NCBI RefSeq assembly: GCF_003258945.1
Contig: NZ_QLIX01000001.1
Location: 372,001-436,000, forward strand
Direction: 5' to 3'
Length of the DNA stretch: 64,000 bases
Source: Roseicella frigidaeris
GTDB lineage: Bacteria; Pseudomonadota; Alphaproteobacteria; Acetobacterales; Acetobacteraceae
Shown: one piece after another, positions 1-64,000 of the stretch
Layout: every line of letters begins with the position of its first letter
How positions within the stretch are numbered: the first letter of the stretch is position 1
Program-made: the position numbers and the translations under genes
The notes under the pieces: generated by a model
The model's input: the letters and a program-made list of their open reading frames with translations, nothing else
What the model was told of the DNA's origin: nothing
The model's database searches: none

Positions 1-282
1 GCGGCGATGTACCGGCGCATCGTCATCGTCCCCGGCCTCGCCGCGATCCGCGCCCTGGCCCGGCTGGCCGCGGTGCGGGGCGAGCTGCGCGGCGAGGCGC
101 TGCTGCGGCACCCGCAGCTTCTGGTCGCGCCGGTGCTGCTGGCGGTGCTGTGGAACGGCTTCTTCGCCGAGGGCGAGCCGATGGACCCGGAGGCGGTCTT
201 CGCGGCCCAGCTCGACCTGCTGTTCCTCCCCCAGCCGGGCGTTCCCGAGCTGGGCGTTCCCGACCCGGGCACTCTGCTCTAG
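1..282 (+). CDS. C-terminal part of a TetR/AcrR-type regulator (5' end outside window)
   Basis: The reading frame is open from the first base and ends at TAG 280-282, so the gene begins upstream of the window; an in-frame ATG at 7 is probably internal. The visible 93 residues are mostly helical and hydrophobic, with a run around HPQLLVAPVLLAVLWNGFF followed by an acidic amphipathic stretch and AAQLDLLF. This is what the ligand-binding and dimerisation half of TetR proteins looks like, close to the C terminus. No DNA-binding helix-turn-helix is visible because it would lie upstream. The tail contains a doubled five-residue unit (PGVPELGVPDPG). The call is inferred from general character, and another all-helical protein cannot be excluded. 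thrC starts 12 bp downstream. Confidence 0.45.
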   Translation, partial: AAMYRRIVIVPGLAAIRALARLAAVRGELRGEALLRHPQLLVAPVLLAVLWNGFFAEGEPMDPEAVFAAQLDLLFLPQPGVPELGVPDPGTLL

Positions 283-294
283 GTTGCGCCCCCC

Positions 295-1701
295 ATGCTC
301 TATCTCAGCACCCGCGGCCAGGCCGCGCCCCGCGACTTCGAAGGCGTCCTGCTGGCCGGCCTCGCCGAGGATGGCGGGCTGTTCCTGCCGGCGACCTGGC
401 CCGTCCTGTCGCCGGCCGAATGGCGTGCGCTGCGCGGCCTGCCCTATCCCGAGCTGGCGGCGCGGCTGATGCAGCCCTTTATCGGCGAGGCGCTGACCCC
501 GGCGACGCTGCTCGGCCTCACCGAGGCCGCCTATGCCGGCTTCGGCAGCCCGGCGGTGGCGCCGCTGGTGCAGCTCGACCACCGCAGCTTCATCCTGGAG
601 CTGTTCCACGGGCCGACGCTCGCCTTCAAGGACATGGCGATGCAGCTGCTCGGGCGGCTCTTCGACCAGGTGCTGGCGCGGCGCGGCGAGCGGATCACCA
701 TCGTCGGCGCCACCTCGGGCGATACCGGCTCGGCGGCGATCGAGGCCTGCCGCGACCGCGACGCCATCGACATCGTCATCCTCCACCCCGAGGGGCGGAC
801 GAGCGAGGTGCAGCGGCGGCAGATGACGACCGTGCTCGCCGGCAACGTCGCCAACCTCGCCGTCCGGGGCAGCTTCGACGACTGCCAGGACCTGGTGAAG
901 GCGATGTTCAACGACGCGCCCTTCCGGCAGGAGATGCGGCTGGCCGCGGTGAACTCCATCAACTGGGCGCGGATCGCGGCGCAGATCCCCTATTACGCCT
1001 ATGCCGCCCTCTCGCTCGGCGCGCCGGACCGGCCGGTGGCCTTCAGCGTGCCGACCGGCAATTTCGGCAATGTGCTGGCCGCCTGGGCGGTGCGCGAGAT
1101 GGGGCTGCCGGTGGAGCGGCTGATCGTCGGCTCGAACCGCAACGACATCCTGGCCCGCTTCCTCGCCGCCAACGACATGTCGGTGAAGGGCGTCGAGCCG
1201 AGCCTCTCGCCGAGCATGGACATCCAGGTGAGCTCGAATTTCGAGCGCCTGCTCTTCGAGCTGCTCGGCCGCGACGCCGCGGCGACCGCCGAGACCATGC
1301 GCCGCTTCCGCGCCGAGGGCCGCATGCCGGTGCCGGAGGCCGCCTGGCGGCGGGCCACCGAGCTGTTCCGCGGCGTCGCGCTCGATGACGAGGCGACGCT
1401 GGCCGAGATCCGGCATCTCTGGGACCGCGCCGGCTACCTCGCCGACCCGCATACCGCGATCGGCACCGCCGCCGCCCGGGCGGCGGCGCCGCGCGATCCC
1501 GCCATCCCGGTGGTGGTGGCCGCGACGGCGCATCCGGCGAAATTCCCCGATGCGGTGGCGCGCGCGACCGGCCAGCGCCCGCCCCTGCCGCCGCGCCTCG
1601 CCGACCTGCCGGCGCGCGAGGAGCGGTTCTCGGTGCTGCCGGCCGAGCTCGACGCGGTCGAGGATTTCGTCCGGGCGCATACCCGCCGCAACCGGGGCTG
1701 A
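295..1701 (+). CDS. thrC: Threonine synthase
   Basis: PLP-dependent lyase that converts O-phosphohomoserine to threonine and phosphate, the last step of threonine synthesis, in the cytoplasm. The 468-residue length is normal for the long proteobacterial form. The N terminus MLYLSTRG is typical of ThrC. The PLP lysine is K112 in HGPTLAFKDMAMQ, followed by the phosphate-binding ATSGDTGSAA stretch, and FSVPTGNFGN in the middle. ATG 295 is chosen because it matches the family N terminus exactly. The gene is not next to hom or thrB. A composite hairpin repeat starts 18 bp after its stop and may end the transcript. Confidence 0.95.
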   Translation: MLYLSTRGQAAPRDFEGVLLAGLAEDGGLFLPATWPVLSPAEWRALRGLPYPELAARLMQPFIGEALTPATLLGLTEAAYAGFGSPAVAPLVQLDHRSFILELFHGPTLAFKDMAMQLLGRLFDQVLARRGERITIVGATSGDTGSAAIEACRDRDAIDIVILHPEGRTSEVQRRQMTTVLAGNVANLAVRGSFDDCQDLVKAMFNDAPFRQEMRLAAVNSINWARIAAQIPYYAYAALSLGAPDRPVAFSVPTGNFGNVLAAWAVREMGLPVERLIVGSNRNDILARFLAANDMSVKGVEPSLSPSMDIQVSSNFERLLFELLGRDAAATAETMRRFRAEGRMPVPEAAWRRATELFRGVALDDEATLAEIRHLWDRAGYLADPHTAIGTAAARAAAPRDPAIPVVVAATAHPAKFPDAVARATGQRPPLPPRLADLPAREERFSVLPAELDAVEDFVRAHTRRNRG

Positions 1702-1718
1702 CCCGACGGCAACCGACT

Positions 1719-1836
1719 GGAGCAGTCTCCGTTCGCCCGCCTTCACGGCGAATGCTCCGGCCTTCCGTTTCCGGAGCGTCTTCGCCCGTTCGCGTGTTGC
1801 CACTCGAGGTGTTTCCACCTCGGGCGATCATGCTCC
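1719..1836 (-). repeat. Composite hairpin repeat, copy 1 (modules B then A, reverse orientation)
   Basis: Bounded by GGAGCA and TGCTCC. Read on the minus strand, module A (1773-1836) starts GAGCATGATC and ends CGAAGACGCTCC; module B (1719-1759) starts GAGCATTCGCC and ends ACTGCTCC. Module A is about 17 bp longer than other copies: its loop region is duplicated, giving a second small stem CGAGGTG-gaaa-CACCTCG. It lies between thrC and the DUF1989 gene, both on the plus strand. It belongs to the family described at 10975, 14138, 23123, 31757 and 44729. Confidence 0.75.
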
Positions 1837-1959
1837 GACCGCCTGCTGCTGCGTTGCAGCGGCGGCGGCGGGACTGGCCCGCCGCGTCGAGGCGCTGGTC
1901 GCGGCGCGGCTGCCCCGCGCCGCCCGCGGCCTGGCGCGGCCACATGCAGGAGCCGAGGC

Positions 1960-2808
1960 ATGAAGGACCATCCCGCCGCCTATCAGGCCAGCCAGGGCGG
2001 TGCCCTCGCCCTCGATGCGGCCTTCTACGACCGCATCGCCGCCGAGACCGCCGGCCGCAGCCTGGTCGAGCAATTCACCATCCCGATCCGCACCGGCCGC
2101 GCCTGGCGGGTGCCGGCCGGGCATGTCTTCCGCATCGTCGCGGTGGAGGGGCCGCAGGTCGGCGACCTCAACCTGTGGAACGCGGAGGACCCGCGCGAGC
2201 GCTTTTGGGCCTCGCGCACCCGGCAGCTCCAGGGCGCGCATGTCAGCACCCATGACCGGTTGTGGTCGACGCTGCCCTTCCTGCGGCCGATGGTGACCAT
2301 CACCGCCGACAGCCTCGCCGGCTACGGCATCGACGAATACGGCGGGCGGGTCCACGACCTGCTCGGCACCCGCTGCGACCCCTATGTGAACCAGATGCTG
2401 AGCGGCGAGAGCTTCGATTTCTGCTGCCACTCCAACCTGACCCGGGCGGTGCTGCCCTTCGGCCTGACCGAGTTCGACGTGCACGACGTGCTGAACGTGT
2501 TCCAGTGCACCGGCCTCAACCAGGACGACCTGTACTTCATGCGGGCGAGCCCGGCGCAGGCGGGCGACTACCTGGAATTCTTCGCCGAGATCGATCTGCT
2601 CTGTGCCCTCTCCACCTGCCCGGGCGGCGATCTCTCGGTGCCGCTCTGGGGGCCGGAGGCGCGCGACCCGCTGGAGGTGTGCCGGCCGCTCGGGGTCGAG
2701 GTGCATCGCCTCGACCCCGCGCTGCTCGCGGGCTGGTCGCCGCCGCGGCGCGCCGCCTATCGCGGCGGCCATGGGCTGCGGCTGGCGCCGCCCCCCTGGG
2801 CGCGCTGA
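1960..2808 (+). CDS. DUF1989 (urea carboxylase-associated) family protein
   Basis: 282 residues. It resembles the DUF1989 family, whose members are annotated as urea carboxylase-associated proteins and are often found near urea amidolyase genes. Supporting features are WRVPAGHVFRIV near residue 50, EGPQVGDLNLWN, the Cys-containing CDPYVNQML stretch, SFDFCCHSNL, VHDVLNVFQCTGL, and a late CALSTCPGGDLS motif that in the family is thought to bind metal through cysteines. No urea carboxylase, allophanate hydrolase or transporter gene is nearby here, so the usual context gives no help and its substrate is unknown. ATG 1960 follows a purine-rich GGAGCCGAGGC stretch. The stop lies 10 bp from the convergent LLM oxidoreductase gene. 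Confidence 0.8.
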   Translation: MKDHPAAYQASQGGALALDAAFYDRIAAETAGRSLVEQFTIPIRTGRAWRVPAGHVFRIVAVEGPQVGDLNLWNAEDPRERFWASRTRQLQGAHVSTHDRLWSTLPFLRPMVTITADSLAGYGIDEYGGRVHDLLGTRCDPYVNQMLSGESFDFCCHSNLTRAVLPFGLTEFDVHDVLNVFQCTGLNQDDLYFMRASPAQAGDYLEFFAEIDLLCALSTCPGGDLSVPLWGPEARDPLEVCRPLGVEVHRLDPALLAGWSPPRRAAYRGGHGLRLAPPPWAR

Positions 2809-2818
2809 GGGCGCCGGC

Positions 2819-3775
2819 TCAGCGCCGCAGCTTCGGCGCGAGGTCGCGCTCGAAGACGGCGATGAACTCCTCCTGCTGCGGCCCGACCTGGGTCAGGATG
2901 ATGTGGTCGAAGCCGGCCTCGACGTATTTCGAGATGCTCTCCAGGTGGCGGTCCGCCGAGGGGCCGCAGCTCACCTGCTGCGCCACCACCTCCGGCGTGA
3001 TGTGGCGCGAGGCCGCCTCGAAGCCGCGCGTCGTCGGCAGCTCCGCCTGCACCGGCCAGCCGGTGACCGACCAGCGGAAGTAGCGATGCGCGGTCTGCTG
3101 CGCCTCGGCCTCGGTCTTTGCCCAGCAGAGCGACACCTCGGCATAGCAGGGGCCGCTGCCGCCGGCCTCGCGGAAGGCCTCGATCAGCTCGCGCTTCGGC
3201 TCGGTCGCCACCAGCCCGTCGCCCTTGCGCCCGGCCAGCCGCGCCGCCTCCGGCCCGCCGGCGGCGACCGCGACCGGCACCTTGCGCTGCGGCCGGTCGT
3301 AGAGCTTCGCCTGGTCGAGGCTGAAATACTGGCCGCGATAGTTGCTGAGCTCGCCCGAGAGCAGGCCCTGGATGATGTCGATGGCCTCCGACAGCCGCTC
3401 GTGCCGCTCGCCGATGCCGGGCCAGCCCTGGCCGGCGACATGCTCGTTCAGCCGCTCGCCGGCGCCGAGGCCGAGGGTGAAGCGGTCGTCGCTCAGCAGC
3501 GCGACGGTCGCCGCGCCCTGGGCGATGATGGCCGGGTGGTAGCGCATGATCGGGCAGGTGACGGCGGTCATCAGCCCGATGCGCGTGGTCGCCTGGGCCA
3601 GCGCCCCGAGCACCGACCAGGCGAGCGGCGCATGCCCCTGCTCCTCGATCCAGGGCGAGAAATGGTCGGAGATGGCGGCGAGGTCGAAGCCGGCCTGCTC
3701 GGCCCGCTGCAGGTTGCGCACGAGGTCCTTCGGCCCGTGCTCCTCGGACATCAGCTTGTAGCCGAAATGGGTCAT
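2819..3775 (-). CDS. F420-type LLM class oxidoreductase (TIGR03557-like)
   Basis: 318 residues with a luciferase-like TIM-barrel monooxygenase fold. The sequence [48 protein letters not shown] and [13 protein letters not shown] matches the subgroup annotated as F420-dependent G6PDH-like LLM enzymes (TIGR03557). This would make it a redox enzyme using deazaflavin F420, although some members use FMN. Substrate unknown. The open frame extends to 3928, but ATG 3773-3775 matches the family start, while the upstream stretch is low-complexity Arg/Pro/Ala. It is divergent from the LigD-like gene across 151 bp. Confidence 0.82.
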
Positions 3776-3926
3776 CGGTCGGGGCTCCGTCGGCAGAGCG
3801 TCGGCAACGCGGGGCGGCGGCGAATGGTCGCAGCGCCGGCCGCGGCGGCATCGGGCCGCCGCGGCCGGGATGCGGGCCGGCGGGGCGGCCCGAACCGCCC
3901 GCCGGGACGGACGTTGTGGGGGCGCC

Positions 3927-5477
3927 ATGACCCGGCCGGACCCGCTCAGCCGCTACCGCGCGAAACGCGACTTCGCCCGCACCGCCGAGCCGCCGGGGGC
4001 GGCGCCCAGGCCGGCGGAGGGCCGAGGGGGCCGCTTCGTCGTGCAGAAGCACGCCGCCTCGCGGCTGCATTTCGATCTCCGGCTCGAGTTGGATGGGGTG
4101 CTGAAATCCTGGGCGGTGACCCGCGGCCCCTCGCTCGACCCGGCGGAGAAGCGCCTCGCCGTGGAGGTCGAGGACCATCCGATCGACTACCGCAGCTTCG
4201 AGGGCGTCATCGCGGAAGGCTATGGCGCCGGCACGGTGATGCTCTGGGACGAGGGGCGCTGGGAGCCGGCGCCGGAGGTGGCCGACCCCGCGGCGGCGCT
4301 GGAGGCGGGCAACCTGAAATTCATCCTGCAGGGCGAGCGCCTGCGCGGCGGCTGGGACCTCGTGCGCATGAAGCCGCGGCCGCGCGAGCGGCAGCCGCAA
4401 TGGCTGCTGATCAAGCGCCGCGATGCCGAGGCGCGGCCGGGCGAGGGCGGGGGGCTGGTGGAGGCGGCGCTGACCTCCGTTGCCACGGGCCGCAGCATGG
4501 AGGAGATCGCCGGCGGCCAGCCGGCCGCGAAGCGGCGCGCGGCGGCCAAGCGCCAGGCCGCGCCGCCGCGACGGTCGGAGCCGGCGCCGTCGGCCTCCGC
4601 CGGGCGCCGTGCCGGCCCGGCCGCGCCGCGCCTGACCCATCCGGAGAAGCCGCTCTGGCCGGCGGAAGGGATCACCAAGCAGGACCTCGCCGATTACTAT
4701 GCCGCCGCCGCGCCGCGGCTGCTGCCGCAGATCGCCGGCCGGCCGCTCTCCCTGGTCCGCACCCCGGACGGGATCGAGGGCAAGCGCTTCTTCCAGCGGC
4801 ACCCGATGCCGGGCCTGCCCGCCGCCATCCGGCGGCTGGAGGTGCCGGGCGAGGCGCGGCCCTGCCTCGGCGTCGACAGCCCCGAGGGGCTGCTCGCCCT
4901 GGCGCAGATGGGGGTGACGGAGATCCATCCCTGGGGCGCGCTCGCGGCCGATATCGAGCGTCCCGACCGGCTGGTCTTCGACCTCGACCCGGATGAGGGC
5001 CTGCCCTTCGCCCGGGTGGTCGAGGCGGCGCAGGTGCTGCGCGAACGGCTGCGGGGGCAGGGCCTCGCGCCCTTCTGCAAGACCACCGGTGGCAAGGGGC
5101 TGCATCTGGTGGTGCCGCTGCGGCCGGCGGCGGGCTGGGCGGCGGTGCGGGCGTTCTGCCAGGGGCTGTGCGAGTCGCTGGCCGCCGAGGCGCCGGAGCG
5201 CTTCACGACGGAGGCCGCCCAGGAGGCCCGCCGGGGCCGGATCTATCTCGACTATCTGCGCAACGACCGCAGCGCCTCCGCGGTCGCCGCCTGGTCGCCG
5301 CGGGCCCGGCCCGGCGCGACCCTCGCCATGCCGCTCGCCTGGCGGGAGGTCACGGCGCGGCTCGATCCGCGGGCCTTCACCATCGCCACCGCCGCCGCCC
5401 GGCTGCGCCGGCCGGATGCCTGGGCCGGGCTGGCGGCGGCGGCCCGGGCGCTGCCGGCGGCGCGCCCCGGCGCCTGA
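3927..5477 (+). CDS. ligD: LigD-like protein with phosphoesterase and polymerase domains but no ligase domain
   Basis: 516 residues. In bacterial non-homologous end joining LigD trims, fills and seals ends with Ku. Residues 35-165 form the 3'-phosphoesterase domain: H42, H48, D50, R52, H84 and Y88 ([21 protein letters not shown]) fall at the positions I recall as essential in Pseudomonas aeruginosa LigD. Residues 170-232 are an Ala/Arg/Pro linker. Residues 235-510 form the primase-polymerase domain with metal-binding D352 and D354 in FDLDPDE, the TTGGKGLHL loop (386-394) and [12 protein letters not shown]. Typical LigD proteins exceed 800 residues because an ATP-dependent ligase domain of about 300 residues is present; no KxDG ligase motif exists here. 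ku is not in the window. ATG 3927 follows GGGGGCGCC. Confidence 0.9.
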
Positions 5478-5684
5478 CCCCGCCCCCCCCACGCCGCCCC
5501 GGTCGGATGACGAAAGGGATAACCGCCCGGCCTGCGCGCAACGGTCGCATTGGCGGCGCATCCGTCCTAGATGGAAGGCTGCCAACGCCTGTCCGGACGG
5601 CCCGCTCCCGCTTGCCCACCCCTCCCGCCGGCCCTTCCCGTCGGCCCAAGGGGGGCCCGGCCGTCCCCCGCCCGAGGAACCCGA

Positions 5685-6950
5685 ATGTCCGACGCCGTCC
5701 GCCTGACCCGCCTGCCCAGCGGCCTCACCATCGTCTCCGAGACCATGCCGCGGGTCGAGACCGTCTCGATCGGCGCCTATGTCGCCGCCGGCACCCGGCA
5801 TGAGAGCGCGGCGGAGAACGGCGTCTCCCACTTCCTCGAGCACATGGCCTTCAAGGGCACCGACCGCCGCAGCGCCGCCGACATCGCGCGCGAGATCGAG
5901 AATGTCGGCGGCCACCTGAACGCCTACACCTCGCGCGAGAACACCGCCTATTACTGCAAGGTGCTGAAGGAGGATGTCGGCCTCGCCGCCGACATCATCG
6001 GCGACATCCTTACCCACAGCACCTTCGTCCCGGAGGAGCTGGAGCGCGAGCGCGGCGTCATCCTGCAGGAGATCGGCCAGGCGAACGACACGCCGGACGA
6101 CATCATCTTCGACCACTTCCAGCTCACCGCCTTCCCCGGCCAGCCCATGGGCCGCCCGACGCTCGGCACCGAGGAGGTGATCGGCGGCATGAAGCGCGAG
6201 GCGCTGACGGGCTACATGCGCCACCATTACGGGCCGGAGCGGATGGTGATCGCCGCCGCCGGCGCCGTGGAGCACGAAGCGGTGGTCGATCTGGTGCAGC
6301 GCCACTTCGCCGACCTGCCGCAGGTGGCGCCGCCGCCGCCCGAGGCGGCGCGCTATGTCGGCGGCGAGTTCCGCGAGGAGCGCGACCTCGACCAGGTGCA
6401 CATCGTCCTCGGCTTCCCCTCCACCGGCTACAAGGACCGGCTGCACTATCCCTCGATGCTGCTCTCGACCCTGCTCGGCGGCGGCATGTCCTCGCGGCTG
6501 TTCCAGGAGATCCGCGAGAAGCGCGGCCTGGTCTACTCGATCTACTCCTTCGCGCATCCCTTCGAGGATGGCGGCCTCTTCGCCGTCTATGCCGGCACCG
6601 GCGAGAAGGAGGCGGAGGAGCTGGTGCCCGTGACGCTCGAGGAGCTGCGCAAGGTGCAGACCGACGTGACGCGGGACGAGCTGGACCGCGCCAAGGCGCA
6701 GCTCCGCGCCTCGCTGCTGATGTCGCTCGAGAGCACCGGCAGCCGCACCGAGCAGCTCGCCCGGCAGATCCAGGTGCATGGCCGCATCATCCCGATCGAG
6801 GAGACCAAGGCGAAGATCGCCGCGGTGACCATCGAGGAGGTGCAGGAGGCGGCGCGCGCCGCCTTCCGCGGGGCGCCGACGCTGGCCGCGCTCGGCCCGG
6901 CGGGCCGGGTGCCCGGCCTGCCGCAGATCGCCGAGCGGCTGGCGGCCTGA
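5685..6950 (+). CDS. M16 family zinc peptidase (mitochondrial-processing-peptidase-like)
   Basis: 421 residues. Zinc endopeptidase of the pitrilysin/insulinase clan, close to the PqqL and mitochondrial processing peptidase beta subfamily that is common beside thrC in alphaproteobacteria. The inverted zinc motif HFLEH occupies residues 49-53 in NGVSHFLEHMAFKGT, followed by the ENVGGHLNAYTSRENTAYY and ELERERGVILQEI stretches that carry the remaining ligands. The middle GGGMSSRLFQEIREKRGLVYSIYS is the conserved second-half motif. The start is ATG 5685 (MSDAVRLTRLPSGL), which fits the family; the open frame begins earlier in Pro/Arg-rich sequence. thrC is about 4 kb upstream here, separated by other genes. 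No signal peptide, so it is probably cytoplasmic. Confidence 0.92.
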   Translation: MSDAVRLTRLPSGLTIVSETMPRVETVSIGAYVAAGTRHESAAENGVSHFLEHMAFKGTDRRSAADIAREIENVGGHLNAYTSRENTAYYCKVLKEDVGLAADIIGDILTHSTFVPEELERERGVILQEIGQANDTPDDIIFDHFQLTAFPGQPMGRPTLGTEEVIGGMKREALTGYMRHHYGPERMVIAAAGAVEHEAVVDLVQRHFADLPQVAPPPPEAARYVGGEFREERDLDQVHIVLGFPSTGYKDRLHYPSMLLSTLLGGGMSSRLFQEIREKRGLVYSIYSFAHPFEDGGLFAVYAGTGEKEAEELVPVTLEELRKVQTDVTRDELDRAKAQLRASLLMSLESTGSRTEQLARQIQVHGRIIPIEETKAKIAAVTIEEVQEAARAAFRGAPTLAALGPAGRVPGLPQIAERLAA

Positions 6951-7186
6951 GCCGCTTCCCAGGCGGCCGCCGCCCGGCGCCGCGGGGGCGGTGATCGCCC
7001 CTGGCCCAGGGGTGGCCGCCTCGCGGCCGGGCCGCGGCAGGTGGGGCCGGGCGCGGCGGGAGCCCTCCGGCCTCCTCCGCACCCCCTCTCCCTGGCGGGG
7101 CGACGTCGCCGCCCGGGCATGGCATATCCGCGCCCCCAGGGCCGGTCCGGCCTGCCGGCCGCCGGCCGGGCCTTCAGGAGACCCCG

Positions 7187-8515
7187 ATGAGCCAGCTCGC
7201 CACTCTGCAGGACCTCGTCGCCGCCGCCCGCAAGGCCGGGGCGGATGCCGCCGACGCCATCCTGGTCGGCAGCGCCTCGCTCTCCGTCGCCCGCCGCCTC
7301 GGCAAGGTCGAGCAGCTCGAGCGGGCGGAGGGCTTCGACCTCGGGCTCCGCGTCTTCCTCGGCCGCCGCCAGGCCATCGTCTCCACGACCGATCCCGCGC
7401 CCTCCGGCTTCGCCGCCCTCGCCGAGCGGGCGGTCGCCATGGCGCGCGTGGTGCCGGAGGACCCCTTCGCCGGGCTGGCGGAGGCGCCGGACGGGCTGGT
7501 CGCGGTCGATCTCGACCTCGCCGATGCCGCCGAGCCCGATGCCGCGGCGCTGATCGCCCGCGCCGCCGCCGCCGAGGATGCGGCGCTCGCGGTCGCCGGC
7601 GTGAGCAATTCGGAGGGCGCCGAGGCCGGCTGGGCCCGGCACACCATCGCGCTGGCCGCCAGCAACGGCTTCGCCGGCGACTATGTCCGCACCAGCCACT
7701 CCGTCTCCGTCACCGCCCTCGCCGGCCAGGGCACCGGCATGGAGCGGGACTACGACTATGCCAGCGCCGTGCACCTCGCCGATCTGGAGGAGGCCAGCCT
7801 GCTCGGCCGCCGCGCCGGGCAGCAGGCGGTGGCCCGCCTCAACCCGGTGCGGCCGAAGACCGCCCGCCTGCCGGTGGTCTATGCGCCGCGGGTCGCCACC
7901 TCGCTGCTCGGGCATCTCGCCGCGGCGATCAACGGCGCGGCGGTGGCGCGCGGCACCTCCTTCCTGCGCGACCGGCTCGGCCAGCGGGTGATGGCGTCCG
8001 GGCTGACGGTGGTGGACGACCCGGTGCGGCACCGTGGCCGCCGCAGCCGCCCCTTCGACGGCGAGGGGATGCAGGGCATGCGCCGGGCCATCGTCGAGGA
8101 CGGGGTGCTGACGAGCTGGGTGCTCGACTGGCGCAGCGCCCGCCAGCTCGGCCTGGCCTCCACCGGCCATGCCAGCCGCGGCACCCACAGCCCGCCCTCG
8201 CCGGGCACCACCAATCTCTGGCTGGAGCCCGGCGCGGCGAGCCCGGCGGCGCTGATGGCCGATATCCGCCTCGGCCTCTACGTAACCGAGCTGATCGGCA
8301 GCGGGGTGAACGGCATCACCGGCGACTACAGCCGCGGCGCCGCCGGCTTCCTGATCCGCGACGGGGCGCTGGCCGAGCCGGTGAGCGAGATCACCATCGC
8401 CGGCAACCTGCGGGAGATGCTGCTGCATCTGACGCCGGCGGACGACCTGGAATTCCGTCGCGGCACCGACAGCCCGACGGTGCGGGTCGAGGGGCTGACC
8501 ATGGCGGGGGCGTGA
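7187..8515 (+). CDS. pmbA: TldD/PmbA family metallopeptidase regulator (PmbA/TldE)
   Basis: 442 residues. PmbA (TldE) forms a complex with the metalloprotease TldD that opens small peptides, known from microcin B17 maturation and CcdA turnover. The N-terminal half has KVEQLERAEGFDLGLRVFLGRRQAIVSTTD, and the C-terminal half has LTVVDDPVRHRGRRSRPFDGEG, HASRGTHSPPSPGTTNLWLEPG and LIGSGVNGITGDYSRGAAGF, all typical of the family. There is no HExxxH motif, as expected for PmbA rather than TldD. tldD is not in the window. ATG 7187 follows CAGGAGACCCCG. The next gene starts 85 bp downstream on the same strand. Confidence 0.93.
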   Translation: MSQLATLQDLVAAARKAGADAADAILVGSASLSVARRLGKVEQLERAEGFDLGLRVFLGRRQAIVSTTDPAPSGFAALAERAVAMARVVPEDPFAGLAEAPDGLVAVDLDLADAAEPDAAALIARAAAAEDAALAVAGVSNSEGAEAGWARHTIALAASNGFAGDYVRTSHSVSVTALAGQGTGMERDYDYASAVHLADLEEASLLGRRAGQQAVARLNPVRPKTARLPVVYAPRVATSLLGHLAAAINGAAVARGTSFLRDRLGQRVMASGLTVVDDPVRHRGRRSRPFDGEGMQGMRRAIVEDGVLTSWVLDWRSARQLGLASTGHASRGTHSPPSPGTTNLWLEPGAASPAALMADIRLGLYVTELIGSGVNGITGDYSRGAAGFLIRDGALAEPVSEITIAGNLREMLLHLTPADDLEFRRGTDSPTVRVEGLTMAGA

Positions 8516-8600
8516 GGGGCGCCCACGTGACCGCGGCGGGCCTGCCGGGGCCGGCGCGCCGCGGGGAGGCATGATGGCTGCGGCCAGGGGAGGGGGTGCG

Positions 8601-9008
8601 ATGGCGATCCAGGACTGGCGCAAGTCGCGCGAGCACATGGAGCGCGAGGCGATTGCCGCGCTGGCCGAGCTGGTGGCGGATACCAAGGCGGCGCTGCCGC
8701 TGCGCGAGGTGGCGGCGCTCGCCATCGTCACCGCGCACCAGGTGCCGGAGCTCGTGGAGATGGGCGCCTTCACCGAGGGCGACCTGGACGATGCGGCGAT
8801 GCAGGCGATGGCCGTGGTGGTCGACATCGCCGCCGGCTGGGAGGACGAGGCCGAGCGCATCGGCACCTATGTGGCGAGCCTCGACGAGCATGATCTCGCC
8901 CGCCTCTCCCGCGCGGCGCATGCCTGGGCGGCCGCGGTCTGGGCGCAGATGGTGCCGCTGAGCGAGGCCGAGAAGGAGACCACCCTGGCCTCGCTGCGGC
9001 AGGGCTGA
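8601..9008 (+). CDS. Hypothetical protein, 135 residues
   Basis: I do not recognise this protein. It is acidic, Ala/Glu-rich and probably all-helical, with no signal peptide or membrane segment. It begins MAIQDWRKSREHMEREAIAALAEL and ends with MVPLSEAEKETTLASLRQG. The start is taken at ATG 8601 because AGGGGGTG lies just upstream; in-frame alternatives are ATG 8571 and 8574, which would add nine or ten Gly/Ala-rich residues. It lies 85 bp after pmbA on the same strand and could be co-transcribed with it. Confidence 0.6.
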   Translation: MAIQDWRKSREHMEREAIAALAELVADTKAALPLREVAALAIVTAHQVPELVEMGAFTEGDLDDAAMQAMAVVVDIAAGWEDEAERIGTYVASLDEHDLARLSRAAHAWAAAVWAQMVPLSEAEKETTLASLRQG

Positions 9009-9105
9009 GGGGAGGGCTGCGAGGGGCTGGGGGAGACCCGTCGCAATCGCGCCTGGATTTCCTATATTGCAACCAAGAAAGACATTGCCGGAGAGACCTC
9101 AGACC

Positions 9106-10116
9106 ATGCGCCGTCCTGCCTTCCTGCTCGCGGCCTTCGCCGCCGCGGCCCTCGCGCTGGCGCCGGCGCTCGCGGATGCGCGGCCGGGCGGCGGCAGTTC
9201 CATGGGCAGCCGCGGCTCGCGCACCTGGAGCGCGCCGCCGTCCACCGGCACCGCCCCCGGCACCGCCCGGCAGATGGACCGGAGCTGGACCGAGCCTTCG
9301 CGCCCGGGCGGCAGCCTGGGCCAGGCGCCCTACAGCCGGCCGCCGATCGGCCAGCCGGGCGCGGCGGGCGGCCTGTTCTCGCGCTCGCCCTTCATGGCCG
9401 GGCTGCTCGGCGGCCTGATCGGCACCGGCCTCGGCGGCCTGCTCTTCGGCCATGGGCTGTTCGGCGGCTTCACCGGCTTCGGCAGCTTCCTCGGCTTCCT
9501 GCTGCAGATCGCCATCATCGTGCTGATCGCGCGCTTCGTGCTGAACGCGATCCGGCGGCGGCAGCAGCCGGCCTATGCGGGGGCCGGTGCCCCGGGCGGC
9601 ATGGCGCGCCAGGCCCAGGGCCCCGGGCAGGGGCCGGGCGACCGGATCGGCCATCCGCCGCGCCCGGGCTATGGCGGCGGCAGCGGCGGCGGCGCCCCGG
9701 CCGGGCAGCCGCTCCAGCTCACCCCGGCCGATTTCCAGGCCTTCGAGGCCACGCTGAAGACCGTGAACGAGGCCTGGTCGCGGCAGGATGAGCGGGCGAT
9801 GCGCGCCGTCGCCACGCCGGAGATGATGCAGTTCTTCGGCAACGACCTCGCCGATCTCGCCCGCCGCGGCTGGCGCAACGAGACGCGCGACACGGTGCTG
9901 GAGAAGGGCGACCTCGCCGAGGCCTGGCGGGAGGGCGGCCGCGACTACGCCACGGTCGCCATGCGCTTCTCGCAGATCGACGTCACCCGCCGGATCAGCG
10001 ACGGCGCGGTGGTGGAAGGCGACCTCAACCGCCGCCAGACGGTGACGGAGCTCTGGACCTTCACCCGCAGCCCGGGTGGCCCCTGGATGCTCTCGGCCAT
10101 CCAGCAGACGGGCTGA
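9106..10116 (+). CDS. Tim44-like domain protein, membrane-anchored
   Basis: 336 residues. A hydrophobic leader (about residues 1-25, ending ALADA) is followed by a Gly/Ser/Pro-rich segment. A strongly Gly-rich membrane region (about 105-165, with GLLGGLIGTGLGGLLFG and LLQIAIIVLIARFVL) comes next, then RRRQQ and another Gly/Pro linker. The C-terminal 120 residues (LTPADFQAFEATLKTVNEAWSRQD to the end) resemble the Tim44-like/MBA1 fold found in bacterial inner-membrane proteins of unclear role. A TTG upstream at 9067 is in frame, but ATG 9106, preceded by GGAGAG and giving a proper signal sequence, is the better start. GC-rich hairpin 10122-10139 follows the stop. Confidence 0.82.
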   Translation: MRRPAFLLAAFAAAALALAPALADARPGGGSSMGSRGSRTWSAPPSTGTAPGTARQMDRSWTEPSRPGGSLGQAPYSRPPIGQPGAAGGLFSRSPFMAGLLGGLIGTGLGGLLFGHGLFGGFTGFGSFLGFLLQIAIIVLIARFVLNAIRRRQQPAYAGAGAPGGMARQAQGPGQGPGDRIGHPPRPGYGGGSGGGAPAGQPLQLTPADFQAFEATLKTVNEAWSRQDERAMRAVATPEMMQFFGNDLADLARRGWRNETRDTVLEKGDLAEAWREGGRDYATVAMRFSQIDVTRRISDGAVVEGDLNRRQTVTELWTFTRSPGGPWMLSAIQQTG

Positions 10117-10121
10117 CCGGC

Positions 10122-10139
10122 CCGGGGGCCTGCCCCCGG
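10122..10139 (+). terminator. Candidate hairpin terminator after the Tim44-like gene
   Basis: CCGGGGG and CCCCCGG form a 7-bp GC stem with a 4-base loop, starting 6 bp after the stop codon of the Tim44-like gene. There is no T-run after it, so it is only a possible terminator or an mRNA 3'-end stabiliser. Confidence 0.4.
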
Positions 10140-10308
10140 CGCTCCCGCCGCCTGATATCGCCGCTGTTGCCGCGTTTTGGTCACATTTGCGCCGTTCCAG
10201 CCCTTGGCTGGGGCGGCGCGGTCGCAATTGTGGTGGAGAGAGGCCAAATCATGGCATGATCGTGGCAGAGCGCTGCCGCCGGCCCAAATTCCAGGAGGTC
10301 CTCGCTGT

Positions 10309-10491
10309 ATGGTCGCCCTGTGCTTCCTCGCTGTTCTCGCTGCCGTCGCCGGGCTGACCATGGTTGCCCTGGCGCTCGTGCCGGCGGCGGCGCTGGCCTC
10401 GGGCGCGCTGCTGGCCGCACCGGCCTTCGGTGCCGTCTCCCTGGTCAGCGGCCTCGCCGCGGCCGTCCTGGCGCTCCGCCGCGCCGGCTGA
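10309..10491 (+). CDS. Small hydrophobic membrane protein, 60 residues
   Basis: A short frame that is almost entirely hydrophobic ([25 protein letters not shown] start; ends LALRRAG). It could form two membrane helices with a Gly/Ala/Ser-rich turn and a positively charged C terminus. AGGAGG lies 10 bp before ATG 10309, which supports translation from there rather than from the longer upstream frame. No family recognised. It stands alone between the Tim44-like gene and the small protein at 10694. Confidence 0.5.
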   Translation: MVALCFLAVLAAVAGLTMVALALVPAAALASGALLAAPAFGAVSLVSGLAAAVLALRRAG

Positions 10492-10693
10492 GGCCATGCC
10501 CCGTGACCGGCTCCTTGCCGGCGGCGACTCCGCGCCTCCCTGACCGGATCGGCCATGGCACGCGCCAAGCGCGTCCATTCCCCCTCAGCGATCACGCTCC
10601 AACGGCGCTATTTCCATGCTGCGATGCGGCATCGGCGCAACGCCCGGACGGCGGCGCCCGTTGAAGCGCATTCGCTGGATGAGGGAGGAATCG

Positions 10694-10975
10694 TTGCCTC
10701 GAACCATTTCCGCCGAGTTCGACGTCCGACGCGAGGCCGAGCTGGCCGTGGAACGGCTGGTGCAGGAATACAAGCTCGACCGCTCCGCCGTGACGGTCAC
10801 GACGGTCGGCGAGGACAACACCGCCGGCACGCGGCCCTCGGGCGCCGATCGGGACGATGCGACGGGCGACGAGGCGGCGAGCCCGACCCATGGCCGGATC
10901 CGGGTCTCGGCCACGGTGGACGATGCCGTCGCCGACAAGGCGCAGGCCGCCATGCGGCAGGCGCGGGACGCCTAG
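10694..10975 (+). CDS. Small conserved-looking protein, probable TTG start, 93 residues
   Basis: The protein reads RTISAEFDVRREAELAVERLVQEYKLDRSAVTV, then an acidic, disordered Asp/Ala/Gly/Thr patch, then GRIRVSATVDDAVADKAQAAMRQA. Beta-alpha-beta halves around a flexible linker resemble small soluble alphaproteobacterial proteins of unknown function, related in style to ferredoxin-like stress proteins. GGGAGGA sits 4 bp before TTG 10694. An in-frame ATG at 10679 has no ribosome site, so TTG is preferred. Its TAG stop (10973-10975) directly abuts a hairpin repeat copy. Confidence 0.65.
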   Translation: MPRTISAEFDVRREAELAVERLVQEYKLDRSAVTVTTVGEDNTAGTRPSGADRDDATGDEAASPTHGRIRVSATVDDAVADKAQAAMRQARDA

Positions 10976-11022
10976 GGCAGATCCCGTTCGAGTGGACACC
11001 CGCGAACGGGTGAAGCGGCCTC
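10975..11022 (+). repeat. Composite hairpin repeat, copy 2 (module A only, degenerate)
   Basis: Starts GGGCAGATCCCGTTCGAGTG, has GACA in place of the usual GAAA loop, and ends CGAACGGGTGAAGCGGCCTC. The left arm is intact and the right arm has two changes that weaken the upper stem. It starts at the last base of the stop codon of the 10694 gene and ends 12 bp before the convergent lipid kinase stop. Confidence 0.75.
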
Positions 11023-11033
11023 ACCGACAGGCG

Positions 11034-11939
11034 TCAGGGAGGTGGGATGGCGAGGCCCGCCCGATCCGTCGCCGGGAGCATCACGGCGATCGGCCCCGGC
11101 GCATCCTCGATCGTCACCGGCAGGGTCCCGGCGGGGTCGCCATCCGCCTGCGCCGGCACCGCCTCGCCCCGCAGCAGGATGCGCCGCGCCGGCCGCAGCT
11201 CCACCCCCGGCAGCCGCGGCAGCAGGTCGAGCGGCAGGGCGGCGCCATACAGCGCCGCCCGCAGCGCCCCGCCCCGCCGGAACAGCGCCACCTGGAAGCC
11301 GGCCGCGCCCGGCCGCGCCATCGGCGCCAGCAGGTGCCGCCCGGCATAGAGCCGCCCCTTGCTGACGATGGCGCCCGCCACCTCGACCGGCTCGCCATCC
11401 AGCTCGGCGAGGAAGCGCGGATGCCGGTACCGCGGCAGCTCGCGCAGCGCCTGCAGCACATAGGCGCCGCGGCCGAGCCGCCGCTTCAGCCCGAGATCGA
11501 GTCCCTGCACCACCGCGGCGTCGAAGCCGGCGCCGAGCATCTGCACGAAGAGCCGCTCCCGGCCATCGGCGAAGCGGGCGAGGCCCGGGCGCAGCAGGCG
11601 CGGCCTGCCCTCGGCGAGGATGACGGCGGCGGCATCCGGCCGCAGCGGCAGCCCCAGCTCCCAGGCCAGAACATTGGCAGTGCCGAAGGGCAGGATGCCG
11701 AGCCGCGAGGCGCCGCCGGCGAGGCCGGCCGCCACCTCCGCGATGGTGCCGTCGCCGCCGGCCGCGACGACGAGCGGCGTGCCCGCCGCCGCCGCCGCCC
11801 GCGCCAGCACCGTGGCATGGCCGGGATGCCGGGTCTCGGCCACCTCCGCCGGCAGGCCGGCGCGCGCCAGGGCGGCGAGGGCGCGGACCAGGCGCCGGCG
11901 CCGGCGCGTCCCGGCCGCGGGGTTGAACAGGATGAGCAT
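11034..11939 (-). CDS. Diacylglycerol kinase family lipid kinase (DagK/YegS type)
   Basis: 301 residues. It would phosphorylate a lipid such as diacylglycerol using ATP at the inner membrane. The N terminus MLILFNPAAGTRRRRR and the nucleotide-binding AAGGDGTIAEVA with PFGTANVLAWELGLP are the DAGK catalytic-domain signatures. The rest (LGAGFDAAVV, YVLQALRELPRYRHP, APMARPGAAGFQV) matches the YegS-like C-terminal beta-sandwich. CAT 11937-11939 is the start; the open frame runs to 12080 through a Pro/Arg/Ala-rich stretch that is not family sequence. It is divergent from the envelope gene pair at 12207. Confidence 0.88.
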   Translation of the reverse strand: MLILFNPAAGTRRRRRLVRALAALARAGLPAEVAETRHPGHATVLARAAAAAGTPLVVAAGGDGTIAEVAAGLAGGASRLGILPFGTANVLAWELGLPLRPDAAAVILAEGRPRLLRPGLARFADGRERLFVQMLGAGFDAAVVQGLDLGLKRRLGRGAYVLQALRELPRYRHPRFLAELDGEPVEVAGAIVSKGRLYAGRHLLAPMARPGAAGFQVALFRRGGALRAALYGAALPLDLLPRLPGVELRPARRILLRGEAVPAQADGDPAGTLPVTIEDAPGPIAVMLPATDRAGLAIPPP

Positions 11940-12206
11940 GCTGGCGTCCCGGTGCTGCGTGGCGGCCGGCGCCGCCGGGCTGGCCGGCGATCCGGCGCCG
12001 GGAGGCCCGCCCGGCCGGGGCGCGCGCCGCTGTAGCGAGGTTCGGGAGACAGGCGCGCGACAATCGCGTGTCCGGGCCATGACATTCGCCGGGGCGGGGC
12101 GCCTTTCCCGGGCGCGTCATGGAAGCGTCACCGCCCTGTTGCACGGCCCGGTCTACTGCCGGGGCGCGAGCGTCCCCCGGGCCGGGGAGCGCCGAAGGCA
12201 GGTGCG

Positions 12207-13016
12207 ATGCAGACGACCGAGACCCGACGCCGCTACCGCACGATCTTCCTCTCGGACGTGCATCTCGGCACCCGCGGCTGCCGCGCGGATTTCCTGCTCG
12301 ATTTCCTCCGCCGCACCGAATGCGAGCGGCTCTTCCTCGTCGGCGACATCGTCGATGGCTGGCGCCTGCGGAAATCCTGGTACTGGACGGAGGAGTTCGA
12401 CGAGGTGCTGCGGCAGATCCTGCGCATGGCGCGGCGCGGCGTGGAGGTCACCTACATCCCCGGCAACCACGACGAGATGTTCCGCGGCTGGCTCGGCCTC
12501 GGCTTCGAGGTGGCCGGCGTGCGCATGCTGCGCGAGGCGGTGCACGAGGCCGCCGATGGCCGGCGCTACCTCATCATCCATGGCGACGAGTTCGACGGCG
12601 TCATCCGCTACGCCAAGGTGCTCGCCCATCTCGGCGACCGGGCCTATGACGGGGCGCTCACCCTGAACCGCTTGTTCAACGCCGCCCGCCGGCGCCTCGG
12701 CTACCCCTACTGGTCGCTCTCGCAATGGCTGAAGCGCCAGGTGAAGGAGGCGGTGAAGGCGATCGACCGCTTCGAGATCGCGCTGGCGAACGAGGCGAAG
12801 CGGCGCGGCCTCGACGGCGTGGTCTGCGGCCATATCCACCATGCCGAGATGCGGCGGGTGCAGGGCGTGCTCTACATGAACGACGGCGACTGGGTGGAGA
12901 GCTGCACCGCGCTGGTCGAGCATGCCGATGGCCGCTTCGAGCTGGTCGACTGGGCGCGCGAGAACCGCCTTTCCTTCTGGCCGGGGGCCGCGCGCCCGGC
13001 CATCGCCGCCGCCTGA
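12207..13016 (+). CDS. UDP-2,3-diacylglucosamine diphosphatase-like metallophosphoesterase
   Basis: 269 residues of the calcineurin-like metallophosphoesterase fold (COG2908, LpxH group). All metal-binding blocks are present: SDVHLG (D17, H19), GDIVDGW (D47, D50), GNHDE (86-90), HGDEFD (H125) and GHIHHAE (208-212). The enzyme would hydrolyse UDP-2,3-diacylglucosamine in lipid A synthesis, or a related pyrophosphate. This subgroup is longer than E. coli LpxH and is often paired with a glycosyltransferase, as here (next gene 12 bp downstream), so the exact substrate is uncertain. ATG 12207 follows GAAGGCAGGTGCG. Confidence 0.85.
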   Translation: MQTTETRRRYRTIFLSDVHLGTRGCRADFLLDFLRRTECERLFLVGDIVDGWRLRKSWYWTEEFDEVLRQILRMARRGVEVTYIPGNHDEMFRGWLGLGFEVAGVRMLREAVHEAADGRRYLIIHGDEFDGVIRYAKVLAHLGDRAYDGALTLNRLFNAARRRLGYPYWSLSQWLKRQVKEAVKAIDRFEIALANEAKRRGLDGVVCGHIHHAEMRRVQGVLYMNDGDWVESCTALVEHADGRFELVDWARENRLSFWPGAARPAIAAA

Positions 13017-13027
13017 CCCGCCGGCCG

Positions 13028-14086
13028 ATGCTGCTCGATGCGGCCGCGCCCGCGGGCGCGGCGACGGGGCTCGGCGAGGCCGAGGCGCTGCGGCTGCTGA
13101 TCGTCACCGATGCCTGGCATCCGCAGGTGAACGGCGTGGTGCGCACCCTGGCCACCATCGCGGGCGAGCTGCGCGGGCGCGGCGATGCGGTGGAGGTGAT
13201 CGGGCCGGACCGCTTCCGCACCCTGCCGCTGCCGAGCTATCCTGAGATCCGCCTGGCGCTGCGGCCGCGCCGCGGGCTCGCCGCCATGGTCGACGCCTTC
13301 CGCCCGAGCGCCGTCCACATCGCCACGGAGGGGCCGCTGGGCTGGGCGATGCGCCGGCTCTGCCGCCGCCGCGGCTGGCCCTTCACCACCAGCTTCCACA
13401 CCAAATTCCCGGATTACCTGGCGGCCCGCACCGGCCTGCCGCCGCGCTTCGCCTGGGCGGTGCTGCGGCATTTCCACGAGGCCGGGCGCGGCACCTTCGC
13501 CGCCACCCCCTCGCTGCGCACGGAGCTGGCGGCGCGCGGCTTCACCCGGGTGCGGCCCTGGACCCGCGGCGTCGATCTCGACCTCTTCCGCCCCGCGCCG
13601 CGCGAGGAATGGGGGCTGCCGCGGCCGATCTTCCTCTATGCCGGGCGGGTGGCGGTGGAGAAGAACATCGAGGCCTTCCTCGCCCTCGACCTGCCGGGCT
13701 CGAAGGTGGTGGTCGGCGACGGGCCGCAGCGCGAGGCCCTGGCACGACGCTTCCCGGCGGCGCATTTCGCCGGCTGGCGACAGGGCGAGGCGCTGGCCCG
13801 GGCCTATGCCGGCGCCGATGTCTTCGTCTTTCCCTCCCGCACCGACACCTTCGGGCTGGTGATGCTGGAGGCGATGGCCTGCGGCACGCCGGTCGCGGCC
13901 TATCCGGTGACCGGGCCGCGCGACGTCATCCCCGGCTCCGGCGCCGGGGTGGTGGATGAGGATCTGCGCCGCGCCGCGCTGGCGGCGCTCGATTGCGACC
14001 GGGGCGCCTGCCGGCGGCATGCCGAGCGCTATTCCTGGGCCGCCTGCGCCGCCGATTTCCGCCGGCAACTGGTGCCGATGGGGTAG
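13028..14086 (+). CDS. Glycosyltransferase family 1 (GT4, MgtA-like)
   Basis: 352 residues with the GT-B fold. LLIVTDAWHPQVNGVVRTL at residue 22 is the nucleotide-sugar glycosyltransferase N-terminal signature. SAVHIATEGPLGWAMRR, FTTSFHTKFPDY and GVDLDLF follow, then the donor-binding FVFPSRTDTFGLVMLEAMACGTPV with the E-x7-E motif. Closest by eye to GDP-mannose-dependent alpha-mannosyltransferases that glycosylate lipids. It is translated 11 bp after the metallophosphoesterase and is presumably co-transcribed, so an envelope glycolipid or LPS sugar is the likely acceptor (inference). A degenerate copy of the hairpin repeat lies 51 bp after the stop. Confidence 0.88.
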   Translation: MLLDAAAPAGAATGLGEAEALRLLIVTDAWHPQVNGVVRTLATIAGELRGRGDAVEVIGPDRFRTLPLPSYPEIRLALRPRRGLAAMVDAFRPSAVHIATEGPLGWAMRRLCRRRGWPFTTSFHTKFPDYLAARTGLPPRFAWAVLRHFHEAGRGTFAATPSLRTELAARGFTRVRPWTRGVDLDLFRPAPREEWGLPRPIFLYAGRVAVEKNIEAFLALDLPGSKVVVGDGPQREALARRFPAAHFAGWRQGEALARAYAGADVFVFPSRTDTFGLVMLEAMACGTPVAAYPVTGPRDVIPGSGAGVVDEDLRRAALAALDCDRGACRRHAERYSWAACAADFRRQLVPMG

Positions 14087-14137
14087 GGCGCGACCCGCGC
14101 GAAAAGGCAAAGCGCCAGATCGTGGGATGGTGGCCTG

Positions 14138-14184
14138 GGCGGATTCCGGCCGAGGGGAAGCACGCGAACGGGCAAGGATGCTCC
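14138..14184 (+). repeat. Composite hairpin repeat, copy 3 (module A, degenerate)
   Basis: GGGCGGATTCCGGCCGAGGG, then GAAG as loop, CACGCGAACGGGCAAGGATGC and CTCC. It aligns base for base with module A of the copy at 44729, with about ten changes, and the stem is partly lost. It is the only recognisable element in the 242-bp gap between the glycosyltransferase and the glycine-rich gene. Confidence 0.6.
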
Positions 14185-14328
14185 GCAGGCTGCCTCGGAA
14201 CGGTTCCGGCATGGAGCGCCGCCGCGAGACTGTTCGATCTTTCAATCCTTCCGCGTCGGGCGGAGGATGCCGGCGCGCTTGCGGTGGGGCACGTGGCAGG
14301 CGGTGTGCAAAGCGGAAGGGACGCGGCG

Positions 14329-15573
14329 ATGAACCGGACCGGGCCATTCCACGAAGCCGCGTCGCAGCTATGGCATGCCGGCCGCTGGGCCTTGGCCGAT
14401 GGGCACTACGGAGCCCCGGCGCATGGGGGGCATGGTGCCTCGGCCCAGGCCGACCATGGCGGGCGGTGCGACGATACGGGCGGCGGCGATTCGGCCTCGA
14501 TGTTCGGCTTCCGCTACTGGGCATTGGCCGATGGGCACTACGGAGCCCCGGCGCATGGGGGGCATGGCGCCTCGGACCAGGCCGACCATGGCGGGCGGTG
14601 CGACGATGCGGGCGGTGGCGACCTGGGCGGTGGCGATCCGGGCTCGGTGTTCGGCTTCGTCTATACCGGCGGCTTCCAGACCTTCACCGTGCCGGAGACC
14701 GGCAGCTACGCCTTCACCGCGCTGGGCGCCGGGGGCGGAACCGGCAATGCGGGATCGGGCGAGAGCAGCGACGAGGCAGCCGGCGGCGGCGGTGCCATGG
14801 TGCAGGGGCTGCTGAGCCTGACCGCGGGAGAGGTCTTGACCATCGCCGTGGGCGGCAGGGGCGGCGACTCCTCCGATTCGATCGGCCCGGCAGGCGGCGG
14901 GGGCGGCACGTTCGTCGTGACGTCGGGCGGCGAGCTGCTGCTGGTCGCAGGGGGCGGGGGCGGTGGCGCGGTTGGCGGCGACGAGGCGCAGAGCCTGGGC
15001 GTCTCGGCCAGCCAGGCCGCAACGGCCGGCAAGTCCGCGTCTTTCGTTCCGGGCGAGTCCGTGGCCGGCGGCGCGCCCGGCAGCGATGGCAAGGGCGGTG
15101 AAGCCGGTCACCCCAAGGGCAGCGGCGATGGGTATGCCGGCGGCGGCGGCGCCGGCTTCCTGACCGATGGCGGCAACGGCGATGAGGTGGGCAACGCAGG
15201 CCATGGCGGCGACTCGTTTGCCAGCAAGCTCGCCGGCGGTGCCGGCGGCGGCGGCAATGGCGGGCATGGCGGCTTCGGTGGCGGCGGCGGCGGCGGTTAC
15301 CTGGGCGGCGGCGGTGGCGGCGGCGGGTATGACGGCGGCGGCGGCGGAGCGGCGGTGCAGAATGTTGGCGGTGGCGGCGGCGCCGGTGGCTCCTACGTCA
15401 TCGATGGCGCGCAGCACGTGACCTTCGCCGCCTATCCCTATGCCGTGAACGGTTCCATCGTGTTCGAACTGGAGCCGCCCTCGGCGGCGAACGATCCGGA
15501 CAGCGTGGATTGGGCGGCGCTGGCGACGCATGCGACGGCCAGTCTCTCGGCCGATGGGCTGTGGTTGGCGTAG
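14329..15573 (+). CDS. Glycine-rich protein with a tandem N-terminal duplication and ALK-type Gly-rich domain
   Basis: 414 residues, no signal peptide, no membrane segment. Residues 20-54 and 64-98 are near-identical copies beginning WALADGHYGAPAHGGHGAS and containing QADHGGRCDD; the DNA is almost identical too, pointing to a recent duplication of about 130 bp. Residues 110-135 (FVYTGGFQTFTVPETGSYAF) followed by very long Gly runs interspersed with FVVTSGGELLLVAGGGGGG and ending GGSYVIDGAQHVTF resemble the Gly-rich domain family of secreted bacterial and ALK-like proteins. ATG 14329 is preceded by GGAAGG. Function unknown; the His, Asp and Cys pattern in the repeats could bind metal (inference). 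It sits among envelope genes. Confidence 0.75.
   Translation: MNRTGPFHEAASQLWHAGRWALADGHYGAPAHGGHGASAQADHGGRCDDTGGGDSASMFGFRYWALADGHYGAPAHGGHGASDQADHGGRCDDAGGGDLGGGDPGSVFGFVYTGGFQTFTVPETGSYAFTALGAGGGTGNAGSGESSDEAAGGGGAMVQGLLSLTAGEVLTIAVGGRGGDSSDSIGPAGGGGGTFVVTSGGELLLVAGGGGGGAVGGDEAQSLGVSASQAATAGKSASFVPGESVAGGAPGSDGKGGEAGHPKGSGDGYAGGGGAGFLTDGGNGDEVGNAGHGGDSFASKLAGGAGGGGNGGHGGFGGGGGGGYLGGGGGGGGYDGGGGGAAVQNVGGGGGAGGSYVIDGAQHVTFAAYPYAVNGSIVFELEPPSAANDPDSVDWAALATHATASLSADGLWLA
14383..14640 (+). repeat. Intragenic direct repeat within the glycine-rich gene
   Basis: Two direct copies, about 14383-14500 and 14515-14632, share long exact stretches such as GGCCGATGGGCACTACGGAG and CAGGCCGACCATGGCGGGCG. 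They encode the 35-residue protein repeat. The few differences include both silent and amino-acid changes (Ala/Asp, Thr/Ala). Confidence 0.9.
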
Positions 15574-15864
15574 CAGGCGGTCGAGCCACCGGGGCATTCC
15601 TCCATCCGGGGCGGTGACCGGTCGCCGGCAAGGCGGACCCCGGAGGCGCCCGGTGAGGCGCCCGGTCTGCCCGTCCGCTTTCCCGCTCCGGCGCGGTGCG
15701 CCGCTCGGCACGCTGGACGGTGAGGCGCGCCCGGGGCCGCGGGCCGGTCCGGCGGAAGCGCCGGGCCGGGCGGGGATGCGCCGGGGAATCGCGGGCCGGG
15801 GACCGGCGCTGTTCCCCGCCGCCCGCCCGTGCTACCCGCCGCCATCCGTCATGCGCGCGCATCC
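15574..15864. other. Intergenic region without a recognised feature
   Basis: 291 bp of GC-rich sequence between the glycine-rich gene and the DUF374 acyltransferase gene. I see no hairpin repeat copy, promoter of good match or conserved small frame in it. GTG 15829 is an upstream in-frame alternative start for the acyltransferase gene. Confidence 0.4.
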
Positions 15865-16587
15865 ATGTTCCGGCGGCTGATCCGCTCCGCACCCGTGCAG
15901 GCCCTCTTTGCCCGGGCGCTCGGCCTCTATCTCGCCTGCGTCTACCGCACCACGCGCTGGACCCTGGTGGGGGAGGAGGCCATGCGCGCCGCCTTCCGCG
16001 ACGCCGAGGGCGCCCCGCGCACCGTCATCGCCGCCTTCTGGCACGAGCGGCTGCCGATGATGCCCATGCTCTGGCAGCGGGCCCGGGGCCTGCTGCCGGA
16101 GCTGGCGGGGCGGCGGGCGCATGTCCTCGTCTCCCGCCACCGCGATGGCCGCTTCATCGGCGAGGTGGTGCGCCGCTTCGAGCTCGAGATGGTGCACGCC
16201 TCCACCCGCCGCGGCGGCGCCACCGGCATGCGGACGCTGCTGCGGCTGCTGGCGCAGCGGGAGATGGTGGTGATCACCCCGGACGGGCCGCGTGGGCCGC
16301 GGCGGGTGGCGGCGCCGGGCGTCGCCCAGCTCGCCGCCGTCTCCGGCCTGCCGGTGCTGCCCTGCGCCGCCCGCACCACCCGGGTCCGGGTGTTGCCGAG
16401 CTGGGACCGCATGGTGCTGCCGCTGCCCTTCGCCCGCGGCGTGCTGGTGGTGCGGCCTGCGGTGCCGGTGGATCGCGCCGACCCGCTCGCCGCCCTGCCG
16501 GCGATCGAGGCCGCGCTCAGCGCCGCCTGCGCCGAGGCCGATGCCTGGGCCGCCGCGCCGGGCGCGGCCCGGGCGGCGCTGGCATGA
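15865..16587 (+). CDS. DUF374 lysophospholipid acyltransferase-like protein
   Basis: 240 residues. The DUF374 family belongs to the LPLAT superfamily and often precedes the Kdo transferase gene in alphaproteobacteria. The HX4D-like motif appears as FWHERLPMMP, followed by LVSRHRDGRFIGEVVRRF, HASTRRGGATGMRTLLRLL and ITPDGPRGPRRV (the substrate-binding DGPRGP block is diagnostic). It probably acylates a lipid A-related or phospholipid substrate at the inner membrane. ATG 15865 gives a good start (MFRRLIRSAP); GTG 15829 would add 12 residues. Its TGA stop overlaps the ATG of waaA, showing translational coupling. Confidence 0.85.
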   Translation: MFRRLIRSAPVQALFARALGLYLACVYRTTRWTLVGEEAMRAAFRDAEGAPRTVIAAFWHERLPMMPMLWQRARGLLPELAGRRAHVLVSRHRDGRFIGEVVRRFELEMVHASTRRGGATGMRTLLRLLAQREMVVITPDGPRGPRRVAAPGVAQLAAVSGLPVLPCAARTTRVRVLPSWDRMVLPLPFARGVLVVRPAVPVDRADPLAALPAIEAALSAACAEADAWAAAPGAARAALA

Positions 16588-17984
16588 GCCGGCGCGCCGG
16601 GGCCGGCCTCGCCCCCGCCCGCATCGCCAGCCCCGCCCTGGCCCTCTGGCGGCTGGGCGCCCGGCTGGCGGTGCCGGCACTCGGCTGGCATCTCCGCCGC
16701 CGCGCCCGCCGCGGCAAGGAGATCGCGGCGCGGCTGGCCGAGCGGCGGGGGGAGGGGGCGGCGCGGCCCGCCGGCCGGCTGCTCTGGCTGCATGCCGCGA
16801 GCGTCGGCGAGACCCTCTCCGTGGTGCCGCTGCTGGAGGCCCTGGCGCGCGCGGCGCCGGAGCTGCACCTGCTGGTCACCACCGGCACCGTCACCGCCGC
16901 CGGCGTGCTGCGGCAGCGCCTGCCCGATGCGCTGGAGGGGCGGCTGCTGCACCGCTTCGTGCCGCTCGACGTGCCGGGCTGGGTGGCCCGTTTCCTCGAT
17001 GGCTGGCGGCCGGATTGCGGCGTGCTGGTCGAATCCGAGCTCTGGCCGAACCTGATCGCCGCCGCCAGGGCGCGCGGCCTGCCGCTGGCGCTGGTCAATG
17101 CCCGCTTCAGCCCCCGCTCGGCGCGGCACTGGCGGCTGGCGCCGGGCCTGGCGCGGCAGCTTCTCGGCGCCTTCCGCCTCGTCACCGCGCAGACCGAGGG
17201 GGATGCGGCACGGCTGCGGGGCTGCGGCGCGCCGGAGGTGCGCTGCCTCGGCAACCTGAAGGACGCGGCGCCGCCGCTGCCGGCCGAGCCGGCGGCGCTG
17301 GCGGCGCTGCGCGCGGCGATCGGCGAGCGGCCCGTCCTCCTCGCCGCCAGCACCCAGCCGGGGGAGGAGGCGCTGGTGGCGGCGGCGCAGGCGCGCCTCC
17401 TCGCCGCGCATCCCGGCCTGCTGACCATCCTCGTCCCGCGGCATCCGGAGCGCGGCGCGGCCATCGCCGCCGAGCTCGCCGCAGCGCGGCCGGGCGCGGC
17501 CATCGCACGCCGCGCCGCGGGCGCGCTGCCGGGGCCGGAGACGGCCTTCTACCTCGCCGACACCCTGGGCGAGCTCGGCCTGTTCTACCGCCTGGCCGGG
17601 GTCTGCCTGGTCGGCGGCTCGCTGGTGCCGCATGGCGGGCAGAACCCGCGCGAGCCGGCGCGGCTCGGCTGCCCGATCTTGCTGGGCCCGCATACCTGGA
17701 ATTTCACCGAGGTGGTGGCGCGGCTGCTCGCCGCCGGCGGGGCAGAGCGGGTGGCGCCCGATCCGGCGGCGCTGGCCGCCGCCGCCGGGGCCGTGCTATC
17801 CGATCCCGCCCGCGGGCGGGCCATGGCGCAGGCGGCGGCCGCGGCGCTGGCGCCGGAAGCCGGCCTGCCGGCGCGTCTCGCGGAATTGCTGACGGGGCTC
17901 CTGCCCGCGGCCGGGGCGGTGGCGGGACGCCCGGCGCCCGATCTCGCCGAACCGATGGCGGCGCCGGGCCGTGGGCTGCGTTGA
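16584..17984 (+). CDS. waaA: 3-deoxy-D-manno-octulosonic acid (Kdo) transferase
   Basis: 466 residues. Transfers Kdo from CMP-Kdo to the lipid A precursor at the cytoplasmic face of the inner membrane. The N terminus has a hydrophobic anchor with RRRARRGKEIAARLAERRG, then LLWLHAASVGETLSVVPLLEAL (the WaaA signature) and VLVESELWPNLIAAARARG. The C-terminal half has DTLGELGLFYRLAGVCLVGGSL and HGGQNPREPARLGCPILLGPHTWNFTE. It is longer than the usual 425 residues mainly through an Ala/Gly-rich tail. ATG 16584 overlaps the preceding stop (ATGA). lpxK and an lpxL-like gene follow on the same strand, an ordinary lipid A cluster. Confidence 0.94.
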   Translation: MSRRAGAGLAPARIASPALALWRLGARLAVPALGWHLRRRARRGKEIAARLAERRGEGAARPAGRLLWLHAASVGETLSVVPLLEALARAAPELHLLVTTGTVTAAGVLRQRLPDALEGRLLHRFVPLDVPGWVARFLDGWRPDCGVLVESELWPNLIAAARARGLPLALVNARFSPRSARHWRLAPGLARQLLGAFRLVTAQTEGDAARLRGCGAPEVRCLGNLKDAAPPLPAEPAALAALRAAIGERPVLLAASTQPGEEALVAAAQARLLAAHPGLLTILVPRHPERGAAIAAELAAARPGAAIARRAAGALPGPETAFYLADTLGELGLFYRLAGVCLVGGSLVPHGGQNPREPARLGCPILLGPHTWNFTEVVARLLAAGGAERVAPDPAALAAAAGAVLSDPARGRAMAQAAAAALAPEAGLPARLAELLTGLLPAAGAVAGRPAPDLAEPMAAPGRGLR

Positions 17985-18092
17985 GGCCATGGCGGTGCGA
18001 TGCCGGGCGCCGCTGCCGGAGCGGGGCCATGCGCTGGCGGCCGGAGCCGGGACGCACCGGCCCGGCGACAGGAGGAGGCTGATCGAGGCCTG

Positions 18093-19082
18093 ATGCGTGC
18101 CCCAGACTTCTGGACCGGAGACGGCCATGGGCTGCTGCCCCTGCTGCTCTCCCCGATCGCGGCGCTCTATGGCGCGGCGACCGCGCGGCGCATGCGGCGG
18201 CCTGGCTGGACCGCGCCCGTGCCGGTGCTCTGCTGCGGCAACGCGACGGCCGGCGGCGCCGGCAAGACCACGGTCGCGCTCGATCTCGGCCGGCGCCTGG
18301 CCCGCCGCGGCGTCGGCCTGCATTTCCTGCTGCGCGGCTATGGCGGCACGCTGAAAGGGCCGGTGCGGGTCGATCCGCAGGCGCATGACAGCCAGGCGGT
18401 GGGCGACGAGGCGCTGCTGCTCGCCGCCGAGCGGCCGGCCTGGATCTCGGCCGACCGGGCCGCCGGGGCGCGGGCCGCAGTGGCGGCCGGGGCGCAGTGC
18501 ATCGTCATGGATGACGGGCTGCAGAACCCGACCCTGGCGAAGGACCTTTCGCTGCTCATCGTCGATGGGCCCTATGGCTTCGGCAATGGCCGCATCATCC
18601 CGGCCGGGCCGCTGCGCGAGCCGCCCGAGGCCGCCGCCGCGCGCTGCCGCGCCGTGGTGCTGATCGGCGAGGACGAGACCGGCGCTCTGGCCCGGCTGCC
18701 GCCGCGCCTGCCGGTGCTGCGGGCGCGGTTGAAGCCGGGGCCGGAGGCGGAGCTGCTCGCCGGCCAGCCGGTCTATGCCTTCTGCGGCATCGCCAATCCG
18801 CGCAAATTCTTCGCCACGCTGCAGGAGGCGGGCGCGGTGCTGGCCGGCCGCATGCCCTTCGCCGACCACTACCCCTATGACGAGGCGGAGCTGCGCGAGA
18901 TCCTCGCCGAGGCGGAGCGACTGCGCGCCATCCCGGTGACGACGCGCAAGGACTTCGTCCGCATCCCGCCGGCCTATCGCAACCGGGTGACGGTGGTGAC
19001 GGTGGAGCTGGACTGGGAGGAGCCGGCCTCGATCGAGGCGCTGCTCGACCCGCTGGCGCAGCGGGTGCCGGTGCCGGCCTGA
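18093..19082 (+). CDS. lpxK: Tetraacyldisaccharide 4'-kinase
   Basis: 329 residues. Phosphorylates the 4' position of the lipid A disaccharide with ATP at the inner membrane. MRAPDFWTGDGHGLLPLLLSP is a characteristic start. The Walker A sequence lies at residues 51-60 (ATAGGAGKTT), followed by FLLRGYGG, VGDEALLLA, IVMDDGLQNP (Walker B-like), and PAGPLREP with AFCGIANPRKFFATL and FADHYPYDEAEL. All are LpxK hallmarks. ATG 18093 is preceded by GGAGGAGG at 18071-18078. It starts 108 bp after waaA and ends 4 bp before the acyltransferase start. Confidence 0.95.
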   Translation: MRAPDFWTGDGHGLLPLLLSPIAALYGAATARRMRRPGWTAPVPVLCCGNATAGGAGKTTVALDLGRRLARRGVGLHFLLRGYGGTLKGPVRVDPQAHDSQAVGDEALLLAAERPAWISADRAAGARAAVAAGAQCIVMDDGLQNPTLAKDLSLLIVDGPYGFGNGRIIPAGPLREPPEAAAARCRAVVLIGEDETGALARLPPRLPVLRARLKPGPEAELLAGQPVYAFCGIANPRKFFATLQEAGAVLAGRMPFADHYPYDEAELREILAEAERLRAIPVTTRKDFVRIPPAYRNRVTVVTVELDWEEPASIEALLDPLAQRVPVPA

Positions 19083-19086
19083 GCGC

Positions 19087-20004
19087 GTGTCGGGGGAGGC
19101 CGCATCCGCCCGGGCCGGCGGCATGAGGTCGCTGCGGCATGCGCTGGAACGCGCGGCGGTGGCGCTGGTGTTCCGGCTGGCGCGCTGGCTGGGGCCGGAG
19201 CGGGCCTCGGATCTGGGGGCCGCGGTCGCGGGCTGGCTGGGGCCGCGGCTGCCGGTCTCGCGCGTTGCCCTCGACAACCTGGCCCTGGCCCTGCCGGAGC
19301 GCGGCGCGGCGGAGCACCGCCGTATCCTGCGGGGCATGTGGGCGAATCTCGGCCGCACCGTCGCCGAGCTGCCGCATCTCTCGGCCATGCGCTGGGAGTT
19401 CGCCGGGGCCGAGCATCTAGCGCCGATCGCCGCCGGCGGCGGGCCGGCGATCCTGGTCTCCGCCCATCTGGCGAATTGGGAGGTGATCCCGCCGGCGCTC
19501 GCAGGGCTCGGCATCCGCGTGGGCAGCGTCTACCGCGCCGCCGACAACCGGGCGGTGGATGCGCTGGTGAACGGGCTGCGCGCCCATGCCGTGGCGGGCG
19601 AGCCCCTGCCGCTCTTCCCGAAGGGGGCGCAGGGGGCGCGGGCGGCGCTGAAATTCCTGGCAGGGGGCGGCGTGCTCGGGATGCTGGCGGACCAGAAGCT
19701 GAACGACGGCATCGCCGTGCCGCTGCTCGGGCATCTCGCCATGACGGCGCCGGCCCCGGCGCAGCTCGCGCTCCGCTTCCGGTGCCCGGTCATCCCCGGG
19801 CGCGTGCAACGGCTGGGGCCCTGCCGCTTCCGCCTGGCGGTCGACCCGCCCCTGTCCCTGCCGGAGCTGGCCGACCGGCAGGCGGCGATCCGGGCGATGA
19901 CCCTGGCGATCAACGACCGGCTCTCGGCCTGGATCCGCGAGCGGCCGGAGGAGTGGCTCTGGCTGCACCGCCGCTGGCCGAAGGCGAGGCCGGCGGGCGG
20001 CTGA
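19087..20004 (+). CDS. lpxL: Lipid A biosynthesis lauroyl acyltransferase-like protein
   Basis: 305 residues from GTG 19087, or 293 from ATG 19123; neither has a clear ribosome site, and close spacing to lpxK favours the GTG. LpxL/HtrB-type enzymes add a secondary acyl chain to Kdo2-lipid IVA. The catalytic H127-E132 pair in SAHLANWE is the HX4(D/E) motif, with LPLFPKGAQGARAAL, GMLADQKLNDGIAVPLLG and ERPEEWLWLHRRWPK as the other family blocks. The initial region forms an amphipathic membrane anchor. The exact acyl chain and position cannot be told from sequence. A palindrome-rich spacer follows. Confidence 0.88.
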   Translation: MSGEAASARAGGMRSLRHALERAAVALVFRLARWLGPERASDLGAAVAGWLGPRLPVSRVALDNLALALPERGAAEHRRILRGMWANLGRTVAELPHLSAMRWEFAGAEHLAPIAAGGGPAILVSAHLANWEVIPPALAGLGIRVGSVYRAADNRAVDALVNGLRAHAVAGEPLPLFPKGAQGARAALKFLAGGGVLGMLADQKLNDGIAVPLLGHLAMTAPAPAQLALRFRCPVIPGRVQRLGPCRFRLAVDPPLSLPELADRQAAIRAMTLAINDRLSAWIRERPEEWLWLHRRWPKARPAGG

Positions 20005-20306
20005 GGCCGGGCGCCGGACGGTTTCACCCTCCTGCGCCCTCACAGGCGCGCCAAAAGGCGCGACGCGCGGCGCCCATTCGGGCGCTCGGCCCTGCGGGCC
20101 GCAGGCCAGCACGTCGTGCGCCTGGCATGAGGCCGCGCCCGCCCGGGCGGCGTGGCATCGTCGGGAGGCTGGTCCCGCGACCAGCGGGCGCGCGCCGCCG
20201 CATTTCGCCACCGGATCGCCCCGCGCCGCCATCGCCGCGCCCCATCGCCGCCCTGCTGCCCGGCCAGGATCGCCGCCGTCGCCACCTGCTTCTGGAGGAG
20301 ACCAGC
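20005..20306. other. Palindrome-rich intergenic region
   Basis: 302 bp without a convincing gene. It holds a CGCGCC-aaaa-GGCGCG hairpin (20047-20062) and the palindrome CCTGCGGGCCGCAGG (20091-20105). TTCGGGCGCTCGG (20078-20090) recurs in the repeat-rich gap at 38573. It may carry the transcript end of the lipid A cluster and remnants of the second repeat family. Confidence 0.45.
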
Positions 20307-20558
20307 ATGCGGTTCCGTGCCGCCCTTCTCGCCGCCCTCGCCTCCCTGCCGCTGCTCGCCGGCGCCGCCTCGGCGCATGGCGGCTGGGGCGGCGGACCGG
20401 GCCATGACTGGCGGGCCCGCGAGGCGCGGCGCGCCTGGATCGAGCGGAGCCGGGCCCACGAACGGGCCTGGCATCGGGACCGGATGCGCATGCCGCCGCG
20501 CCAGGCCTGGCCGGCGCATCCACCGACCCCGCCCTACCGGCACCCGCCCCGTTGGTGA
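20307..20558 (+). CDS. Small secreted His/Arg/Trp-rich protein, 83 residues
   Basis: An N-terminal signal peptide (MRFRAALLAALASLPLLAGA, cleavage after ASA) precedes a short mature part that is rich in His, Arg, Trp, Gly and Pro (HGGWGGGPGHDW, RAWHRDRMRMPP, PYRHPPRW). GGAGGAG lies 7 bp before ATG 20307, supporting expression. No family recognised. The composition suggests a periplasmic, basic, possibly metal-binding peptide, but this is inference only. Confidence 0.6.
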   Translation: MRFRAALLAALASLPLLAGAASAHGGWGGGPGHDWRAREARRAWIERSRAHERAWHRDRMRMPPRQAWPAHPPTPPYRHPPRW

Positions 20559-20587
20559 TCCCCTGGCCTACTGTACCGGCTGGACGG

Positions 20588-20613
20588 TTGACAGACCGTC
20601 CGGTCGGTATAGT
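20588..20613 (+). promoter_or_regulatory. Promoter-like region with TetR-type palindromic operator
   Basis: TTGACA (20588-20593) and TATAGT (20608-20613) flank the near-palindrome ACCGTCC-GGTCGGT (20595-20608, one mismatch). The spacing of 14 bp is short for a sigma70 promoter, but an ACCGACCGGTCGGT-like palindrome is a classic TetR-family operator form. It ends 14 bp before the TetR gene, so autoregulation is likely. Confidence 0.7.
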
Positions 20614-20622
20614 GTCCTCCCC

Positions 20623-21201
20623 ATGCCCGACGGCCTGCCCAGCACCGATTCCCGCACCCGCATCCTCGATGCCGCGGAGGCGATCGTCCGCAGCCGCGGC
20701 GTCAGCGCCCTGACGCTCGAGGCGGCGGCGCGCGGGGCGGGCGTCTCCAAGGGCGGGCTGCTCTATCACTTCGCCTCCAAGGAGGCGCTGCTGACCGGGC
20801 TGCTCGGCCGCATGGCGGAATGGATGCAGCATGATTTCGAGGCGACGGTCGCCAGCCAGCCCGAGGGGCCCGGCCGCGTCGCCCGCGCCATGATGGCCTG
20901 GGCCTTCGCGCTGACGCCGGAGCGGGTGCATGAGCGCTGCGACCGGGCTGCCGCCGTCTTCCTCGCCGCCTTCCACCACGACCCCGCCCTGCTCGGGCCG
21001 ATCCGTGCCGTGGTGACGCGGATGCGCGCGGCGGTGGCGGCCGATGGCCTGCCGCCCGGCCATGGCCACGCGATCATGGCGGCCGGGGACGGGATCTTCA
21101 TGGCGCGGCTCTTCGGCCTCTACACGCCGACGGAGCAGGAGCGCCGCGACCTGCACGCCGCCCTCGCCCGCCTGCTGGAGCCGCCGTCATGCGCCTGCTG
21201 A
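20623..21201 (+). CDS. TetR/AcrR family transcriptional regulator
   Basis: 192 residues. The N-terminal helix-turn-helix is clear: TRILDAAEAIVRSRGVSALTLEAAARGAGVSKGGLLYHFASKEALLTGLL (residues 11-60). The rest is an all-helical ligand-binding domain with the TetR_C_6-like stretch VFLAAFHHDPALLGPIRAVVTRM and an IMAAGDGIFMARLFGLYTPT C-terminal core. ATG 20623 is the natural start behind the operator at 20595; the open frame extends upstream into non-homologous sequence. It overlaps the next small gene by 13 bp, so it is probably the first gene of a three-gene operon. Effector unknown. Confidence 0.9.
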   Translation: MPDGLPSTDSRTRILDAAEAIVRSRGVSALTLEAAARGAGVSKGGLLYHFASKEALLTGLLGRMAEWMQHDFEATVASQPEGPGRVARAMMAWAFALTPERVHERCDRAAAVFLAAFHHDPALLGPIRAVVTRMRAAVAADGLPPGHGHAIMAAGDGIFMARLFGLYTPTEQERRDLHAALARLLEPPSCAC

Positions 21202-21422
21202 CCCTCCTCGCCGCCGCCGGCACCGCCCTGATGCTGGCCGGCGCCGCCATCGCCGCCACCCAGGCGCGCCCGGACGCGCCCCGGATGCTGGGCGCCCTCA
21301 GCCAGTTCTTCGAATGCGGCGATCCGGCCGAGGCGGCGCTGCTGGCGCGCGACATCCTGGACGAGGCGGAATTCGCCGCGACCCTCGACCCGTCGCTGCT
21401 CGCCCGGATGCGGATCGAATGA
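21189..21422 (+). CDS. Small exported or membrane-anchored protein, 77 residues
   Basis: The hydrophobic N terminus MRLLTLLAAAGTALMLAGAAIA is a signal peptide or anchor. The remaining 50 residues are acidic and Ala/Leu-rich (ALSQFFECGDPAEAALLARDILDEAEF) with a single Cys. It starts inside the end of the TetR gene and its stop overlaps the next start (ATGA), so it depends on translational coupling. No family recognised. The TetR context suggests an envelope target (inference). Confidence 0.6.
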   Translation: MRLLTLLAAAGTALMLAGAAIAATQARPDAPRMLGALSQFFECGDPAEAALLARDILDEAEFAATLDPSLLARMRIE

Positions 21423-21712
21423 CCGCGCCGGCCTCCCTGGAGCGCGCATCGGCCGGCCGGCCGGCCGCCCTGCCGGCGACGGGGCTGCTGCCCTGGGCGC
21501 CGGAGCTGACGGGCGAGGCGCCGCCCGGCCCCGCCGCCGCTCCCCCGGCCGATCCGCCGTCGGCGGCCGGCTGCCTGCGCCGATGGCTGCGGGCCGCCCG
21601 CACGCCGCTGTTCTCGGTGGTCCTCGGCGGCCTGCTGGTCGGCGTGGTGCTGGACCATGCCTCGACGCTCGTCGCCGGCCTGCGCAGCGCCGTCGCCCTG
21701 GCGCTGCCCTGA
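21419..21712 (+). CDS. Small single-pass membrane protein, 97 residues
   Basis: It starts MTAPASLERASAG, continues with a Pro/Ala-rich acidic segment, then RRWLRAARTP followed by the only membrane helix (LFSVVLGGLLVGVVLDHAS), a topology with a cytoplasmic N terminus. The ATG overlaps the preceding stop codon. Nothing else is recognisable. It is the last gene of the TetR unit, which ends here; the next gene begins 171 bp further on. Confidence 0.55.
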   Translation: MTAPASLERASAGRPAALPATGLLPWAPELTGEAPPGPAAAPPADPPSAAGCLRRWLRAARTPLFSVVLGGLLVGVVLDHASTLVAGLRSAVALALP

Positions 21713-21883
21713 TCCGGCCCTGGCGGATCGTTCCGCCAGAAGCGCCCCCGGAATGGGCGGTTCCTGCCGATCCCTTGGTCAGGGGGCGTCCCGCTGCCGC
21801 CGTTTCGGGCCGAGGCGGCGTTGACAGCCTGCTGAGCGAGCAGGGATCCTGGCGGCCGCATCGCACATAAGGAGCCGGGACTC

Positions 21884-22909
21884 ATGCTGGGACGTGGCCT
21901 GCTCGCCGCGGCGTCGCTCGCCGGTGCGCTGCTCACCGCCGGCATCGCCTCCGCGCAACAGACGCTGGAGGCGATCAAGGCGCGCGGGCAGCTCATCTGC
22001 GGCATCAACACCGGCATCGCCGGCTTCGCCCTGCCGGACAGCAAGGGCGTCTGGCAGGGGCTGGACATCGATCTCTGTCGCGGCCTCGCCACCGCCATCT
22101 TCAACGACCCGGTGAAGCTGCGGCTGGTGCCGGTCTCCTCCTCCACCCGCTTCACCGCCCTCGGCACCGGCGAGGTGGACGTGCTGTTCCGCACCAGCAC
22201 CCAGACCATGCTGCGCGACACCACGCTCGGCCTGCGCCATGCCGTCACCTATTTCTACGACGGCCACGGCTTCATGGTGCGCCGCGCCTCCGGCGTGCAG
22301 AAGGCGGCGGATCTGCGCGACGCCACCATCTGCCTGATCCAGGGCACGACCAACGAGCAGGTGACGGCGGATTACTTCCGCAGCATCAACACGCCCTTCA
22401 AGCCGCTGGTCTTCGACCGCACCGACCAGGCGGCGGCGGCGCTGCAGGCCGGGCGCTGCGACGCCTTCGGCACCGATGCCTCGCAGCTCGCCGGCACCCG
22501 GGCGACGCTGCCCGACCCGAAGGAATGGCTGATCCTGCCCGAGCGCTTCAGCAAGGAGCCATACGGCGCCTATGTCCGCCGCGACGACGCGCAGTGGTTC
22601 GACGTGGTGCGCTGGTACACCTATGCCATGATCGAGGCGGAGGAGCAGGGCATCACCCGGGCGAATGCCGAGGAGATGCGCCGGACCTCCACCAACCCGA
22701 ACACCCGCCGCCTGCTGGGCGTGACGCCGGAACTGGGCGAATCCCTCCGCCTCGACCGCGCCTGGGCCTTCAACGCCATCCGGGCGCTGGGCAATTACGG
22801 CGAGATGTACGACCGCAGCATGGGCCCCGACACCGCGGTCGGCCTGCCGCGCGGCCCGAACGAGATCTGGACCCGCGGCGGCTTGCTCTACGCCTTGCCG
22901 ATGCGCTGA
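21884..22909 (+). CDS. Amino-acid ABC transporter substrate-binding protein (AapJ-like), orphan
   Basis: 341 residues. A signal peptide (to about residue 24, SAQQTLEAI) is followed by a family 3 solute-binding fold: IKARGQLICGINTGIAGFALPDSKGVWQGLDIDLCRGLATAIF, then FRTSTQTMLRDTTLGLRHAVTYFYDGHGFMV and DAFGTDASQLAGTRATLPDP. These are typical of AapJ/BztA general L-amino-acid binding proteins. It binds amino acids in the periplasm and hands them to a permease. No permease or ATPase gene adjoins, so it is either an orphan working with a distant transporter or has another role. ATG 21884 follows AAGGAGCC. Confidence 0.9.
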   Translation: MLGRGLLAAASLAGALLTAGIASAQQTLEAIKARGQLICGINTGIAGFALPDSKGVWQGLDIDLCRGLATAIFNDPVKLRLVPVSSSTRFTALGTGEVDVLFRTSTQTMLRDTTLGLRHAVTYFYDGHGFMVRRASGVQKAADLRDATICLIQGTTNEQVTADYFRSINTPFKPLVFDRTDQAAAALQAGRCDAFGTDASQLAGTRATLPDPKEWLILPERFSKEPYGAYVRRDDAQWFDVVRWYTYAMIEAEEQGITRANAEEMRRTSTNPNTRRLLGVTPELGESLRLDRAWAFNAIRALGNYGEMYDRSMGPDTAVGLPRGPNEIWTRGGLLYALPMR

Positions 22910-23122
22910 GGAGGTGGGCGGGGCGCGGCCCTCGGGTGACGCCGCGACCGCTTCGCCCGCCACCGATCTGCCGGCCGCAATCCCGACAGGGGCGCCCCGA
23001 TCCCGGCGATGGGGCGTCCCGCCGTCGGTTGTCCGAAGTGGTCGCACGCCGACACGAAGGCGGGCGGGCCTCGGAGCATCGTCGCCCGATCAGGTGATTT
23101 CGCCTGGTCGGGATTTGTTCCA
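22910..23122. other. Intergenic region between the binding protein and a hairpin repeat
   Basis: 213 bp of GC-rich sequence that precedes the repeat at 23123. The whole gap from 22910 to 23222 is 313 bp; only the repeat is recognisable in it. I see no gene or promoter of good match. Confidence 0.4.
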
Positions 23123-23226
23123 GAGCAGATCCCGTCCGGGTGGAAACACTCGGACGGGTGAAGATGCTCTGAAAACAACACGCTGGAGCATTTGCCGCGA
23201 ATGCGGGGGAGCGGACAATGCTCTAG
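23123..23226 (+). repeat. Composite hairpin repeat, copy 4 (module A then B, forward)
   Basis: Module A (23123-23169) starts GAGCAGATCCCGTCCGGGTG, has loop GAAA, and ends CACTCGGACGGGTGAAGATGC with TC. Module B (23186-23226) starts GAGCATTTGCCGC and ends CAATGCTCTAG. The stem uses a different sequence from the other copies but still pairs, with one G-T pair. The final CTAG supplies the stop codon (minus-strand TAG, 23223-23225) of the convergent gene. Confidence 0.88.
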
Positions 23227-23846
23227 CCACCCTTGCGCGGGTCGGAGTTCGCCAACTTGCTCTGCGCCGCCGGCGCCAGCGCCTGGAGAAAATCCGCCGC
23301 CGAATAATGCCGGCCCGGCGTCAGCGCCGGATCGGTCGGGTCCGCCGGCACCAGGATGTCGGCGCTGCCGCCCTGGCCCCGCAGCCAGACAGCCGTGACG
23401 AAGAGCGCCGGCACGCGCAGCACGGCCAGCTCGTAGTTCCCGGCCGCCACGGCTGGATCCGCCGGCAGGGTTTCGATCAGCCGCCGCACGCCATCCGGCT
23501 GCGGGCCCTCGGTCATGCCGTCGAAGCGCGCGGTATCCGCGGTGACGTCGGCGGCGACCACGCGGCCGCCGCCCGAGGGCAGCAGATGCGTCCAGTGGAC
23601 CAGCGTGGCGGCGGAGAGGCCGGCGCCGCCCACGATGGCGTCGAGCCCGAGCGTGTAGACGCGCGACGAGACCGTGGCCAAGCCGCCCTGCGGGGCGGCG
23701 GTGCGAGCCCGGTTCATGAAGATGGCGGCGCCGGCCGCGACAGCCGGCGCCTGCGCCGCGATGCCCGGGCTGGCGGCTATCCTCGGCACGGCGGCATCCA
23801 CCGCAGCGACGGATTCCGGCGGCGGAGCTGGGATGGTGAGGGGCAT
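23223..23846 (-). CDS. Unknown protein encoded with the tandem-repeat cysteine peptidase, 207 residues
   Basis: I do not recognise this family. It is Ala/Pro-rich at the N terminus (MPLTIPAPPPESVAAVDAAVP), contains a hydrophobic AQAPAVAAGAAIF stretch, then a compact domain with VYTLGLDAIVGGAGLSAATLVHWTHLLPS, GNYELAVLRVPALFVTAVWLRG, and a late YSAADFLQAL helix. No catalytic motif or signal peptide stands out. It lies 45 bp behind the peptidase gene on the same strand, so the pair are probably one unit; a propeptide, chaperone, inhibitor or substrate of the peptidase are options (inference). Its TAG stop is formed by the hairpin repeat. Confidence 0.6.
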   Translation of the reverse strand: MPLTIPAPPPESVAAVDAAVPRIAASPGIAAQAPAVAAGAAIFMNRARTAAPQGGLATVSSRVYTLGLDAIVGGAGLSAATLVHWTHLLPSGGGRVVAADVTADTARFDGMTEGPQPDGVRRLIETLPADPAVAAGNYELAVLRVPALFVTAVWLRGQGGSADILVPADPTDPALTPGRHYSAADFLQALAPAAQSKLANSDPRKGG

Positions 23847-23891
23847 GGGATGCGTTTCCTCTGTGTTCGGTAATGCGGGAACCGCCGCGGC

Positions 23892-25154
23892 TCAGGGCTT
23901 GGTGTAGTAGGTGTGGGTCCAGCTGCCCGAGCCCGAGTAGCGTGTCCGCAGGGTTTCGTAGGGCACGATCGAGGTGGAGCCGGAACCGCAATCCGAGACG
24001 AAGACCAGGTCCTCGCCCTGCCGCCCGGTGGCGGTGATGAAATGCGCGCCGCCCCCCGACCAGGCGACGCGGATGCCGAGCGGCCGTCGCTGCAGCATCT
24101 GCTCCATGATCGTGTTGGCCGAGACGGAGCCGCCCTCGATGGAGACGAAATGCCCCGTCCGCTGCAGCGCGTCGTCGAGGAAGCCATAGACGTTGCAGAC
24201 CGTCGAGGCGCCCGTGCCGCAGCAGTCGTTGCGGCCGAGCTGGCCGTTGGCGACGGCGCACTGCGTCCAGCCGGAATTCGGGTCGTAGAAGAGGGCGATG
24301 CTGGTCGAGGTCGCGGCCCAGCACCAGTTGCTCTGCTGCTGCCGCTGCATGGTGAAGCGCAGCACCGCGGAATCGGGTTGCTCCCCGGCATAGCCGGCGA
24401 GGAAGGCCGGCCGGTAGCCCTGGGCGGGCAGCTGCTCGAACAGGAGTTGGTAGGCTTCCGACGTCATGGCGTGGTGCGCGACCGGCACTGCGTCCGGCAG
24501 CTTCTCCCACAGCGCGGCGTACAGATCCTGGCCGCCGACCGTGCAGGCACGGGCGCATCGCAGGTGGTAGCCCTGGCCCGCGAGGTCGGTCGAGACGGCG
24601 TCGAACTCGGCCTCCTTCAGTCGGTGCCGCGCCACCCAGGCGGGACCCGCTGCCTTTACCCAGATCGAGGCGTAGCGGTCCTGCCCGCCCACCGCGTAGC
24701 AGTCGATCCAGACCGGCCGGTAACCCTGTGGGCTGAGCTGCTGGCTGAACAAGGCTTGGTGGCCATCCGAGTTGAGGCCGTGCCGCGCCGCCCAGGCCGG
24801 GCCGGGGGAATTCTCCCAGATGGCGGCATAGTGGTCCCTGCCGCCGAGCTCGTAGCCACTGACGCAGGTTGGCCGGAAGCCCTGCTGCGTCATCTGGTCG
24901 AAGGTCGCCTGGTAGGCCTGGGAGGTTAGGCCGTGGCGCGCCGCCCAGGCCGGGCCAGAGGTCTTCTCCCACAGCGCCGCATAGAAATCCCTGCCATTCA
25001 GCGAATAGCCGGAGACGAGCTTCGGCCGGAAGCCCTGCTGGGTCATCTGGTCGAAGGTGGTCTGGTAGGCCTCGGAGGTCAGGCCGTGGCGCGCCGCCCA
25101 GGCCGCCCCTCCCGACCTCTGCCAGACTGCAACATAGAGATCCCGCGTGGGCAT
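23892..25154 (-). CDS. Tandem-repeat (BTRD1-like) protein with C-terminal papain-like cysteine peptidase
   Basis: 420 residues. The first 255 hold five repeats of about 50 residues, each with a (D/R)xYAAxWEK...GPAWAARHGLTSEAYQ...QGFRPxxVSGY pattern, like the bacterial tandem repeat domain 1. These are followed by a C39/C70 papain-like domain: NWCWAA with catalytic C278, Q272-Q274 ahead of it as the oxyanion candidates, H371 in GGGAHFITATG, and D388 in FVSDCGSG. It also has many other cysteines (298-320), perhaps disulfides. There is no signal peptide, so it is either cytosolic or exported by a non-classical route. Start ATG 25152-25154 follows GAGGAAAGCACC. Substrate is unknown. Confidence 0.8.
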   Translation of the reverse strand: MPTRDLYVAVWQRSGGAAWAARHGLTSEAYQTTFDQMTQQGFRPKLVSGYSLNGRDFYAALWEKTSGPAWAARHGLTSQAYQATFDQMTQQGFRPTCVSGYELGGRDHYAAIWENSPGPAWAARHGLNSDGHQALFSQQLSPQGYRPVWIDCYAVGGQDRYASIWVKAAGPAWVARHRLKEAEFDAVSTDLAGQGYHLRCARACTVGGQDLYAALWEKLPDAVPVAHHAMTSEAYQLLFEQLPAQGYRPAFLAGYAGEQPDSAVLRFTMQRQQQSNWCWAATSTSIALFYDPNSGWTQCAVANGQLGRNDCCGTGASTVCNVYGFLDDALQRTGHFVSIEGGSVSANTIMEQMLQRRPLGIRVAWSGGGAHFITATGRQGEDLVFVSDCGSGSTSIVPYETLRTRYSGSGSWTHTYYTKP

Positions 25155-25305
25155 GGTGCTTTCCTCGAAGCACCGGACCGCATTGTCCGGCGCGCCGAGG
25201 GGACGCTAGGCCGGTATTCATGCCGTATGATGTGTTGCCCGGCACAAGGCGCGGAGCGCAGCGGCGGCCGGTGCGGCGCGACGCGCGCGGCCGCGCTCAT
25301 GCCAG

Positions 25306-25320
25306 CAGCCGTTGGTATCA
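25306..25320 (+). repeat. Short shared motif GCCGTTGGTATCA at the end of the SDR gene
   Basis: AGCCGTTGGTATCA overlaps the SDR stop codon (TCA 25318-25320 on the plus strand). The same 11-base core GCCGTTGGTAT occurs at 38605-38615 and 60405-60415, always between genes or at a gene end. Confidence 0.5.
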
Positions 25321-26070
25321 GATCGCGCCGCCATCGACGACGAAGCTTTGCGCCGTCACCATCCGGCTGTCGTCGGCCGCTAGCCAAAGCACCATCCGCG
25401 CGAGGTCCGGCGGATAGAGCTTCTCCTTCAGGCATTGCCGCTCGAGCGTGGCCCCGACCGCCTCCGGCGTCGCCCAGAGCTGCTCCTGCCGCTCGGTGAA
25501 GACCCAGCCCGGCACCACGACGTTGCAGCGGATGCCGAAGGGCCCAAGATCCCGCGCCAGCCCACGCGCCAGGCCGTGCACGGCCGATTTCGCCGTGGTG
25601 TAGGCCGGCATGCCGCCCTGCGCCTTCATCCAGGACACGCTGCCGAAAAAGAGGATCGAGCCCTGCCGCGCCGCCTGCATCATCGGCGCGACGGCCTGGG
25701 CGCAGAAGAACTGGTGGCGCAGGTTGGTGTGCATGCGCTCGTCCCAGTCGTCAGGCTCAACCGTCTCCCAGCCATGGCGGTCGTCGCGCGCGGCGTTGTT
25801 GACCAGCACGCCGATCGGGCCGAGAGACCGCGCCACCTCGGCCACCGCCAGGCGCAGCGCCGGGATGTCGCGCAGGTCGCAGCGCAGGAAGAGCGCGCCG
25901 GTCTCCGCCGCCACCCGCTCGCCATTGATGGTGTCGATGTCGAGGAAGGCGGTGCGCGCCCCCTGCGCCGCGAATTGCTCGACCATGCAGGCGCCGATGC
26001 CGCTCGCCCCGCCGGTGACGAGCACCACGCGGCCCCGCAGGCTCGGATAGCGCGCGAATTCCTCCGGCAT
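25318..26070 (-). CDS. SDR family NAD(P)-dependent oxidoreductase
   Basis: 250 residues of the classical short-chain dehydrogenase fold. VLVTGGASGIGACMVEQ (glycine-rich cofactor motif), DIDTINGER (an acidic residue after beta-2, favouring NAD), LVNNAARDD, the catalytic Ser in FGSVSWMKAQGGMPAYTTAKSAVHG with YxxxK, and VVPGWVFTERQ. Close by eye to glucose/xylose dehydrogenases of alphaproteobacteria. Substrate unknown. ATG 26068-26070 is chosen as the family start; the open frame upstream covers a repeat copy. Confidence 0.88.
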   Translation of the reverse strand: MPEEFARYPSLRGRVVLVTGGASGIGACMVEQFAAQGARTAFLDIDTINGERVAAETGALFLRCDLRDIPALRLAVAEVARSLGPIGVLVNNAARDDRHGWETVEPDDWDERMHTNLRHQFFCAQAVAPMMQAARQGSILFFGSVSWMKAQGGMPAYTTAKSAVHGLARGLARDLGPFGIRCNVVVPGWVFTERQEQLWATPEAVGATLERQCLKEKLYPPDLARMVLWLAADDSRMVTAQSFVVDGGAI

Positions 26071-26100
26071 GCTCGTGTCCCCCTCAAAGGCTGGCCGTGC

Positions 26101-26164
26101 CCATCGAAGCCGCCGCCACCCGTTGTCCTGCCGCGGCTTCGCCGCGACAGGCTGTGACGCCCCT
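26101..26164 (-). repeat. Second intergenic repeat family, copy upstream of the SDR gene
   Basis: Read on the minus strand it contains GGCGTCACAGCCTGTCGCGG, CGAAGCC and GACAACGGGTGGCGGCGGC. This matches 38645-38695 with about six differences and a short gap. Both copies lie in the same orientation 30-50 bp ahead of a gene start (SDR here, exonuclease there). Confidence 0.7.
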
Positions 26165-26224
26165 TGGGCCAGACGCGACTCATCGACCCCCCGCAACGCC
26201 GCGAGCGACGTCGTGGGGAGTGAT

Positions 26225-27061
26225 CTAGCCCGTGACCGGCGGCAGCACCGGCTGCGCGTCCAGCCAGGTGGCGAACCAGGACAGGCCGAAATGCAGATGC
26301 GGCCCGGTGACCCGGCCCGTGGCGCCGACCGCGCCGATCCGCTGCCCGGCCTCGACCTGCTGCCCCTCCCGCACCCCGATCGCCGAGCAATGCGCGTAGA
26401 GCGTGTTCACCCCATGCCCGTGGTCGAGCACGATCAGCCGGCCGAAGAAGAAGAACTCGGCGGCGAGCGCGACCGTGCCGCCGCAGGCCGCGACGATCGG
26501 CGTGCCGGTCGGCGCGGCGATGTCGAAGCCGTAATGCGGCTGCCGCGGCTCGCCGTTCAGGATGCGCTGGCTGCCGAAGACGCCGCTCACCCGGCCATGC
26601 GTCGGCAGCACGAAGCCGGCGGCGAAATCCGTCCGGGCGCTGTCGAGGGCGCGGGCCGCGGCCAGGCGCTCGCGCTCGGCGGCGATGCGCCGCAGCGCCG
26701 CGGCATCGGGCGTCACCTGCTTCGGCGGCAAGCCGCTGATGGATTGCACCGGCCAGTCGCGCTTCGCCACCGCCATGCGCTGCGCCTCCGGCCGGCCGCC
26801 GGGCGGCGTCACCGTCAGCACCGCCTCCGGCCCCTGGTCGCGGCCGAAGCCGAAGGCGTATTCGCCGCCCGGCCCGACCCGCAGCGCCCGGCCGTCCAGG
26901 GCGAGGCGCGTGCCCGGCGCGACGCGGCCGGTGACCAGGCCGCCCTGGGCGAGCTCCGCGGCCCGGGCGGGGAGGGCAGCGAGCAGCGGCAGGGCGAGCA
27001 GCCCGCGCCGGCCCAGGGATGGAAGGGGCGCCACGGCGCCCGGGCGGCCTCTCCTCGGCAT
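26225..27061 (-). CDS. M23 family metallopeptidase (cell-wall endopeptidase), probable Tat signal
   Basis: 278 residues. LytM-like zinc peptidase that trims peptidoglycan in the periplasm. A leader with GRRGLLALPLLAALPARA suggests a signal peptide with a twin-arginine-like motif. A small beta domain follows (residues 35-100: GRVAPGTRLALDGRALRV). The catalytic domain has RVSGVFGSQRILNG, PHYGFDIAAPTGTPIVA, GLIVLDHGHGVNTLYAHCS and HLHFGLSWF, holding the H-x-H and H-D zinc ligands. It ends in PVTG. It lies 11 bp behind xseA and shares its strand, so it is probably co-transcribed. ATG is at 27059-27061. Confidence 0.9.
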   Translation of the reverse strand: MPRRGRPGAVAPLPSLGRRGLLALPLLAALPARAAELAQGGLVTGRVAPGTRLALDGRALRVGPGGEYAFGFGRDQGPEAVLTVTPPGGRPEAQRMAVAKRDWPVQSISGLPPKQVTPDAAALRRIAAERERLAAARALDSARTDFAAGFVLPTHGRVSGVFGSQRILNGEPRQPHYGFDIAAPTGTPIVAACGGTVALAAEFFFFGRLIVLDHGHGVNTLYAHCSAIGVREGQQVEAGQRIGAVGATGRVTGPHLHFGLSWFATWLDAQPVLPPVTG

Positions 27062-27072
27062 GCCTGCGTCCC

Positions 27073-28554
27073 TCACAGCAAGGCCCCCTGCTCCCCATCC
27101 TCGCGCTTGCGGCGCGCGGGCTTCGTCCCCTCGGCGGTCGCCCGCACCGGGCCATCGGCGAAGGTTAGCACCAGCCGCTCGCCGGGCGGCACCGCGGCGG
27201 CGCTGGCCAGCGGCGTGCCCTCGGCATCGGCGACCAGGGCGAAGCCGCGCGCCAGCACCGCCTGGTAGGAGACGCCCTCGAGCCGCGCCACCAGCCCCTC
27301 CAGCCGGGCCCGCTTCTCCCGCGCCAGGGCCGCGACCGGGGTCGCCGAGAAGCGGGCGAGCGCCGGTGCCGTCGTGCCGCGGGCGAGCTGGCGCCGCATC
27401 GCCCCCTCCGCGCGCTGGCCGAGCAGGCCCAGCGCGGCGCGGCGGGCGGCGATACCCTCGCGCGGATGCGGCAGGCGCGGCGCGGTCCGGGCCAGCGCCC
27501 CGCGCTTGCGCTCGAGCAGCGCCGGCAGGGCGACGGCCAGCCGCTCGCCGCGATCCTCCAGCCGCTGCCGCAGGGCGCCGAGCAGGTTCGGCAGGTCGGG
27601 CAGGCCGCGCTCGGCCAGCATCAGCCGGCGGCGGGCGCGGTCGAGCAGGGCGCGGCCGGATTGCAGCAGCCGCGCCTCGGTCTGGGCGAGGTCGGCCAGC
27701 AGGTCGGCGCGGGCCGGGATGGCCATCTCGGCGGCCGCCGTCGGCGTCGGGGCGCGGCGGTCGGCGGCGAAGTCGATCAAGGTCGTGTCCGTCTCGTGCC
27801 CGACGGCGCTGATCAGCGGGATCGGGCTCTCGGCGGCGGCGCGGACCACGACCTCCTCGTTGAAGGCCATCAGGTCCTCGAGGCTGCCGCCGCCGCGGGC
27901 GACGATCAGCACGTCCGGCCGCGGCACCGGCCCGTCCGGCGCGATGGCGCCGAAGCCGCGGATGGCGGCGGCGATCTGCTCCGCCGCGCCCTGGCCCTGC
28001 ACGGGGACGGGCCAGAGCAGCAGGTGGCGCGGGAAGCGCCGGGCGATGGTGGTGCGGATGTCCTGGATGACGGCGCCGCGCTCGGAGGTGACGACGCCGA
28101 TGACGCGGGGCAGCACCGGCAGCGCCCGCTTGCGCTCCGGCGCGAAGAGCCCTTCCTCGAGCAGGCGCAGCCGCAGCATCTCGATGCGGGCGAGCAGCGC
28201 GCCCTCGCCGGCATAGTCCAGCCGGTCGATGACGAGCTGGTATTTCGAGCGGTCGGCATAGGTGCCGATCTTGCCGGTGGCGATGACCTCGACGCCGTTC
28301 TCCGGCTTGATCGCCAGCCGCGGCACGAAGGTCTTCCAGATCACCGACTCGATCTTGGCGTTCTCGTCCTTCAGCGAGAGGTAGATGTGGCCGGAGGGGT
28401 AGCGCTTGAGCTCGGTGATCTCGCCGCGCACCCGCACCCGGCCGAAGGCGTCCTCCAGCGTGCGGCGGATGGCGCCGGCGATCTCGGAGACGGCGAATTC
28501 CGGGATGTTCGGCGCGGCCTTGGCGGCGCCGGCGCGGGGCGCGGTCGTGTCCAT
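27073..28554 (-). CDS. xseA: Exodeoxyribonuclease VII large subunit
   Basis: 493 residues. Catalytic subunit of the nuclease that degrades single-stranded DNA from either end. The N-terminal OB fold ([53 protein letters not shown]) and the middle [57 protein letters not shown] and [29 protein letters not shown] motifs are diagnostic. A long Arg/Leu-rich coiled-coil region and a short basic tail close the protein. xseB is not in the window. The start is ATG 28552-28554. It is divergent from purD. Confidence 0.95.
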
Positions 28555-28664
28555 CGCCGCAGGATATGCTAGGGGGCCGCCCGCGGGGAGCCCGTGGGGC
28601 GGCGATCCCCACCCGGTTCCGCAGGCGGCACGGCCGCCGAACGGGCGGCAGGAGGCATGGCGGC

Positions 28665-29948
28665 ATGAAGGTCCTCGTGGTCGGCGGCGGCGGGCGGGAA
28701 CATGCGCTGTGCTGGGCGCTTTCGGGCTCGGCGCTGCTGACGAAGCTCTGGTGCGCGCCGGGCAATGCCGGCATCGCCGAGGTCGCGGAGTGCGTGCCGA
28801 TCGGCGCCGAGGACGTGCCGGCCCTGGTCGATTTCGCCCGGGCGCAGGGGGTGGAGCTGGTCGTCGCCGGGCCGGAGGCGCCGCTCACCCTCGGGCTGGC
28901 GGATGCCTGCGCCGCGGCCGGGCTGCGCTGCTTCGGCCCCTCGGCGGCGGCGGCGCGGCTCGAGGGCAGCAAGAGCTTCACCAAGGCGGTGGCGGATGCG
29001 GCCGGCGTGCCGACCGCCGCCTGGGCCCGGTTCGAGGACCCGGCGGCGGCGCGCCGCCACCTCCGCGAGCGGGGGGCGCCGATCGTCGTCAAGGCCGATG
29101 GCCTGGCCGCCGGCAAGGGCGTGGTGGTGGCCGAGACGCTGGCCGAGGCCGAGGCGGCCATCGCCGAGATCATGGAGAGCCGGGTGCACGGCGCCGCCGG
29201 GGCGAGCGTCGTCATCGAGGAATGCCTGCGCGGCGAGGAGGTCTCCTTCTTCGCCCTCTGCGACGGCGAGACGGCGCTGCCCCTCGGCGCGGCGCAGGAC
29301 CACAAGCGGGTCGGCGAGGGCGATACCGGGCCGAACACCGGCGGCATGGGCGCCTATTCGCCGCCGCCGGCCTTCACCCCGGCGCTGCAGGCGCAGGTGA
29401 TGGCCGAGATCGTCCGCCCGACCCTCGCTGAGATGGCGCGCCGCGGCACGCCCTTCCGCGGCGTGCTCTTCGCCGGGCTGATGCTGACCGGGCAGGGGCC
29501 GAAGCTCATCGAGTTCAACGTCCGCTTCGGCGACCCGGAATGCCAGGCGCTGATGCTGCGGCTGCGCAGCGACCTGCTGGCGGCGCTGCTCGCCGCCTGC
29601 GACGGCGAGCTCGGGGATTTCGACCTGCGCTGGGACGAGCGGCCGAGCCTCGTCGTCGTCATGGCGGCGCGCGGCTATCCCGGCGCCTATGCCAAGGGCA
29701 CGGAGATCCGCGGCCTGGAGCGGGCCGCGGCGGTGCCGGGGGTGCAGGTCTTCCAGGCCGGCACGGCGCGGCGGGCGGATGGCGCGGTGGTGGCCACGGG
29801 CGGCCGGGTGCTCGGCATCGCGGCGCGCGGCGAGACGCTGCCGGCGGCGCGGCAGGCCGCCTATGCGGCGGTCGATGCCATCGACTGGCCCGAAGGGTTC
29901 TGCCGCCGCGACATCGCCCATCGGGCCCTGCCAGGAGGTGGGCGGTGA
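28665..29948 (+). CDS. purD: Phosphoribosylamine-glycine ligase (GAR synthetase)
   Basis: 427 residues, the standard length. Joins glycine to 5-phosphoribosylamine using ATP, the second step of purine synthesis. [19 protein letters not shown] at the N terminus, [27 protein letters not shown], the ATP-grasp core ([58 protein letters not shown]) and [18 protein letters not shown] are complete. ATG 28665 is preceded by GGAGGC. Its stop overlaps the GTG start of a beta-lactamase gene. It is divergent from xseA, a common bacterial arrangement. Confidence 0.97.
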
Positions 29949-30814
29949 CCGGCCGGCGGGCCCTGCTCGGCGGCACCCTGGCGCTGGCCGCCGGGCGCCC
30001 CGCCGCGGCGCGCGGCTTCGAGCCGCTGCCGGCGGCGCTGCAGCGGATCGAGCGGGAGAGCGGCGGCCGGCTCGGCTTCGTCATGCTCGAATCCGGCTCG
30101 GGCGGCGGCGCGGCGCATCGCCCGGCCGAGCGCTTCCCGATGTGCAGCACCTTCAAGCTGCTCGCCGCCGCCGCCGTGCTCGCCCGCGTCGATGCCGGGC
30201 AGGAGCGGCTGGAGCGGCGGGTCCGCTTCGGGCGGGCGGCGCTGGTGCCCTATTCCCCGATCACCGAGCAGCAGGCGGAGGGCGAGGGGATGACGCTCGC
30301 GGCGCTCGCGGCCGCGGCCATCGGCTACAGCGACAACACCGCCGGCAACCTGCTGCTGGAGGCGATCGGCGGCCCGGCCGGGCTGACCGGCTTCGCCCGC
30401 GGCCTCGGCGATGCGGTGACCCGGCTCGACCGCATCGAGCCGGCATTGAACGAGGCGCTGCCCGGCGACCCGCGCGACACCACCTCGCCGATGGCGATGC
30501 TGACCGATCTGCGGCGGCTGCTGCTCGGCGATGCGCTCTCCGCCGCGGGACGGGAGCGGCTCACCGGCTGGCTGCTCGGCAGCCGCACCGGCGACAGCCG
30601 CATCCGGGCCGGCCTGCCGGCGGGCTGGCGCTTCGGCGACAAGACCGGCTCGGGCGAGCGGGGCACGACCAACGATGTCGGCATCGTCTGGCCGCCGGGG
30701 CGGCCGCCGGTGCTCTTCGCCGCCTTCCTGACCGAGACCGAGGCCGGGATGGAGCAGCGCAACGCGACCCTCGCCGCGGTGGGCCGCGCCATGGCGGCGG
30801 AGCTGATCGGCTGA
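29945..30814 (+). CDS. Class A beta-lactamase
   Basis: 289 residues from GTG 29945, which overlaps the purD stop (GTGA). A twin-arginine-type leader [15 protein letters not shown] suggests Tat export. Catalytic motifs are complete: S68-TF-K71 (SxxK), S129-D130-N131, E165-x-x-x-N169 in EPALN, and K233-T-G. Hydrolyses penicillin- or cephalosporin-type beta-lactams in the periplasm. The spectrum cannot be predicted from this sequence alone. C67 occupies the Ambler 69 position, but the partner cysteine seen at Ambler 238 in class A carbapenemases is absent. AGGAGGTGGG lies just upstream. It reads as a chromosomal resident gene with composition like its neighbours. Confidence 0.93.
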
Positions 30815-30857
30815 CCGGCCCGCCGGCCGGCCAGGCGGCGCAGGGCGCGGCGCGGGG

Positions 30858-31589
30858 TCAGGCCGGCTCCAGCACCTCGGCCACCGGGCCGTCGGCGACG
30901 ATGCGCCCGGCATCGAGGCGGATCGCCCGGGTGCACCATTCCCGGACCACCTCCATGTCGTGCGTCGCCAGCACCAGGATGTCGGCGTCGTTGACCAGGC
31001 GGGTGAGCTTCTCCCGCGCCTTGGCCATGAAGGCGGCGTCGCCGGCCAGGAACCACTCGTCCATCAGCAGCACCTCCGGCTCCATGACCGTCGCCATGGC
31101 GAAGGAGAGGCGCACCTGCATGCCGGCCGAATAGGTGCGGACCGGCACGTCGAGGAACTCGCCGAGGCCGGAGAAGGCGCCGACCTCGTCGGCCATGGCG
31201 GTGCTCTCGGCCTCCGACAGGCCGCGGAACAGGCCGCGCAGCACGATGTTCTCCCGCCCGGTCGATTCCTGGTCCATGCCGGCCGAAGGGTCGATGAGGG
31301 AGCCGATGAGCCCCGCCACCTCGAGCCGCCCGGCGACCGGCTCGTAGACGCCGGCGAGGGTGCGCAGCAGCGTCGTCTTGCCGGCGCCGTTATGGCCGAT
31401 CAGCGCCACCCGCTCGCCGCGCTCGATCCGGAAGGAGAGGTCGCGGAGCGCGGAGACGACCACGCGGTGCGACGCATCCTCCCGCAGCCGCAGCGGCGCC
31501 TTGGAGAGGATGCGTTTCTTCAACGACCTGGCGCCCATGTGGTAGAGCGGGAAGTCGATGGCCAGGCTCTCGGCGAGGATGTGGGGCAT
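30858..31589 (-). CDS. Polysaccharide/polyol-phosphate export ABC transporter ATP-binding protein (Wzt/TagH-like)
   Basis: 243 residues. ATPase that powers export of a polysaccharide or other glycoconjugate. Residues 50-80 have the Walker A sequence GHNGAGKTTLLRTLAG; the ABC signature is YSAGMQVRLSFA; Walker B is VLLMDEWFLAGDAAF; the H-loop is THDME. The sequence MPHILAESLAIDFPLYHMGARSLKKRIL is typical of the short-form Wzt/RfbE/KpsT group without a carbohydrate-binding C-terminal domain. It is the partner of the permease at 31861, but 271 bp separate them because a hairpin repeat is inserted. ATG is at 31587-31589. Confidence 0.92.
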   Translation of the reverse strand: MPHILAESLAIDFPLYHMGARSLKKRILSKAPLRLREDASHRVVVSALRDLSFRIERGERVALIGHNGAGKTTLLRTLAGVYEPVAGRLEVAGLIGSLIDPSAGMDQESTGRENIVLRGLFRGLSEAESTAMADEVGAFSGLGEFLDVPVRTYSAGMQVRLSFAMATVMEPEVLLMDEWFLAGDAAFMAKAREKLTRLVNDADILVLATHDMEVVREWCTRAIRLDAGRIVADGPVAEVLEPA

Positions 31590-31756
31590 GGGGTGGCCTG
31601 CGTGCTCCGTCGCCCGGGGCCGGTGCGCCGGATCGGCGCCCCGGCCGGGGCGGGCCAGACCACGATCCGTTCACACGGGCTCGCGGACCATGGGCCAGCC
31701 TGTTGTTGTGTCGCGTGAGTCGCGCCTTCGGTGCGTCCACCCCAGGCGGTCACGCC

Positions 31757-31864
31757 CTAGAGCATGTCCTGCGAACTTCCGTTCACCTGAAATGCTCTAG
31801 GTGGTTGTTTTTACGAGCATCTTCACCTGTCCGGATGAGGTCATCCGGACAGGATCTGCTCTAG
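31757..31864 (-). repeat. Composite hairpin repeat, copy 5 (modules B and A, reverse), inside an ABC exporter operon
   Basis: B (31757-31800) starts CTAGAGCATGTCCTGCGAAC and ends AATGCTCTAG. A (31815-31864) contains the perfect stem CCTGTCCGGATG-aggt-CATCCGGACAGG (31826-31853) between GAGCA and TGCTCTAG. Only five bases in 108 differ from 44829-44936. The CTAG (31861-31864) forms the permease stop codon. Confidence 0.9.
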
Positions 31865-32712
31865 ACCCAGAAGGCGATGCGGCCGCGGAAGCGGACGAAG
31901 AAGGCGAGGGCCACGGCGGCGACGAGCAGCGTGTAGAGCACCGCCGAGAGCCAGACCAGGGGCGTGACCCCGCCCTCGACCAGCGGTCCGCGGACGGTCT
32001 CCATCACCGTGTAGAAGGGGTTGAGCGGCAGCCAGCGGGCGGTGTCCCCCAGCAGCTCCGGCTTCCAGAGCACCGGCGACATGTAGAAGGCGAGCTGCAT
32101 GAAGCTGTTGACGATCGGCGCGATGTCGCGGAAGCGGGCGCAGACCATGCCGAGCAGCAGCGAGACGAAGAAGGCGTTCACCACGACGAGCAGCAGGCCG
32201 GGGAAGAGCAGCAGCACCTCCCGGCCCGGCAGGGTGCCGGTGGCGAGGAAGACGAGGAAGACCAGCGGCAGGCTGTGGGCGGTGATCAGCGCGTTGCGGA
32301 AGACCGAGCGCAGCACATGCACCGTGAAGGGCAGGGGGAGCTGGCGGATGATCCCCTCGGCGCTGGTCAGGCTGGTGCAGGCATCCGTGACCGTCTGGTT
32401 GATCATGCCCCAGACGATCAGGCTGACGGCGACGAAGGGCAGGTAGTTCCGCACCTCGAGCTTGAAGAGCGAGGAGTAGAGGATGCCGAGCCCGACCACC
32501 ATGACGGCGGTCGAGAGCGTCAGCCAGAAGGGGCCGAGCACCGAGCCGCGGTAGCGGTTGCGGATGTCGAGCCGGGCCAGGGCGGCGGGCAGCCGCCAGC
32601 GCCTGAGGCCGGTCGCCAGATCCTCGAGCGCCGCCGCGCGGCGGCGCGGCCGTGCCGCGTCGCAGATATAGAGCTGGCCCTGGTCGGGCCGCGGCAGGGT
32701 CGCATCCAGCAT
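31861..32712 (-). CDS. Polysaccharide/polyol-phosphate export ABC transporter permease (Wzm-like)
   Basis: 283 residues with six predicted membrane helices after a cytoplasmic N-terminal stretch (RRWRLPAALARLDIRNRYRGSVLGPFWLTLS, the ABC-2 signature of the Wzm/TagG group). Helices include VMVVGLGILYSSLF, LPFVAVSLIVWGMI, LPLVFLVFLATG, LLLFPGLLLVVVNAFFVSLLLG and the C-terminal WLSAVLYTLLVAAVALAFF. Forms the membrane pore with the ATPase at 30858, transcribed after it. The cargo is not known; no synthesis genes adjoin. The stop codon is contributed by the repeat at 31757. Confidence 0.9.
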   Translation of the reverse strand: MLDATLPRPDQGQLYICDAARPRRRAAALEDLATGLRRWRLPAALARLDIRNRYRGSVLGPFWLTLSTAVMVVGLGILYSSLFKLEVRNYLPFVAVSLIVWGMINQTVTDACTSLTSAEGIIRQLPLPFTVHVLRSVFRNALITAHSLPLVFLVFLATGTLPGREVLLLFPGLLLVVVNAFFVSLLLGMVCARFRDIAPIVNSFMQLAFYMSPVLWKPELLGDTARWLPLNPFYTVMETVRGPLVEGGVTPLVWLSAVLYTLLVAAVALAFFVRFRGRIAFWV

Positions 32713-33071
32713 GGGCCGGCCTATAGACCGGTCCGGCCATGGCTTCCAGCGCGATGCGCGGCTGGCCCCAGGACCTCCGCGTCGCCATCAGGACACAGGC
32801 AAGAAATGACGCATGCAAAGTATTGCGATGAAGACTCGGTCTTGCCGAACGCGCCCATAAACGTGTAGGGCTGACAGTCTTACGGACGCATGCCGTCCGC
32901 CTGGTCTTCGGGGCAAGCCTGGAGTCGCGCATCGTGGGGACGGTGCGCGTCTCGGGGGGGCAGGCTTCGGAACCCGGTGGTCCAAAACCCGACGGAGCCA
33001 AGGGGATGCCCCAGGGGAAGCGGACGACGATCGAGGCTGGCCGGACAGCGAGGGCGCCAGGCGCCCGCCTG
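32713..33071. other. Divergent intergenic region
   Basis: 359 bp between the exporter permease and the transglycosylase. Around 32810-32880 the base composition falls (AAAGTATTGCGATGAAGAC, AAACGTGTAGGGCTGACAG), as expected for promoters, but I could not fix -35/-10 boxes with confidence. An in-frame upstream start for the transglycosylase at 33006 is present but unlikely. Confidence 0.45.
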
Positions 33072-34511
33072 ATGCGCCCGGTCATCGCCTTGTCGGTCCT
33101 CGCATTGCTGGCCGCCTGCGGCCAATCGACCCAGACATCGGGCGGCAAGCATGCCGCCGCGGTGTATGGCCACTACAACCGCCCGAGCAGCTACGATCCG
33201 CCGGGCCCGCCCGGCGATCCCTGGGGGCCCTGGATCCGCGACGCCGCGCGCCGCTTCGACGTGCCGGAGCGCTGGATCCGCGAGGTCATGCGCCAGGAAT
33301 CCGGCGGCCGGGTCGGCGCCACCAGCCCGGTCGGCGCCATGGGGCTGATGCAGGTCATGCCCGGCACCTACCGCGAGGTGGCGGCGCGCTACGGCCTCGG
33401 CGACGATCCCTACCACCCCTATGACAGCATCATGGCGGGGGCGGCCTACATCCGGGAGATGTACGACCTTTACGGCACGCCGGCCTTCCTCGCCGCCTAC
33501 AATGCCGGCCCGCGGCGGCTCGAGGACTATCTCTGGAACAGCCGCGGCCTGCCGGCCGAGACGCGCAACTACGTCCGCCGCATCGGCCCGAACATCATCG
33601 GCCACCATCCGCAGCGCCAGGTGGCGCCGGAGATCCAGCTCGCGGGCGAGATCCCACTCAGCATCCCGGCCGGGCCGCGCCGCATGGATGCCGGCACCAT
33701 GCTCGCCCTCAGGGAGCAGCGGAACGCGCAGCAGCCCGGCATCCAGGTGGCGCAGCTGCCGCCCGGCCCGGTGGTGCGCATGGAGCCGATCCCGGATGGC
33801 AGCACCGAGCGGCCGGTCCAGGTCGCCTCGCTGGGCCCGGTGGTGCGCATGGATCCCATCCCGGATGGCAGCACCTACCGCGCCGGCCAGGGCGAGGTGG
33901 TGCGCATGGAGCCGATCCCGGACGGCAGCACCTATGGCAGCACCTACCGTTCCGCCGCGCCCGCCAGCCAGGGCGAGGTGGTGCGGATGGAGCCGATCCC
34001 CAACCCGCCGGAGCCGGTGCCCGAGCCCGCGCCGCGCCGCGCCGCGCCCGAGGCGCCGGTTGCCGCCGCGCCGCGGCCGGCTGCCCTGGCCGCCCGCCCG
34101 GCGCCCGCCCGCACCCAGGTTGCCGCGCTGACCGCGCCGCCGGCCCGGCCGGCGCCCGCCGCTCCGGCCGCCGGCTTCGGCCTGATGGGCACGGCGCAGG
34201 CGGCCACCATGCCGAACGCGGCCCGGCCGGTGCTCGGCCGCGCCCCTGCCCCTGCTCCTGCCCTGGCCACCGGCGGTGGCTGGGCGGTGCAGGTCGGCGC
34301 CTTCGCCAACCAGGCCCAGGCGCGCGGCGCGGCGGCGGCGGCGAAGGATGCCGCCGGTGGCCGCCCGATGGTCCAGCCGGTCGGTGCCGGCAAGGCGATG
34401 CTCTATCGCGCCCGGGTGACCGGCCTGTCGCAATCGGCCGCGCAGGCCGCCTGCGACCGGCTGCGCCGCAAGGGCGGCTGCATGGTCATCTCGCCCGACT
34501 CGCAGGGCTGA
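33072..34511 (+). CDS. Lipoprotein lytic transglycosylase with SPOR domain
   Basis: 479 residues. A lipoprotein signal ends at LLAAC with lipidated C16. The SLT domain (about 48-180) has RFDVPERWIREVMRQESGG with catalytic E76, GAMGLMQVMP and AAYNAG. A disordered middle (about 180-395) contains four near-identical units, VVRMEPIPDGST at 234, 257, 276 and a partial one at 303, then long Pro/Ala runs. A SPOR domain (about 400-479, GWAVQVGAFANQAQARGAA) should bind denuded peptidoglycan at the septum. Cleaves glycan strands in the periplasm. The start is taken at ATG 33072 because it opens directly on the lipobox; 33006 would add 22 residues. Confidence 0.88.
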   Translation: MRPVIALSVLALLAACGQSTQTSGGKHAAAVYGHYNRPSSYDPPGPPGDPWGPWIRDAARRFDVPERWIREVMRQESGGRVGATSPVGAMGLMQVMPGTYREVAARYGLGDDPYHPYDSIMAGAAYIREMYDLYGTPAFLAAYNAGPRRLEDYLWNSRGLPAETRNYVRRIGPNIIGHHPQRQVAPEIQLAGEIPLSIPAGPRRMDAGTMLALREQRNAQQPGIQVAQLPPGPVVRMEPIPDGSTERPVQVASLGPVVRMDPIPDGSTYRAGQGEVVRMEPIPDGSTYGSTYRSAAPASQGEVVRMEPIPNPPEPVPEPAPRRAAPEAPVAAAPRPAALAARPAPARTQVAALTAPPARPAPAAPAAGFGLMGTAQAATMPNAARPVLGRAPAPAPALATGGGWAVQVGAFANQAQARGAAAAAKDAAGGRPMVQPVGAGKAMLYRARVTGLSQSAAQAACDRLRRKGGCMVISPDSQG

Positions 34512-34863
34512 GACGCGCCGCCGGCGGCCCCCTGGCCGCCGGCCGTGCCGCGCCCGCCCCGGCGCCCCTACGATCCTGCATCGCAATTGCCGGCGGGGCG
34601 CAGGCCCGCCCGTGCCGAGTCGCGCCTTCGGGCGTTGTCCCCCAGCCGCAACCGGCGCCGGAGGATGGTCCCGGCAGGACTGTCCCGCCGGCACGCTTGC
34701 GGATGGCGGAAGAACCATGCCACGCCAATCCGCTGCCTGCCCCGGCCGGATGACGGGTCGGTCGCGGATCGGGCCGGCCCTGGTGGCCCCGAGGGTGGAG
34801 CGCCGTTCCGGTCGGACGGCGCGACGCCGCAGCGCGTGCCTTGATTGGATCGGAGGAGCATGC
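34512..34863. other. Intergenic region before the acidic protein gene
   Basis: 352 bp. It starts with a strong hairpin (34520-34543) and otherwise is GC-rich without a recognised gene. A GGAGGAG ribosome site (34851-34857) closes it. Confidence 0.5.
34520..34543 (+). terminator. Hairpin after the transglycosylase gene
   Basis: GCCGGCGGCC and GGCCGCCGGC make a perfect 10-bp GC stem with loop CCCT, starting 8 bp after the stop codon. No T-run follows, so it may stop or stabilise the transcript rather than act as a classical terminator. Confidence 0.5.
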
Positions 34864-35130
34864 ATGTCCGACCCCACCCCCGAGCCCGGCCTTGCCGCGC
34901 CGGGCCTCGTCCCGGTCCGCCGCCCGTATCCGCCCCTCATCGCGGGCGGCGAGGGCGAGGATGACGAGGAGGAGGACGAGTTCGACGAGGACGACGATCT
35001 GGACGAGGAGGAGGACGAGTTCGACGAGGACGACGCCTTCGACGGGGATGAGGAGGCGGACGACCTCGACGAGGATGAGGACGAGGACCTCGACGATGAC
35101 GATGACGATGACGACGAGGAGGAGGAGTAG
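34864..35130 (+). CDS. Small hyperacidic protein, 88 residues
   Basis: Residues 1-32 read MSDPTPEPGLAAPGLVPVRR and on to a Gly pair. The remaining 56 residues are almost only Asp and Glu with occasional Phe, Leu, Ala and Gly; DEEEDEFDEDD occurs twice and the end is a run of aspartates then glutamates. GGAGGAG 7 bp ahead of ATG 34864 supports it. Frame +1 of the same DNA gives an Arg/Thr-rich, unconvincing alternative. Such Asp/Glu tails in bacteria are seen on proteins that bind basic partners or cations, but I do not recognise this protein. Confidence 0.6.
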   Translation: MSDPTPEPGLAAPGLVPVRRPYPPLIAGGEGEDDEEEDEFDEDDDLDEEEDEFDEDDAFDGDEEADDLDEDEDEDLDDDDDDDDEEEE

Positions 35131-35486
35131 GGCCGATCGCGGACGGGGCCGCCGCGTGATCGCTTGTGGCGGACGCACCGAGACGCGTGACGCCCGCGAT
35201 TGAAGAATGGCCTGGACCAGGGCCCGTGACCCCGTGGGGGCAAAGCATGGTCCAGGCGCCTGGGCACGCGACGCGGCCGCGGCGGCCCGGCGCCCGCCCT
35301 GGCGCGTGATCCGCCGCGCCGTCCGGGCAGCCCATGGCCCATGGCGGGCCGGGCCTTGCCCCGGCCTGCCTCGCGTCACCCGATCGGGCGTCGCCGCCTG
35401 GCCGGGCCCGGCGGCCCTTCCCCCTTGCTGTCGCGCCGCCTCTCCCTCAGGGTGCGGGACCGATAGCAAGCTAATGGGAGACGTCC
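35131..35486. other. Intergenic region before the acyl-CoA synthetase gene
   Basis: 356 bp. It contains the inverted repeat CCTGGACCA (35211-35219) and TGGTCCAGG (35248-35256) around a GC-rich loop. No gene or repeat family member is recognisable. Ribosome site GGGAGACG lies 6 bp before ATG 35487. Confidence 0.45.
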
Positions 35487-37616
35487 ATGACTGCCGTTGC
35501 CGCGCCGGCCAGTGCCGGTTTCGCATCCCTCGATGCGCTGGTGCGGCCCCGCTCCGTCGCCGTGATCGGCGCCTCCGACGAGCCGGCGCGGATCGGCGGC
35601 CGCCCCATCGCCTACATGAAGGAGCGCGGCTTCGCCGGTGAACTCTGGCCGGTGAACCCGAAGCGGCAGACCGTGCAGGGCCTGCCGGCCTTCGCCTCGG
35701 TCGAGGCGCTGCCGGCCGCGCCGGACGTCGCCATCATCGCCGTGCCGGCCGAGCACGCCATCGCCACCCTCGATTCGCTCGGCCGCAAGGGCTGTCGCGC
35801 CGTCATCGTCTTCTCCGCCGGCTTCGCCGAGATGGACGAGGCCGGCGCCGCGGCGCAGGAGCGGCTGACCGCCGTCGCCCGCTCCCACGGCATCCGCCTG
35901 CTCGGCCCCAATTGCCTCGGCGTCTTCAACGACAGCATCCGCTTCTACGGCACCTTCACCGCGAGCTTCGAGAAGGGCTGGCCGATCCCCGGGCGGATCG
36001 GCGTCGTCTCGCAATCCGGCGCCTATGGCACGCATGTCTTCTCGGCGGCGCTCGACCGCGGCCTCGGCATGCAGGTCTGCATCACCACCGGCAACGAGGC
36101 CGAGGTCGCGCTCGGCGACGCGCTCGGCTGGATGGCGCAGGCGCCCGAGGTGGACGTGATCTGCGCCTATGCCGAGGGGATCCGCGAGAGCGAGCGCTTC
36201 ATCGCGGCGCTGGAGCTGGCGCGGCGCAACCGCAAGCCGATCGTGATGATGAAGGTCGGCCGCAGTCAGCTCGGCGGCGCTGCGGCCAAGTCGCACACCG
36301 CTTCCATCGCCGGCGACGACACCGTCACCCAGGCGGTGCTCGACGAGTTCGGCGTGGTGCGGGCGCGGACGACGGAGGAGATGCTCGACATCGCCTATGT
36401 CGCGGCGAAGCGCATCTACCCGGCGCGCAACACGCTCGGCGTGCTCACCGTCTCGGGCGGCGCCGGCGTGCTGATCTCGGATGCCGCCGAGCAGGTGGGG
36501 CTCGAGATGCCGCCGATGCCGGAGGCGGCGCAGGAGCGGCTGCGCGGCTTGGTGCCCTTCTGCGCCCCGCGCAACCCGGTGGACTGCACCGCGCAGGTGA
36601 CCAACAACCTGCCGCTGATCGGCCAGTTCGCCGAGAGCGTGGCGACGGATGGCGGCTACACCTCCATCCTCTCCTTCTGGTCGCAGACCGCGGCCGGGCG
36701 CAGCGTCGGCCCCAGCCTGCGGCAGCAGATGCAGGCGGTGCGGGCGGCGCATCCGGACCGGCTCTGGGTGATGTCCATGCTCGCGCCCGACAAGGTGCGC
36801 GACTACGAGGCGGATGGCTGGGTCTGCTTCGAGGACCCCTCGCGGGCGGTGAACGCCATCGCCGCCATGGGGCATTACGGCGCCGCCTTCGCCGCCGCCG
36901 GGGAGACGCGCCCCGCCGTGCCGCTGCCGCAGGTGACGCTGCCCGAGACCACGCCCTCCGAGGCGGCGGCCAAGGCGCTGCTCGCCACGGCGGGCGTGCC
37001 GGCGGTGCCGGAGGCGGCCTGCCCGGAGGCCGAGGCGGCGGTCGCCGCGGCGGAGCGCTTCGGCTATCCGGTGGTGCTCAAGATCCTCTCGCCCGACATC
37101 CTGCACAAGAGCGAGATCGGCGGCGTGCTGCTCGATGTCGGCGATGCCGGCGCGGTGCGGCAGGGCTTCGCCACGCTGCTGGAGCGCGCCCGGCAGCACG
37201 CCCCGACGGCGCGGATCGAGGGCGTGCTGGTCGCCAAGCAGATCAAGGGCGCGGTGGAGATGGCGCTCGGCATGTTCCGCGACCCGGTCTTCGGCCCGGT
37301 GGCGATGGTCGGCCTGGGCGGCATCTTCATCGAGGTGCTGAAGGACGTCTCCTTCCGCCGCTGCCCCTTCGACACGGCGGAGGCGGAGCGGATGATCCGC
37401 TCGCTGAAGGGCTTCCCGCTGCTGGACGGCGCGCGCGGGCGGCCGAAGGCGGATCTGCCGGCGCTGGCCAAGGCGCTCTCGGCGCTCTCCGCCTTCGCCG
37501 CGGCGGCCGGGCCGCGCCTCGCCGGCATCGACGTCAATCCGATGCTGGTGCTGCCGGCGGGCGAGGGCTGCTACGCCGCCGATGCCGTCATCGAGTTGGA
37601 AGGGGGGAGCCACTGA
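35487..37616 (+). CDS. ADP-forming acetate/acyl-CoA ligase family protein
   Basis: 709 residues. The N-terminal CoA-binding Rossmann domain (LDALVRPRSVAVIGASDEPARIGGRPIAYMK) is followed by the succinyl-CoA-synthetase-like domain (GRIGVVSQSGAYGTHV, MKVGRSQLGGAAAKSHTASIAGDD with the candidate phosphohistidine H in KSHTAS) and a C-terminal ATP-grasp domain (FGYPVVLKILSPDILHKSEIGGVLLDVGD, PMLVLPAGEGC). It makes acyl-CoA with ADP, or runs in reverse to make ATP. Bacterial relatives act on acetate, citryl-, pimeloyl- and other acids, so the substrate is uncertain. The next gene starts 1 bp after its stop; both form one unit. Confidence 0.88.
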   Translation: MTAVAAPASAGFASLDALVRPRSVAVIGASDEPARIGGRPIAYMKERGFAGELWPVNPKRQTVQGLPAFASVEALPAAPDVAIIAVPAEHAIATLDSLGRKGCRAVIVFSAGFAEMDEAGAAAQERLTAVARSHGIRLLGPNCLGVFNDSIRFYGTFTASFEKGWPIPGRIGVVSQSGAYGTHVFSAALDRGLGMQVCITTGNEAEVALGDALGWMAQAPEVDVICAYAEGIRESERFIAALELARRNRKPIVMMKVGRSQLGGAAAKSHTASIAGDDTVTQAVLDEFGVVRARTTEEMLDIAYVAAKRIYPARNTLGVLTVSGGAGVLISDAAEQVGLEMPPMPEAAQERLRGLVPFCAPRNPVDCTAQVTNNLPLIGQFAESVATDGGYTSILSFWSQTAAGRSVGPSLRQQMQAVRAAHPDRLWVMSMLAPDKVRDYEADGWVCFEDPSRAVNAIAAMGHYGAAFAAAGETRPAVPLPQVTLPETTPSEAAAKALLATAGVPAVPEAACPEAEAAVAAAERFGYPVVLKILSPDILHKSEIGGVLLDVGDAGAVRQGFATLLERARQHAPTARIEGVLVAKQIKGAVEMALGMFRDPVFGPVAMVGLGGIFIEVLKDVSFRRCPFDTAEAERMIRSLKGFPLLDGARGRPKADLPALAKALSALSAFAAAAGPRLAGIDVNPMLVLPAGEGCYAADAVIELEGGSH

Positions 37617-37617
37617 G

Positions 37618-38475
37618 ATGGCCATCGTCTACGAGATGCTGCTGAATTACCCGATCCCGGAGGTGCGGCAGGTGCTGCGCTGGCAGGATGTGGCGCTGTA
37701 CAATTTCTCCATCGGGCTCGGCCAGGACCCGATGGACGAGAAGCAGCTCGACTTCCTCTACGAGCCGCGGCTGAAGGTGATGCCCTCCATGCCGGTGGTG
37801 CTCGCCTCGCCCGGCTTCTGGTCGCGCAACCCGGATACCGGCATCGTCTGGCAGCAGATCCTGCATGGCGAGCAGGGGCTGATCCTGCACAAGCCGCTGC
37901 CGACCGAGGGCGAGGTGATCGGCCGCTCGCGCATCACCGGCCTGGTCGATCGCGGCGAGGGCAAGGGCGCGCTGATGTATTCCGAGCGCGAGATCGTCGA
38001 TGCGAAGACCGGCGAGGTGCTGGCGACCAGCACCTCCACCAGCTTCATGCGCGGCAATGGCGGCTTCGGCGGGCCGAGCGGCCCGGTGAAGAAGCCGCAT
38101 CCCGAGCCGGAGCGGGCGCCGGATGTCACGCTCGATCTGGCGACGCGGCCGGAACAGGCGCTGGTCTACCGGCTGAACGCCGACCTGAACCCGCTGCATA
38201 TCGACCCGGCCGTGGCGAAGCAGGCCGGCTTCCCGCAGCCGATCCTGCACGGGCTCTGCACCTTCGGCACCGTCTGCCATGGCCTGCTGCGCAGCCTCTG
38301 CGACTACGACACGGCGCGCTTCGGGCGGATGGATCTCCGCTTCTCCTCGCCGGTCTTCCCGGGCGAGACGATCCGCACCGAGATCTGGAAGGAGGAGGGC
38401 GGCGCCGCCTTCCGCGCCCGCGTCGTCGAGCGCGACAAGGTGGTGGTCAGCAACGGGCTGTTCCGCTACGCATGA
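37618..38475 (+). CDS. MaoC/HotDog domain protein (acyl-CoA dehydratase or hydratase-like)
   Basis: 285 residues with two hot-dog halves. The first half contains LYNFSIGLGQDPMDEKQLDFLYEPRLKVMPSMPVVLASPGFW; the second has the MaoC active block NADLNPLHIDPAVAKQAGFPQPILHGLCTFG (R)-hydratase motif with catalytic Asp and His. Related to peroxisomal 2-enoyl-CoA hydratase 2 (MFE-2 type), and probably adds or removes water from an enoyl-CoA. It follows the acyl-CoA ligase by 1 bp, so the pair likely works on one acyl-CoA substrate (inference). Confidence 0.87.
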   Translation: MAIVYEMLLNYPIPEVRQVLRWQDVALYNFSIGLGQDPMDEKQLDFLYEPRLKVMPSMPVVLASPGFWSRNPDTGIVWQQILHGEQGLILHKPLPTEGEVIGRSRITGLVDRGEGKGALMYSEREIVDAKTGEVLATSTSTSFMRGNGGFGGPSGPVKKPHPEPERAPDVTLDLATRPEQALVYRLNADLNPLHIDPAVAKQAGFPQPILHGLCTFGTVCHGLLRSLCDYDTARFGRMDLRFSSPVFPGETIRTEIWKEEGGAAFRARVVERDKVVVSNGLFRYA

Positions 38476-38748
38476 CGCCGCTGGCCGTTGATGGCGACCC
38501 ATCAACGGCCCCCGCGGACGCCGGGCGGTTTGCTCCGCAAACTTGGCTTCGCCGCATTGGCGGCGGCGCCGCTTCGGGCGCTCGGCAGGACCATGGCGGT
38601 CATGCCGTTGGTATGATGCCCCGGTGAAGTCCCTTCGGGGGCTGAGGCGCGTCACGGCCTGTCGCGGCGAAGCCCGCGCCAGGGCAACGGGCGGCGACAG
38701 CATCACCGGGCGTCGGAGCTGACGGCGGCTTCGGACAAGGACAAGCGC
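38476..38748 (+). repeat. Repeat-rich intergenic region including second-family copy
   Basis: GGCCGTTGATGG and CCATCAACGGCC (about 38483-38511) form a stem after the MaoC gene. TTCGGGCGCTCGG (38573-38585) matches 20078. GCCGTTGGTAT (38605-38615) recurs at 25308 and 60405. 38645-38695 matches the minus-strand sequence of 26101-26164. It lies ahead of the exonuclease gene. Confidence 0.65.
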
Positions 38749-39330
38749 ATGTGGATGGGTGGGCCGGTCGTCGTCTTCGATACCGAGACCACCGGGGCCG
38801 GGGCGGGCGACCGCGTGGTCTCGCTCGGCGCCGTGCGGCTGGACGCGGCGCTGGAGCCGGAGGCGACGCTGCATCTCGCCTTCGCCCCCGGCATCCGCTG
38901 CCATTGGGGCGCCATCCGCGTGCATGGCATGTCGGACGCCTTCCTGGCGCGGCACCCGCCCTTCGCCGCGCATGCCGAGGAGATCGCCGGCTTCTTCGCC
39001 GGCTGCGCCGCGGCGGCGCACAACCTGCCCTTCGACCGGCGCATGCTGGGCGGCGAATTCGCCCGGCTCGACCGGCCCCTGCCTTGGGCCGAGGCGCATT
39101 GCACCCTGGCGCTTTGGCGCCGGGCGCGTCCCGGCCAGCGCGCCGGCCTCGCCCAGGCCGCCGCCGCCTGCGGCCTGGCGCGCGAGGGCGCCCTGCACGG
39201 CGCGCTCGAGGATGCCTGGCTGGCGGCGCAATTGCTGCGGACGCTGCACGGGTTGCCGCCGGTGCCGATGCGCCTGCATGGCATCACCAACGGCCCCGCG
39301 GAGGGCCTGTCGGAGGAGATCGCCGCATGA
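38749..39330 (+). CDS. DnaQ-like 3'-5' exonuclease domain protein
   Basis: 193 residues of the RNase H-fold DEDD exonuclease type. VVVFDTETTGAG (DxE motif 1), GIRVHGMSDAFLARHPPF, AAAAHNLPFDRRML (HNxxFD, motif 2) and HGALEDAWLAAQLLRTL (HxAxxDA, motif 3, DEDDh type) are complete. It could proofread or trim DNA or RNA; polymerase III context is absent. It overlaps the next gene by ATGA. ATG 38749 is used; the upstream second-family repeat is 49 bp away. Confidence 0.88.
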   Translation: MWMGGPVVVFDTETTGAGAGDRVVSLGAVRLDAALEPEATLHLAFAPGIRCHWGAIRVHGMSDAFLARHPPFAAHAEEIAGFFAGCAAAAHNLPFDRRMLGGEFARLDRPLPWAEAHCTLALWRRARPGQRAGLAQAAAACGLAREGALHGALEDAWLAAQLLRTLHGLPPVPMRLHGITNGPAEGLSEEIAA

Positions 39331-40160
39331 CCGCCCCCGCCGATGCCGCCGCCCGCGCCGAGCGCTTCGTCGCGCTGCACCAGTCGGGCTGCTTCGCCCT
39401 GCCCAATGCCTGGGATGCCGGCAGCGCCCGGCTGCTCGCCGGGCTCGGCCCGGTGGCGCTGGCCAGCACCTCGGCCGGCGCCGCCTGGACGCTCGGCCGG
39501 CAGGACGGCGCCCTCAGCCGCGCCGAGGCGATCGCCAATGCCGCGGCGATCCTCGCCGAGACCAGCCTGCCGGTCTCGGCCGATCTCGAGGACGGCTTCG
39601 GCCCCGCGCCCGACGATTGCGCCGCCACCGTGCGGGCGGCGGCCGAGGCCGGGCTCGCCGGCTGCACCATCGAGGACACGACGCGCGACCCGGCGGCGCC
39701 GATCCATGGCTTCGAGGCGGCGCTGGCGCGGGTGCGGGCGGCCGTCGCCGCGGCGCGCGGCCTCGGCCGGCCCTTCGTGCTGACGGCGCGGACGGAGAAT
39801 TTCCTGCACGGCCGCCCGGATCTGGAGGACACGATCCGCCGCCTCACCGCCTTCGCCGAGGCGGGGGCGGATTGTCTCTACGCGCCGGCGCTGCCCGATC
39901 TCGAGGCCATTCGCCGCGTCGTCTTGGCCGTCGCGCCGAAGCCGGTGAACGTGCTGCTCGGCCCGCGCGCCGGGCTGCTGCCGATGGGCGAGCTGGCCGC
40001 GGCCGGGGTGCGGCGGGTGAGCGTCGGCGGGGCGCTGGCGCGGGCGGCCTATGGCGCGGCGCTGGAGATGGGCCGGGCCCTGGTCGCGGGCGAGCTGCCG
40101 CGCCTGGCCGCCATCCCGCCGCATGCGGCGGTGAACGGCCCGATGCGCCCACCCGGCTGA
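39327..40160 (+). CDS. Isocitrate lyase/PEP mutase family protein
   Basis: 277 residues of the PEP mutase/isocitrate lyase superfamily (COG2513). It starts with RAERFVALHQSGCFALPNAWDAGSARLLA, then SADLEDGFG (metal-binding), AGCTIEDTTRD, LTARTENFLHGRPDLEDTIRRLTAFAEAGADCLYAPAL and VNVLLGPRAGLLPMGELAAAGVRRVSVGGAL. Substrate could be a 2-methylisocitrate-like or phosphonate compound; it lacks a KKCGH signature, so it is not a true isocitrate lyase. The ATG overlaps the exonuclease stop. The CoA-transferase genes start 72 bp later. Confidence 0.86.
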   Translation: MTAPADAAARAERFVALHQSGCFALPNAWDAGSARLLAGLGPVALASTSAGAAWTLGRQDGALSRAEAIANAAAILAETSLPVSADLEDGFGPAPDDCAATVRAAAEAGLAGCTIEDTTRDPAAPIHGFEAALARVRAAVAAARGLGRPFVLTARTENFLHGRPDLEDTIRRLTAFAEAGADCLYAPALPDLEAIRRVVLAVAPKPVNVLLGPRAGLLPMGELAAAGVRRVSVGGALARAAYGAALEMGRALVAGELPRLAAIPPHAAVNGPMRPPG

Positions 40161-40232
40161 GGCGCGGCGCGCGGGGGGCTGGACCCCGGGGGCGCCCCGG
40201 TCTACCTGATCCCCCGGTCCGGGAGGGGTTGG

Positions 40233-40928
40233 ATGATCAACAAGATCGTGCAGTCGGTGGCCGAGGCGCTGGCCGGCGTGAAGGATGGATCGACGGTCCT
40301 GATCGGCGGCTTCGGCAGCGTCGGGCAGCCGGACGTGCTGATCGAAGGGCTGATCGAGCAGGGCGCGAAGGACCTCGTCGCCGTGCTGAACAATGCCGGC
40401 GTCGGCCGCATCGGCGTGGCACGGCTGATGGAGCTGGGCCGGGTCCGCAAGATCATCTGCTCCTTCCCCCGCTCCTCCGACCCGGTGGTGTTCGAGACCC
40501 TCTACCGCGAGGGCCGGATCGAGCTCGAGATCACGCCGCAGGGCACGCTGGCCGAGCGCATCCGCGCCGCCGGCGCCGGCATCCCGGCCTTCTACACCGC
40601 GACCGCGGCGGGCACGCTGCTGGAGCGGGGCAAGGAGGTGCGCGAGTTCGACGGCAAGCGCTATGTCATGGAGCGCGCCCTGCCCGGCGATGTCGCGCTG
40701 ATCGAGGCCTGGGAAGCGGATCGCTGGGGCAACCTCGTCTACCGGGGCTCGGGCGCGAATTTCAACCCGGTGATGGCCATGGCGGCGACGCTGACCGTCG
40801 CCCAGGTGCAGCACATCCGCGAGCTCGGCGCGTTGCATCCGCACATGATCATGACGCCGGGCGTCTATGTGAACCGCGTGGTCCAGGTGGATCGCGGCGG
40901 CGACTGGGTGACGCCCGAGCAGGCCTGA
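40233..40928 (+). CDS. 3-oxoacid/3-oxoadipate CoA-transferase subunit A
   Basis: 231 residues. Subunit A (alpha) of a class I CoA-transferase that moves CoA from succinyl-CoA or acetyl-CoA to a keto acid such as 3-oxoadipate or acetoacetate. MINKIVQSVAEALAGVKDGSTVLIGGFGSVGQPDVLI is the typical N terminus, followed by NNAGVGRIGVARLMELGRVRKIICSFP, EITPQGTLAERIRAAGAGIPAFYTATAAGTLLERGKEVREFDGKRYVMERALPGDVALIEAWEAD. Closest by eye to PcaI, but the downstream acyl-CoA genes leave the substrate open. Subunit B follows 39 bp later. Confidence 0.93.
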   Translation: MINKIVQSVAEALAGVKDGSTVLIGGFGSVGQPDVLIEGLIEQGAKDLVAVLNNAGVGRIGVARLMELGRVRKIICSFPRSSDPVVFETLYREGRIELEITPQGTLAERIRAAGAGIPAFYTATAAGTLLERGKEVREFDGKRYVMERALPGDVALIEAWEADRWGNLVYRGSGANFNPVMAMAATLTVAQVQHIRELGALHPHMIMTPGVYVNRVVQVDRGGDWVTPEQA

Positions 40929-40967
40929 CCGGGCCGAGTTGAGCGAGCAGAGGAGGAGAGGAAGCCC

Positions 40968-41603
40968 ATGCCCTTCACCCGCGACCAGATGGCCGCCCGC
41001 CTCGCCACCGACGTGCCGGAAGGATGGTGCGTCAATCTCGGCATCGGCATCCCGACCCTGGTGGCGAACCACGTGCAGGGCAAGGAGGTGATCTTCCAGT
41101 CCGAGAACGGCGTCATCGGCATGGGGCCGGCGCCGGCGAAGGGCCATGAGGATCCCTGGCTGATCAATGCCGGCAAGCAGCTCGTCACCCTGGCGAAGGG
41201 CGCGAGCTTCGTCGGCCATGCCGACAGCTTCGCCATGATCCGTGGCGGCCATATCGATCTCTGCGTCCTCGGCGCCTTCGAGGTGGCGGAGAATGGCGAC
41301 CTGGCGAATTGGGCGACGAGCGAGAACGACACCGCCCCGGCGGTCGGCGGCGCCATGGACCTCGCGGCCGGCGCCAAGCGGCTCTGGGTGGTGATGGAGC
41401 ACACCACCAAGGACGGGCGGCCGAAGCTGGTCGAGCGCTGCGGCTACCCGCTGACCGGCCTCGCCTGCGTCCGCCGCGTCTACACCAACCTCGCGGTGAT
41501 CGACGTGCTGCCCGAGAAGGGCTTCATGCTGGTCGATCTCGCGCCCGGCGTGACGCTGGACGAGCTGCGCGCCAAGAGCGGCGCGGCGATCCACGCCAAC
41601 TGA
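40968..41603 (+). CDS. 3-oxoacid/3-oxoadipate CoA-transferase subunit B
   Basis: 211 residues. Subunit B (beta) supplies the catalytic glutamate, E46 in FQSENGVIGMGPAP. NLGIGIPTLVANHVQGKEV and HADSFAMIRGGHIDLCVLGAFEVAENGDLANW are conserved, as are KLVERCGYPLTGLACVRRVYTNLAVIDV. It pairs with the preceding subunit. Located 64 bp before the first acyl-CoA dehydrogenase on the same strand, it is likely part of a single degradative transcription unit. AGGAGGAGAGG lies just before ATG 40968. Confidence 0.95.
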   Translation: MPFTRDQMAARLATDVPEGWCVNLGIGIPTLVANHVQGKEVIFQSENGVIGMGPAPAKGHEDPWLINAGKQLVTLAKGASFVGHADSFAMIRGGHIDLCVLGAFEVAENGDLANWATSENDTAPAVGGAMDLAAGAKRLWVVMEHTTKDGRPKLVERCGYPLTGLACVRRVYTNLAVIDVLPEKGFMLVDLAPGVTLDELRAKSGAAIHAN

Positions 41604-41667
41604 ACCCCCGCATCCCGGGGGGCCGGGAGCCCCGCATTCCGGGAGCCCGCAGTCTGGGAGAGTCTCC

Positions 41668-42741
41668 ATGAGCGCCGCCGAAGCGGATGACCGCGCCGAA
41701 TCCATCCGCATGATCCGCGACAGCGCCGCGGCCGTGGTTCCGCCCGATGGCGACCTGAAGCGGATCCGGGCGCTGCGCTTCCAGGAACCCGGCTTCGACC
41801 CGGCCATGCTGCGCCAGATGGGCGAGATGGGCTGGATCGGGCTGCGGGTGCCGGAGGCGCTGGGCGGCGCCGGGCTCGGCCTCGGCGAGATGTGCGCGCT
41901 CGCCGAGGAGCTGGGCCGCGGCCTGGCGCCGGAGCCGCTGATCCAGGCGGCGCTCTCGGCGCAGCTTCTCGCCGCCGCCGGCGGCAAGGGCGCGCTGGCG
42001 AAGCTGCTCTCCGGCGAGGCGCTGCTGCTGACCGCCTGGCAGGAGCGGGCCGATACGCTGGAGGCGCCGGGCACGCCGGAGGCGACGCGGCTCTTCCTGC
42101 CCATGGCGGGGGGCGCCACCGGCTTCCTGCTGCCGGCGCGGATCGGCGACCGCCTCGCCCTGCACGAGGTGCCGGCCTCGGCGGTGCGGCTGGAGACCGC
42201 GCCGACCCAGGATGGCGGCTTCCTCGGCACCATCACGCCGCCGCGCGACCTCGGCACGCCGCTCGCCACGGATATCGGCCCGGCGCTGACGGAGGCGCTG
42301 GACGAAGCGGCGCTGGTGACCGCCGCCTATCTGCTCGGCGGCATGGAGCGGGCCTTCGCCATGACGCTCGACTACCTCCGCACCCGGCAGCAATTCGGCC
42401 GCATCATCGGCACCTTCCAGGCGCTGCAGCACCGCGCCGCCGACCTGAAGATGCAGGTGGCGCTGACCCGCGCCAGCATCGAGGCGGCGGCCGCGGCGCT
42501 CGATGCCGGGGTCCGCGGCGATGCCCGCCGCGCCGCCGTCTCCCGCGCCAAGGCGCGGGCGGCGGAGGCCAGCCTGCTGGTGACGCGCCAGAGCATCCAG
42601 CTGCATGGCGGCATCGGCTACACCGACGACTACGATGTCGGCCTGTTCCTGCGGAAGGCGATGGTGCTGGCCAACCAGTTCGGCAGCGCCGCCCTGCATC
42701 GCCGCCGCTTCATGGCGGTGAGCCCGGAGGTCGAGGCATGA
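41668..42741 (+). CDS. Acyl-CoA dehydrogenase family protein (short form)
   Basis: 357 residues. FAD-dependent desaturase of acyl-CoA, feeding electrons to ETF. The N-terminal helical domain has EPGFDPAMLRQMGEMGWIGLRVPEALGGAGLGLGEMCALAEELGR. The middle is short and variable. The C-terminal domain holds DYLRTRQQFGRIIGTFQALQHRAADLKM and QSIQLHGGIGYTDDYDVGLFLRKA, where FGRI and the Gly-rich HGG(I/M)GYT motif are standard. The candidate catalytic base, usually a Glu in the C-terminal GxxE or YEG segment, is not obvious. It overlaps the next gene by ATGA. Together with the second dehydrogenase it resembles heterodimeric ACAD pairs (inference). Confidence 0.87.
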   Translation: MSAAEADDRAESIRMIRDSAAAVVPPDGDLKRIRALRFQEPGFDPAMLRQMGEMGWIGLRVPEALGGAGLGLGEMCALAEELGRGLAPEPLIQAALSAQLLAAAGGKGALAKLLSGEALLLTAWQERADTLEAPGTPEATRLFLPMAGGATGFLLPARIGDRLALHEVPASAVRLETAPTQDGGFLGTITPPRDLGTPLATDIGPALTEALDEAALVTAAYLLGGMERAFAMTLDYLRTRQQFGRIIGTFQALQHRAADLKMQVALTRASIEAAAAALDAGVRGDARRAAVSRAKARAAEASLLVTRQSIQLHGGIGYTDDYDVGLFLRKAMVLANQFGSAALHRRRFMAVSPEVEA

Positions 42742-43514
42742 GCGCGCCCTCGGCCCTGCGGCTGATCGAGGAGCGGGACGGCGCCGTCCTCATCCTCACC
42801 ATCGACCAGCCGGCGCGGCGCAACGCCCTCGCCATGCCGATCCGCACCGCCATGATCTCGGCGCTGGAGCGGGCGCAGTCGGATGCGGCGATCCGCGCCG
42901 TGGTCGTCACCGGCGCCGGCGGGCATTTCTGCTCGGGCGGCGACATCTCCGGCATGGATGTGGAGAGCGCGCTGGCGGGGCGGGAGCGCATGCGGCTCTC
43001 GCACCAGCTCATCCGCCTGATGGTGCTCGGCAGCCTGCCGGTAGTGGCGGCGGTGGAGGGGTATTGCGTCGGCGCCGGCCTGTCGCTCGCCTGCGCCTCG
43101 GATACCGTGGTGGCGGCCGAGGATGCGCGCTTCGCCGCGGGCTTCGGCAAGATCGGGCTGATGGCCGATCTCGGCCTGCCGCATACCCTGCCGCTGCGCG
43201 TCGGCCAGGGGCGGGCGCGGCAGATCCTGTTCTACCACGGCCAGATGACGGCGCCGGAGGCGGAGCGCATCGGCATCGTCGATGCGGTGGTGCCGAAGGG
43301 CCATGCGCTGGCGACGGCGCTGGAGAAGGCGCGCTTCCTCGCCGAGCAGGCGCCGGCGCCGATGGCGCTGACCAAGCAGATGCTGGGCGAGGGGCTGGAC
43401 CGGGCGCTGGAGCAGGAGCGGCATTTCCAGTCCACCCTGTTCCTGACCGAGGATTTCAAGGAAGGCCGCGCCGCCTTCCTCGGCAAGCGCGCACCGCAAT
43501 TCAAGGGAGCCTGA
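42738..43514 (+). CDS. Enoyl-CoA hydratase/isomerase family protein
   Basis: 258 residues of the crotonase fold. It hydrates or isomerises an enoyl-CoA. ILTIDQPARRNALAMPIRTAMISALERAQ, VVVTGAGGHFCSGGDISGM (oxyanion GG), and the second oxyanion and catalytic region VEGYCVGAGLSLACASDTVVAAEDARFAAGFGKIGLMADLGLPHTLPLRVGQGRARQIL. EARFA is a typical isomerase/hydratase block. ATG 42738 overlaps the preceding stop. The stop is 1 bp from the second dehydrogenase start, so all three genes are translationally coupled. Confidence 0.93.
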   Translation: MSAPSALRLIEERDGAVLILTIDQPARRNALAMPIRTAMISALERAQSDAAIRAVVVTGAGGHFCSGGDISGMDVESALAGRERMRLSHQLIRLMVLGSLPVVAAVEGYCVGAGLSLACASDTVVAAEDARFAAGFGKIGLMADLGLPHTLPLRVGQGRARQILFYHGQMTAPEAERIGIVDAVVPKGHALATALEKARFLAEQAPAPMALTKQMLGEGLDRALEQERHFQSTLFLTEDFKEGRAAFLGKRAPQFKGA

Positions 43515-43515
43515 G

Positions 43516-44685
43516 ATGGACGCCATCCGCATCCCGCCGCCCGCCGAGCTCGACGGGCTGGAGGACGAGCATTTCCGCCAGGTGGTCCGCGCCTTCCTGC
43601 ACGCCAACTACCCCGAGGCGCTGCGCAACCCGCCGAAGCGCCTGCACTGGGCCGAGAACAAGGCCTGGTACATGACGCTGGCCGAGAAGGGCTGGCTCTG
43701 CCCCGGCTGGCCGAAGGAATATGGCGGCCTCGGCCTCTCGCCCTCGAAGCAGATCATCCTGACCGAGGAATACGAGCGCCACGGCGTCGCCCGCACCAAC
43801 GACCACGGCATCGTCATGCTGGGCCCGCTGGTGATCAAATACGGCACCGAGGCGCAGAAGCAGCGCTTCCTGCCGAAGATCCTGACCGGCGAGCATATCT
43901 GGTGCCAGGGCTATTCCGAGCCGAATGCCGGCTCCGACCTCGCGGCGCTGCGCACCGAGGCGGTGCTGGACGGCGACCACTACGTGGTCAACGGCCAGAA
44001 GATCTGGACCACCCTGGCGATGGACGCCAACTGGATCTTCCTGCTGGTCCGCACCGACAAGACTGCGAAGAAGCAGGAGGGCATCTCCTTCCTCCTCGTG
44101 GACATGAACACGCCCGGCATCACCGTGCGGCCGATCATCAACCTCGAGATGCATGACGAGTTCTGCGAGACCTTCTTCGACAATGTCCGCGTGCCGAAGG
44201 AGAACCTGGTCGGCCAGCTCAACAAGGGCTGGGACATGGCCAAGGCGCTGCTCGGCTTCGAGCGGATCTTCCTCGGCTCGCCGCGGCAATCGGGCTATGC
44301 GCTGTCGCGGCTGAAGATCCTGGCCGAGCGCATGGGCGTCTGGGAGGAGGCCGGCTTCCAGGACCAGTATGCGCGGCTGCGGCTGGAATTCGAGGATCTG
44401 AAGGCGCTCTACGGCACCTTCGTGGACCGGCTGAAGCGCGGCCAGTCCCTCGGCCCGGATGTCTCCATGCTGAAGATCATCCAGACCGAGCTGTTCCAGA
44501 AGATCACCGACACCATGCTGGAGATCGCCGGCGAGAATGCCGGGCTGCTGGAGCCGCTGGACGGCAACCGCGACCTCAATATCGGCGGCCTCTACATCCA
44601 GGCGCGGCCGGCGACGATCTATGGCGGCTCCAACGAGATCCAGCGGAACATCCTGAGCAAGAACGTCCTCGAACTGCCGGGCTGA
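43516..44685 (+). CDS. Acyl-CoA dehydrogenase family protein
   Basis: 389 residues, full-length ACAD. WLCPGWPKEYGGLGLSPSKQIILTEEYERHGVARTNDHGIVMLGPLVIKYGTEAQKQRFLPKILTGEHIWCQGYSEPNAGSDLAALRTEA has the FAD-binding block. QKIWTTLAMDANWIFLLVRTD, VGQLNKGWDMAKALLGFER and the C-terminal YGGSNEIQRNILSKNVLELPG (with the NEIQR motif). Closest to the FadE/AidB-type long group often found with PaaF-like hydratases. It ends the catabolic run; a large hairpin repeat region starts 44 bp after its stop. Confidence 0.94.
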   Translation: MDAIRIPPPAELDGLEDEHFRQVVRAFLHANYPEALRNPPKRLHWAENKAWYMTLAEKGWLCPGWPKEYGGLGLSPSKQIILTEEYERHGVARTNDHGIVMLGPLVIKYGTEAQKQRFLPKILTGEHIWCQGYSEPNAGSDLAALRTEAVLDGDHYVVNGQKIWTTLAMDANWIFLLVRTDKTAKKQEGISFLLVDMNTPGITVRPIINLEMHDEFCETFFDNVRVPKENLVGQLNKGWDMAKALLGFERIFLGSPRQSGYALSRLKILAERMGVWEEAGFQDQYARLRLEFEDLKALYGTFVDRLKRGQSLGPDVSMLKIIQTELFQKITDTMLEIAGENAGLLEPLDGNRDLNIGGLYIQARPATIYGGSNEIQRNILSKNVLELPG

Positions 44686-44728
44686 CCGGGCCATGGTCCG
44701 CGAACCCGGGTGAGCGGATCGTGGTCTG

Positions 44729-44936
44729 GAGCAGATCCCGTTCGAGTGGAAACACTCGAACGGGTGAAGATGCTCCGAAAACAGGAGCCCAGGGCGCTTC
44801 CTGTGAACCGGTGTTCACGGGAAGCGCCCTAGAGTATGTCCTGCGAACTTCCGTTCACCTGCAATGCTCTAGGTATTTGTCTTTACGAGCATCTTCACCT
44901 GTCCGGATGAGGTCATCCGGACAGGATCTGCTCTAG
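44729..44936 (+). repeat. Composite hairpin repeat, copy 6 (A, B-like, B-reverse, A-reverse), 208 bp
   Basis: A forward (44729-44775) with perfect stem CCCGTTCGAGTG-gaaa-CACTCGAACGGG (44737-44764). A strong 17-bp hairpin (44792-44829, GGGCGCTTCCTGTGAAC paired to GTTCACGGGAAGCGCCC with one T-G pair). Then B reverse (44829-44872) and A reverse (44887-44936, stem CCTGTCCGGATG-aggt-CATCCGGACAGG). It fills the gap between convergent operons, and its CTAG forms the cysA stop codon. It could act as a bidirectional terminator. Confidence 0.9.
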
Positions 44937-46030
44937 AGAACCGGCGCGGCCCGCAGCGGCCGCGCCTCGGCCCGGCCGCCGCCGGCGCCGAAGACCTGGG
45001 CGCCGGCGATGTGCAGCCGGCAGGGCGCGCCGCGCGCCGCCCGCGCCTCGCTGCCCGGGGCGAGCCGCGCCTCCAGCGTCACGCCGCCCAGCGTCAGCAC
45101 GGCCCGCCTCTCGCCCTCGGCCGTCACCCGCAGCAGCTCGATCGCCGCCGGCGGCGCCCCGCCCGGCGCCTCGGCCAGCGCCTCCGCCACCACCGCGCCG
45201 GGGCGGAGGAAGGCGGTGGCCGGGCCATCCGGCAGCGCCGCCCGCAGCGGCGGCAGCGGCAGGCTGCCGAAGCGCAGCACGCCCGCGCGCACCTCCCCCT
45301 CCAGCCGCGCCGCATGGCCGATGAAGCCGGCGACGAAGGGCGTCGCCGGCGCCGCCAGCAAGGCGGCGGGCGGATCGAACTGCACCACCCGGCCGCGCTC
45401 CATCACCGCCACCCGGTCGGCCAGCTCCATCGCCTCCTCCTGGTCATGGGTGACGAGGAGGGTGGTGAGGCCGAGCCGGTCGTGCAGCCCGCGCAGCCAG
45501 CGCCGGACATCGCGGCGCACCAGCGCATCCAGCGCGCCGAAGGGCTCGTCGAGCAGCAGCAGGTGCGGCTCGATCGCCAGCGCCCGGGCCAGCGCCACGC
45601 GCTGCCGCTGGCCGCCCGAGACCTGGTCGGGGTAGCGCCGCTCCAGCTCCGGGATCTGCACGAGCTGCAGCAGCTCCCGCACCCGCCGCGCCGTCTCCGC
45701 CCGGTCCGGCCGGGCGGCGCGGGGGCGGACGCGCAGGCCGAAGGCGACGTTCTCGAAGATCGTCATGTGGCGGAACAGCGCGTAGTTCTGGAACACCACG
45801 CCGATGTTGCGCGCGCGCGCCGGCACCCCCGCCATGCTGCGGCCGGCGATCCGCACCTCGCCGGCCTCGCTGCCCTCGAGCCCGGCCAGGATGCGCAGCA
45901 GGGTGCTCTTGCCCGAGCCGGACGGGCCGAGCAGGGCGGCGAACTCGCCCTCCGCCAGGGCGAACGAGACGCCATCGAGCGCCGTGGCGGCGCCGAAGCG
46001 GCGAACCAGGCCGGTGACGGTGACCGTCAT
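44933..46030 (-). CDS. cysA: Sulfate/thiosulfate ABC transporter ATP-binding protein
   Basis: 365 residues. Walker [10 protein letters not shown] (about residue 38), Q-loop [22 protein letters not shown], signature [32 protein letters not shown] and H-loop THDQEEA. The C-terminal 125 residues hold a TOBE-like domain ([40 protein letters not shown]). CysA energises sulfate import. Placed after cysT and cysW with 4-bp ATGA overlap to cysW. Start ATG is at 46028-46030. The stop codon lies in the hairpin repeat. Confidence 0.93.
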
Positions 46031-46884
46031 GCCGCGTCTCCCGTACCCTCTCCCAGGCGGCGGCCGGTCAGGCGCTCCAGTGCCGTCTTGGCCGCGAGCG
46101 TCGCCAGGCCGAGCAGCGCCAGCAAGGCGGCGACGGCGAAGGCCCCGGCGAACTGGTACTCGTTGTACAGGATCTCGACATGCAGCGGCACGGTGTTCGT
46201 CTGGCCGCGGATATGGCCGGAGACGACCGAAACCGCGCCGAACTCGCCCATCGCCCGGGCATTGCAGAGCAGCACGCCGGAGAGCAGCGCCCATTGCACG
46301 TTCGGCAGCGTCACCCGGCGGAAGACCTGCCAGCCGGAGGCGCCGAGCGTCGCCGCCGCCTCCTCCTCCGTCCGCCCCTGCTCCTGCATCAGCGGCAGCA
46401 CGGTGCGGGCGACGAAGGGGAAGGTGACGAAGAGGGTCGCCAGCACCAGGCCTGGCAGGGCGAAGACGATCTGGATGTCCCGCGCCTGCAGCCAGGGGCC
46501 GAACCAGCCCTGCAGGCCGAAGAGCAGCACGAAGACCAGGCCGGAGATCACCGGCGAGACGGAGAAGGGCAGCTCGATCAGGGTCGTCAGCAGCCGCCGC
46601 CCCGGGAAGTCGTGCTTGGCGATGCACCAGGCGGCGGCGAGCCCGCCGACCAGGTTCACCGGCACGGTGATGGCGGCGACCAGCAGGGTGAGGCGGATGG
46701 CGGAGAGCGTGTCGGGATCGGCCAGCGCCGCCGTCGCCACGCCCCAGCCGCGCCGCAGCGCCTCGGCGAAGACCACGGCGAGCGGCAGAGCCAGCAGCAG
46801 CAGCCCGACCAGCAGCGCCGCGCCGGCCAGGAGGGCGCGGACCCAGGCGGGATCGGCGATGCCGGGCCGCTCGCTCATGCCCAA
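46027..46884 (-). CDS. cysW: Sulfate ABC transporter permease CysW
   Basis: 285 residues with six membrane helices. [89 protein letters not shown] and the ABC permease EAA loop [34 protein letters not shown] are present, as is [15 protein letters not shown], diagnostic of CysW. Forms the channel with CysT. The start at ATG 46884 could also be ATG 46878 (MSERPG). It is 18 bp from cysT. Confidence 0.93.
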
Positions 46885-46902
46885 CCCCTCATGCCCGGCC
46901 CC

Positions 46903-47757
46903 TCATGCCCGGCCCCGGCGCAGCGCGCGTTGCAGCAGGTTGAGGCCGAGCAGCACCGGGAAGGCGAGCAGCAGCATGGCCAGCCCGACCGCCGCCGCCC
47001 CGGCATAGTCGAACTGCTCCAGCCGCACCACGATCAGCAGCGGCGCGATCTCGCTGACCAGCGGCATGTTGCCGGCGATGAAGATCACGCTGCCATATTC
47101 GCCGACGGCACGGGCGAAGGCGAGGGCGAAGCCGGCCAGCAGCGCCGGCCAGAGGGCGGGCAGCACGACGCGGGCCAGGGTCTGCGGCCGGCTGGCGCCG
47201 AGCGTTGCCGCCGCCTCCTCCGCCTCCGGGCCCGTGTCGCGCAGCACCGGTTCGACGGTGCGGGCGACGAAGGGCAGGCCGACGAAGACCAGCGCCGCGA
47301 CGATGCCCCAGGGGGTGAAGGCGATGCGCCAGCCGAAGGCCGCCGCGAGCAGCGCGCCGAGCCAGCCATTCGGCGCAAGGAGGGCGGTCAGCGCGATGCC
47401 GGCGACGGCCGTCGGCAGGGCGAAGGGCAGGTCGATCGCCGCGTCCAGCAGGCCGCGGCCGGGGAAGCGCAGCCGGGTGATCGCCCAGGCCAGCAGCAGG
47501 CCGAGCGGCAGGTCGATGGCGGCCGCGAGCAGCGCCGCGCCGAAGGAGAGCCGCAGCGCCGCCAGCACCCGCGGCTCCGTCACCGAGTCCCAGACCCCGG
47601 CCAGGCCCAGCTCCCAGGGCCGGACCAGCAGCGTCGCCAGCGGCAGCAGGACGATGAGGCCAAGCCAGAGCAGGGTGATGCCGAGGGAGAGGCCGAAGCC
47701 CGGGATGGCGCGCACCCGCACGCCCCGGGTGGGGAGCGGGAGGGTGCCGGCGCTCAT
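46903..47757 (-). CDS. cysT: Sulfate ABC transporter permease CysT (CysU)
   Basis: 284 residues. IPGFGLSLGITLLWLGLIVLLPLATLLVRPWELG is the typical N-terminal helix. AAAIDLPLGLLLAWAITRLRFPGRGLLDAAIDLPFALPTAVAGIALTALL follows, then the EAA loop [53 protein letters not shown], the latter diagnostic of CysT. The start is ATG 47755-47757; the open frame upstream to 47808 overlaps the binding-protein gene and is probably not used. Confidence 0.93.
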   Translation of the reverse strand: MSAGTLPLPTRGVRVRAIPGFGLSLGITLLWLGLIVLLPLATLLVRPWELGLAGVWDSVTEPRVLAALRLSFGAALLAAAIDLPLGLLLAWAITRLRFPGRGLLDAAIDLPFALPTAVAGIALTALLAPNGWLGALLAAAFGWRIAFTPWGIVAALVFVGLPFVARTVEPVLRDTGPEAEEAAATLGASRPQTLARVVLPALWPALLAGFALAFARAVGEYGSVIFIAGNMPLVSEIAPLLIVVRLEQFDYAGAAAVGLAMLLLAFPVLLGLNLLQRALRRGRA

Positions 47758-47767
47758 CGGTTGGTGC

Positions 47768-48793
47768 TCATCGGCCTGGCTTGTAGAGCTGGTCGAAGAC
47801 GCCGCCATCGGCGAAATGCCGCCGCTGCGCCTCGCCCCAGCCGCCGAAGGCGCCGTCCACCGTCACCAGCTCCATGGCCGGGAAGAGGGCGGCATGGGCG
47901 GCGAGCAGCGCCGCATCGCGCGGCCGGTAGAAATGCTTCGCCGCCAGCGCCTGGCCCTCCGGCGCGTAGAGGCCCTGCAGATAGGCCTCGGCCAGGTCGC
48001 GCGTGCCGCGGCGCTCGGCATTGCGGTCGACGACCGCGACCGAGGGCTCGGCCAGGATGGAGAGCGAGGGGGTGACGATCTCCACCTTGGCGCCGGCGAA
48101 TTCCTGCAAGGCCAGATGCGCCTCGTTCTCCCAGGCCAGCAGCACGTCGCCCTGGCCGCGCTGGACGAAGCTGGTGGTGGAGCCGCGGGCGCCGGTGTCG
48201 AGCACCGGCACGTTGCGGTAGAGCCGGCCGAGGAATTCCTCGGCCGCGCGGTCGTCGCCGCCCGGCTGCCGCAGCGCCCAGGCCCAGGCCGCGAGGTAGT
48301 TCCAGCGCGCCCCGCCGGAGGTCTTCGGGTTCGGGGTGATGACGCCGATACCGGGCTTCACCAGGTCGCCCCAGTCGCGGATGCCCTTCGGGTTCCCCTG
48401 CCGCACCAGGAAGGTGATGGTGCTGGTGTAGGGCGCGCTGTTGTGCGGCAGCCGGGTGATCCAGTCGCGGGCGATCAGCCCGCGCTCGGCGATGGCGTCG
48501 ACGTCATAGGCGAGGGCGAGGGTGACGACATCGGCGGCGAGCCCGTCGATCACCGAGCGCGCCTGCCGGCCGGAGCCGCCATGCGAGGTGTTCACCCGCA
48601 CCGCCTGCCCGGTCCGCGCCTGCCAGGCCTTGGCGAAGCCGGCATTGTAGTCCCGGTAGAGCTCGCGCGTCGGGTCGTAGGAGACGTTCAGCAGCTCGCG
48701 CGCCGCCTGCGCCCGGGCGGGCGCGGCGGCGAGCAGGGCGGGGGCCGCCAGCAGGGCGCGGCGGGGAAGCGGTGGGAGGCGGGATCCAGGCAT
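47768..48793 (-). CDS. sbp: Sulfate-binding protein (Sbp/CysP type)
   Basis: 341 residues. Leader with [20 protein letters not shown] (signal peptide, cleavage near ARA-QA). [67 protein letters not shown] and [19 protein letters not shown] are classical sulfate/thiosulfate-binding protein blocks, ending [14 protein letters not shown] and [21 protein letters not shown]. First gene of the sbp-cysT-cysW-cysA operon, which runs leftward. Codon and promoter evidence: ATG 48791-48793, promoter at 48878-48906. Confidence 0.95.
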
Positions 48794-48877
48794 GGGTGGC
48801 GTCTCCTGGCAACGGGCGGGGGCGGCAGCCCGGCAAACCCCGTATTGCAAACGCGCAATGTGTCCGAAACTCCGAGA

Positions 48878-48906
48878 ATTAACGATTCGATCTGGAGTTT
48901 GGTCAA
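48878..48906 (-). promoter_or_regulatory. Sigma70-like promoter of the sulfate operon
   Basis: On the minus strand, TTGACC (48901-48906) and GTTAAT (48878-48883) are separated by 17 bp and lie in the only AT-rich stretch nearby, about 85 bp upstream of the sbp start. A TTGG...CCAA palindrome overlaps the -35. Regulation by sulfur supply is expected but no known operator is identified. Confidence 0.55.
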
Positions 48907-48965
48907 CCAAAATAACAGAACATGATTGTGGATATCGTCCCGCGCCGCGGCCTGGGGCTGCAACC

Positions 48966-50090
48966 CTACAACGCGGCACCCCCGGCGCGGTCGAAGGTCA
49001 CCGCCTTGATCACCGCCCAGACCGGCCGCCCCGGGGCGAGCTGCAACCGGGCCACGCTGTCACGGGTGACGCGCGAGAGCAGCTCGGCCTCGCCGACGCG
49101 CAGCCGCAGGAAGGCCTCGTGCGGCGAGGGCGCCTCGCCGATCGCCAGCAGCGTCGCCGGCAGCAGGTTCTGGGTGGAGAGGCCCTGCGGCTTCTCGGTC
49201 GCCACCGCCACGTCGCGCGCCCGGAGGCGCACCCGCGCCCGCGTGCCGACCGGGTCCTCGCGCAGCGGCAGGGTCAGCTCGCCCCCCGCGAAGCCGAGCC
49301 GCGTCAGGCCGCGCTCCGGCGCATGAGCCAGCACCCGGCAGGGCAGCAGCGCGCCGGCGTCGCGGCGCAGCGCGAGCGGCAGGTCGGTGCGCAGCGACAG
49401 CGCCTCCACCGTGCCCTCGGCCAGCAGCCGCCCCGCCTGCATCAGCACCAGCCGGTCGGCCAGCGCGTCCACCTCCTCCATGGCATGGGTGACGTAGAGG
49501 ATCGGCAGGCCGGCGCCCTGGCGCAGCCGCGCCAGGAAGGGCAGCACCTCGGCCCGCCGCCCGGCATCGAGGGCGGCGAGCGGCTCGTCCATCAGCAGCA
49601 GCCGCGGCCGGGCGAGCAGGGCGCGGCCGAGCGCGACGCGCTGCCGCTCGCCGCCGGAGAGCCGGCCGGGGCGGCGGCCGAGCAGCGGGCCGATGCCGAG
49701 CAGCGCCACCACCTCCTCGAAGCCGGGGCCGGTGGCGCCGGCTGGGGCGCGCCGCAGCCCGTAGCGCAGGTTGGTCTCGACGCTGAGATGCGGGAAGAGC
49801 CGCGCATCCTGGAAGACGACGCCGCAGCGCCGCCGCTCGGCCGGCACCGCGACGCCCCGCGCCGTGTCGAGCAGCGCCACGCCATCCAGCGCGATGCGGC
49901 CCTCCTGCGGTCGCAGCAGCCCGGCGACGGCGGCGAGCACGGTGCTCTTGCCGCAGCCCGAGGGGCCGAAGAGCGCGGTGACGCCGCTGGTGGGCTCGGC
50001 GAAGGCGATGTCGAGCGAGAAGCCGTCCGGCTCCGCCCCCGCCTGGCGCGGCCGGGGTCCGAAGCGATGGCGCAGCGCGACCTCGAGCAT
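48966..50090 (-). CDS. modC: Molybdenum ABC transporter ATP-binding protein
   Basis: 374 residues. [16 protein letters not shown] Walker A near residue 43, [20 protein letters not shown]-loop, [47 protein letters not shown] signature and Walker [19 protein letters not shown]-loop. The C-terminal region from about 295 is a molybdate-binding TOBE domain ([33 protein letters not shown] and [33 protein letters not shown]), which marks it as ModC rather than CysA. modA and modB are not adjacent in the window. The preceding gene on this strand is a DUF1810 gene, not part of a mod operon. Confidence 0.93.
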
Positions 50091-50217
50091 CAGCCGCGAT
50101 CCGGGCCGGTCACGCGGCGGCGGGTGGGAAGGCGCATGCGAGGGGTCCGGCGGGCATGGTCTCCCGCCGGCAATACCGCCTGGCGCCGCCGGCGTCGATG
50201 ACGCAGGCGGCGCGGCG

Positions 50218-50670
50218 TCAGCCGCGCGCCGCGTCCTCGCGCAGCAATGCCAGCGTCCGTGGGTCCGGCTGGCCGTCGCAGTAGCGGCGCAGGGCGTCGC
50301 CGAAGGCCGGCTCCGCCGGCCGCGCGGCGGCGAAGAGCGTCATGCAGGAGCGGAATTTCATGTCGTCCGGGCTGCCGAAGACGGCATGCGCCGACCGGCC
50401 CTCGACGCGGTTGACGAGGCCGGTGCAGTCCAGCAGCCGCGGCCCGAGCAGGGGATGCGCCAGATAGGCCGCCGCCTCGGCGAGGCCGGCGAGGCCGTAA
50501 TGCCGCGCCATGGCGCTCTGCCCGAGGCCGCGGAGCTGCGGGAAGACGAACCACATCCAGTGGCTCTGCTTCCGCCCCGCCGCGAGTTCGGCGCGAACCT
50601 GGTCGAGCACCGGCTCCTGGGCGGCGACGAAGCGCGCGAGGTCGAAGGGGTCGGACGGGTCGGCTGCCAT
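50218..50670 (-). CDS. DUF1810 family protein
   Basis: 150 residues of the DUF1810 family, function not established. FDLARFVAAQEPVLDQVRAELAAGRKQSHWMWFVFPQLRGLG, SAMARHYGL and LGPRLLDCTGLVNRVEG, then DDMKFRSCMTLFAAA are family blocks. No signal peptide. It starts at ATG 50668-50670. It is divergent from the APH-like kinase gene at 50781 and 127 bp upstream of modC on the same strand. Confidence 0.85.
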   Translation of the reverse strand: MAADPSDPFDLARFVAAQEPVLDQVRAELAAGRKQSHWMWFVFPQLRGLGQSAMARHYGLAGLAEAAAYLAHPLLGPRLLDCTGLVNRVEGRSAHAVFGSPDDMKFRSCMTLFAAARPAEPAFGDALRRYCDGQPDPRTLALLREDAARG

Positions 50671-50780
50671 GCCCGGGGCAACGCCCGGGCGGCCTGCCCG
50701 GTTTGTCGCGCGGCTTGACACGGCCCGGTTGCGGCGCAGGCTGGCCGGCAAGGGAACGCAACCGAGGGGGAGGAGGCGGG

Positions 50781-51860
50781 ATGCCGCCAGGCGGCGCCCA
50801 GAGCGGCGCGGAGACCGCGGCCGCACCGATCGATCTGGCGGCGCTGGCCCGCTGGATGGATGCGGCCGGGCTGGGCTCGGGCCCGGTCGCGGTGCTGGAG
50901 CGGCTGCCCGGCGGCACCCAGAACCTGATGCTGCGCCTCCGCCGCGGCGGCCGGGACCTCGTGCTGCGGCAATCGCCGCCGAGCCCGGTGCTGGACGGCA
51001 ACCGCACCATGCGCCGCGAGGCGCGGCTGCTGGCGGCGCTGGCCGGGACCGATGTGCCGCATCCGCGGCTGGTCGCGCTCTGCGACGACCCGGCGGTGCT
51101 CGGCGGCGTCTTCTACCTCATGGAAGTGGTGCGCGGCTTCAACGCCACCACCGGCCTGCCGCCCCTGCATGCCGGTGACCCGGCGGTGCGGCATGCCATG
51201 GGCCTGGCGCTGGTCGATGGCATCGCCCGCCTCGCCGCGGTCGATCCCGCGGCGGTGGGGCTCGGCGATTTCGGCCGGCTGGAGGGCTTCCTCGCCCGCC
51301 AGGCCGGCCGCTGGCGGGCGCAGCTCGAAGCCTATCGCCAGTATGCCGGCTGGCCGGGGCCGCAGGCGCTGCCGCGCGTGGAGGCGGTCGGCGCCTGGCT
51401 CGATGCACATCTGCCGGCGGCGTTCCGGCCCGGGCTGATGCATGGCGACTACCACATCGGCAACGTGATGTTCGCCCCCGACGGCCCGGCGCTCGCCGCC
51501 ATCGTCGACTGGGAGCTGGCGACGCTCGGCGATCCGCTGCTCGATCTCGGCCGGCTGCTGGCGCAATGGCCCGAGGGCGGGGCGCCGCCGCCGGGCGGCT
51601 TCCGCATCGCCCCGCATGACGGCCTGCCCGACATGCCGGCGATGATCGCGCATTACGCGGCGCGCACCGGCCGCGATCTCGCGCCGCTGCGCTGGCACGC
51701 GGTGCTGGCCTGCTACAAGCTCGGCATCCTGCTCGAGGGCAGCCATGCCCGCGCCTTCGCCGGCAAGGCGCCGCGCGAGACGGGCGAGACGCTGCACCGC
51801 ACCGCCATCGAATGCCTCGAACGGGCCGCGGCCTGGATCGAGGGTGGGCCATTCGCATAG
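50781..51860 (+). CDS. APH-like phosphotransferase family protein (ACAD10/11 N-domain type)
   Basis: 359 residues of the aminoglycoside phosphotransferase/choline kinase-like fold (COG3173). LERLPGGTQNLMLRLRRGGRDLVLRQ, MRREARLLAALAGTDVPHPRLVALC, the catalytic HGDYHIGNVMF block with Brenner's motif, and the metal-binding DWELATLGDPLLDLG are complete. Related bacterial proteins and ACAD10/11 act on 4-hydroxyacyl-CoA or similar metabolites, and usually are not antibiotic-resistance enzymes; the substrate here is unknown. ATG 50781 follows GGAGGCGGG. An SDR gene follows 13 bp later on the same strand. Confidence 0.85.
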   Translation: MPPGGAQSGAETAAAPIDLAALARWMDAAGLGSGPVAVLERLPGGTQNLMLRLRRGGRDLVLRQSPPSPVLDGNRTMRREARLLAALAGTDVPHPRLVALCDDPAVLGGVFYLMEVVRGFNATTGLPPLHAGDPAVRHAMGLALVDGIARLAAVDPAAVGLGDFGRLEGFLARQAGRWRAQLEAYRQYAGWPGPQALPRVEAVGAWLDAHLPAAFRPGLMHGDYHIGNVMFAPDGPALAAIVDWELATLGDPLLDLGRLLAQWPEGGAPPPGGFRIAPHDGLPDMPAMIAHYAARTGRDLAPLRWHAVLACYKLGILLEGSHARAFAGKAPRETGETLHRTAIECLERAAAWIEGGPFA

Positions 51861-51873
51861 GGGAGGAGGCAGC

Positions 51874-52677
51874 ATGAGCGAGGGCAAGGGACGCTTCGCC
51901 GGCAAGGTGGCGGTGGTGGCGGGCGGCGCCTCGGGCATCGGCCTCGCCATCCTGCAGGGGCTGCGGCGCGAGGGCGCGCGCGTGGTCTGCGGCGATGTCA
52001 GCGAGGAGCGGCTGGACGAGGTTGCGCGCGGGGCGGGGGAGGGCCTCGCCACGCTGCGCACCGACGTGACGCGGGAGGCCGAGGTGGCGGCGCTGATGGC
52101 GCTCGCCGTGGAGCGCTTCGGTGCGCTCGACTGCGTCTTCAACGTCGCCGGCGCCTCGCGCCCCGGCTACATCGTCGACCTGTCCGAGGCCGACTGGGAC
52201 TTCACCGTCGATCTCTGCCTGAAGGGCGTGTTCCTCGGCATGAAGCATGCGGCGCGGCACATGCTCGGCCGCGGCGGCGCCATCGTGAACATCGCCTCGC
52301 TCAACGCCCATGTGCCGATGCATGCCGGCGCCGCCTATGCCTCGGCCAAGGCGGGGGTCGAGATGTTGACCAAGAACGGCGCGCTGGAGATGACGCCGGA
52401 CGGCGTGCGGGTGAACGCGGTCCTGCCCGGCCTGGTGCAGACGCCGCTGACCCGGCGGCATTTCGACAACCCGGCGGCGCTGGAGGCCTTCCTCGCCCGC
52501 ATCCCGATGGGCCGCGCGGCGCAGCCCGAGGACATCGCCGGCCCGGCGCTGTTCCTCGCCAGCGAGGAGGCGCGCTACGTCTCCGGCGCCAGCCTGCTGG
52601 TGGACGGCGCCTGGGCGGTGACCGGCTATCCGGACATGCGGCCCTTCCGCGGCAGCCCGGGCTGGCCGCGCGGCTGA
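51874..52677 (+). CDS. SDR family NAD(P)-dependent oxidoreductase
   Basis: 267 residues. VAVVAGGASGIGLAILQGL (cofactor loop), NVAGASRPG, ASLNAHVPMHAGAAYASAKAGVE (Ser and YxxxK catalytic region), and VLPGLVQTPLTRR. Similar by eye to 3-hydroxyacyl-CoA or 3-oxoacyl reductase relatives. The gene follows the APH-like kinase gene by 13 bp. This pairing (kinase plus dehydrogenase) is typical of acyl-CoA side pathways (inference). ATG 51874 is preceded by GGGAGGAGG. Confidence 0.88.
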   Translation: MSEGKGRFAGKVAVVAGGASGIGLAILQGLRREGARVVCGDVSEERLDEVARGAGEGLATLRTDVTREAEVAALMALAVERFGALDCVFNVAGASRPGYIVDLSEADWDFTVDLCLKGVFLGMKHAARHMLGRGGAIVNIASLNAHVPMHAGAAYASAKAGVEMLTKNGALEMTPDGVRVNAVLPGLVQTPLTRRHFDNPAALEAFLARIPMGRAAQPEDIAGPALFLASEEARYVSGASLLVDGAWAVTGYPDMRPFRGSPGWPRG

Positions 52678-52728
52678 GCGTCCGCAAGGGGGCTGCTTGC
52701 CGCCCCCATCGCCGCAGGATAGCCTCCG

Positions 52729-52800
52729 AGGCGATGGGGATGGAGTTCCCCGAAACCGCCCCCTGCGGGACACCCCCGTCCGGGCTGATGACTCCTACCG
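52729..52800 (+). promoter_or_regulatory. Fluoride riboswitch aptamer (crcB RNA motif)
   Basis: AGGCGATGGGGATGGAGTTC, CCCGAAACCGCC and CTGATGACTCCTACC follow the crcB consensus, including the GATGG start, the TTCCCCGAAACCGCC block and the conserved CTGATG..CTCCTAC end. It precedes an intrinsic terminator (52830-52852) and the crcB gene. Binding of fluoride should prevent terminator formation and switch the gene on. Confidence 0.9.
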
Positions 52801-52829
52801 CAACCAGGCGGTAGGGGTGCGCCCGCAGC

Positions 52830-52852
52830 AGCCCGCCGCCCGGCGGGCTTTT
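52830..52852 (+). terminator. Intrinsic terminator of the fluoride riboswitch
   Basis: AGCCCGCC-GCCC-GGCGGGCT stem-loop (52830-52849) ends with TTTT (52849-52852). It lies 30 bp before the crcB start. The upstream GCAACCAGGCGGTAGGGGTG stretch may compete as the switch region. Confidence 0.85.
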
Positions 52853-52881
52853 CCATGCCCGCCCGATGTCACGGAGCGCGC

Positions 52882-53310
52882 ATGTCCTTCGCCACCTGCC
52901 TCATCGTCATGCTCGGGGGCGCCATCGGCACCCTGGCCCGCTACACCGTCTCGGTGCTGGCCCTGCCCATCAGCCGCGAGCTGCCCTGGGGCACCATCAT
53001 CATCAACGTCACCGGCTCCTTCCTCATCGGCTTCTTCGGCACGCTGACGCTGGCGCAGGGCCGCTACCCGGTCTCGGAGAACCTGCGGCTCTTCGTCATG
53101 ATCGGCTTCTGCGGCGGCTACACGACCTTCTCCTCCTTCAGCCTGCAGACGCTCGACCTGCTGCGCGGCGGGGCGGTGCTGCGGGCGGGGGTCAACATCA
53201 TCGGCTCGGTGCTGCTCTGCCTCGCCGGCGTCGCGCTCGGCCATGCGTTGGCGGCGCAGCTGAATGGCGGGGCGGCGCCGATCGTGCGGGCGGCGATCGA
53301 GGAGGAATGA
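52882..53310 (+). CDS. crcB: Fluoride efflux transporter CrcB (Fluc channel)
   Basis: 142 residues, four membrane helices. [53 protein letters not shown] (the conserved Asn), [27 protein letters not shown] (GGYTTFSTF block with the Phe box) and [21 protein letters not shown]. Dual-topology dimer that exports fluoride. Controlled by the riboswitch upstream. ATG 52882 (CACGGAGCGCGC upstream) is used; ATG 52855 would start inside the terminator. Confidence 0.96.
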
Positions 53311-53364
53311 GGTGTTCCCGTCCCTCCGCCCGCGATGCCGTTGCGTGGCGCCCCGGCCGCGCCG

Positions 53365-55095
53365 TCAGGCCAGCGCCACGGCCGGCCGCTTGAACAGCCG
53401 CACCGCCAGGGCCGTCACCACCGTGCCGGCCAGCAGCGCCACCACATAGCCGCCGAGATGCGTCACCGCATTCGGGATCGGCAGCACGAAGACGCCGCCA
53501 TGCGGCACCCGCAGCTCGGCGCCGACCGCCATGGAGATGGCGCCCGCGACGGCCGAGCCGAGGACCAGCGCCGGGATCACCCGCAACGGGTCCTTGGCGG
53601 CGAAGGGGATCGCGCCTTCGGAGATGAAGGCGAGGCCGAGCACGCCCGCCGCCGGCGCCGCCTCCCGCTCCTCCAGGCTGAAGCGGTCGCGGAACAGGAA
53701 GGCGGCCAGCGCCAGGCCGAGCGGCGGGGTCATGCCGGCGACCATGGCGGCCGCCATCGGGCTGTAGACCGAGCTCGCCAGCAGCCCGGTCGAGAAGGCA
53801 TAGGCCGCCTTGTTCACCGGCCCGCCCATGTCGAAGGCCATCATCGCGCCGATCAGCAGACCGAGCAGGATGGCGGCGCTGCCCTGCATGCCGCGCAGGA
53901 ACTCGGTCAGCCAGCCGAGCGCCGCGGCGACCGGCCCGCCCGCGACATAGATCATCAGCAGCCCGGTGATCATGGCGCCGAGCACCGGCAGGATCAGCAC
54001 CGGCTTCAGCCCCTCGAGCGTCCGCGGCAGCCTGAGCGCGCGGTTCAGCCAGGCGACCGCGTAGCCGGCGACGAAGCCGGCGACGATGCCGCCGAGGAAG
54101 CCGGCATTGAGCTGCGCCGCGATCATGCCGCCGATCATCCCGGGCGCGATGCCCGGCCGGTCGGCGATGGAATAGGCGATGTAGCCGGCCAGCGCCGGCA
54201 CCATCAGCGCCAGGGCGGCGCGGCCGCCGATCTGGAACAGCGCGCCGCCCAGCGTGTCGCGATGCGCGTCGTCATAGACGTAGATGCCGCCGAGGGCGAA
54301 GGCGAGGGCGATGAGCAGCCCGCCGGCGACGGTGAAGGGCAGCATGTAGGAGACGCCGGTCATCAGGTGCTTGTAGGGGCCGCTGAGCGGCTTCTTGCCC
54401 GGCGCGGCGCTGGCCGCCGCCTCGCCGGCGCCGCCCCCGGCCGCCCCTTGCGGCTTCGCCTCGGCGAAGGCGCGGGCGATCAGCGCCTGGCCGTCATTGA
54501 TCGCCGGCTTGGTGCCGCTGAGGAACACCTGCTTGCCGGCGAAGCGCGAGAGATCCACCTGCGTGTCGGCGGCGATCAGCACCAGGTCGGCGGCGGCGAT
54601 CTCGGCCGGCGTCAGCGCGTTCTGCGCCCCGACCGAGCCCTGGGTCTCGACCCGGATGCCGTGGCCGAGCGCCTTCGCCGCCCCCTCCAGCCCCTCGGCG
54701 GCCATGAAGGTATGGGCGATGCCGGTCGGGCAGGAGGTGATGGCGACGATGCGGCGGCCCGCCGCCGGCGCGGCGGGTGCCGCGGCCGTGGCGTCGGGCG
54801 CCGCTGGCAGGGCGCGCGCCAGCACGGCGCCGGCATCGGCCAGCACCTCCGCGATGCGCGCCCGCACCACGCCCAGCCGGTCGAGCCCGGCCGGGGGCTC
54901 CACCGCCTCGCCGACCAGCAGCAGCGCCTCGGCCTCGGGGCTGGCGGGCAGCGGCGAGAGCACGCCGCGTTCCGTCCGCACCTCGACGGCGAGGTCGCGG
55001 CCGCCGCGCCGCGCCGCCTGGCGCAGCGCCTCGGCCGCCAGCATGGCCTGGACCGGGCTGTCCCCCGCCTCGACCACCGCGATCACTCCGGACAT
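53365..55095 (-). CDS. fruA: Fructose PTS transporter, fused EIIB'-EIIB-EIIC
   Basis: 576 residues. The N-terminal IIB' domain (1-100) lacks the cysteine motif; the second IIB domain has C122 in [17 protein letters not shown], the phosphorylation site. An Ala/Pro-rich linker ends at [34 protein letters not shown], which opens the IIC membrane domain with eight to ten helices ([91 protein letters not shown]). Imports fructose as fructose-1-phosphate. Last gene of the fruB-fruK-fruA operon. The stop lies 54 bp from the convergent crcB stop. Confidence 0.95.
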
Positions 55096-55124
55096 CCGTT
55101 CCTCCCTGGATTCTGTGCCAGTGG

Positions 55125-56072
55125 TCAGCCGAGCGGCTCGGCCCGCAGCCCGGCGGCGATGGCCTCCACCGCGGCGCGGCCCGGAAGCTGCGCGCCCGGG
55201 CGCTGCAGCTTGGCGGCGGCGAAGGCGGTGGCGCGGCAGGCGAGCGCCGGCAGCGGCAGCTCCTCGGCCAGCCCGGCGGCGATGCCGGCCACCATCGCAT
55301 CCCCGGCGCCGACGCTGCTGGCGACGGCGATCGCCGGCGGGCGGACCAGCACCACCGCCGCAGCGGTGACGAAGAGCGCCCCCTCGGCGCCGAGCGAGAC
55401 GGTGACGAGGCCGATGCCGCGGGCGACGAGCGCGCGGGCGACGGCCACCAGGGCCGCGCGGTCGGGCAGCGCATGGCCGGCCCAGCCCTCCAGCTCGTGC
55501 CGGTTCGGCTTCACCGCCTGCGGCATCACCGGGCCGGCGAGCACGGCGGAGAGCGCGGCGCCGCTGGCATCGACCACCACGCGGGCGCCCTGCTCGACCA
55601 GCAGGCCGGTGAGGTCGGCATAGGTCTCGGCGGCCAGGCCGGGCGGCAGGCTGCCGGAGAGCACCGCCGTCGTGCCCGGCCCGGTCGCCGCGTGCAGCGC
55701 GGCGAGGGCGAGGTCGAGCGCCTCCGGCGAGGGCGCGCTGCCGGGGAGGTTGATGTCGGTGGTGTCGCCCTTCGCCTGGTCCAGCAGCTTGATGTTGGTG
55801 CGGGTCTCGCCGGGGATGCGGATGCAGTGATCCACGATGCCGCGGTCGGCGAAGAGGGCGCGGAAGGGCGCGTCGTTCGCCTCGCCCAGCAGGCCGGTCG
55901 CGGTGACCGGGGCGCCCCAGTCGGCGAGGCAGGCGGCGACGTTGATGCCCTTGCCGCCGGCATGGCGCAGGCTGTCGCGGGCGAGGTTCACCGCGCCCGG
56001 CAGCAGCGCGTCCAGCACCACGGTCTGGTCGATCGCCGGGTTGAGCGAGAGGGTGACGAAGGGCGCGGCCAT
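55125..56072 (-). CDS. fruK: 1-phosphofructokinase
   Basis: 315 residues, pfkB family. [48 protein letters not shown] is typical, with GGKGIN as sugar-binding motif. The signature [19 protein letters not shown] near the C terminus carries the catalytic base D. Converts fructose-1-phosphate to fructose-1,6-bisphosphate with ATP. The ATG (56070-56072) overlaps the fruB stop by one base. It lies 29 bp before fruA. Confidence 0.95.
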
Positions 56073-58612
56073 CAGGCGGCCACCTGCGCGGCGGGCTGCG
56101 TCATGGCGCGCAGCGCCGGCTCCAGCGCCCGCACCTCCTCGGCGGTGCCGCAGGCGAGGGCGCGGGCGGCGAGGTCGCGCAGCCCGGCGAGCTCCGCGCC
56201 CCGCAGCGCTGCCTTCACCGCCGGGATGTCGCGCGGCGTCATCGACAGCTCGGCGACGCCGAGCCCGGCCAGCAGGGCGGCGCCGAAGGGCTCGCCGGCC
56301 AGCCCGCCGCAGACGCCGACCCAGCGCCCGTGCCGCGTCGCCGCCTCCACCGTCTGGCCGATCAGCCGCAGCACCGCGGGGTGCAGGCTGTCGGCCTCGG
56401 CGGCGAGGTCGGGATTCTGCCGGTCGATCGCCAGGGTGTACTGCGTCAGGTCGTTGGTGCCGACCGAGAAGAAGTCGACATGCCGGGCCAGCGCATCCGC
56501 CTGCACCGCCGCCGCCGGCACCTCGACCATGATGCCGAGCGGCACCGCGGGCGCGCCGAGCTCGGCGCGGATGCGCTCGCAGGCGGCGCGCAACGCGATC
56601 ACCTCCGGCACCGAGGTCACCATGGGGAACATGATGGAGAGCGGCCCGCCCGCCGCGGCGGCGCGGTAGAGGGCGCGGAGCTGCGGCTCCATCAGGTCGG
56701 GCCGGCGCAGCAGCAGCCGGGCGCCGCGGACGCCGAGGAAGGGGTTGGCCTCCACCGGCAGGCGCAGATGCGGCACCTGCTTGTCGCCGCCGATATCGAG
56801 GGCGCGGACGATCAGCGGCCGGCCCTCCAGCGCCGCCAGCATGGCGCGGTAGATGGCGTGCTGGTCCGCCTCGTCCGGCGTGTCGCCGCGCTCGAGGAAG
56901 AGGAACTCGGTCCGCATCAGCCCGACGCCCTCGGCGCCCTGGGCGAGGGCGAAGCCGGCTTGGTCGGGCGTGTTGATGTTGGCCGCGACCTCGATGCGGT
57001 GGCCGTCGCGCGTCACCGCCGGCTCGGCCCGGAGCGCCGCCTCGCGCGCCCGCTGCTCCCCCTGCGCGGCGAGGAAGGCGCGGGCCGCGGCGAGGTCGGC
57101 CTCGCCGGGGGAGAGGTGCAGCCGGCCGGCGCCGCCATCCAGCACCGCCTCGGTGCTGGGGGGCAGGTCGAGCAGGGCCGCGGTGCCGGCGACCATGGCC
57201 GGCAGGCCGAGGGTGCGGGCGAGGATCGCGGTGTGCGAGGTCGGGCCGCCCGCCGCCGTCGCCAGGCCGACCACCCGCTTCGGGTCGAGCCCGGCGGTGT
57301 CGGAAGGCGCCAGGTCCTCGGCGACCAGGATCACCGGCCCCTCCGGCAGGGAGGCCAGGGAGCCGCCGGCCAGGGTCGGGTCGATCTGCGCCAGCACGCG
57401 GCGGCCGACATCGCGCAGATCGGCGGCGCGGCCGGCCAGCACCGGGTTGCCGAGGGCGGCGAGGCTGCCCGCCACCCGCTCCACCGCCTGGTGCCAGGAC
57501 CAGGCGAGGCCATGGCCCTCGACCATGAGCTGGCAGGTGAGGGTGATCAGGTCGGGGTCCTCCAGAAGCCCGGCATGGGCGCGGAAGATGGCGGCCTCGC
57601 CGGGGCCGAGGCGGCGGGCGGTGTCGTCCTCCAGCGCCTTGAGCTGGGCCCGCGTCGCGCGGATCGCCGCCTCCAGCCGGGCGCCCCCCTCGGCGAGCGG
57701 CAGCGGCGTGTCGGGGATCGCCGCCTCGGCCTGGGTCAGCACATGCACGCGGCCGATGGCGAGGCCGGGGCTGGCGCCGATGCCGGCGAGGGCGACCAGC
57801 GGCCCCGCCGGCTCCCAGCCCCGCACCGGCGCCGCGGCGCGCTGCGCGGCCAGCGCCGCATCCGCCTTCTCCTGCGCGCTGAGGCCGGTGATGGTGGCGC
57901 GCAGCCGGGCCAGCGCCGCGGCGGCGTCGCGCCCATCGGCCGAGACGGTGATGCGGTCGCCGGGCCGGAGGCCGAGCTGCAGCAGCCCGACCAGCGCCGT
58001 CGCCTCCGCCGCCTGATCGCCGTGCCGCACCTGCACCCGGCAGCCGGTGGCGCGGGCCGCCTCCACCCAGCGGGTGGCGGGGCGGGCATGCAGGCCGGCC
58101 GGGTAGTCCACCACCCAGTCGAAGCGCTCGGCGAGGTCCTGGGCGGGCGCGGCCGGCGCCGCCGCGGCCGGCTCGGCGCCGAGGGCGGCGATGATCACCT
58201 CGGCATCGTCGGTGGTGAAGAGGGATTGCAGGGCCGCCGGGTCGTTCAGCAGCCGGGTGAGGCGGCGCAGGATGGCGATGTGCTCGTCCGAGGCGGCGGC
58301 GATGCCGATGACGAGATGCGCCACCTGGCCGGGATTCCATTCGATGCCGTCGCGGATCTGCAGGATGGCGAGGCCGTTGCGGCGGACCAGGCCGCGATCC
58401 TCGCCCAGGCCGTGCGGGATGGCGACGCCATGGCCGAGGAAGGTGTTCGCCGCCTGCTCGCGCCGCGCCATGCTGGCGGCATAGCCGGGCTCGACGCAGC
58501 CGGCGGCGGCGAGGAGCTGTCCCGCCTCCGCGATGGCGGCGGCTTTGTCGGCCGGCCGGGCATCGAGCCGGACGAGCTCGCGGGCGATCGGCATGGAGGC
58601 GGCTGAGGCCAT
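56072..58612 (-). CDS. fruB: Fructose PTS EIIA-HPr-EI fusion
   Basis: 846 residues from ATG 58612. Three phosphotransfer domains in line: EIIA-Fru (1-145, H67 in GVAIPHG), HPr (about 163-245, H175 in GLHARPAT), EI (about 270-846, H460 in [13 protein letters not shown]). It also carries the EI catalytic [26 protein letters not shown] and [16 protein letters not shown] blocks. So PEP phosphate can reach fructose without separate general PTS proteins, as in Rhodobacter FruB. GTG 58663 upstream is in frame, but an operator and -10 lie between the two, so ATG 58612 is preferred. Confidence 0.95.
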
Positions 58613-58642
58613 GGGGACGTTCCTGCCTGGCTTGTTGCGGTC

Positions 58643-58671
58643 AATGAAAACGTTCTCAGTCACCTTGTCAA
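58643..58671 (-). promoter_or_regulatory. fruB promoter overlapped by a FruR-type operator
   Basis: On the minus strand, TTGACA (58666-58671), 17 bp and TTCATT (58643-58648). The palindrome TGAAAACGTTCTCA (plus strand, 58645-58658) lies between -35 and -10, so a bound repressor would block RNA polymerase. The centre AACGTT is the LacI-family style site. The sequence recurs at 58745 before fruR. Confidence 0.8.
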
Positions 58672-58702
58672 AGAATTTCGCTGGCCTTGGGCGGGAACGG
58701 GC

Positions 58703-58731
58703 TTGAGGCCGGCAAAAGGCTGGGGTTATCT
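58703..58731 (+). promoter_or_regulatory. Candidate fruR promoter
   Basis: TTGAGG (58703-58708), 17-bp spacer, TTATCT (58726-58731). The second operator follows 13 bp downstream, close to the expected transcription start. Confidence 0.5.
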
Positions 58732-58744
58732 AGAGATCAGATGG

Positions 58745-58758
58745 TGAAACCGATCTCA
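58745..58758 (+). promoter_or_regulatory. Second FruR-type operator ahead of fruR
   Basis: TGAAACCGATCTCA matches the fruB operator TGAAAACGTTCTCA at 12 of 14 positions. It lies just after the candidate fruR promoter, so the regulator probably controls its own gene. Confidence 0.7.
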
Positions 58759-58835
58759 CAGCTCAGCCCCTTCCACCAGCGGTTCCGCCGTCCGCCGCGC
58801 CCCGTCCCAGGGGGCAACGCGCGGGGGCGCGCCGC

Positions 58836-59837
58836 GTGACGGCGAGCATCAAGGATGTCGCCCGCGCCGCCGGCGTCTCCCCGGCCACCGTCTCGCGCGC
58901 CCTCGGCAAGGGGCCGGTCAGCGCGGCGCTGCGGGCCCAGGTGCTGGAGGCGGTGCGCGCCACCGGCTACCGGCCGAACCTCGCCGCCCGCCGCCTGCGC
59001 TCGCAGGAGAGCGGCACCATCGGCCTCGTCGTCGCCGATATCGGCAACCCCTTCTTCACCGGCGTCGCCCGGGCGGTGGAGGAGGCCGCCTACCAGGCGG
59101 GGCTGCGCGTCATCCTCTGCAACACCGGCGAGGACCCGGCGCGGGAGGCGATCTATCTCCGCCTGATGCAGGAGGAGCGGGTCACCGGCATGATCCTGGC
59201 GCCGACCCGCGTCACCGCCGAACGCCTGGCGACGCAGCCGCCCGAGGTGCCGGTGGTGCTGATCGACCGCGCCGGGCCGCCCGGCGGCTTCGACAGCGTG
59301 CTGCTCGACAACCAGGCGGCCAGCGCCGCGCTGGTCGATCACCTGGTCGCCCAGGGCTATCGCCGCATCGCCGGGCTGTTCGGGCAGACCAGTGGCACCG
59401 GCATCGAGCGCGCCGAAGGCTACCGCGCCGCCATGGCGCGGCACGGGCTGCCGGTGCGGGAGCGCTTCCTGCTGCCGCAGGTGGTGGCGGCCGAGCAGGG
59501 CTTCGCCGCGCTGCGGGCGGAGGGGCCGCTGCCGGAGGCGGTGCTGGTCAGCAACTCCCTGCTGCTGATGGGCGTGCTGCGGGCCAGCCGCGCGGCCGGG
59601 CTGCGCATCCCGGCCGACCTGGCGCTGGCCGGCTTCGACAACGAGGACTGGACCGGGCTGGTGGAGCCCGGCCTGACGGTCGTCGAACAGCCGCTCGCCG
59701 AGATCGGGCGGGTGGCGATGGCGCTGCTCTTCGAGCGGCTGCGCCTGCCCGGGACGCCGGTCCGCAAGGTGATGCTGAGCGGCCGTTGCGTGCTGCGCGG
59801 CTCCACCGCCCGCCGCGGCGGGCCGGAAGCCGATTGA
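58836..59837 (+). CDS. fruR: LacI family transcriptional regulator of the fructose operon
   Basis: 333 residues, GTG start 58836. The N-terminal helix-turn-helix SIKDVARAAGVSPATVSRALGK (residues 4-25) and the hinge YRPNLAARRLRSQ are followed by a LacI core (TIGLVVADIGNPFFTGVARAVEEAAYQAG, VLIDRAGPP, LDNQAASAALVDHLVAQGYRRIAGLFG, AGFDNEDWTGLVEPGLTVVEQP). It probably binds the two palindromes at 58645 and 58745 and releases them with fructose-1-phosphate or a related effector. It is divergent from fruB. GTG is preceded by GGGGGCGCGCC. Confidence 0.9.
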   Translation: MTASIKDVARAAGVSPATVSRALGKGPVSAALRAQVLEAVRATGYRPNLAARRLRSQESGTIGLVVADIGNPFFTGVARAVEEAAYQAGLRVILCNTGEDPAREAIYLRLMQEERVTGMILAPTRVTAERLATQPPEVPVVLIDRAGPPGGFDSVLLDNQAASAALVDHLVAQGYRRIAGLFGQTSGTGIERAEGYRAAMARHGLPVRERFLLPQVVAAEQGFAALRAEGPLPEAVLVSNSLLLMGVLRASRAAGLRIPADLALAGFDNEDWTGLVEPGLTVVEQPLAEIGRVAMALLFERLRLPGTPVRKVMLSGRCVLRGSTARRGGPEAD

Positions 59838-59889
59838 CCCCCTGCGCCGTCCGCTGTCCCATGCCCGGAACACAGGCAAGGCCTTTCCC

Positions 59890-60324
59890 ATGACCAAACC
59901 CCGGCGCATTCCGGCCACGGAATTCGCCGCGCCGGCCTGCGGCCACGTGGCGGCGGCCGCGCGGCCGGGCCGGCGCGGCGCCCGGCGGGCGCCTCTCTCC
60001 CTGCTCCTCCTCGGGCTGCTGCTGCCGCTCCTCTCGGCCTGCGGCGGCGGCGGCGGTGGCTGTGCGGTGCGCCTGGCCAATGCCTCCAGCCTGCCGGTCG
60101 AGCAGGTCTATGTGGCGCCGATGGGCGCGCCGGGCTGGGGCCCGGACCAGCTCGCCCCGGCGACCCTCGCGCCCGGCGCCGGCATGCCGCTGCGCTTCGC
60201 CGGCCGCGGTCGCTTCGGCCTGCGTGCCGTCTGGACGGATGGCCGCGCCATCGAGATGCATGACGTCGAGGCCTGCGCCATCAGCCGCGTCACGCTGCGC
60301 GACGGGGCGATGCAGGCCGAATGA
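59890..60324 (+). CDS. Probable small lipoprotein, 144 residues
   Basis: A charged start, then the signal LSLLLLGLLLPLLSAC with lipidated Cys at about residue 51, followed by six glycines. The mature part is a small beta domain (CAVRLANASSLPVEQVYVAPMGAPGWGPDQL, LRFAGRGRFGLRAVWTDGRAIEMHDVEACAISRVTLRDG). This resembles small periplasmic proteins of unknown function with two Cys (at the GGC and DVEAC positions) that could form a disulfide. ATG 59890 is taken as the start; the true start might be later since the leader is long. Confidence 0.62.
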   Translation: MTKPRRIPATEFAAPACGHVAAAARPGRRGARRAPLSLLLLGLLLPLLSACGGGGGGCAVRLANASSLPVEQVYVAPMGAPGWGPDQLAPATLAPGAGMPLRFAGRGRFGLRAVWTDGRAIEMHDVEACAISRVTLRDGAMQAE

Positions 60325-60445
60325 TGCCGGCGGCCTGACGGATTCATGCAGGCCGGGCGTCCGAACGGGCGCCGCCGATGGCGGTCGTTGATGGGGCGCC
60401 AGCAACGGCCGTTGGTATGAGGGTGCCCGCCCCCTGCCGCGTCCG
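60325..60445 (+). repeat. Intergenic gap with the GCCGTTGGTAT motif
   Basis: 121 bp between a lipoprotein gene and the convergent hemA stop. CGTTGATGGGGCGCC then AACGGCCGTTGGTATGA (60397-60418) repeats the motif at 38605 and 25308, and CGTTGATGG also occurs at 38485. Confidence 0.5.
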
Positions 60446-61672
60446 CTATGCGGCGGCGGCCGACAGGCGCTGCGGCAGCACCGCCCGCAGGGCGCGGACC
60501 AGCTCGCCGATCATCGCATCGGTGTGGAAGGGTGTGGCGCAGAGCCGCAGCCGCTCCGTGCCGCGCGGCACCGTCGGGTAGTTGATCGGCGTGGCGTAGA
60601 GCCCGTGCTCCTCGAGCAGCCGGCGCGCTACCTCGCGGCAGAGCGCCGCCTCGCCCACCATGACCGGGACGATATGGCTCGGCCCCGGGATGCGCGGCAG
60701 GCCGGCGGCGTCGAGCGCCGCCTTCAGCGCCGCCGCCCGCTCGGCCAGGGCCTCGCGCCGGGCGGCGTCGCCCCGCAGGGCACGGACGCTGGCCAGCGCC
60801 GCCGCGGCGACCGCGGGCGGCAGGGAGGTGGTGAAGATCAGCCCGCCGGCGGTGCTGCGGATGAAATCGACCAGCTCCGCCTCGCCCGCGACATAGCCGC
60901 CGAAGACGCCGAAGCCCTTGGCCAGCGTGCCCTCGATGAGGTCGACCCGGGCCGCGACGCCGTCGCGCTCGGAGATGCCGCCGCCGCCGGCGCCGTAGAG
61001 GCCGACGGCATGCACCTCGTCGAGATAGGTGATGGCGCCGTGGCGCTCGGCGAGGTCGCAGATGGCGCCGATCGGCGCGATGTCGCCATCCATGGAGTAG
61101 ACGCTCTCGAAGGCGATCAGCTTCGGCACGCCGGCGGGCGCGGCGGCCAGCTTCGCCTCGAGATCGGCGAGGTCGTTGTGCTGCCAGATGACGCGGGTCG
61201 CGCCCTTGGCGTGGCGCATGCCGGCGATCATCGAGGCGTGGTTCTTGGCGTCGGAGAAGACCCAGAAGCCGGGCAGGGCCTCCAGCACCGCCGAGATCGC
61301 GGCATCGTTGGCGATGTAGCCGGAGCCGAAGAGCAGGGCGCCGGACTTGCCGTGCAGCGCAGCCAGTTCCGCCTCCAGCGCCGCGTGCAGCGGCGAGGTG
61401 CCGGAGATGTTGCGGGTGCCGCCGGCGCCGGCGCCATGCTCGGCGACGGCGCGGCCCGCCGCCTCCAGCACCGCCGGGTGGTTGCCCATGCCGAGATAGT
61501 CGTTGGAGGACCACACCGTCACCTCGCGCGGCCCGGCCGCGCTGTGCCAGCGATAGACCGGGAAGCGGCCGGCGAGCTTCTCGAGCTGCGCGAATTCGCG
61601 GTAGCGGCCTTCCCGGCGCATGGCGCCGAGCCTGTCGCGGCAATGGGCAAGGAGGGCGGCACGGGTCTGCAT
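60446..61672 (-). CDS. hemA: 5-aminolevulinate synthase
   Basis: 408 residues, standard alphaproteobacterial length. PLP enzyme that condenses glycine and succinyl-CoA, the C4 entry to heme and related tetrapyrroles. [84 protein letters not shown] and the PLP lysine K252 in [17 protein letters not shown] are all present. Ends [13 protein letters not shown] 61670-61672 (MQTRAAL). Divergent from the gene at 61907. Its presence supports assignment to the alphaproteobacteria. Confidence 0.96.
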
Positions 61673-61906
61673 GGCAGGGCGGTGTGTAGCACTCCGCCAG
61701 CCGCGGCGAAGTGCCGTTTCCCACCGCGAATCGATGAAAGCGCTGCAATCCTGCGCTGCGGTGCGCGCGTGGGGCGGCGGCAATTGCCGATCCGGCCGGC
61801 CGCGCGCATGCTCCGCCGCGAGACGGAAGCGGGCCCGGACTAGGGCCAGGGCCGAAGGCAGGGAGGGGCGAGATGCGGATCGGCAGCGGGCGGCGGGGGC
61901 GGCATC
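61673..61906. other. Divergent region between hemA and the DUF6817-like gene
   Basis: 234 bp with promoter potential for two divergent genes, including a lower-GC segment near 61700-61780. No clear operator or repeat was found. Confidence 0.4.
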
Positions 61907-62977
61907 ATGGCTGAGCGCCTGCATCCCAAGCTGCGGGCCCTGCTCGCGGATGACTGGGCCGCGGTGGATCCGGAGCTGCCCGGCCTGCTGCACCTGCTGT
62001 TCAGCCGCAGCGCCGGCGAGGACTGGCACAAGGCCGGCACCTTCAAGGACCACCTGCTCGGCGTCTGCCGCACCCTGACGCTCTGGGACCAGCCGCGGGA
62101 GGTGCGGCTGCTCGGGCTGTTCCACAGCGTCTATTCCAATGAATACGTCGACCTGAAGCTCTTCGACGGCACCGGCAACCGGGCGGAACTGGCCGCGGCG
62201 CTCGGCGAGGAGGCGGAGCGGCTGATCCACCTCTTCTGCGTCATGCCGCGCAGCCGCTTCACCGAGCAGTTGCTGGCCGCGGACGCCCTGCCGCTGGAAG
62301 GGATGCTGCTGGACCGGCCCGAGGGGCCGCCGCTGCACCTCTCGGGCCGCGACGTCGCGGTCTTCGCCATCGCCACCATCGCCGATATCGCCGAGCAGTG
62401 GCATTCCTGGCAGGACGAGGTCTTCGCCGGCTTCCCGGCGGTGCGGCCGCGGCCGATCCGGGAGAACTGGGCCGCCTCGCTCTGGCCGGGGCCGCTGAAG
62501 CCGACCGCGACCGCGCTCTCCCTGCTCTCCCGCCTGGCCCGGGTGCTGGAGGACCTGCCCGAGGAGTGGGGCCTGCCGGTGCCGCCGGTCTTCGCGCGCT
62601 GCACGGCGGTGCTGGAGCCGGAGGAGGAGATGGCGGCCGTCACCCTCTACTGGCAGGCGGTGACGCGCGGCCTGCCCATGGCCGGGCTCGGCCCGACGCA
62701 CCGGGCGCTCTCGGCCTGCATCCGCCACAACCCGCATGTCGGCGAGCCGCGGCTGATGCTGGCGCAGCTCGGCCTGCTGGCCGGGGACTGGGCGATGGCG
62801 GAGGCGCATGCCCGGGCCGGGCTCGACCTGCTGCAGGATTGGGGCGTCGCCTGGGACAAGCGCATCGCCTGGTCCGGCTGGGTGGCCTGGGCGCGGATCC
62901 TGCTGCAATCGGCCGAGGCGCGGCGCTGGCCGGAAACGCTCGGCGGGCTGAACGGGCTCGGGCTGGTCACTGCCTGA
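61907..62977 (+). CDS. DUF6817-like protein with HD-like helical domain
   Basis: 356 residues. The first 170 residues ([84 protein letters not shown]) look like the DUF6817 family, where histidines such as those in FKDHLLG and LFHSVYS are placed as in HD-type hydrolases. The rest is helical with tetratricopeptide-like spacing ([66 protein letters not shown]). Function is unknown; no partner nearby. ATG 61907 follows GGGGGCGGCATC. Confidence 0.72.
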
Positions 62978-63113
62978 GCCCCGGCCGGACTGTCACGGCT
63001 TTGCAACAGACAGGGCCATTCGGGTCGAAATCAGAATGAATGGACGGCATCTTCTCGCCGTTCCGTGATAAGAACGTCCGGTGGCCGTGGCGCGGCCAGC
63101 CGGGAGAGGCCCC

Positions 63114-64000
63114 GTGTCGGGATGCAGCAGATGGACGGCGATGGCGGTGGTGGCGCTCGGCGCCGGCACGGCCGCGGCGCAGCCGGTCGAAGGCCTCTAT
63201 CTCGGCGCCGGGATCGCCGCCAATGTCCATGAGAGCGCCGGGCCGCAGGCGATGCGACTGCACGGCCAGACCGGTCCGGCCGGCCTGCTCAGCCTCGGCT
63301 GGGGGTTCGGCAACGGCATCCGGCTGGAGGTCGAGGGCAGCTACCGGGAGAACGGCATCGCCCGGCCCGCCAGCGGCTCGGTCTCGACCTATGGCGGCAT
63401 GGCCAATCTCTACATCGGCACGGAGCGTGCCCTCGGCGGCCAGCCCCTGCAGCCCTATCTCGGCGCCGGGCTCGGCATCGCCTGGACGGAGTTCCGTCAG
63501 GTCGGCGTCGCCGGCACCCCGCTCGGGCCGGGCCGGCGCGTCTTCGACGATGTCGATGGCCGCCTGGCTTTCCAGGGGATCGCCGGCATGGCGCTGCCGA
63601 TCCTGGCCTTGCCCGGCCTCGCCCTGGCCACCGAATACCGTTTCCTCGGCACGGCCGGCGATGCGCGGATCGAGAGCCGGGCCGAGGGGGCCGGCGGCCA
63701 GCTGCCCAGCCAGGGCACGGGCCAGTTCGCCAACCGCAACCACACGCTGCTGATCGGCCTGCGCTACGCCTTCGGCCGGCCGGCGGCCGAAGCGGCCGGG
63801 CCGCAGGAGGCATCGGCCGCGGCCGAGCCGGTGCGGCTCTACCTGGTGCATTTCGACTGGGACCGCAGCGAGCTCAGCGACCGCAGCCGCCGCACCCTGG
63901 CCGAGGCGGCGCGGCAGGGCGGCCCGTATCGCCTCGCCCGCATCGCGGTGCGGGGCAGCGCGGACCGGGCGGCGACGCCGGAGGCGCGGGAGCGCCTGAC
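63114..64000 (+). CDS. OmpA-like outer membrane protein (3' end outside window)
   Basis: GTG 63114 is preceded by GGGAGAGG. A signal peptide (MAVVALGAGTAAA, cleavage before QPVEG) precedes an eight-stranded beta-barrel with GLYLGAGIAANVHE, LSLGWGFGNGIRLEVEGSYREN, YGGMANLYIGTERALGG, PYLGAGLGIAWTEFRQ, ALATEYRFLGTAGD and NHTLLIGLRYAFG. At about residue 245, VRLYLVHFDWDRSELSDRSRRTLAEAARQ starts the C-terminal OmpA peptidoglycan-binding domain. The frame is open to the end of the window (295 codons seen), so the gene continues. Confidence 0.88.
   Translation, partial: MSGCSRWTAMAVVALGAGTAAAQPVEGLYLGAGIAANVHESAGPQAMRLHGQTGPAGLLSLGWGFGNGIRLEVEGSYRENGIARPASGSVSTYGGMANLYIGTERALGGQPLQPYLGAGLGIAWTEFRQVGVAGTPLGPGRRVFDDVDGRLAFQGIAGMALPILALPGLALATEYRFLGTAGDARIESRAEGAGGQLPSQGTGQFANRNHTLLIGLRYAFGRPAAEAAGPQEASAAAEPVRLYLVHFDWDRSELSDRSRRTLAEAARQGGPYRLARIAVRGSADRAATPEARERL

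Follow-up and report, generated by a model that had tools for sequence, protein, structure and literature searches.

What is the hairpin that recurs in a 64,000-nt stretch of Roseicella frigidaeris DNA (the window), and how did it come to be there? An initial annotation had described six sites at which a hairpin with fixed ends (GAGCA ... TGCTC) returns with stems of different sequence. The evidence below indicates that the repeat is probably a MITE of the CIR/RIME type (CIR, Caulobacter/CcrM-associated intergenic repeats, as given in the excerpt of PMC2229807), whose mobiliser we only infer.

A two-hairpin unit with CTAG-like ends

The stems, the fixed ends and the GAAA loops are present where the initial annotation had placed them, and the hairpin it described is only half of the repeat. 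The whole unit is 108 nt long and is formed by hairpin A (GAGCAGATC...GTGAAGATGCTC), an A-rich linker and hairpin B, with CTAG-like ends. A covariance model of 108 positions (R1, whose E-values are rough) recognised four full copies in the window, all at E <= 1.4e-21, together with weaker ones. Genes in the following list are gene calls.

31757..31864, minus strand: full element (A hairpin, linker, B hairpin), R1 107.5 bits, E 2.9e-25; its CTAG at 31861-31864 includes the TAG stop of the minus-strand gene 31861-32712
44726..44832, plus strand: full element, R1 102.3 bits; A stem CCCGTTCGAGTG/CACTCGAACGGG with GAAA loop; hairpin B of the GGGCGCTT type
44829..44936, minus strand: full element, R1 98.1 bits; CTAG 44829-44832 in common with the element 44726..44832; outer CTAG containing the TAG stop of the minus-strand gene 44933-46030
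23120..23226, plus strand: full element, R1 93.1 bits; A stem CCCGTCCGGGTG/CACTCGGACGGG with GAAA loop; right end falling on the stop (TAG) of gene 23223-23801 on the minus strand
23070..23123, minus strand: degenerate copy of A only, abutting the element 23120..23226, R1 31.1 bits, E 9.3e-6; sequence read by eye
10972..11075, plus strand: degenerate copy, R1 30.8 bits, E 1.1e-5; left end falling on the stop (TAG) of gene 10694-10975 on the plus strand
1717..1822, minus strand: degenerate copy, R1 33.3 bits, E 2.6e-6; downstream of the plus-strand gene 295-1701, whose stop is TGA
14130..14191, plus strand: doubtful A-like remnant, with 65% ungapped identity to the 23116 copy only

Two of the three degenerate copies proposed earlier, at 1773 and 10975, are R1 matches; the third, at 14138, lies below the reach of R1 at E 0.05 in the window and is known from ungapped identity only. 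The degenerate copy at 23070-23123 comes in addition to the earlier list. Among 41 distinct full copies, obtained through a search pattern that itself restricts length, the unit measures 105-109 nt, and most of the 150 listed R1 matches in the R. frigidaeris genome span 105-108 nt. Some copies stand in tandem or inverted arrays.

Copy number, spread and pairing of the stems

Searches of the R. frigidaeris genome and its relatives with a covariance model, which the initial annotation had proposed as a check, returned many further copies with covarying stems. The family extends well beyond six sites: the R. frigidaeris genome holds at least 150 copies by the covariance model, and the exact feet GAGCAGATC-N20..45-GTGAAGATGCTC occur 67 times there against none for the pattern read backwards. 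Model matches were found in 51 of 385 alphaproteobacterial genomes. Exact-feet matches occur in 33 of 200 genomes, 31 being the safer count because the lone 66-nt matches in G192 and G088 look like coding chance. Several genera of Acetobacteraceae have these elements, and 49 of the sampled alphaproteobacterial genomes, all from outside the Acetobacteraceae, carry them in variant form. Copies of the two-hairpin architecture are also carried by Shinella and Rhizobium plasmids. A phage search gave one partial match, and S. meliloti pSymB one weak model match (84 nt, E 1.1e-5) with another at E 0.44. A search pattern modelled on rhizobial repeats, which was too strict, matched nothing in the 385 genomes.

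Structure is kept more than sequence, as the initial annotation had supposed: the stems vary on both sides and still pair more often than in shuffles. In 107 distinct 47-mers, drawn from 64 R. frigidaeris places and 111 others before deduplication (3 of the 67 exact-feet copies, of other spacing, being omitted), 95.6% of the cells in the stem alignment are paired, compared with 79.2% when the 3' letters are shuffled (maximum of 200 shuffles, 80.5%). A cross-genus set of 27 sequences chosen from 41 gave 93.7% against 83.9%, and 109 two-sided cells against 33.5 in shuffles; one of the five covariation measures for this set, further pair types, was not above shuffles (38 against 35.3, with 71 of 500 as high). 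When 67 R. frigidaeris matches were picked by the model and not by the feet pattern, two-sided changes were seen in 28 of 35 pairs (216 cells against 66.7). Hairpin B pairs in 89.0% of cells despite a sequence that is for the most part 40-79% conserved. In hairpin A, conservation across the 67 matches reaches at least 90% at the unpaired GAT and at five of the six positions of TGAAGA. The 3' arm of this hairpin has a net excess of 2-4 nt in 25 of 29 distant relatives, and of exactly 3 in 17, all 29 having been found by a model that has this asymmetry. The minimum-energy fold consists of two hairpins in 26 of the 29. By eye, hairpin A of the Acetobacteraceae resembles a kink-turn, and two G-A pairs could flank its extra bases.

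Placement at TAG stops and a candidate mover

The initial annotation had not seen the link of the repeat to TAG stops. Among the 150 listed R. frigidaeris copies, 68 (about 45%) end exactly on the TAG stop of a neighbouring gene, as do 42 of 100 copies in database records of other genomes; none of the former and one of the latter lie inside called genes. CTAG is found at both ends in 41 of the 150 and at one end in at least 47 more, a tally resting on the 12 commonest end pairs (98 copies). The neighbours of 132 classed arrays are convergent in 56 cases, codirectional in 64 and divergent in 12, compared with 16, 95 and 47 for 158 element-free gaps of at least 60 nt. These placement counts, and the count of CTAG in genes given below, depend on a home-made gene caller, retrained per genus group for the database records. 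In a frame test that is independent of the caller, 19 TAG ends out of 49 terminate an open frame of at least 150 codons, against 3 and 7 in the two other frames. CTAG itself is scarce, with 321 occurrences observed and 1177 expected in 484,579 bases; 92 of them lie outside elements, of which 9 are in genes. An element targeting CTAG would thus be steered to gene ends, and the G with which it begins (C-TA-G) would preserve the stop codon when it inserts. The exact placement at TAG stops suggests a small mobile element landing where it does little harm.

Evidence for movement, likewise independent of the gene caller, was given by the sister genome G024, which lacks the element 31757-31864 and reads GGCATGG-CTAG-ACCCAG, with a single CTAG, at this site. 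It also lacks the adjoining 165 nt (31592-31756), another repeat, so that the empty site is not clean. It is the only one found; at 44726-44936 and 23120 the sisters are too divergent for a junction to be read. Neoroseomonas alba has an element with 96% identity to R. frigidaeris copies, and its flanks are unlike the loci of those copies. Since near-identical copies occur in different genera, mobility is needed in any case.

We propose that a transposase inserting at the TA within CTAG would act on the element in trans and move it. With CTAG nearly absent from genes, insertions would fall on TAG stops and intergenic DNA, and insertion at C-TA-G would leave the stop codon intact. An IS630-family transposase, a family present in the R. 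frigidaeris genome, is suggested as the likeliest mover. Six IS630 elements with TA-flanked terminal repeats starting GAGC were found. Among 25 IS630 loci, 8 have a TA-flanked pair matching at no fewer than 10 of 14 positions, whereas the other 17, some of them truncated at contig ends, have none; all five pairs of at least 11 of 14 start GAGC. The plasmid IS630 loci, five in number, are more diverse: the Bradyrhizobium locus has a clear GAGC pair flanked by TA, that of Shinella a weak CTAGAG pair and that of Sinorhizobium a perfect terminal repeat of other sequence (CACCCGCGCACAGG..), while one of the remaining two has a weak pair of unrelated sequence and the other none. Locus L304 has GAGCATGCTGTGTTT repeats and flanks without TA.

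Among 42 elements outside the R. frigidaeris genome, 12 have a right end with at least 10 nt in common with a GAGC-type IS630 repeat; shuffled right ends match over at least 9 nt in a mean of 0.48 and a maximum of 4 of 42 (300 shuffles). Within R. frigidaeris, only 4 of 109 right ends share 9 nt or more, and 68, mostly starting GGGC, share 1 nt. No left end shares at least 9 nt (0 of 42 outside, 0 of 109 within), the usual match being 5-6 nt. The presence of IS630 (PF13358) does not track that of the elements and lends no support to an IS630 mover: it was found in 23 of 30 genomes that carry elements and in 26 of 30 that do not (sampled from 33 with a match and 167 without, leaving out G192, G088 and G000), and no PF13358 match was obtained in G168, which has 15 exact-feet copies.

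Competing explanations and known repeat families

The hairpins might instead have been selected at mRNA 3' ends, as a cis-acting RNA or bidirectional terminator that stops transcription or protects transcripts, with copies being retained on that account. The covariation seen in the cross-genus and R. frigidaeris sets, the location at stop codons and between convergent genes and the conserved unpaired positions of hairpin A all speak for such a role, and the A end lies at the stop in 43 cases against 27 in R. frigidaeris (binomial p 0.07) and in 32 against 14 in other genomes (p 0.01). Transcriptional activity is reported for 26 REP elements and 16 repeats of S. meliloti in the excerpt of PMC2873474. 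However, both orientations are common, 12 of the 150 listed R. frigidaeris copies lie between divergent genes, and the near-identical copies in different genera require mobility anyway. The element 31757-31864 contains one of the three terminator-like sites of 30500-46000, but such sites are there at chance level (3 against 3.1 in shuffles). No Rfam family exceeds its gathering score at the element sites: in the window only a fluoride riboswitch does, elsewhere, and the six matches obtained at six loci at E 5 include none over gathering score and none with E < 1. We regard an RNA role as an unlikely explanation of the family, though a serious contender; the hairpins may also act in RNA at mRNA 3' ends in addition to being mobile.

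A DDE-type mover alone does not account for the covariation of both hairpins. Template switching within inverted repeats could keep the stems perfect by mutation, with no need of structural selection, and the pairing of hairpin B despite its variable sequence fits such self-correction. Hairpin A fits it poorly, as the mismatched GAT and TGAAGA, which correction should erase, are kept, and so is the 3'-arm excess in the model-found relatives. This explanation seems to us slightly less credible than the RNA one. An improbable further reading takes hairpin A for a conserved recognition structure: novel machinery, acting on the element as a folded single strand of DNA or RNA, would move or keep it and bring it to CTAG stops in many Alphaproteobacteria; the likeness to IS630 would then be secondary. 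Integron attC sites were set aside after inspection by eye.

The likeness to REP/BIME elements drawn by the initial annotation was not supported. RAYT-driven movement of a REP/BIME or REPIN element would explain short palindromic intergenic repeats, some of them in tandem or inverted arrays, but this origin is highly improbable. It does not fit because the R. frigidaeris genome has no Y1 (RAYT/IS200) transposase match: PF01797 gave none in this draft (98.5% complete), while control matches were obtained in 5 of 14 known genomes. The length and ends of the unit are unlike those of the GTAG/CGTC REPs in the excerpt of PMC3733652, which also reports CGTC REPs as missing from Acetobacteraceae. Intergenic palindromes and arrays are common to REP/BIME/REPIN and this family; a 108-nt two-hairpin unit ending in CTAG differs from a tagged REP of 20-40 bp.

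If the repeat is indeed a CIR/RIME-type MITE, the single CTAG of the empty site, the exact TAG overlap and the IS630-like right ends together make a testable proposal for CIR mobility. They would also provide a simple rule for repeats at gene ends: genes hardly contain the target word, and insertion leaves the stop intact. A single architecture would then link repeats from acetic acid bacteria, Roseomonas-like genera, rhizobia and further alphaproteobacteria as members of the family.

RIME1 and RIME2 of the Rhizobiaceae (Osteras 1995) are reportedly elements of 108 and 109 bp, RIME1 having two large palindromes and, it is said, chvI-chvG copies. Set beside RIME1 by this description, our 108-nt unit with its two large palindromes is similar, whereas its model matches extend across the class and RIME elements are said to be limited to Rhizobiaceae. 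CIR were reportedly first described by Chen and Shapiro in 2003. The likeness to palindromic repeats of other alphaproteobacteria, also drawn by the initial annotation, is borne out here, as the architecture is that of CIR in the excerpt of PMC2229807: about 110 bp, two long inverted-repeat arms with a linker, TA termini and intergenic location. That excerpt leaves the mechanism of CIR mobility open, and our comparison with CIR1-4 is one of architecture. It places GANTC at or in a terminal loop; here GANTC is in the A loop of 43 of 111 full R. frigidaeris copies and 40 of 111 copies of L060-L171, with 42 of 49 R. frigidaeris occurrences at one position, and in the loop zone of 15 of 29 distant relatives. 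Counted anywhere in the element, it is little above shuffles (46 of 111 against 35.7), and the four full window copies differ from CIR in having GAAA or ACCT loops and no GANTC there. The CTAG/stop-codon placement and the IS630-like right ends are absent from the CIR description in this excerpt (PMC2229807). The same excerpt describes RUP of Streptococcus pneumoniae, a 107-bp intergenic element with a TA target and an IS630 transposase as proposed mover; compared by description (PMC2229807), RUP lacks any stated two-arm design with a linker, and shares with our element the size, the intergenic location and, as proposed here, the TA target; our element may work like RUP.

Architecture and structural conservation of the element

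The hairpin with fixed ends that the initial annotation had singled out as module A is present as described, but it is not the whole: a 108-nt unit has it as its left half. With A placed first, the order is CTA-GAGCAGATC-(stem, 4-nt loop, stem)-GTGAAGATGCTC, then an A-rich linker of about 14 nt (e.g. GTAAAAACAATAAA) and hairpin B, and both termini are CTAG-like words. The 41 distinct full copies from the R. frigidaeris genome and its relatives measure 105-109 nt, mostly 108, a range bounded by the pattern that collected them.

The stems covary, as the initial annotation suggested. In 67 matches from 63 R. frigidaeris loci, selected only with R1 (a 108-position covariance model of the element) and aligned by fitting to the structure, 28 of the 35 pairs carry two-sided changes. 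Two-sided cells number 216 against 66.7 in shuffled alignments, and none of the shuffles attains any of the five covariation measures. The unpaired GAT and five of the six TGAAGA positions are conserved at 90% or more in these matches, and sequence conservation of hairpin B lies mostly at 40-79%. A cross-genus set of 27 sequences was picked for diversity from 41 selected for constant feet and right ends, which makes invariance uninformative in it. Here 93.7% of cells are paired versus 83.9% after shuffling, with two-sided changes in 18 of 35 pairs (12.5 shuffled) and in 109 cells (33.5 shuffled); sliding the partners by 1-3 columns drops pairing to 31-38%. Further pair types are not above shuffles in this set (38 versus 35.3; 71 of 500 shuffles as high). 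Among 29 distant relatives found with R1, several have longer and quite different stems. In 25 of them the first hairpin shows an excess of 2-4 unpaired bases on its 3' arm over its 5' arm (exactly 3 in 17), and 4 lack this feature, a count that leans towards the excess because R1 is itself asymmetric in this way.

Copy number and spread

The 5.82-Mb draft genome (87 contigs) holds many further copies. Of 2326 first-look candidates 150 were scored with R1, so the total of 150 hits with E up to 0.1 (149 with E up to 3.4e-6) is a minimum. Exact feet, a fixed-sequence pattern around hairpin A, match 67 times, versus 0 for the reversed control pattern. A neighbour at least 95% identical exists for 31 of 119 copies, pointing to recent spread. 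Within the Acetobacteraceae, exact feet occur in 33 of 200 genomes and 25 of 102 genera, the match in 2 of the 33 resembling coding chance; carriers among the matches listed (102 stretches) include Neoroseomonas, Roseomonas, Komagataeibacter, Gluconacetobacter and Acidisoma. In Neoroseomonas alba, one element shares 96% identity with R. frigidaeris copies, and its flanks do not resemble the R. frigidaeris loci of those copies. At E 0.01, with 10 candidates scored per genome, R1 hits at least 51 of 385 alphaproteobacterial genomes, 49 of them from other families and two being R. frigidaeris and one member of its family. The two-hairpin element also occurs on rhizobial plasmids (Shinella/Rhizobium/Agrobacterium; loci L225 and L227). 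Matches to the Shinella copy are present in 108 records and cover 80% or more of its length in 74.

Placement at TAG stops and at CTAG

With genes called by a caller trained on this window, none of 150 R. frigidaeris copies lies in a gene interior, and in 68 the TAG at the element end is the stop codon of a neighbour (the left-hand gene in 28 cases and the right-hand gene in 42, including 2 with both). Merging into 141 arrays leaves 67 with such an end. Among 100 copies from genome_contigs records, which include Paracraurococcus ruber of the host genus and some metagenome bins (after exclusion of a further 5 at the edge of a record or locus), 42 have a TAG-stop end and 1 is inside a called gene. 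In distant relatives, 19 of 49 TAG ends close a frame of at least 150 codons; the two alternative frames give 3 and 7. Convergent neighbours are commoner at elements: arrays, classed by their first copy and with 9 edge arrays excluded, have 56 convergent, 64 codirectional and 12 divergent flanks, versus 16, 95 and 47 for element-free gaps of at least 60 nt. Six window copies match over most of R1; a TAG stop lies at one end of four (10972, 23120, 31757, 44829), 44726 shares a CTAG with 44829, and the sixth, 1717, has no end on a TAG stop. In the sister genome G024, an element stands directly at the TAG stop of a gene whose R. frigidaeris copy ends in TGA. Open-licence papers, covered mostly by titles and abstract beginnings, yielded none on stop-codon placement of such repeats, and in the portion consulted of a MITE review (PMC10969869) none of the terms stop codon, CTAG, IS630 and RIME comes up.

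In 484,579 bases around copies, CTAG occurs 321 times against 1177 expected from base composition, counts that describe loci chosen around elements, not the whole genome. Elements contain or abut 229; the remaining 92 comprise 62 intergenic, 21 at stops and 9 within genes. Since CTAG is seldom found within genes, an element requiring it would be sent to stops and intergenic DNA. At the 31757-31864 site, G024 lacks the element and reads GGCATGG-CTAG-ACCCAG; CTAG likewise precedes the same bases in the sister genome G112, and a third sister, G166, has CAG there. This empty site is not clean, because G024 is also missing a second dispersed repeat, the 165 nt at 31592-31756 next to the element. 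At 23120 and 44726-44936 the sister genomes are too divergent for the junctions to be read. Movement of the element into CTAG is supported.

Other features were noted in the window. The last part of the repeat at 31592-31756 extends to the CTAG common with the element, and this repeat has many partial 77-85% matches in G024 (query 3654-3764). The element pair within 44685-44971 lies at a synteny break, its flanks on different contigs in all three sisters. Another repeat, at 38475-38618, starts near an inverted CCGTTGATGG/CCATCAACGG motif and is matched in part at many places in G112 and at some in G024; in G024 a similar motif also stands after the end of the gene at the place syntenic with 44681. 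The following were also located:

52727-52804, plus strand: fluoride riboswitch, 54.9 bits
24432-25146: in-register repeats of 153 nt, inside the minus-strand gene 23892-25154
14385-14621: two 105-nt copies, 95% identical, 132 nt start to start, within the called gene 14329-15573

Candidate movers and comparison with known repeats

Repeats of the REP/RAYT type are moved by a Y1 transposase, and the R. frigidaeris genome has no Y1 transposase match. It has six matches to IS630-type transposases (PF13358), five over the cut-off. TA-flanked inverted ends pair at 11/14 or better in 5 of 25 IS630 loci, all five starting GAGC, and 17 of the 25 gave no pair. A Bradyrhizobium IS630 copy carries GAGCATGATG; a Sinorhizobium IS630 has other repeats. 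Outside R. frigidaeris, 12 of 42 elements have a right end that agrees with TA-flanked IS630 repeats of the GAGC type for 10-11 nt, and 0 of 42 have such a left end; within it, 4 of 109 right ends and 0 of 109 left ends match. IS630 presence does not track the element (23 of 30 genomes with elements versus 26 of 30 without), and one Acetobacteraceae genome has 15 copies and no PF13358 hit. IS630 is only suggested as the mover. IS5-type elements use the CTAG ends of 108-nt elements too. An IS5-family-like element (PF13340; locus L311 972-1792, G000:C1 317.2 kb) with repeats GGGTCTGTTGAGATTT begins at the CTAG ending the 108-nt element C1:317116-317227. Given that the empty site is not clean, we consider it reasonably probable that the repeat is a CIR/RIME-type MITE moving into CTAG by a mover that we infer.

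RIME1 measures 108 bp and contains two large palindromes, a description that our repeat fits. Papers on S. meliloti mention RIMEs, in passages that give no sequence (PMC2573895, PMC2245857, PMC2873474). CIR repeats, known from Caulobacter and further alphaproteobacteria, are described, in the text consulted, as intergenic units of about 110 bp with two inverted repeats forming two arms and a linker, GANTC at a terminal loop and TA termini, their mobility mechanism being left open (PMC2229807). The 108-nt element shares the two-arm architecture, the termini and the intergenic placement. For GANTC the picture is mixed. It occurs in the A loop of 43 of 111 R. frigidaeris copies, where its position is almost constant, and 15 of 29 distant relatives have it in the loop zone, but none of the four full copies in the window has it in a loop, and its presence anywhere in the element barely exceeds shuffles (46 of 111 against 35.7). 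Lichenicola cladoniae belongs to the Acetobacteraceae. The part consulted of a report on this species counts 1,369 REPs (PMC12306157), some of which may belong to the 108-nt family. On the literature covered, the 108-nt repeat, provisionally filed as a CIR/RIME-type element, would be new for the Acetobacteraceae.
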